Shown one piece after another: positions 1-26,757 of a stretch of 26,757 nucleotides of DNA. Source of the stretch: Perkinsus marinus ATCC 50983 (taxonomy: Eukaryota; Perkinsozoa; Perkinsida; Perkinsidae); NCBI RefSeq assembly GCF_000006405.1, contig NW_003206170.1:41405-68161 (forward strand). Reading direction: 5' to 3'. Under the pieces are notes generated by a model. The model ran no database searches. It was not told the origin of the DNA and saw only the letters and a list, made by a program, of their open reading frames with translations. The position numbers and the translations under genes are program-made. The number at the start of each line of letters is the position of its first letter. The stretch's first letter is position 1.

Positions 1-60
1 GGAATTCTAAGGATTTGTGTTCGATAATTAACTTGCGAACTTTCGAGAATTTCGTGTCTA

Positions 61-82
61 CTCATATCATATGAGTCATATA
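61..82. repeat. Probable old 14-bp inverted insertion, E = CTCATATR
   Basis: The three 6-bp arms (TCATAT, its reverse complement, TCATAT) fit, and the first spacer rule fails at one base. Present in all three copies, with separate point changes in copies 2 and 3. Confidence 0.65.
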
Positions 83-108
83 TATCTCCTGTGGCAGAGT
101 CACCATTG

Positions 109-140
109 GTTACTATTAGTAACCAATAGTAACTTACTAA
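109..140. repeat. Compound insertion at E = GTTACTAA (14 + 10 bp)
   Basis: Copies 1 and 2 have 24 bp more than copy 3, which keeps the plain 8-mer at 16625-16632. Removing the 10-bp block CAATAGTAAC leaves a perfect 14-bp event. This suggests one standard event followed by a 10-bp duplication that extended the first hairpin to 11 bp. Confidence 0.6.
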
Positions 141-167
141 GCAAGACTTGTTCTTCATCCCGGAAGA

Positions 168-189
168 CATCTGTAACAGATGATCTGTT
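168..189. repeat. 14-bp inverted insertion, E = CATCTGTT
   Basis: Perfect E(1-7)+rc(E)+E(2-8). The same expanded form is in copy 2 at 6439-6460. Copy 3 keeps the plain 8-mer at 16660-16667, so the net gain of 14 bp is directly visible. Confidence 0.95.
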
Positions 190-705
190 CATCGACTGGA
201 TATTGGTCGGGAGTGTGGGAGAGGGCCAAACACTGTGAAGCCGAAGTCCGATCACAGGATCTTGCGTTTGGCTCTGGGTTCACAGATTATGTTTGGTCAC
301 ACAAACTATGTCACGGAATATGGCTCATGTGTCCTGACATAGGTTAGCGTCTCCCAGCCAACTTCAGGCCAGAAACACGAAATAACAATATGATGAACCA
401 ACTTAAAGTATAGAATCATCTCGATCTCAATGAGCTACGGAGCGAACATCATGACTTAACCAGACACTAAGTAAGTTACCTGAGATTACGAGGTTAACAC
501 ACCTTTGACCCCCTGAAATCGTACACACTCGCTTGTACTTGCTTCTCAATGAAACATCCGGTTCGAATTACCGGCAGAGTATTTACCTGCTAGCGATGAT
601 GCTTACAAGCTGCCGATGTGCATTATGAGTCACAATTTATGACCGCCCTACTGTAGAGCGTCAAACGTTTGAACCTTACTGTGCGGAAGACTGAGTAGGC
701 GAAAG

Positions 706-741
706 CGTATAGAGTCTATACTATAGACTATACGGTATAGT
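706..741. repeat. Two nested 14-bp inverted insertions, E = CGTATAGT and GTATAGAC
   Basis: The inner event (E = GTATAGAC) is perfect at 707-728. Deleting its 14 bp restores a second perfect event with E = CGTATAGT. Both are shared by the corresponding part of copy 2 (about 6991-7026) and copy 3 (about 17186-17221, one point change). Confidence 0.9.
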
Positions 742-1090
742 CCCTCACATCTCTGGGAGCTCGAGAATTGGTGCTTTTCCATGTCACATGGTTTCCAAAT
801 GCTGTCGAGCCGCTGAAGGATAAACCCTCAGGGCTCCGTGACCACCAAGCTGATGGCAATATTGTAACAACTTTGTTGTTACGGCATCGGTGTGCACCAC
901 CATTCTCATAGCCCTCCCGGAAGGTTGCAGCTCACCATCCCGCATTAATGCGTCAATGTATGCCCGGAATGTTAGTCAGCGCTGTGGAATATTCGCCGTA
1001 CGTCCTGAGCGGCTCAGGTTGATCCACGAATGGCCAAAACTTGAGGGTATGGGATACTCGTTGAGTCGACTGCCAAGCGATCCGAATAGT

Positions 1091-1385
1091 CTCTTTGGCG
1101 AATAGGGGCGGGGCCGCTATGCCAGTCGACTGTACCATTCAGAATAGATCTATTTGGCGAATAGGGGCGGGGCCGCTATGCCAGTCCACTATACCATTCA
1201 GAATAGATCTATTTGGGAAAACGGGGCGGGGCCGCTATGCCAGTGGACTATACCATTCAGAATAGATCTATTTGGGGAAAAGGGGCGGGGCCGCTATGCC
1301 AGTGGACTATACCATTCAGAATAGATCTATTTGAGGAAAAGGGGCGGGGCCGCTATGCCAGTGGACTATACCATTCAGATTCTGA
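1091..1385. repeat. 59-bp GC-rich tandem repeat, 5 copies
   Basis: The word GGGGCGGGGCCGCTATGCCA recurs at 1105, 1164, 1223, 1282 and 1341, exactly 59 bp apart. The rest of each unit is an A/T-richer stretch including ATTCAGAA and AGATCTATTTG. The GGGGCGGGG core is identical to a GC box, but nothing here shows it acts as a promoter. Copy 2 of the long unit has one copy (near 11809) and copy 3 has four. The last unit carries a 14-bp inverted insertion (1373-1394). Confidence 0.95.
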
Positions 1386-1394
1386 ATTTCAGAA
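1373..1394. repeat. 14-bp inverted insertion, E = ATTCAGAA
   Basis: Perfect. It lies in the last 59-bp unit. The other units of the array keep the plain 8-mer, for example at 1137-1144. Also present in copy 2 at 11835-11856. Confidence 0.95.
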
Positions 1395-1453
1395 TCGATC
1401 TATTTGGGGAAGTGGTGGAGTAAACCAACACCGATAATGGGTGACCCATTACT

Positions 1454-1475
1454 GTCTCGTCACGAGACTCTCGTG
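1454..1475. repeat. 14-bp inverted insertion, E = GTCTCGTG
   Basis: Perfect in copy 1. Copy 2 keeps the plain 8-mer at 11916-11923. Confidence 0.95.
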
Positions 1476-1585
1476 TGGCACAGAGTTGTGCAGCACGCAA
1501 CTCAAGCTAGAGTTTCCACTACTAACGTGTGAAGTTTAGTCGACCTGAGCTGTTATTCTCTGAGGTTTTGGGCGTATCACGATGC

Positions 1586-1607
1586 GATATGTAACGTATC
1601 ATACGTT
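1586..1607. repeat. 14-bp inverted insertion, E = GATACGTT
   Basis: Present in copy 1 with one later point change in the first arm. Copy 2 keeps the plain 8-mer at 12034-12041. Confidence 0.9.
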
Positions 1608-1726
1608 GAGTATCATAACGCATGGTGTTTGGGTAGCCCCCGAGTGTTTGCAAGTCCTCGAGATACAACCTACATACTCGATTCGAGTGACGGATCACCA
1701 GTGATAGCGTGTACTAGAGCGTCGTA

Positions 1727-1748
1727 GTAAGATAATCTTACTAAGATG
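1727..1748. repeat. 14-bp inverted insertion, E = GTAAGATG
   Basis: In both copies (also 12161-12182). Each copy carries a different single mismatch, and together they restore the perfect form. Confidence 0.85.
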
Positions 1749-2529
1749 TAGGCAGTTCGTGATCAACACTTTTGATCTACACCCCGTTATCCTCGAGTTC
1801 CATATGAAGTTGAGAGAAGTTGCTCTTAATTGATGGTAAGTCTGGAAGGAATTCGCTGAACTCTGCTAAAAAGAAGTGGCGTTTAAACGAGCCGAACGAC
1901 AAAAATATGGGCGACAAGCCACACAACTTGGATGAATGAAGAACACAATAGCTGGGTGGGGCGACGATTCGCGCAATTCAAGCTAGTGAAGCTGTTGCGG
2001 GCAATACTCCGATCAAGTATATCGCTGGTGATATACATAGTTTTTTGCTAGAGTAAAGGAGCACTATGATATCACCTAGTGTGGTACTTATAGCGACTGA
2101 GCACTTACCGGCTGGGGATCCTCGTCAAATGACAAGCACTGCGATGAGGACCGACCCCCTCTACTCTTCAACCACTCTCTAACATCTGTCTTGAAGTAAC
2201 ACTAATCTAATACTCACTAATGGCGTGGTGTCGAGTTCCAAAGTCTGCAGCACTAAAAATTTTCCACTGAACGCTGCAAGGGAGTTTAAAACGAAACAGC
2301 GCAGCTTCCAAAAGAATTGGGTGCTACGTTGATAGACTGAGACGTTAAAGATATCTAAGCTCACTGCATCTTTCAGAAATCTGTGTTGCGAGTGAGGTGG
2401 CTCCACGTAGTCGGCAGGTAGCGAAACCACATTCTTGTATAAAGACATCGGTCCATGGTTCCATGCAGTTTTGAACCAGAAGTCATCAAAACTTTGGATG
2501 ATGAAGGTTTGAAATGTGCAATAACTGCA

Positions 2530-2551
2530 CAGTGTATTACACTGAGTGTAA
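2530..2551. repeat. 14-bp inverted insertion, E = CAGTGTAA
   Basis: Perfect, and also perfect in copy 2 at 12972-12993. No unexpanded copy in the window. Confidence 0.9.
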
Positions 2552-2904
2552 ATCTTCATCGTCTGCAACCTAAAATTGATGTCCTTCGGCGAATGTGATT
2601 CCCTTTGTCCGTAAAACTGGTCGCCATAACCGCGAAATAGATTGTTTCTGCGAACTCGTGATTACATGTGGCTCTATGTTGCAGCATGCAGTAGAATGGA
2701 AATAAAGCAAAGTATTGTGATCGAACGAGAAATGCTACCCGTCACGCTATACGTCACGTACGTGGTACGGTTCCACCAATACCTTTACGAATATGGCTCG
2801 AGATTCTTCATTACGACGACTCAGGCGTCGTTGCTACACTGATAACGTGAAGAGTGTGTAGTGTTGAAAACTTTCGAGCCGAGGAAGGTGATTTTACATT
2901 CGAG

Positions 2905-2926
2905 CATTTTCTGAAAATGATTTTCA
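2905..2926. repeat. 14-bp inverted insertion, E = CATTTTCA
   Basis: Perfect in copy 1. Copy 2 keeps the plain 8-mer at 13351-13358. Confidence 0.95.
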
Positions 2927-3327
2927 GATTCGCCAGCGTCTGTAGGCGAAGCTTCGCCCGTTTCCTCGAAAGAGGTCAAGACTGATGAAAACTCCTGATG
3001 AAAACTTCCTTCCGCCGGAGAGTTTACACACGAATTCGGGTAGGAGTGCATATCCCCCCACACTGGGTCTTCCGGTTTTCAAGTGTAAGACTGGAATCTC
3101 ATCTACACCGGTTAATGCAGGGTACCGTTACAAGGCGTTACGACTATTCGATTCTGGCAACACTATGTATGATCGGTTGAAGGACAGTTGATGGTGAGTT
3201 GAGGCTCATCCAAGTGTATATAGTGTACTAGTAGAGAGTATTCCACATAGAAGGGAACACTGCTACTGAGAGTTCGGGAGATTGTGATGCTGCAGAAGGC
3301 ACCGTCGGGGGGGCCGTTGCTAAAATG

Positions 3328-4418
3328 CTGAGGTGTTGAGAGTATATAATATCTTTTCTGACTGACTTTATAGAGTGTAATTTTTGACAACAAATTACCT
3401 GAATGCAGGATTTGCATCATCACATTTTGGGACAGAATCACATACAATGTGAAATCGGAGGACTTATGAGGAACTCAGGTGATGCACTGCATACGTGGAG
3501 ATGATTTTACGGATCATATTATCGAGAACTGTATGAGAAATATTCACTGAATATTTCACGTACGACTATAGTGAGATAAAATAGAATCATTAATAGTGTT
3601 CGCGTGGGCATTTGGAAATATCCGGGTACGGAAATTTTTCGAGTAGTCTGTTTTGGGAGTGAAAAAATTTTAGGAGAATATTATTTTTTTGTGATATTTC
3701 ATCGATTTTAGTCGGCGAAATGCACTACTCTATCTCAACTAGGAGTAGTGGTATCTCAAGTGGCAACCGCAAACCAAAAACGTAGTAGCAGTAGAACGGT
3801 ATATGTATGCCGAGTGGAAGCACTTTCGGCGCGCACCGATGTCCTCGCCATTTTTCACTGTCAAGATTCGTATATATATACTCGCTTGCTATGGGTGAAA
3901 CCGTTGTAGTGTAGTAGGACAACATGGTATGTAATAAGAAACTAAGATTATACTTTGCATTCACACACTTGCGGAATTGTGACCGATGGTGATCAGCACA
4001 CCGACATCCTGTCACCATTTTCGTTGCTCGCCAAAAACACCTTCTACTAGAATGTGTTACAGTTGAAGGCAATCTTCCCTAACGAGAGTACCCCTAAGCA
4101 GTCGTACCCTTATCGGGAGCACTGAGGTTGGGCCTCACTACTTTGGAGGGTCCATAGATCTCAACTGGTATATGGTCGTCTTCAACTGTCTTGAGTTGTG
4201 GTGGTACATCTCTTGTAGAGTATCACTACTGGAGCTATTCATATATCCCCATGATGTTATTATGTGGGGAGACTAGTTATTCGCTGAGCTTCATTATTTA
4301 ATCGCAGGTTGGGGTATTGCGATGATGGGGAGCGAATTTCTTTTACCTGGCTACGGAGTCTAGCGATACCGACAGAGATCGAGTGAATGCAAAGACTCCA
4401 AGTCTCGCTATACTCGGC
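3328..4418. other. Unit-1-specific segment, no gene recognised
   Basis: This 1.09-kb A/T-rich segment is in copy 1 only. At the same place copy 2 has the gag element and 175 bp of unrelated DNA (15274-15448). It holds a perfect 10-bp-stem hairpin (GAAATATTCA, C, TGAATATTTC near 3540) and an inverted CACTACTC/GAGTAGTG pair near 3725. A 115-codon minus-strand ORF (3725-4072) has no recognisable features. Confidence 0.6.
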
Positions 4419-4758
4419 TTCCTCCTCGATGGGTTATTAATAATCCTTTCATTACACGCCTGCCTCGTTCAAGTCCCCCCCCCTGGAATCAATTTGATAT
4501 AATCCGGGATTGAGATGCATTTCCCCACCACTACCCCATAGAACACGACATGCTTATCTGAGACCGTCCTGCCGCAATGGCTACGATACGATCGTAGAAA
4601 AATTATTGACTGAGAGCTAGCCGGAAAGACGAAACCGACTCAACGAATACTCATACCAATAGTATCAATAAAAAATGATATCGTTGTCAATACCAATAAC
4701 GAGATAATCTCAGCAACCACGTGTAGGTCCTTGATGGTAAACCGTAGAGCTCCAACGA

Positions 4759-4947
4759 TTAACTGGTGCAAACACATTCACACGCCGAATTCAGGTAGGT
4801 GGCTTGGCACTTGCAGCGAGAGAAATCACAACTCGGGCAAGAATCATCAAAACATTGATAGGGACCACCTAGTGAACGTAGAGACATGTCCTGGGCCTGG
4901 GGATTCAGGATGAGGCTGGTGATGACGGCCAAGAATAGGTAGACCAT
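4759..4947 (-). CDS. Small secreted cysteine-rich peptide, copy 1 (62 aa)
   Basis: A 62-residue single-exon ORF. Residues 1-18 form a typical signal peptide: a hydrophobic core YLFLAVITSLIL, then NPQA before a likely cleavage. The mature chain has eight Cys in 29 residues: C32-x4-C37-x2-C40-x4-C45-x-C47-x8-C56-x-C58-x-C60. A copy lies at 15785-15973 with every Cys kept. I do not recognise the family. The pattern would suit a disulfide-rich secreted peptide; the CxC and CxxC steps also allow a metal-binding role. An in-frame ATG nine codons upstream exists here but the other copy lacks it, so I chose the shared start. It is the only part of the repeat unit with evidence of selection for a protein. 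Confidence 0.7.
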   Translation of the reverse strand: MVYLFLAVITSLILNPQAQDMSLRSLGGPYQCFDDSCPSCDFSRCKCQATYLNSACECVCTS

Positions 4948-5018
4948 TATCGTAAAAAACCTGTAATTCACCAAGAGCTCCAGTAATTCTCTAAAATCTC
5001 TACTGCCTTACGAAGAAG

Positions 5019-5040
5019 ACCGATACTATCGGTCCGAGAG
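5019..5040. repeat. 14-bp inverted insertion, E = ACCGATAG
   Basis: One mismatch in the third arm. The same form is in copy 2 at 16038-16059. Confidence 0.8.
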
Positions 5041-5067
5041 TCCGTTCTTACAGATCGATCCTTTCGT

Positions 5068-5089
5068 GACGCCTCAGGCGTGACGCCTG
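5068..5089. repeat. 14-bp inverted insertion, E = GACGCCTG
   Basis: One mismatch at the second spacer base. Copy 2 keeps the plain 8-mer at 16087-16094. Confidence 0.85.
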
Positions 5090-5105
5090 TACATGTGACT
5101 CGCGT

Positions 5106-5127
5106 GACGTGTGACACGTCACGTGTC
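5106..5127. repeat. 14-bp inverted insertion, E = GACGTGTC
   Basis: Perfect in copy 1. The corresponding part of copy 2 is rearranged into a longer fold-back (16359-16389), so it gives no clean comparison. Confidence 0.85.
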
Positions 5128-5426
5128 CCACTAATGCCATCAGCGTGGCGGCGGGGCGCAAAGTGTCCATCTGTCTACTTCACGCCGAGAGGCTATGCAA
5201 GCCTGGAACGCACCGCGAAGAGCACACAATCTGCACGTGCATACGTACACATGCTTGCAAGATACGTGTTCGGCCATCCCACGGAACTTAACCTAACATT
5301 TCCTTGTTTCCATGCGGATCAGCAATGCACCACTGGCCTGATGCGCTTTGACGTTCTCTGCGGAGGCGTATATCCGACTACGTTTGATAGTCTACTTGTT
5401 GATTCGGCGCAGTGGGGCCGAGAAGT

Positions 5427-5448
5427 GGCCGAGTCTCGGCCGCCGAGA
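5427..5448. repeat. 14-bp inverted insertion, E = GGCCGAGA
   Basis: Perfect. The related segment inside the retrotransposon keeps an unexpanded form at 9013-9020, differing only in the last base of the 8-mer. Confidence 0.9.
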
Positions 5449-5479
5449 GATCGGCCATTCAAAGTATGACTTATACTGT

Positions 5480-5516
5480 ATGAACTGAGTTCATTGAACT
5501 CGGAGTTCAGAACTCC
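5480..5516. repeat. Two overlapping 14-bp inverted insertions, E = ATGAACTC and TGAACTCC
   Basis: Perfect events at 5480-5501 and 5495-5516. They are explained by a first event at TGAACTCC and a second at the overlapping word ATGAACTC in its product. Confidence 0.9.
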
Positions 5517-5789
5517 TATGGAGGACTAGCGCTTGTGCGCGACGAGAGTGGAAGTGTATACTTTCGCTATACTGGGGAACGTTAGTTGTCCACGGTAGGT
5601 AGTCTACGGCCCAGAGGGCCTGGAAGTTGGTCGAAAAAGGGAATCAACCATTCTAACCACCGTGAGACACTACGATATGACTAGCGCTTGCGTTCGAGGG
5701 TGGAAGTGGAAACTCTCACCTCGTTTACTTCTGATGGACGTTGTCCATCCCCAACGTTCTGTGTAGAGTCGCAAAAGCGAGTGTGTCCA

Positions 5790-6239
5790 AAAGTCCAGTC
5801 GGACCAGTAAGTGGCTGAGAAATCGGCCATTTGAAGTACTATGAGCAACTACAGTTTGCGAGGGTCCAGTGGGACCGGTAAGTGGCTGAGAAGTTGGCGA
5901 TTCCAAGTACTGCGAGCAACTGAGAGTTGCGTCGGTCCAGTGGGGCCAGGAAGTGGCTGAGGAATCGGCCACTCCAAGTACTGTAAGCAACTGAGTGTTG
6001 CGTGGGCCCAGTGAGGCCAAGAAGCGGCTGACAAATCGGCCATTCCAAGTACTGTGAGTAACTAGTTGTTACATCCGTGACTGATGATCAGTCCAGTTGG
6101 GCCAGAGGATGACCGAGAAATCAGCCATCTCTATTACTATGAGCCACTGCCCGCTGCCTCAGTCCATCGGGCCGCAATATGGCTGAGGTTTCAGCCGTCT
6201 CACTGTCTGTTGCACCTGCCCAACGGCGACGGGAGATGT
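5790..6239. repeat. Imperfect ~70-bp tandem repeat, about 6 units
   Basis: Each unit runs roughly as a CAGTSGGRCC start, then AGTGGCTGAG, an ATCGGCCATT-like block, AAGTACTG, and a short GCAACT...AGTTGC hairpin. Units begin near 5799, 5868, 5936, 6008, 6090 and 6160 and diverge toward the right. Older relatives of the same motif occur at 5405-5470 and inside the retrotransposon at 8990-9030. No coding signal. Confidence 0.8.
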
Positions 6240-6438
6240 CCGGAGTCGGCCATCTCGACTTCTATGAGGATGGAATTCTAAGGATTTGTGTTCGATAATT
6301 AACTTGCGAACTTTCGAGAATTTCGTGTCTACTCATATCATATAAGTCATATATATCTCCTGTGGCAGAGTCACCATTGGTTACTATTAGTAACCAATAG
6401 TAACTTACTAAGCAAGACTTGTTCTTCATCCCGGAAGA

Positions 6439-6460
6439 CATCTGTAACAGATGATCTGTT
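6439..6460. repeat. 14-bp inverted insertion, E = CATCTGTT (copy 2)
   Basis: Same expanded allele as 168-189. Confidence 0.95.
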
Positions 6461-6971
6461 CATCGACTGGATATTGGTCGGGAGTGTGGGAGAGGGCCAA
6501 ACACTGTGAAGCCGAAGTCCGATCACAGGATCTTGCGTTTGGCTCTGGGTTCACAGATTATGTTTGGTCACACAAACTATGTCACGGAATATGGCTCATG
6601 TGTCCTGACATAGGTTAGCGTCTCCCAGCCAACTTCAGGCAAGAAACACGAAATAACAATATGATGAACCAACTTAAAGTATAGAATCATCTCGATCTCA
6701 ATGAGCTACGGAGCGAACATCATGACTTAACCAGACACTAAGTAAGTTACCTGAGATTACGAGGTTAACACACCTTTGACCCCCTGAAATCGTACACACT
6801 CGCTTGTACTTGCTTCTCGATGAAACATCCAGTTCGAATTACCGGCAGAGTATTTACCTGCTAGCGACGATGCTTACAAGCTGCCGATGTGCATTATGAG
6901 TCACAATTTATGACCACCCAACTGTAGAGCGTCAAACGTTTGAACCTTACTGTGCGGAAGACTGAGTAGGC

Positions 6972-6993
6972 GAAAGCGACGCTTTCAAAGCGT
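6972..6993. repeat. 14-bp inverted insertion, E = GAAAGCGT
   Basis: Perfect and present only in copy 2. Copies 1 and 3 keep the plain 8-mer at 701-708 and 17181-17188. Confidence 0.95.
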
Positions 6994-7211
6994 ATAGAGT
7001 CTATACTATAGACTATACGGTATAGTCCCCCACATCTCTGGGAGCTCGAGAATTGGTGCTTTTCCATGTCACATGGTTTCCAAATGATGTCGAGCCGCTG
7101 AAGGATAAACCCTCAGGGCTCCGTGACCACCAAGCTGATGGCAATATTGTAACAACTTTGTTGTTACGGCATCGGTGTGCACCACCATTCTCATAGCTCT
7201 CCCGGAAGGTT

Positions 7212-7386
7212 TGTCGTGAGTATTGATGAACCAAATCCGTTGGAAATAAGTGGAATCTAATCTTATAACACCTCTTATATCATCAGCGACTAGCGCAGCT
7301 TGTGCTATTAGCTAAATATATGAATGGAAGTGAAATAACACAAAATGAGGATACGAATCTAGAAGATCTTAGCTGAGATCACCACA
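7212..7386 (-). repeat. 3' LTR of the minus-strand retrotransposon
   Basis: Pair of 11445-11619. The pol stop codon TGA lies eight bases inside it (7379-7381). Confidence 0.95.
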
Positions 7387-8125
7387 CCTCCCCCAGTTGA
7401 TTATCAACTATCGTCCTCATTGGCAGCAACGATATTTGAAATATCATATTTCTCACATGCTCACGAACAATGTTAGCATTGGGATCATCGTCACGCTGTA
7501 AATCAACACTACGATTGTAAACCTTCACAACCTTGTAGCGTACACGGTCGTTGACAGCAGGGTTGCAGCGACGAACATAGTTTCCAACTTGGAAAGACTT
7601 CAGTTGGCCACGACCTTTAGTGTCCTCCAGAGACATATTCTTGGCGACAACCAAGTCATTAACGGCTGCAACCTTACGACCAAGAATGCTAGAGTAGGGA
7701 CGTTGGAAGAAAGTCTCAAAAGCCGTCAAGCCATTGTCCAAAGGCACCAAGTTAACACATTTGTTGACATAGGCCAAATGAACAGACCACTCGCGCTTCT
7801 CAGCACGACTCATAGTAGCAAACTTAGCCTTTACTGAGCCAATGCATCGTTCGGCTTTACCATTCGACAATGGAGAATGTCGAGGAACTCCTATCCAAGT
7901 CACACCTTGACCAGCAAGTAGGGACCGGAAAATACGAGAAATAAAACCACTACCATTGTCATTCTTGAAAAAGCGACACCAACCGATACGTTCACAAACG
8001 CCGGCTACAGCCCTACAAAGCTCACGAGCTTCTAGAGTCTTCAGCGGGACCAGCCAAGAGAAGCTGGAAAGGGCATCAACCATTACAAGGAAGTATCTAA
8101 AGCCGAAGCGATCCTTGATCAACAT
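7379..8125 (-). CDS. Integrase core (DD35E), N-terminal zinc domain missing
   Basis: A 248-codon open frame carrying the catalytic triad D17 (LVMVDALSS), D56 (FKNDNGSGF) and E92 (NGKAERC), with exactly 35 residues between the last two. This is the rve/DDE integrase core. The C-terminal third includes a basic chromodomain-less tail ending QLGEVW, whose last codons are the polypurine tract and the first LTR bases. The upstream HHCC domain and RNase H are not found. Only about 40 residues separate the RT remnant from the core, so an internal deletion is likely. A shorter in-frame extension VDIAD lies just upstream of the ATG. Confidence 0.9.
   Translation of the reverse strand: MLIKDRFGFRYFLVMVDALSSFSWLVPLKTLEARELCRAVAGVCERIGWCRFFKNDNGSGFISRIFRSLLAGQGVTWIGVPRHSPLSNGKAERCIGSVKAKFATMSRAEKREWSVHLAYVNKCVNLVPLDNGLTAFETFFQRPYSSILGRKVAAVNDLVVAKNMSLEDTKGRGQLKSFQVGNYVRRCNPAVNDRVRYKVVKVYNRSVDLQRDDDPNANIVREHVRNMIFQISLLPMRTIVDNQLGEVW
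7387..7395 (-). promoter_or_regulatory. Putative polypurine tract
   Basis: The minus strand reads TGGGGGAGG immediately before the 3' LTR. It also encodes the last residues of integrase. Confidence 0.7.
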
Positions 8126-9431
8126 GTCTGCGATGTCGACTCACATGCCAGGCAGACTGTGCCTTGGAGAAAGGCTTCGCACGAGACGATTCGAATGAGC
8201 CAAGGCGAAAAATATAACCAAAGCCTGCGTCGTGACTTAGCATGACCGACAGGATAGTCTACAAGTAAACCAGCAGCAGCAAACAGTGATCTCTTTGTTC
8301 TCGCTTTAACACGACAAAGCTCGTTGAAACGGGCAATGTTTCGCCTACAAAAGCACTTGAGTACACCATCTTCGATACCCCAATAGGATCCTAGATGTCG
8401 TATACGGTAAGAGCCAGATGTCGGAGTCAATAAGGCTTGCTTCTCCTCTGGAAAACTGAAACCGAACTTCTTGCTGATATCCACGAAGGCCTTCCGGAAA
8501 CCTTCCAATTGGGCAATGTCGCCCATAAGAGTAACATCATCAAGATAAACCCATACTTTATTGATCTTCTTCCGGCCACTGACTACATCATATCTCACTG
8601 ACGCATATTCTGGATATTGATCTGCAGTGTACCGCAATAAATAAGACATTGCAAATTCCAGAGAAGATGGCCCAGCCGATAGGCCGAAGACCACCCTATC
8701 ACTAGAAAAAAGCGAGTGGTTGATCAGTAATGGTAAACGGACATTAGTCCTCAAGCGATAAAACGCTCGGGAGCAGTCCAATGTACAAAAACTATCACCG
8801 GCTCGATAGGACCCCAATAATTGGGATGTCAGAGTCGACACGTCTGCACCAGTATAACCAGCCCTCTCACAGACGTTATTAAACGCCCGACAATCACAGC
8901 AGGGACGTACGGGTGTTGATTTTCACATGCGCTTCGACGTTTTCTGCGGGGGCGTATATCCGACTACGTTGGATAGTCTACTTGTTGATTCGGCGCAGTG
9001 GGGCCGAGAAGTGGCCGAGTGATCGGCCATGGTGTTGTTTGACTGCCATGGTGTTCGCCATGGCCATGGCGCACATGGTGTTGTTTTTTCAGTAGTTGCT
9101 TTACTGGGAAAGCAATAATAGGAGGAACCAAAAAGGTTCCACTAGAACCACTAGACAAGACTGATGGACCATGAGTAGAGGAGGAAGCTTCTCTACGCCA
9201 CCAGCCATTAGAAACATAAGACTCCACTTCTTGGTGGAAAAATAGTTTTTCTTCTGGTAGTAGCTTCTGTATCAGCTTACCAGAGTAATCGCCAAAACGA
9301 GTAAAGCCATCAATAGGACGCGATGCGCCCTTTAGATCCAATTCAAAGCAGTAGATCTGTTCGGGAGTATCTCGCTGTTCCGAAGGTAGCAGCTTGCGAA
9401 CCCGCATTCTATAAGCAGGGGCGCTACTCAA
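8119..9431 (-). pseudogene. Reverse transcriptase, interrupted
   Basis: The upstream part (9431 down to about 9092) carries the RT N-terminus, with LLPEEKLFFHQEVESYV and a TFLVPPIIAFPVK stretch. The core resumes at about 8915 with RPCCDCRAFNNV, then FCTLDCSRAFYRL, FGLSAGPSSLEFAM and the catalytic YLDD (VWVYLDD, residues 99-102 of the 240-codon segment). Between them lie about 165 bp unrelated to RT, and the two halves are in different frames. After LLVDYPVGHAKSRRR the frame loses similarity and stops about 40 codons later at 8119. No RNase H follows. The block is recognisable but non-functional as written. Confidence 0.85.
8927..9091. other. Host-repeat fragment embedded in the RT gene
   Basis: Bases 8927-9030 match 5343-5460 of the long repeat unit closely, apart from the absence of the 14-bp inverted insertion. 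Bases 9031-9091 are low-complexity variants of CATGGTGTTG. It interrupts RT between motifs that are normally adjacent. I see no target duplication. Confidence 0.8.
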
Positions 9432-10045
9432 ATAAAACCAACCATCGTCCTCAGGGTCGATGGTTCTACCAGTTGGTCTTTGGGGATAATATCATCGTCA
9501 GTCAAACCCATACGAGCCAGTAGAGGTGATTGTAGCGAGTCATCAGACTCTTCTACAGAGCAGACGATGTCACTACGATAAGCATCAATCAAAAGACCCA
9601 GAGCCGCAATACCTTCCCAACCAATAACCACACGAGGAGACAACGAAGGCACCACATGGAATAATAGCATTCGTTGGGAACCACCATAACGGACAAGGAT
9701 CTTCACACTACCATCCGACTCTACCTTCGAACCATCAGCTAGAGACACTGAGTGATGGTTAGCTTTTTCAAGTTGGTAGAAATGACCAACCTCATTGAAG
9801 GAGAGTAATAGAGCTGATGATATATAGTTAAATGTAGCCCCCGTATCAAAAAGGGCAGCCTCAGAAACTTCATCTTTAGATTTCTGAGGAGAAGAAAGTC
9901 CAACTTGTCTCACGGCTGGACATAGAGTCTCGCCCATAGACGCAGTAGTAGTTACAGTGTCGTTAGACTTAGCGATCAAAGCGGCTGCTTTAGAGACGAC
10001 AGTACCAGTACCAGTAGCAGTAGGTTGACTTGGCGTTTTTCTCGA
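9428..10045 (-). CDS. Retroviral-type aspartic protease domain
   Basis: The frame carries LFDTGATFNYIS, the active-site DTGA motif of retropepsins, then a flap-like region and a VVIGWEGIAALGL segment resembling the conserved second hydrophobic-Gly motif. It has no nearby ATG and overlaps the end of gag in the -1 frame, so it would be made as Gag-Pro. The upper limit given is the open frame, not a defined start. It ends at TGA 9428-9430. The RT-proximal part continues in the next -1 frame with sensible protein, which points to a one-base indel rather than a true stop. Confidence 0.85.
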   Translation of the reverse strand, partial: SRKTPSQPTATGTGTVVSKAAALIAKSNDTVTTTASMGETLCPAVRQVGLSSPQKSKDEVSEAALFDTGATFNYISSALLLSFNEVGHFYQLEKANHHSVSLADGSKVESDGSVKILVRYGGSQRMLLFHVVPSLSPRVVIGWEGIAALGLLIDAYRSDIVCSVEESDDSLQSPLLARMGLTDDDIIPKDQLVEPSTLRTMVGFI

Positions 10046-11445
10046 CCACGTCGGCTTATCACTCTCAACTGGTAGGGCTTAGCCAGCTTAGGGCAATCAG
10101 CTATCAAATGACCATGTTCACGACAATAACGGCAAGTCTTCGAACCTTCAACATCAGTATTACCACCATTTGACAGAGTAGATGATGTGGAGCGACTAGT
10201 GGTAATAGCAGAAGTAGAGACTGTCGGCAAAGTTAGCGGGCTTGTAACTGAATCAGGAGGTGATACCACATTCCCTGATCGTCTAAAAACGCGTTCTTCC
10301 GAAACCAAGCGCGAAACTAGATCGTCAAGAGAACTGACACCAGTTCCAATAAGAGTGGCTGCACTGAAGGCCCACTTAGAATTAACAGCAGTCGCAAATT
10401 GCAACGCAGATTGAGAGTCATCGATAGTATTACCCAAACATCTGGCCTCCTCCTGAGCATTCTCGAACGTTTGAGCGAAAGAAGAGAGCTTTTCAGTCTG
10501 ACCTTGACGAAGCTGAAGCAGGGAATGCCATGCTTCCAGTTTGCCAGAATCACCCCGACCATAAGAAACGAGAAGGTTACCGATCTCACGATGAAGTTCA
10601 GGAACCAAACCTTCGTGATTCACAACAACTACAGGGTGAACCACTTTTCTAGCCTCGCGACTAATCTGGCGTTTGAGCATCTCACGATACTCAAGAGCAG
10701 ACCAACACTCTTCTATAGCAGTATCACGGAGGAAAACCAATACTCTACGAATAGAGCGTAAATCGGCCTTGCCCGCAAATTTACCTCCTTGAAGGAGCTC
10801 AACATTAGCAACAGTCTTCCGAGCATACCGGCGATCCTGGGAGGTTATAGGACCTTCTTTACCTGGAAACGTCGGTAATAAATCACTTGTACTCAATGTA
10901 CTACCAATGCTCGTCTCAGACGAGTTTTCGGACTCAACAGATTGAAGAGGTGGTTGGCTCGCAGTAGTAGAATGCTGACGAGTCGGTTGAGATTGACAGT
11001 AATAAGAGGGAAACCTTCGAGGAAAAGTAGGCTCAAAGATACTCAGCTGGTCGAAGTTCAGGAACTTGAGCGCAGATATTTTCTTAGCTCTCAGATCCCT
11101 GTTGCCAGCGTTATCAAAAGAACTTTCCAAACCGAGCTCGTCGATCAAATGTGGCCAAACATAATCAAAGAAGCTTTCAAGAAGGGTCTCACTCGGCTTT
11201 GAAGAGAGCATAGTCTCCAGAAAATACTCCGAGGAACGCCAAATAAAATCACCAGCATCAGCAGCAGTGACTGTCTTGTCTTCTTTCAGAACACCACCAA
11301 CAATCGCAGCGAACTCCGTTGCAACTCCACTCAACTTGAGTGGTTTACTCGAGCAAAGTAGCTCGATATTACTTAACACGAGATTATCAATCTCACACAA
11401 AGGCAGATCACTGGTACTTGAAATGGATGTCGCCCGAGGTGCCAT
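9976..11445 (-). CDS. Gag polyprotein (489 aa) with one CCHC zinc knuckle
   Basis: An open 489-codon frame starting at the LTR edge: A from the LTR, TG from the primer-binding site. The N-terminal two thirds are the expected capsid region, without a motif I can name. A Ser/Thr-rich stretch precedes a zinc knuckle CRYCREHGHLIADC (C-x2-C-x4-H-x4-C) near residue 437. A short basic segment, then a Leu-rich end, precedes TGA. Gag would form the particle and bind the RNA genome. Protease follows in the -1 frame with a long overlap, so -1 frameshifting is likely. A run of five A lies at about 10036-10040 in the overlap, but it is not a canonical slippery heptamer. Confidence 0.9.
   Translation of the reverse strand: MAPRATSISSTSDLPLCEIDNLVLSNIELLCSSKPLKLSGVATEFAAIVGGVLKEDKTVTAADAGDFIWRSSEYFLETMLSSKPSETLLESFFDYVWPHLIDELGLESSFDNAGNRDLRAKKISALKFLNFDQLSIFEPTFPRRFPSYYCQSQPTRQHSTTASQPPLQSVESENSSETSIGSTLSTSDLLPTFPGKEGPITSQDRRYARKTVANVELLQGGKFAGKADLRSIRRVLVFLRDTAIEECWSALEYREMLKRQISREARKVVHPVVVVNHEGLVPELHREIGNLLVSYGRGDSGKLEAWHSLLQLRQGQTEKLSSFAQTFENAQEEARCLGNTIDDSQSALQFATAVNSKWAFSAATLIGTGVSSLDDLVSRLVSEERVFRRSGNVVSPPDSVTSPLTLPTVSTSAITTSRSTSSTLSNGGNTDVEGSKTCRYCREHGHLIADCPKLAKPYQLRVISRRGREKRQVNLLLLVLVLSSLKQPL
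11431..11444 (-). promoter_or_regulatory. Putative primer-binding site
   Basis: Directly after the 5' LTR the minus strand reads TGGCACCTCGGGCG. It begins with TGG, as expected for pairing with the CCA end of a tRNA. There is no spacer, and the site doubles as gag codons 1-5. The priming tRNA cannot be named from here. Confidence 0.65.
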
Positions 11446-11619
11446 GTCGTGAGTATTGATGAACCAAACCCGTTGGAAATAAGTGGAATCTAATCTTATA
11501 ACACCTCTTATATCATCAGCGACTAGCGCAGCTTGTGCTATTAGCTAAAGATATGAATGGAAGTGAAATAACACAAAATGAGGATACGAACCTAGAAGAT
11601 CTTAGCTGAGATCACCACA
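11445..11619 (-). repeat. 5' LTR of the minus-strand retrotransposon
   Basis: Pair of 7212-7386. On the minus strand it starts TGTGG and ends GACA. Three substitutions separate the pair. The last LTR base supplies the A of the gag ATG. Confidence 0.95.
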
Positions 11620-11799
11620 AGGTTGCAGCTCACCATCCCGCATTAATGCGTCAATGTATGCCCGGAATGTTAGTCAGCGCTGTGGAATATTCGCCGTACG
11701 TCCTGAGCGGCTCAGGTTGATCCACGAATGGCCAAAACTTGAGGGTATGGGATACTCGTTGAGTCGACTGCCAAGCGATCCGAATAGTCTCTTTGGCGA

Positions 11800-11870
11800 A
11801 TAGGGGCGGGGCCGCTATGCCAGTGGACTATACCATTCAGATTCTGAATTTCAGAATCGATCTATTTGGG
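11800..11870. repeat. 59-bp repeat reduced to a single unit
   Basis: In copy 2 only one 59-bp unit remains. Its left part matches the first unit of copy 1 (CGAATAGGGG context). Its right part matches the last unit (GTGGACTATA plus the inverted insertion at 11835-11856). This is what unequal recombination between the first and last units would leave. Confidence 0.85.
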
Positions 11871-13870
11871 GAAGTGGTGGAGTAAACCAACACCGATAAT
11901 GGGTGACCCATTACTGTCTCGTGTGGCACAGAGTTGTGCAGCACGCAACTCAAGCTAGAGTTTCCACTACTAAAGTGTGAAGTTTAGTCGACCTGAGCTG
12001 TTATTCTCTGAGGTTTTGGGGGTATCACGATGCGATACGTTGAGTATCATAACGCATGGTGTTTGGGTAGCACCCGAGTGTTTGCAAGTCCTCGAGATAC
12101 AACCTACATACTCGATTCGAGTGACGGATCACCAGTGATAGCGTGTACTAGAGCGTCGTAGTTAGATCATCTTACTAAGATGTAGGCAGTTCGTGATCAA
12201 CACTTTTGATCTACACCCCGTTATCCTCGAGTTCCATATGAAGTTGAGAGAAGTTGCTCTTAATTGATGGTAAGTCTGGAAGGAATTCGTTGAACTCTGC
12301 TAAAAAGAAGTGGCGTTTAAACGAGCCAAGCGGCCAAAATATGGGCGACAAGCCACACAACCTGGATGAATGAAGAACACAATAGCTGGGTGGGGCGATG
12401 ATTCGCGCAATTCAAGCTAGTGAAGCTGTTGCGGGCAATACTCCGATCAAGTATATCGATGGTGATATACATAGTTTTTTGCTAGAGTAAAGGAGCACTA
12501 TGATATCACCTAGTGTGGTACTTATAGCGACTGAGCACTTACCGGCTGGGGATCCTCGTTAACTGACAAGCACTGCGATGAGGACCGACCCCCTCTACTC
12601 TTCAACCACTCTCTAACATCTGTCTTGAAGTAAGACTAATCTAATACTCACTAATGGCGTTGTGTCAAGTTCCAAAGTCTGCAGCACTAGAAATTTTCCA
12701 CTGAACGCTGCAAGGGAGTTTAAAACGAAACAGCGCAGCTTCCAAAAGAATTGGGTGCTAATTGATAGACTCAGACGTTAAAGATATCTAAGCTCACTGC
12801 ATCTTTCAGAAATCTGTGTTGCGAGTGAGGTGGCTTCACGTAGGCCACCAAGTCGGCAGGTAGCGAAATCACATCCTTGTATAAAGACATCGGTCCATGG
12901 TGCCATGCAGTTTTGAACCAGAAGTCATCAAAACTTTGGATGATGGAGGTTCGAAATGTGCAATAACTGCACAGTGTATTACACTGAGTGTAAATCTTCA
13001 TCGTCTGCAACCTAAAATTGATGTCCTTCGGCGAATGTGATTCCCTTTCTCCGTAAAACTGGCCGCCATAACCGCGAAATAGATTGTTTCTGTCTGCGAA
13101 CTCGTGATTACATGTGGCTCTATGTTGCAGCTTGCAGTAGAATGGATATAAGGCAAAGTATTGTGATCGAACGAGAAATGCTACCCGTCACGCTATACGT
13201 CACGTACGTGGTACGGTTCCACCAATACCTTTACGAATATGGCTCGAGATTCTTCATTACGACGACTCAGGCGTCTTTGCTACACTGATAACGTGAAGAG
13301 TGTGTAGTGTTGAAAACTTTCGAGCCGAGGAAGGTGAATTTACATTCGAGCATTTTCAGATTCGCCAGCGTCTGTAGGCGAAGCTTCGCCCGTTTCCTCG
13401 AAAGAGGTCAAGACTGATGAAAACTCCTGATGTAAACTTCCTTCCGCCGGAAAGTTTACACACGAATTCGGGTAGGAGTGCATATCCCCCCACACTGGGT
13501 CTTCCTGTAAGACTGGAATCTCATCTACACCGGTTCATGCAGGGTACCGTTACAAGGCGTTACGACTATTCGATTCTGGCAACACTATGTATGATCGGTT
13601 GAAGGACAGTTGATGGTGAGTTGAGGTTCATCCAAGTGTATAAAGTGTACTAGTAAAGAGTGTTCCACATAGAAGGGAACACTGCTACTGAAAGTTCGGG
13701 AGATTGTGATGCTGCAGGAGGCACCGTCGGGGGGCCGTTGCTAAAATGTGTAGTTGTGCAGACTGCACAACTATGGAATCTTAGCTTAGCTCGAAGCTAG
13801 TTGATGAGTTTATGAGGCTAATTGTAGATAGAATCACTAGATTCCATTAACCATTGCCTTGAGTTCCCAA

Positions 13871-15229
13871 ATGGTTAACATGGTGGAGAACCCGTTGACA
13901 ACTTCCCCAAGTCCTGTTGGTTTACAAATTGCTGGAGCTTTTGGTGTAGAGAACGTTTATCTCTTAAGACATGTTACTGATGAAGAGTTTACCAAGAAGT
14001 GTGAGGAGATGCTTACCGATAAGAAAGCGACCTTTGGTGATATATTGGCTTGGCGTGATTATATGGAGGGTATTAGAAATACCCGTTCACAAATGTGTGA
14101 ATCATCTTCAGCGTCTCGTAGATCTGGCGCATCAACTTCTAGTGAGCCAGAGGTTATTACGTCAAGGATTGTAAACACTGTTTCTAAGTTACCGCTACCT
14201 AATGGTGAAGCTTATAATGGTTTTCAAGATAAGAGGAGTATCAGCTGGTTTGTTAAGGAGATTCAGAATACTAGTAAGCTTTTTCAGTTATCATGTCGTG
14301 CTGAATGGCTGTTTCTTACTAGTGCTTGTAAGCCGTTGGTGAGATCTGCTATGCTTGACCAAGTTGAGCGTGACTGTGGTGATGATGTTTGGATGCATGA
14401 TTATGATCAGATGTTGGGTACTGCTGAAGATTATCTAACAACCAAGTATCGTCGCTCAGACGACCCTAGTCGTTATGAGTCTCGTAGTATTAATGTCCGC
14501 CAACGTAGTGATGAAAGTGTGTATGCTTATCTTGACCGACTAACTGAGTTGGTTTCTCAGGGTCAAAATTGTGGCTTGAAGCTTTCACCAGAACAAGTTT
14601 GTAATGCTTTTAGACGTGGTTTACTTGGTAAGCTACGAAAAACTGCTAATGTACAGTTTTCAACGGTTACCCAAGCATCCACTCTAGCAAGTGAGTTGAC
14701 TAGATTCAGTGAGTTGAATCCTTGGGTGTTAGACTCTACAAATGTAGATAGAGTGAGTTCATCTCAGACATCTACTATGGTCAACAACATTTCGAACAAC
14801 GTCAATGGTATGAATGATCGTTCTTCAAAGAGTAATATTTCTGATTCCGAGTTCAACTTTTTACGAACAAATCGGTATTGTATTGCATTTGCGAAGACAG
14901 GTGGGTGCCCGAGAACGAATTGTCGTTTTACTCATTCTTCTTTGAAGGATGTTCGTACGAAAATGACTTCTCAGGATAAGTCTTCGGATGCTAATAGAAG
15001 TCCTACTGCTGCTACTATCATCACTGGTTCGATTCCATCAACTTCAACAACTAAGGGTAGTACTGATTTCAAGCAGATTACTTCTACTGCCAAGTACTGT
15101 TCTGATGATGGTTCAAAAAATAGTACACTCAGGGTTCCCCAGTTGTCCAAATTCTTTGTTGAAGTCGACACTGGTTGCTCGAGTAGTATTATTACGTTAG
15201 GTATAGAATGTGGCACCACAATGTGGTGA
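13871..15229 (+). CDS. Gag-like protein with CCCH finger and start of a protease (452 aa)
   Basis: The first ATG after an open TTG is used, giving 452 residues. The central part (about residues 110-300) resembles a retrotransposon capsid: PLPNGEAYNGF, then helical segments including SVYAYLDRLTELV and AFRRGLLGKLR. Near residue 336 a C-x7-C-x4/5-C-x3-H finger (CIAFAKTGGCPRTNCRFTH) replaces the usual CCHC knuckle. A protease active-site start FVEVDTGCSSSIIT follows near residue 433, so the ORF once continued into pro-pol. It stops at TGA 15227-15229 inside a 14-bp inverted insertion that shifts the frame. It is distinct from the minus-strand gag and recognised by architecture only. Confidence 0.8.
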   Translation: MVNMVENPLTTSPSPVGLQIAGAFGVENVYLLRHVTDEEFTKKCEEMLTDKKATFGDILAWRDYMEGIRNTRSQMCESSSASRRSGASTSSEPEVITSRIVNTVSKLPLPNGEAYNGFQDKRSISWFVKEIQNTSKLFQLSCRAEWLFLTSACKPLVRSAMLDQVERDCGDDVWMHDYDQMLGTAEDYLTTKYRRSDDPSRYESRSINVRQRSDESVYAYLDRLTELVSQGQNCGLKLSPEQVCNAFRRGLLGKLRKTANVQFSTVTQASTLASELTRFSELNPWVLDSTNVDRVSSSQTSTMVNNISNNVNGMNDRSSKSNISDSEFNFLRTNRYCIAFAKTGGCPRTNCRFTHSSLKDVRTKMTSQDKSSDANRSPTAATIITGSIPSTSTTKGSTDFKQITSTAKYCSDDGSKNSTLRVPQLSKFFVEVDTGCSSSIITLGIECGTTMW

Positions 15230-15235
15230 CGACAT
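15214..15235. repeat. 14-bp inverted insertion in a retroelement ORF, E = CACCACAT
   Basis: One mismatch in the third arm; both spacer rules hold. It shifts the gag-protease frame and supplies the TGA stop. Confidence 0.75.
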
Positions 15236-15784
15236 CGACAGTGGCCTCTGCATAGTGCCTCACAGCAAAAATGTAATAATCAATTGCCGCCTATGATCAT
15301 ATGCAAGACGTAGAATATGAGCTCTCACTAGTAGTAAGCTGCTGTCATACCCTCGTGTAGAGCTGTTGAAAAACGAGTGAGATGACCGGATGCGATTTGG
15401 CCGGCTGGTGAGTCGACTCGTTGTAGTTCATTGTGATCATCTCCTGGCCTTCCTCCTCGATGGGTTATTAATGATCCTTTCATTACACGCCTGCCTCGTT
15501 CAAGTCCCCCCTGGAATCAATTTGATATAATCCGGGATTGAGATGCATTTCCCCACCACTACCCCATAGAACACGACATGCTTATCTGAGACCGTCCTGC
15601 CGCAATGGCTACGATACGATCGTAGAAAAATTATTGACTGAGAGCTAGCCGGGAAGACTAAACTTTCAACGAATACTCATACCAATAGTATTCATGATAA
15701 ATGTTATCGATGTCCATACCAGTCACGAGATAATCTCAGCAACCACGTATAGGTCCTTGATGATAAACCGTAGAGCTCCAACGA

Positions 15785-15973
15785 TTACCTAGTGCAATCA
15801 CATTCACAGTCCGAATGCAGGTAGGGGCCTTGGCACTTGCAGCGAGAGAGATCACAACTCGGGCAAGCATAATCATAACATTCATAGGGACCGTACAGTG
15901 AACGTAGAGACATGTCCTGGGCCTGGGGATTCAGGATGAGGCTAATGATGACGGCCAAGAATAGGTAGACCAT
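15785..15973 (-). CDS. Small secreted cysteine-rich peptide, copy 2 (62 aa)
   Basis: Paralogue of the ORF at 4759-4947 in the next repeat unit, same length and no indels. Signal peptides differ at one residue (T10I). Twelve further replacements lie in residues 27-62: G27Y, Q31E, F33Y, D35Y, S36A, F42L, A49G, T50P, N53H, A55D, V59D and S62R. All eight Cys codons are unchanged. Only two codons (26 and 61) differ silently. Changes that nearly all alter the amino acid yet spare every Cys are hard to explain for a non-coding stretch and suggest diversifying selection on a secreted peptide. Function unknown; no toxin or defence family is recognised. Confidence 0.7.
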   Translation of the reverse strand: MVYLFLAVIISLILNPQAQDMSLRSLYGPYECYDYACPSCDLSRCKCQGPYLHSDCECDCTR

Positions 15974-16103
15974 TATCGTAAATAACCTGTCGAGGGTACA
16001 AGTAATTCTCTAAAGACTCTACTGCCTTACGAAGAAGACCGATACTATCGGTCCGAGAGTCTGTTCTTACAGATCGATCCTTTGTTGACGCCTGTACATG
16101 TGA

Positions 16104-16390
16104 CTCGCGCCGCGCAAAAATATGACACAGCCGCGCGCGCCCCGCTTACCCCCATCCAATGTTGGCTCTAGACACAAGTATTGAGTGCTCGGCTCTAGGA
16201 GTCCCGACATTGGAGAGGGGGTGAGGGTATTGACAATTCATCATAGTCATGTTTTCTCTCTGCGCGTTGACTCATTTTTGCGTTTGCATGCATTTGCAGT
16301 GTGGGAGACAGCCTTGGGACGTCACGTCGCACCACTCATGATAATTCGTGTGTTCAATAATTAGTGGGACACGTCACGTGTCCCACTAAT
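16104..16390. other. Insertion-like segment with inverted repeats in copy 2
   Basis: Copy 1 reads directly from ACTCGCG into the block CACGTGTCCCACTAATGCC. Copy 2 has about 260 extra bp here. The extra DNA contains CGCAAAAAT near 16116 and its reverse complement near 16274, an imperfect 15-bp inverted pair around CCAATGT/ACATTGG, and ends in a perfect 31-bp fold-back at 16359-16389 (15-bp stems, 1-base loop). No ORF of note. It might be a small inverted-repeat element, but no clear target duplication is seen. Confidence 0.5.
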
Positions 16391-16485
16391 GCCATCAGTG
16401 TTGTGGGTCCAGTTTGCCTGCACCCTTGTAATCTCATCAAACCTTCGCCTTCCTCAGTATAGCGAATGAGCCCAATACCGGACTC

Positions 16486-17806
16486 CGGAGTCGGCCATCT
16501 CGACTTCGATGAGGATGGAATCCTCAGGATTTGTGTTCGATAATCAACTTGCGAACTTTCGAGAATTTCGTGTCTACTCATATCGTATGAGTCATATATA
16601 TCTCCTGTGGCAGAGTCACCATTGGTTACTAAACAAGACTTGTTCCTCATACCGAAAGACATCTGTTCATCGACTGGATATTGGTCGGGAGTGTGGGAGA
16701 GGGCCAAACACTGTGAAGCCGAAGTCCGATCACAGGATCTTGCGTTTGGCTCTGGGCTCACAGATTATGTTTGGTCACACAAACTATGTCACGGAATATG
16801 GCTCATGTGTCCTGACATAGGTTAGCGTCTCCCAGCCAACTTCAGGCAAGAAACACGAAATAACAATATGATGAACCAACTTAAAGTATAGAATCATCTC
16901 GATCTCAATGAGCTACGGAGCGAACATCATGACTTAACCAGACACTAAGTAAGTTACCTGAGATTACGAGGTTAACACACCTTTGACCCCCTGAAATCGT
17001 ACACACTCGCTTGTACTTGCTTCTCGATGAAACATCCAGTTCGAATTACCGGCAGAGTATTTACCTGCTAGCGACGATGCTTACAAGCTGCCGATGTGCA
17101 TTATGAGTCACAATTTACTCGACAGCCCTACTGTAGAGCGTCAAACGTTTGAACCTTACTGTGCGGAGGACTGAGTAGGCGAAAGCGTATAGAGTCTATA
17201 CTATAGACTATACGTTATAGTCCCTCACATCTTTGGGAGCTCGAGAATTGGTGCTTTTCCATGTCACATGGTTTCCAAATGCTGTCGAGCCGCTGGAGGA
17301 TAAACCCTCAGGGCTCCGTGACCACCAAGCTGATGGCAATGTTGTAACAACTTTGTTGTTACGGCATCGGTGTGCACCACCATTCTCATAGCTCTCCCGG
17401 AAGGTTGCAGCTCACCATCCCGCATTAATGCGTCAATGTATGCCCGGAATGTTAGTCAGCGCTGTGGAATATTCGCCGTACGTCCTGAGCGGCTCAGGTT
17501 GATCCACGAATGGCCAAAACTTGAGGGTATGGGATACTCGTTGAGTCGACTGCCAAGCGATCCGAATAGTCTCTTTGGCGAATAGGGGCGGGGCCGCTAT
17601 GCCAATCGACTATACCATTCAGAATAGATCTATTTGGCGAATAGGGGCGGGGCCGCTATGCCAGTCCACTATACCATTCAGAATAGATCTATTTGGCGAA
17701 TAGGGACGGGGCCGCTATGCCAGTCGACTATACCATTCAGAATAGATCTATTTGGGGAATAGGGGGCCGCTATACCAGTCCACTATACCATTCAGAATAG
17801 ATCTAC
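16486..17806. repeat. Long tandem repeat unit, copy 3, truncated
   Basis: Collinear with 6240-7211 plus 11620-11850, and with 1-1380. It lacks three hairpin insertions found in other copies, so it shows the unexpanded state at 16625-16632, 16660-16667 and 17181-17188. Homology ends inside a damaged fourth copy of the 59-bp repeat at about 17806, where single-copy gene-bearing DNA begins. Confidence 0.9.
17571..17806. repeat. 59-bp GC-rich tandem repeat, 4 copies, last one damaged
   Basis: The GC-rich core starts at 17585, 17644 and 17703 (the last as GGGACGGGG), with a shortened fourth unit near 17761. The homology of the whole 6-kb unit array ends in this fourth unit. Confidence 0.9.
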
Positions 17807-18064
17807 AACACTACTCCGATTAGACGGATAATTGATATTCCAACTTTCTACTATCCAACGAGACCCGAGCGCTTGATAGCTCGCTCCTCACCAGACGACC
17901 GAACAAGCATATGCGCGGAGTCAAATGTACAAGTGACTACTTATAACACGAATCGCTCAAGATGCAATAACAACAGCGCTGTTCATCAATTATCATTATT
18001 TAAGGCATCATGGAATCACTTGGAACACGTAGTATCATTGAGTTGGTAAAATGTTGACTTGAGT
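17807..18064. other. Boundary between repeat array and genes
   Basis: Single-copy sequence downstream of secreted gene A. No ORF, array repeat or RNA gene seen. Confidence 0.6.
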
Positions 18065-18663
18065 TTATTCTTCCTCCTCTCCTTCTTGTGCTTCCTCATC
18101 ACCACCCTCGTCCTTCAACTGCTTCGCTCTTTGGCAGAGGTAGCCGATGAACTTCGAATCCTTACGGCGGATCCTGGCCTTGACCTCACCCTTGTTCCGG
18201 GCAGTTTTGAACGCTTGTAAAACCCAAGCCTTGCACTTCTCGAACGGAGGAGAACTTTTCTTCAATTTTTTGGAAAGTCTTTTGTTGTCGTCCAAGTTCA
18301 ATGCCGGAGCCAATTCTTTCATGATTCGCCCCCTGAAGGATCGTCGAATCACCACTGCCAAGAAGTCTGACTCACCCTTCCACTTTATAATCGACTCCCT
18401 GTTTATTATTCTCAACTTGGAAGTTGCAGAATAGCTCCGTTACAGTCAAGGACGGTTCAGAACTCTCCTCGTAGTGAAAAATAGCACTCCCCTGCTGTTT
18501 AGACTCAACCATACATTCACCAGGATTCCCATTTTTCGGCTTCTTGACAGTCTGAAGAAAAACTCCCAACCGATAGAAATACTGAGAAGGAACTTACCAA
18601 ACCAAAAAGAGCCCCAGAAACCGCTGGGATGTAAATCGCGAGGCGAATCGCTTTAGAAATCAT
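18065..18663 (-). CDS. Secreted four-Cys family protein A (169 aa, 3 exons)
   Basis: Spliced model: exons 18598-18663, 18376-18551 and 18065-18332, with GT-AG introns of 46 nt (phase 0) and 43 nt (phase 2). Exon 1 encodes a likely signal peptide (MISKAIRLAIYIPAVSGALF). Exon 2 carries C35-x28-C64, exon 3 C114-x32-C147. The tail is acidic (EEAQEGEEEE). The chain in between is strongly basic (RLSKKLKK, ARIRRKDSK). No known domain is recognised. The same intron phases and Cys layout occur in 18799-19491 and 21693-22289, which is why I group them. The link is weakest for this member in plain sequence. An export or host-interaction role is possible but not shown. Confidence 0.75.
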
Positions 18664-18798
18664 TCCGGCGAGAAGTCTAAGAAAGAGTTAACCTCCGAGA
18701 GAAGAACGCAAGGAAGGTTGTAATAACAGTTAACTGACACACATGCTGAACAAGACAACCGTTTATCATTAAATTAATAAATCCTAAACACATCAAGG

Positions 18799-19491
18799 TT
18801 ACTCTTCTCCTTCTTCCTCATCTTCCGCCAAAATTGCAGAATCGTGCATGTCGTTGAAATTATCCTTAGTGGCCTTCAGCTTGCCAATGATGACCTCAGT
18901 GTGCTCCCTTTGGCCCAACAATTGCATAAACAGAGTAGGGCCATCCTTCTGGTACTTCAATGCACAGATGAACTCCATGAAACGATAACTGGCTCTTCCC
19001 GGTATGCGATACCACCACTTCTTGGAGCGGAGATAAATCGTCTTCAACTTGTGATGGAGATGCCTGGCCGCTGACACGCAGTTGTATGCACGTTGATGCA
19101 GACCAGGTTTGGGTTTCCAGTCCAAGAAGAAGGGAGCCAGAATATCCTTGTTCTCAGCATAGACTCTGAAAGATGTATGAGAATTTCATCGAACCGGAGC
19201 GGACTCACCCTAGCTCGTAACTCTTTGAGGTCTTCTTGGTGCGAAAGAATCCTTTCTTATATCCTTCTTTACAGGCCAATTCTCTTACATGGGGTACACG
19301 ATCAGTATCTGGGTTGAAGTTGAGGGTTACTGATGAACCATGCGAGCTGATACGGCAAGCCGTAGCAGTCTGTCTCATCGACCTCACCTGAATTCAAACT
19401 ATCAAAGACGTACTACGGCTCAACTAAAGCTTACCGTCAAGGCGGCGTCAACAGCAGGGAGGAGGAGAAGGAGAATCGAAGCGGCAGTCAT
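18799..19491 (-). CDS. Secreted four-Cys family protein B (200 aa, 3 exons)
   Basis: Exons 19435-19491, 19209-19387 and 18799-19165; introns 47 nt (phase 0) and 42 nt (phase 2). Exon 1 is a clear signal peptide (MTAASILLLLLPAVDAALT) ending exactly at the intron. Exon 2 has C30-x27-C58, exon 3 C108-x37-C146, preceded by the block LAPFFLDWKP. The C-terminus is acidic (DEEEGEE). The FFL-x-W-x-P block and intron positions match the gene at 21693-22289, and LAP with similar spacing occurs in the gene at 18065-18663. No known family recognised. It lies 135 bp upstream of gene A in the same orientation, consistent with tandem duplication. Confidence 0.8.
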
Positions 19492-19752
19492 CGAGGACGT
19501 CAAAACAGCTGTTAATCAGTTCGAACCAGATCAAGTATGGTAAGGGAAATGTTGAAGTGTAACGATCGAGGGAGGAATTGTTAGAGACGCCCAAAAGTGG
19601 GCAGTAACTGCCGCACGCCGGGACGATCGATGGTCGTGGAAATTAGAGCGCTCGAAAATTATTGACCGACACGACAATGAGGATGATAATGAAACCAGCA
19701 AATCTCAACAATCTAATGACTCGAATACGTGTGAAGGCAGGACCAACTTCAC

Positions 19753-21508
19753 TTAAGCACTGTTCTCTGTCTTGGCGGCCGCCTTCTTGTTCTTCTTCTT
19801 GTTCTTCTTAGGATTAGCACTCTGAGCGAGAAGTGACTTCAACTCCTCATTCTTAACACTCTTGTCGCTCTCGAATTGACCTGAAGCATTCATTGATGAT
19901 AATTGTCAGACATTATTTTCCCTCACCAGCTGAAGTGAAGGGGAGTCCAGCAACCTTCTTAGTTCCTCCCGGAAGGATCAATACAGTAAACTTGAACTGA
20001 GCTACAATCTCGCCGGCTTTTTCACACAGAACCTATTAACATACCACTCCATCATCACATCCTCATCAACTCATCATACCGGATATTCGTGCAAAAGCTC
20101 ATGCTTGAGAGCTTCCTGAACGCCGTATCTAGCACCAGTGATGTCCTTGAAATCAGCGAGGGAAAATGCCCCGCTGGGGAATCGTCTGTCGACTTCAGTA
20201 AGGAATTGCCTCCCGCGGGCCAATTTAAGGGTCTAAAACCGACAATGAAAATTACAAGCCATAATACCGTAACTTACGTAATTCCTGCCGGGAGCACGAC
20301 GATAAACAGTAGTGCGCTTCTCAGCAGATGGACGAGCCTTACCCTCACCACTTGACATGAGGACGTCTAAGCAATACCTGAATGGATGTACGGCATCATT
20401 TTGGTGGTTATCGAGATGATGACCACACTTACACTTCATTGAGGCCAAACACGAACTCGGGAACCTTGAGATCCTCGGTGAACTTGGATGCGATGGCCTG
20501 TAAGGCTACTATCGTCGTCAATATTGAATCACATATTCATTGTCTCTTTTTGTGTTGTTGTCACTGGTCAAACGAGTATTGACTTGGTTCGTATGTGAGC
20601 TAAGCTGACGATTTGCACGTAAATGGAGAAATTACAGTAACATGGGAATTTTCTCCCCGATTTATTAGATTTATGTTGATTTCGTCTAGCGTACTATCCC
20701 CTACATTTTCTCCCTCAATATTGTGCTTCTCGAGCTGATGACTAAGGACACCTCGGATGGGCTGAACGCCGAACTCATCAGCGACTTGTTGCATCAAGTT
20801 GGTGATGTCAGTATTGGTGTTCCCTAATTATGATGATGATGGGGAAGAAGAGGCAGTCCCCCTGTTCTTACCGAGTTTGACCTTCCTAAGGACGGCCTCA
20901 GCAGCAGTATGGGCGGCCATGACGACATCAGCCGCCTTGCCAGAGACTTTAGCATCACCCGCGAGGACTGTGTTAGCAGCAGCTGTGATGAAACCATCAA
21001 TTTGGACAGCAAGATCGACCTAAGATACACTTCGTGCCCGCATGATAAGATACGGATCATGTCCATCACCTTGACGACATCTCCTTCCTTGATAGTGACC
21101 GACTCCCCTTCAAGTGGACTGAAGTGACCGGCGACTTCGTTGATGCTGATGCATGTCGGGAAAGCAATACCCTTGGGGACTACAGAGCCCTTAACCTGAC
21201 CTCATCCGTATCTTACCACCATGAACCTCAAGATACTCCTCACCTTCTTATTATACAACTTAGCCGTCTGTTCCTCAATAAAGTCATCACCGAGTCGGCA
21301 TAACTCATACACGTCAGCACCGGGCTTGACAGCGTTCATGACGAGCTCTAATGCCTTGTTGGTGATGCCTGATTGTTCAAGTAAATACAACTCGAAGGAG
21401 GGATACGACGAGGAGGAGGATGAACGTACCAGCAGCGGTAATATACTTAGTAGTGACGTCAGGGTTGGAAAGGTCAGTAACCTCATCTTCATATTCTGAA
21501 TCCGACAT
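19753..21508 (-). CDS. PA2G4: EBP1/PA2G4 homologue (382 aa, 10 exons)
   Basis: Spliced exons: 21430-21508, 21244-21368, 21070-21195, 20872-21019, 20705-20823, 20433-20497, 20278-20377, 20080-20232, 19927-20032 and 19753-19880. Introns are 45-61 nt except intron 5 (207 nt). All junctions are GT-AG and keep one frame. The product has the full pita-bread (methionine-aminopeptidase-like) fold seen in EBP1: KGIAFPTCISINE, GHFSPLEGES, KEGDVVKVDLAVQIDGFI, GVLSHQLEKH, VYCLDVLMSSGEGKA, RTTVYRR and IVAQFKFTVLILPGG. It ends in a Lys-rich tail (KKNKKKNKKAAAK). The length is close to the human protein (394). In other eukaryotes EBP1 binds ribosomes and RNA and links growth to translation; it lacks peptidase activity. 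The gene diverges from 21693-22289 with 184 bp between the starts. Confidence 0.95.
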
Positions 21509-21692
21509 TCGTGAGAAAGGTGAGAGTCAAATCAGGTAAGCACCAGCCTGCGAGACTGCTAATAATCAGCCCTTCTAGACAGGTGAATAGAGCGAGACGG
21601 CTATTTTTGCCAAATCGATCATATGGGCGCGCGCTTTTTGCAGTGAGTATTTTTCCGATGAAAGCCGTCTCTGATTTGGTAAAGTTTTTTCC
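21509..21692. promoter_or_regulatory. Divergent intergenic region, probable shared promoter
   Basis: These 184 bp separate the start codons of the EBP1 homologue (left) and secreted protein C (right). Both promoters must lie here or inside the genes. I see no TATA box or spliced-leader acceptor I would defend. Confidence 0.5.
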
Positions 21693-22289
21693 ATGTTGAA
21701 GATTACACTTGTCATCCTCGGGTTCATGAGTTTGGCCAATGCGGTGCTGACGGTGAGCAAATAATACCTCATTCGAACCTGTTTTGCATCTTGACGCTGG
21801 TGACCTAAGATACTCCTCCTTAGGTGAACCGTCGTTGTCAGTATAGCCCTCACGCGGCTGGTGATTATTGTTGTTGTGTGAGATCCACTAATCGTCGTTA
21901 TCGCGAAACTGAAGTGCAACTTTGCCTTGAAGGCGATAGACGATTACCCACCTTTAAATGGGCTAAATGCCCTGTTAGGGAAGACGGAAAGCTCGTGAGG
22001 GGCGAATTTGAGGGCGAGTGAGAAGTTTATGCAACTGTCACATTATCAATTCTTTTTCCTCAGCGACATTCGTGTTCCCCGTAAAGCATATGGGAGATTC
22101 TTCTTGGGCTGGAGGCCTTCGACCAACGCCGTTTACTCTTGCAAGTCTGCCTTTAGAACCTTCCAGAAGAACGCGATCGGCCGCACTTGGGGAACGGCCA
22201 GTCGTAAAGTCGTGGAGAATGTGTGCTCGATGGTAGAAGACTACAATGAGGCTGCTCCCAAGTATAAGAACTCAACTACACAAGTTTGA
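21693..22289 (+). CDS. Secreted eight-Cys family protein C (159 aa, 3 exons)
   Basis: Exons 21693-21752, 21824-22017 and 22064-22289; introns 71 nt (phase 0) and 46 nt (phase 2). Exon 1 is a signal peptide (MLKITLVILGFMSLANAVLT). Cys residues are 25, 36, 37, 38, 54, 69, 111 and 139. C25-x28-C54 and C111-x27-C139 match the two pairs of genes A and B, and four extra Cys include a CCC run. Exon 3 has RFFLGWRP, matching FFLDWKP of gene B in the same place after the phase-2 intron. No known family recognised. It lies on the opposite strand from A and B, so an inversion or ectopic duplication moved it across the EBP1 gene. Confidence 0.8.
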
Positions 22290-22398
22290 CGAATTAAACC
22301 GTTAATAGTTAATTCATGTGTATTGATGTTACTGATGTCTGTCACTCAATGGACCTCACTTGCGTTCATTACGAAGAGTGGTATAGGGGAATGTGTTA

Positions 22399-22647
22399 GG
22401 AGAAACTCTCGTCGTTTTGGCGATCGTATGGGATCGCTTTGAGCGGACCGGTTATAAATTCCGAGTCTCCATTGGGAAGTGAACGAATTCGATATCTAAG
22501 TGCATGAGGAAGATGAGCAATGCAATATCGATGTGAACCTGGGTGAACGGAGGCAGCTACTTTTCCCAAAGCTTCAACATATGCTACGATGCCATAAGCG
22601 CGCCCAGGGGTTGGGGTGCCTGGGAGAGCGCGGCAAAGCCTTTTACG
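22399..22647 (-). CDS. Possible exon or decayed ORF, unknown
   Basis: An open frame of about 83 codons ending in TAA, with normal-looking composition (AYGIVAYVEALGKVAASVHPG, RYCIAHLPHALRYRIRSLP). It has no ATG, and a stop lies directly upstream, so it would need an upstream exon. A candidate acceptor (GCGTAAAAG) is close by, but I found no convincing first exon. It could be a spurious frame. Confidence 0.2.
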
Positions 22648-22969
22648 CAATCACGCAGATGCGACCTGCCTACTGAATAGGGCTGCAAATGAAAAAGCTA
22701 AATTTAAATGAGCCGTGGAAATTGGCTGATTTTCCGTGTCGGAAACCACCTCCTCCCCCTCCTTTGGGGAACAGATCTGCGATTCGCGGACGGCGAATAC
22801 TCGTCATTGAGAGCCTTTCCACCTCGTTGTTATTCTGTGGGTTTCATTAAAAAGGTTTGAAATAGTGTGTCTGATGAGACATACTGTGTGTTAATTGATC
22901 ATTGATGAGCGATTGAAACTTCCGGAGTGAGGACGATTCTTTTACTTTTCTGGCAGCAGATCTACCTTG

Positions 22970-23170
22970 ATGAGTAATTTTTATGTTAACTATGTTGGTG
23001 GGGGCTTGTTATTAGACCTCGATTATATAGCGCCGAAGACGCAGAGAGAATTAGAGTTGGGGAGTCGTGTTCGAGGAACACGACGAGGAGTACCATTAAT
23101 CGCTACCTACTGCTTTCTCAATGCCTCTCGTCCAGTGATAGTTGGTCTCTTCGGAATGGTTATGAGTTAA
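22970..23170 (+). CDS. Small ORF, unknown (66 aa)
   Basis: ATG-initiated ORF with a glycine/leucine-rich start (NYVGGGLLLDLDY) and a hydrophobic end (PVIVGLFGMVMS). No domain, no signal peptide and no copy elsewhere in the window. The space between 22290 and 23552 otherwise shows no gene. Chance is a fair alternative. Confidence 0.2.
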   Translation: MSNFYVNYVGGGLLLDLDYIAPKTQRELELGSRVRGTRRGVPLIATYCFLNASRPVIVGLFGMVMS

Positions 23171-23552
23171 GTTGGTGGGGATCGATTGTCAGCTCAACGT
23201 TGATGATGATCATATCAATACCCTCTGGTTAGTGGGTATTCAAGCAAGGCCTCGTCGAGTTTACTTACGATCATACCCCTATTCGAAATCTTAACTTCGT
23301 GTTACACGAATCGGGCATACCATACCACTCCTCTTATTCATAGCCCCACATCAATGAACCCCCTCACCCTCGACAAGTTGCATACCTTTGTGCGGAGATA
23401 TGTACGTGTGAGTGGTGCTGGGCGAGCGAGATTCGCGCAACGAAATCTTGCTTTTTGTATGCCGTGGGTGAATAGTGGCGGCACTAGAGATGTATCGATC
23501 GTTGTAGGGTTACACCAGATCAAGTACTTAAAGTACTTCCACATCAGACCCC

Positions 23553-24436
23553 ATGGTAGCTGCCACCACTTATCGTCGTGTCGAGAAGCCCATCGAGAAA
23601 ACCGAGGTGGGCGCCGCCGTAGCTCTGTTGTTGTGTTGAAGTTGAGTCTCAACTGTTGAGGAGGTCGGTTGTTCAGCCCGAAGACGGTGAGGTTCGCATC
23701 ACTTCGGTTGGTCGAGTGAATAACTTCGTGGACGAGGCGATCCATTGGTTCCTCGGTGATGATGATACTCATAAGGCTTGCAAAAGCGTTAAGATCATGG
23801 CTAGAGGTATCTTAGGTTGCGGTGTGGAAGATTCAATTGAGGTCCATTTAGGTGTCGCAGTGGCGAAGGCCGTCATTGTGTCGGAGATCCTCATACGCCG
23901 TGTGCCTGGGCTTAAGCAAGCTGTGGAACTCGGCAGCAACGACGTTGAAGAAGAATATGAGGCTGTTGATGACACCGATAAGGATCATGTAAGTGTATTA
24001 TCCTCATGATGATGCAAGTATGTGTTAGGTGAAGCAAGTTCGTATCGTACCATATCTTGTTAACACTCTCACTGCAACGAAGCCGTTGACCAAGGACGAT
24101 ATCAAACCTGATGAGTTTGTTGAGTAATCTGAAAAGTATCTTTGATCGATTTGAATCATCTCTGTTCAGACGTCCTGATCTCGCTGGTGGTCGTCGTGGT
24201 AAAGGACGTGGTGGCAAGGGGAAAGGTAAGACGATTTGTGTTCGAGGAGTAGTATGAAAGTTCTATTGTCCAGGTCGCGGTGGTGGCCGTCGTACCAGTG
24301 ATGATCGTCCTCGTGGGAAGTCGGGAGAATCCAATAAGAGTGAGTCGATCGTGTGTGGATTCAGGCTGTCGATTTGGTTCGTTTTTCAGATGAGAAGAAT
24401 AAGGGAACCAAAAAGAGTGATGAAGTTGCGGCTTAA
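23553..24436 (+). CDS. Alba-domain protein 1 with RGG-rich tail (194 aa, 7 exons)
   Basis: Exons 23553-23606, 23677-23806, 23852-23988, 24029-24123, 24170-24225, 24274-24339 and 24390-24436 keep one frame. The Alba fold is clear: EVRITSVGRVNNFVDEAI, VKIMARG, AVAKAVIVSEILIRRVPGL, then QVRIVPYLVNTL. Alba proteins bind RNA and DNA; in other protists they act in translational control and chromatin. The last three exons encode a Gly/Arg/Lys tail (GGRRGKGRGGKGKGRGGGRR), a typical RNA-binding RGG region. Intron 2 is 45 nt with no stop, so retaining it would add 15 residues to a loop. Intron 1 is 70 nt and contains a 14-bp inverted insertion. Confidence 0.92.
23640..23661. repeat. 14-bp inverted insertion in Alba-1 intron 1, E = AGTTGAGG
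   Basis: Three 6-bp arms are exact (GTTGAG, CTCAAC, GTTGAG). One spacer base fits and one is off. It is the only case seen outside the repeat array and retroelements. Confidence 0.75.
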
Positions 24437-24853
24437 CAGAGTGAATCTCATAAGCGTCGATGCGAGTTGGAAATGTCATTACCTTCAGCAGAGCCATTCT
24501 GAGGTATTCGTGATGATGTGATGATGATCGATGCATGAGATGATGATTGTTATCATCATTATCTTTATCGTTCTCTTCTGTTATCGTTGTTATTCCATCG
24601 GCTCCTTCTTAGAACGGCGAACCGTTCATAGTCGTCGATTACCCTCTCGACAATCTATCAATTATCAGTAACCTCCCAACTGTTGCGTTTTGGAAATCAA
24701 TTCAGGATAAGTTATGCACTTCGAAAAAGATTCTACTACTCGACCGTTTCGCAACTGCTAAAGAATCATATCGGGCGAGCGCTACTCTTTGAAGTCATGA
24801 AGAGTTAATAGATATCAGCATTCTATCAACTCAGTTTAGTTCGATACCTTCAA
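24437..24853. other. Intergenic region between Alba 1 and Alba 2
   Basis: It holds GATGAT/ATCATC-rich simple sequence near 24500-24560 and no ORF or RNA gene that I can support. Confidence 0.6.
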
Positions 24854-25746
24854 ATGGTTACCAATTTCCGCCGCGTCTTGAAGACTACTGATGCAGTCGC
24901 TCCTGAGGACGGCGTGTTTGAAGTGCGCGTCACCTCTATGGGCCGCGTCAATGCTTTCGTTGAAGATGTCGTTAGCCATCTGGTTGGATCTGAGAAGTAT
25001 GCCCCCTCCAAGGAGATTAGAATAATGGCTAGAGGTAAGCAGGTCTTTGCTAATGTGTTTACTCTCCTTCAGGGACTGCCATTTCCAAGGCTGTGATCGT
25101 CTCGGAGATCTTGAGCCGTCGAGTACCTTCACTTTCACAAGAGGTCATTGTGTTTGGCTGGAAAATCGTGAGTTTCTCGCTCTCAGGTTGAGCTTGGTTC
25201 GAGCGATGTTGAAGACGTTTTCGAGCCCGTAGGTGAGCACGATGATGATACTGGCAACGTGACGCGAGTCCGTATTGTTCCCTCTCTTGTTATTACCCTA
25301 AAGGCCATTGAGGAAATCAAACCTGAGGACATAAAGGAACACCACTTCATCAAGTATGTTGAAAGTTTACCTCAAAGGGTAACTGCCTTCTTAGACGTCC
25401 AATGCTGGTCAACGCGCCGAGGTATCGTCCCACTGGGCGACCTCATTCCCGTCCGGAGAGACGGAATAAATCATCGAAGGCTCCTGTCACAACGGCAGTG
25501 AAGGCAGCAGCTGTTGGTGCGCTGATGAATACTCCGTATGTTCTGAGTTGAGTTGTGTGTAGATTCCACCACTGAGGACGACTCTGGAGTGAAGAAAGAG
25601 AAGCGCCGTGATAGACGCCGTAGAAATTACAGAGGGAGGATAGAGCAAGGTAGAGGTCATTGTGATGTATGTGTAGTTGGGTTCAAATTTGTTGTTGGTT
25701 AGGTACAAAAAAGGTCGTTCCTGAAGCCCCGCTAGTCGGTGCGTAG
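24854..25746 (+). CDS. Alba-domain protein 2 (223 aa, 6 exons)
   Basis: Exons 24854-25034, 25073-25143, 25187-25353, 25395-25516, 25563-25649 and 25703-25746; introns 38-53 nt. The N-terminus starts directly with MVTNFRRV, then the Alba core EVRVTSMGRVNAFVEDVV, IRIMARG, AISKAVIVSEILSRRVPSL and RVRIVPSLVITL. The tail is basic and Arg-rich (KKEKRRDRRRRNYRGR) rather than RGG. The intron after MARG falls at the same base as in the neighbouring genes, and the one after SLSQE matches Alba 3. It lacks the first intron of Alba 1. Probably an RNA-binding paralogue arisen by tandem duplication. Confidence 0.9.
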
Positions 25747-26183
25747 ACGTTTTTATTGAGTTTCTCGTTCGGTGTAGATCAAGAGTATCTAATAGTTATT
25801 TTTCACTTTGTCCGAGATTGATTTAATGGTGCTTATGTGTGCAGCTGGGTAGTAGTAGTAGGTGCCAGTTGGTCGCTATGGTTCTAGTGGTGATTTCGAA
25901 TCAATTGTCGCAGTCGAAGACGTGTGTTGTAGAAGAGTGATTCTCATGAAGCAACTTCCATTGAGGAGATTTGCGACGCTTGCTGTTGTGTTACTGTAAG
26001 TTTGCTGATGATGTAGCGCTCGCCTGAGTGATCGATTATGGTTCCATGTCAACGAGCACAATTTGAGGCTAGTTCTCGTAAGGTGAACTTTTAGCTGTGG
26101 GGATCTTTTGGTTTAGTGGGGAAGATTCAGGTTAGGTCCGGTAGTGGTCTCGGTTAAGGATTGATCATAATTATTACTAAGTT
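25747..26183. other. Intergenic region between Alba 2 and Alba 3
   Basis: No ORF with support. A purine/GT-biased stretch (GTAGTAGTAGGTGCC) lies near 25850. Probably the promoter and leader of Alba 3. Confidence 0.6.
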
Positions 26184-26757
26184 ATGGCAGTAACAGCTCC
26201 TATCAAGAAGGCCGCTGAGGCGCCGGTGACTCCTGTGAAGAAAACAACCGCTCCAGTTGAAGTACAGTCGACGGGAGCTACTGAGAAGAAGGAAGAGGTT
26301 TCTCCACTTGTGGAGAAGACGACTGACATCCCCACCACGCAGGAGGAGACTACAGTGAACCCCTCGAAGAGGTATAGGCGTGTTCAGAGGAATAGGGATG
26401 AGAAGGATCCAGTAAGTGTCGATGGTGTGGTATGAATATTAATGATTTATTTCAGGTGGCTCTCGCTCATGAGGTTCGCATTACTGTTTCGGGTGGTGTT
26501 GGATTGTTCGTTAAGGAAGGCGTTCGTAAGCTATTGGATGTCACTGAGGGCGTCCCTGAGATTAAAGTCATGGCCAGAGGTGAAGCTCTTCGAGGTTGGT
26601 TAGTGGGGCGAACTTGTGTTCAGGTCCGGCCATTGCTAAAGCTGTGATCGTATCTGAGATGATTAATCGTATGATTGCTGAGTTGGAGCAGGAGGTAGGC
26701 CGTTGTTCGATTCTACGTCATGATAATTTGAATGCGACTTTTGAGTAGAAGTGTGGG
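26184..26757 (+). CDS. Alba-domain protein 3, cut by the window end
   Basis: Exons 26184-26411, 26456-26579 and 26624-26694, then an intron to about 26748 and the first bases of exon 4. An N-terminal extension of about 76 residues is low-complexity (Ala/Pro/Lys/Thr/Glu, with VTPVKKTTAPVE and SPLVEKTTDIP). Then comes the Alba core VRITVSGGVGLFVKEGVRKLL, IKVMARG and AIAKAVIVSEMINRMI. The introns after MARG (phase 1) and after LEQE match Alba 2. The long extension sets it apart from the other two. The 3' end is outside the window. Confidence 0.88.

Follow-up and report, generated by a model that had tools for sequence, protein, structure and literature searches.

In Perkinsus marinus ATCC 50983 a 22-base form recurs that follows one exact rule: an 8-base word E is found as E(1-7)+rc(E)+E(2-8), i.e. 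14 bp longer than the plain word. An exact scan of the 26,757-base stretch analysed here (the window) gave 17 perfect sites at word length n=8, and the form is also present elsewhere in the genome. Each 22-mer is probably the healed site of an excised hAT transposon; on this view it is the scar that such an element left behind rather than an independent insertion of 14 bp. An earlier note, made from the letters of this DNA alone, had recognised the fixed geometry, the 14-bp gain and the work of an enzyme, all of which stand; it lacked a source for the number 8, which the hAT target duplication would supply.

The rule and its word length

The 17 perfect sites start at 168, 707, 1373, 1454, 2530, 2905, 5106, 5427, 5480, 5495, 6439, 6972, 6992, 7431, 11835, 12972 and 17187; five of them are paralogous copies of others in this series. 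All 17 lie within positions 1-17806 and none in the gene-rich remainder. When an inner 22-mer is collapsed to its E the 17 raw sites become 19 events. The earlier observation is confirmed, and the pattern extends beyond the window. Eleven of the twelve sites then called perfect come directly from the exact scan, and the twelfth, the outer event at 706, appears after the collapse. Over the whole window there was no perfect site at n=6, 7 or 9 to 15. Four were present at n=5 (two of them within n=8 sites) and ten at n=4.

The rule fixes 14 positions, and simple arithmetic gives about 0.0001 sites expected by chance in 26,757 bases, the figure already quoted in the note. A second-order Markov control (3 x 249,306 bases) yielded 0.0 rule sites against 53 seen in the genome sequence analysed, a count that includes paralogous copies (46 distinct 22-mers). 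We also examined a sample of twenty further 10-kb stretches of the P. marinus genome (167,663 readable bases): the count of perfect sites there is 11 at n=8 and zero at n=6, 7 and 9-14. The note had named a lack of excess over n=7 or 9 as evidence against its rule; the sample gives 11 against 0 and 0. For short words, arithmetic predicts about 2.6 perfect sites in the sample at n=5, where four were counted, and about 41 at n=4, where 52 were counted. In the other loci there is one perfect n=7 case (in L041) against 40 at n=8, many of the 40 being copies.

Sites at n=8 with 0, 1, 2 and 3 mismatches number 11, 11, 20 and 29, where 0.0, 0.03, 0.51 and 6.1 are expected at equal base frequencies; it follows from the excess at one to three mismatches that many cases have decayed. 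The exact scan, the Markov control and this mismatch spectrum rule out a chance origin of the 22-mers. Imperfect sites of neighbouring lengths are in surplus too: 23, 106 and 662 at n=7 with 2, 3 and 4 mismatches (5.9, 59 and 401 expected), 4 and 16 at n=9 with 3 and 4 mismatches (0.6 and 5.8 expected), 1 and 6 at n=10 with 2 and 4 mismatches (0.0 and 0.6 expected). Overlap with n=8 scars and with odd palindromes may explain this surplus.

Scarred and plain copies

The perfect scar at 168-189 (E=CATCTGTT) has a copy at 6439-6460, and plain E stands at window position 16660 and in loci L003 and L004. A nested pair occupies 706-741, the outer scar (E=CGTATAGT) enclosing an inner one at 707-728 (E=GTATAGAC) that is also present at 6992-7013 and 17187-17208; in L005 (contig C119) the outer scar is present with one base changed, and the inner one is missing. 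Further perfect scars lie at 1373-1394 (E=ATTCAGAA; copy at 11835-11856, plain E in the adjoining 59-bp tandem units), 1454-1475 (E=GTCTCGTG; plain E at 11916, 0 differences in 36 bases), 2530-2551 (E=CAGTGTAA; copy at 12972-12993), 2905-2926 (E=CATTTTCA; plain E at 13351 and in L066, C150:36090-36800), 5427-5448 (E=GGCCGAGA; plain E with 2-5 differences in 36 bases in L004, L005 and at window 9013) and 6972-6993 (E=GAAAGCGT; plain E at 701 and 17181). Two successive scars share 5480-5516 (E=ATGAACTC at 5480-5501, E=TGAACTCC at 5495-5516), and the perfect scar at 7431-7452 (E=GATATTTC), absent from the earlier note, is within an LTR retrotransposon. Scars with one mismatch were found at 1586-1607 (E=GATACGTT; plain E at 12034), 5068-5089 (E=CACGCCTG; plain E at 16087) and 6072-6093 (E=CATCAGTC; plain E in L005, 4 differences in 36 bases).

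At the perfect scar 5106-5127 (E=GACGTGTC) the third copy of the unit has a different product at the same base: an odd palindrome (16360-16390) with 15-bp arms, whose one-base centre C is complementary to e1 of the 5106 scar site. We read it as a one-sided long hairpin product from the same break point. Another odd palindrome, with 11-bp arms and a one-base centre, occupies 13751-13773, where the homology of copy 2 to copy 1 ends (3327/13748).

Plain-E paralogs were found for ten window sites. Eight are those for which the plain 8-mer had been reported before (168, 1373, 1454, 1586, 2905, 5068, 5427 and 6972), all recovered with 0 to 5 differences in 36 bases; the other two are 707 and 6072, whose plain copies both lie in L005. 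For 2530, 5106, 5480, 5495 and 7431 no plain copy was found in the genome sequence compared. The plain paralogs bear out a gain of precisely 14 bp. Among indels of at least 3 bases between window copies this length is also the most frequent (6 of 17 entries, 2 being copies of one event; alignments of 150 columns or more). A further entry, of 13 bp, is site 5068. Indels of 24 bp (116/6387), 10 bp (3074), 9 bp (12842) and 7 bp (4965) between window copies fall outside the rule and are unexplained.

Plain paralogs exist also in two unrelated repeat families (L042, L010). Alignment breaks there were considered as filled sites and rejected: at L042:1189 all three paralogs fetched have plain alleles (more are listed), as do all eight fetched at L010:5991 (more are listed), with E one base different. 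Breaks at 183 in L006-L008 proved to be a divergent plain site. A gap near 2905 in C150 is a different insertion about 15 bp off, TA-flanked and read as mariner-like, and this copy is plain at the scar. Three genome searches were made with the 6.27-kb unit of the window, the L010 repeat and L042 (best 40 of 154, 39 of 69 and 39 of 39 candidates scored; tables read by eye), and no hAT-filled copy of a scarred repeat was seen among the matches listed, the candidate lists being incomplete because that of the L010 repeat omitted the query's own place.

hAT elements and the proposed excision route

hAT elements move by cut-and-paste, duplicate 8 bp on insertion and leave hairpins on the flanks on excision. 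The genome has 14 matches over the cut-off to the C-terminal hAT dimerisation domain (PF05699), and some of these matches lie in open frames 725-850 aa long. In family 1, three copies 4,339-4,341 bases long are almost the same: they show no difference in the 2.4 kb and the ends that were aligned, and a perfect 8-bp duplication flanks all three. A frame inside the 4.3-kb element matches PF05699 with E=8.6e-7; the frames in the sequence examined are split or partial. At least 17 right ends of this family are present, and flanks were fetched for 13 of these. The ten copies beyond the first three gave seven perfect 8-bp duplications, two with none and one with N on one side, i.e. 10 of 12 testable copies in the whole family. 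Its terminal inverted repeat is 5 bp only (CATAC...GTATG). Family 2, whose element also encodes a hAT domain, ends in inverted repeats of 11 bp; its one testable copy is flanked by the 8-bp duplication GTGTTGAA, the other copy (L032) being cut by the contig end.

Two family 1 insertions have unoccupied paralogs carrying the 8-mer once: 24 for a tRNA-like site (23 with the same 8-mer, 1 with a base changed) and three for a LINE-like site (each with a changed base). No scar was seen in these paralogs (0 of 24 and 0 of 3, exact flank matches only), and the searches with the scarred repeats and with the paralogs of the two occupied sites showed no site both hAT-occupied and scarred.

We infer that a hAT element once stood at each scarred site, and likewise the nicking, hairpin, opening and annealing events set out here and the identity of the nuclease. 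The element would have inserted with duplication of its 8-bp target E. On excision the transposase would nick one base outside each element end, as Hermes transposase does. The same offset is implied by the centring of Ac/Ds footprints in passages of PMC5873905. The free 3' end of the flank would then attack the opposite strand and close hairpins on the flanking DNA, of the kind described for hAT excision in parts of PMC4763223, with strands e1..e7-e8'-e7'.. on the left and ..e2'-e1-e2..e8 on the right. A host nuclease would open these hairpins and leave rc(E) and E as 3' overhangs. Their complementarity would span the 8 duplicated bases and no more; they could anneal, and trimming of the flaps would give the join E(1-7)+rc(E)+E(2-8), net +14 bp. 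In this scheme the target duplication would set the length 8 and the hAT cleavage offset would set the one-base turns, so no further sequence rule would be needed.

The earlier note saw no consensus in E, and here it is corrected. T at position 2 or A at position 7 fills 95 of 236 positions, against a local background of 0.256 (one-sided p 6e-7, the strongest of 16 tests), and 14 of 20 positions in the ten intact hAT duplications. Scar E also favours G1 and C3, for which the intact duplications have no preference and a weak one respectively. The T2/A7 preference fits the hAT target bias, Hermes targets being given as 8-bp nTnnnnAn in PMC10368747.

Hairpin geometry was analysed through palindromes. 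Provided E is the duplication, the palindrome centres of the 22-mer are e8' and e1', the complements of the bases beside the element. Away from scars there are 33 distinct palindromes with arms of at least 8 around a single central base, against 5-9 for each other gap from 0 to 12; this count leaves out palindromes made of only one or two letters and any that overlap a site departing from the rule at up to 3 positions. Left and right P-nucleotide combinations with a total of 8 were counted 53 times against 0.0 in the control. Short P-nucleotide forms exceed the control by only a few counts or by about a factor of two. Classes (0,1) and (1,0) stand at 31 and 26 against 16.7 and 14.7. The class without P nucleotides reaches 674 against 65.7. 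After removal of simple repeats and copies, however, the counts at spacings 7 and 8 (71 and 64) are like those at 5, 6, 10 and 11 (68-74); this surplus is therefore not a footprint class, and plain 7- or 8-bp duplications do not exceed those at other spacings. Thus the mixed set of short footprints expected of hAT excision was not seen in the scans of P-nucleotide combinations and plain duplications, and with so few short forms and no excess of plain duplications the host would need an unusually uniform healing of hairpins. An Artemis/Pso2-type domain match is present in the genome. Loss of classical end joining as the cause of this uniformity is unsupported, since two Ku-domain matches lie some 200 bases from each other; one of them exceeds the cut-off and contains stop codons, which a gene with introns is expected to show.

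Other origins, known systems and scale

Near hAT matches the density of perfect scars (20 in 36,730 bases) exceeds that of the sample (11 in 167,663 bases). This does not single out hAT, because the density is higher again in the repeat-rich part of the window (17 in 17,806 bases). The frequency in the stretches examined suggests thousands of scars genome-wide; extrapolation gives 3,600 perfect ones. Family 1 copies are few beside this number (at least 17 right ends), which counts against the hAT-scar reading.

A domesticated or hAT-derived enzyme, as Kat1 of Kluyveromyces, might instead cut plain 8-bp sites, form two hairpins without any element and heal them to the 22-mer. The very uniform product would suit such an enzyme, as would the lack of an element at scarred sites (among the matches listed), the lack of scars in paralogs of the two occupied sites, and the thousands of extrapolated scars against few copies of the one family counted (at least 17). 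But if E is not duplicated, a single copy of it must supply both overhangs, rc(E) as well as E, ordinary hAT cleavage requires the element's ends, and intact hAT elements with 8-bp duplications exist; we consider this origin unlikely. The scars might also stem from another cut-and-paste superfamily that duplicates 8 bp, e.g. Merlin or P, since duplication length alone does not single out hAT. One-base-offset flank hairpins are nevertheless of the hAT/V(D)J type and are not known for P elements, and the T2/A7 bias fits hAT, which makes this source improbable. In its favour, Merlin was reported from Alveolata (PMC8101967).

Template switching in replication or repair at short palindromes, with no transposon, seems very improbable. 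Two strand switches can describe the product, nesting of events is observed and n=7 sites with 2-4 mismatches are above expectation, but it offers no reason to stop at 8, where the sample has 11 sites against 0 at n=6, 7 and 9-14 and the other loci 40, many of them copies, against one perfect n=7. The earlier argument that a fixed 8/14 geometry calls for an enzyme and not for random template switching stands. An assembly or sequencing artefact is hardly credible: the analysis does rest on assembled sequence, but the same scars are common to diverged copies (707, 6992, 17187) and decay is gradual (11, 11, 20 and 29 sites at 0, 1, 2 and 3 mismatches).

The kind of mechanism proposed for hAT excision is already known; its uniformity and scale are unusual. 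In V(D)J coding joints, flank hairpins are opened by an Artemis-type nuclease and leave P nucleotides; hairpins and P nucleotides are thus alike, but there is no target duplication to anneal and the junctions are diverse. Parts of PMC4763223 tie Hermes to RAG1/2 and describe Kat1, a domesticated hAT transposase, which likewise makes hairpin-capped breaks on host DNA, but at a single programmed locus repaired by gene conversion. Ac/Ds footprints in plants, S. cerevisiae and C. albicans, as described in PMC5873905 (citing Yu 2004, Huefner 2011 and Lazarow 2012), are also close to the scars: the centre of their P-nucleotide palindromes is the complement of the base that adjoins the transposon end, the arms reach 20 nt in yeast, and microhomology helps the joining, most footprints in yeast and Arabidopsis showing putative microhomology. 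These footprints are however heterogeneous (28 kinds in 128 in C. albicans) and often delete bases, whereas in P. marinus one product, attributed here to annealing over the whole 8-bp duplication, stands out and recurs on many of the contigs examined. Amoebophrya introner elements, in the passages concerned of PMC7789003, also spread inverted and direct repeats through an alveolate genome, but they are whole inserted introns and the P. marinus scars are rearranged target bases only. We recognised no description of this 22-bp form, or of such scars in Perkinsus, among the titles listed in searches of open-licence literature.

Most recognisable scars look as if healed in the same exact way. It is a tentative and rather doubtful extension that this lineage heals hAT excision by one dedicated route, with hairpins opened far from the tip and annealed via the target duplication, so that most excisions leave a +14-bp barcode, possibly programmed by a host-tamed hAT enzyme, and the genome is a countable archive of well over ten thousand excisions. 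Excisions in old genomes are usually hard to count, as empty sites resemble point changes or small deletions. Under a strict rule a scar is recognisable from one genome, the original 8-bp target is recoverable and mismatches give a rough age; the target bias, rate and chromosomal spread of past hAT activity could then be determined even where no living element remains. It also becomes testable why hairpin breaks are healed in one way by this host but not by yeasts and plants. The scars are also frameshifting 14-bp insertions and thus a source of mutation. In the gene-rich part of the window a scar-like site with one mismatch (E=AGTTGAGA) lies at 23640-23661, probably in an intron as judged by eye.

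The 22-mer rule in the window and elsewhere in the genome

The earlier note had described a recurrent 22-mer, E(1-7)+rc(E)+E(2-8), in which a plain 8-bp word E gains 14 bp. The observation is real and strong: an exact scan of the window for E(1..n-1)+rc(E)+E(2..n) at word lengths n = 6–15 gave sites at n = 8 alone, 17 of them, and ten distinct window sites have paralogs with plain E. The outer event proposed at 706 is indeed revealed when the inner 22-mer is collapsed. On another contig, C119 (locus L005), the outer form is present, with one base changed, without the inner 22-mer, which fixes the order of the two events.

The copies of the 6.27-kb unit (1–6271, 6272–7211, 11619–13748 and 15449–17805; 90–97% identical in long alignments) are scar-rich and apparently non-coding, and further, more diverged pieces of the unit occur on contigs C119, C288 and others. 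The second copy harbors an LTR retrotransposon (7212–11619; 175-bp LTRs at 7212–7386 and 11445–11619, 98% identical), itself containing one perfect scar (7431). DNA specific to this second copy carries an open frame (13859–15229), Gag-like, with a PF03732 match below the cut-off. Other gains also occur: 24 bp are extra relative to copy 3 at 116–139 and 6387–6410, palindromic yet outside the 8/14 rule, and the 9-bp gain AGGCCACCA (12842–12850), a near-inverted copy of the upstream GGTGGCTT, is another templated insertion in inverted orientation, its form unlike that of the 22-mers. Positions 23553–26757 hold a row of small genes, similar to one another and with short introns, that by eye resemble Alba genes.

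The assembly comprises 54.5 Mb in 347 contigs. Our sample of it (twenty spaced 10-kb stretches, two of them all N; three contigs; 167,663 readable bases) contained 11 perfect sites in the range n = 6–14, all of them at n = 8. With 0, 1, 2 and 3 mismatches, 11, 11, 20 and 29 sites were found at n = 8; equal base frequencies would give 0.0, 0.03, 0.51 and 6.1. The decay is graded, as would be expected if the process had operated for a long time. A rough extrapolation from this small, non-random sample, which includes a duplicated unit, gives about 3,600 perfect sites in the genome and more than 13,000 within two mismatches. Two repeat families with no relation to the window each have a scarred copy that shows the 14-bp gain relative to the paralogs fetched (3/3 and 8/8). 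The sole perfect n = 7 site seen (GCAGTAC) is at position 376 of locus L041. At locus L025 a perfect scar (2122) lies close to the centre (near 2159) of a large inverted repeat, whose arms span about 1 kb or more and have matching 24-mers all along.

hAT elements and the eight-base word

hAT transposons generate an 8-bp target duplication, which would account for the word length of the scars. The genome contains 14 PF05699 matches above the cut-off; the closest proteins to one hAT frame come from Perkinsus olseni, with up to 48% identity across the full query, and judged by this one protein the organism is probably a perkinsid. Three near-identical copies of a first element family (4,339–4,341 bases, identical where compared) each lie between two copies of one 8-mer: ATTCTGAG, TTCCCAAG and AAGCAGAA, respectively. 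Among ten further copies checked at both ends, seven have a perfect 8-bp duplication, two have none and one is untestable. Empty paralogs of two sites carry the 8-mer once: 24 at the first (23 identical to the duplication) and three at the second (all differing by one base). A second element with the hAT domain is bordered by GTGTTGAA at either end.

Over 118 distinct E, the strongest departure from the local background is T2/A7 (95/236, 0.40 versus 0.256, p 6e-7). The ten intact hAT duplications of this genome also lean this way (14/20), and the preference given for Hermes in PMC10368747 is nTnnnnAn. G1 and C3 are likewise raised in scars; this excess may come from other hAT families.

Three repeat searches gave, among the matches listed, no element in one copy with a scar in another, and two occupied-site searches gave no site both element-filled and scarred. 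The proposed link between elements and scars therefore comes from geometry, target bias and the shared genome, not from a caught event. Most likely the mechanism is of a known kind, hAT excision followed by hairpin repair, in an unusually uniform and widespread form.

On contig C282 a tRNA-like sequence (by eye) recurs in tandem every 373 bases, and one of the units holds a first-family hAT element. L024:1309–4456 may be one more element; its inverted ends are imperfect and the 8-bp repeat TATCGTCT flanks it. In locus L066 a small element (about 36202–36306 of contig C150) has inverted repeats CCAGTCGTCT and TA on its flanks and is mariner-like by eye.

One-base turns and the main product

The two palindromes within the 22-mer have e8' and e1' as their centres, and these are complementary to the bases next to which the element would have lain. 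The same centring is reported for Ac/Ds footprints in PMC5873905, where it is ascribed to hairpins. Palindromes were also counted in 249,306 bases after removal of any that overlapped a site with three or fewer mismatches to the rule, so that the excess is independent of the 22-mers. With arms of at least 8 there were 33 distinct single-base-centre palindromes versus 5–9 at each of the other gap sizes in the range 0–12, and with arms of at least 10 there were 16 versus 0–3. One of these odd palindromes (16360–16390, third unit copy) lies exactly at the base that bears scar 5106 in copy 1, as if the same break had been healed another way; on the left side about 250 bp of other DNA have taken the place of the unit.

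Blunt joining of P nucleotides should produce left and right lengths in many different pairings. A P-nucleotide total of 8 was counted 53 times versus 0.0 in the control, the other P-nucleotide classes exceeding the control by no more than a few counts or roughly a factor of two, and plain 7- or 8-bp duplications showed no excess versus other spacings. Annealing of two overhangs across the target duplication would give mostly one product, and no exact nick position would be required because longer tails would be flaps, trimmed off; we infer that such a step causes the single main product. Candidate host factors in the genome are a DRMBL (Artemis/Pso2-type) match and two matches to the Ku domain, of which one is above the cut-off.
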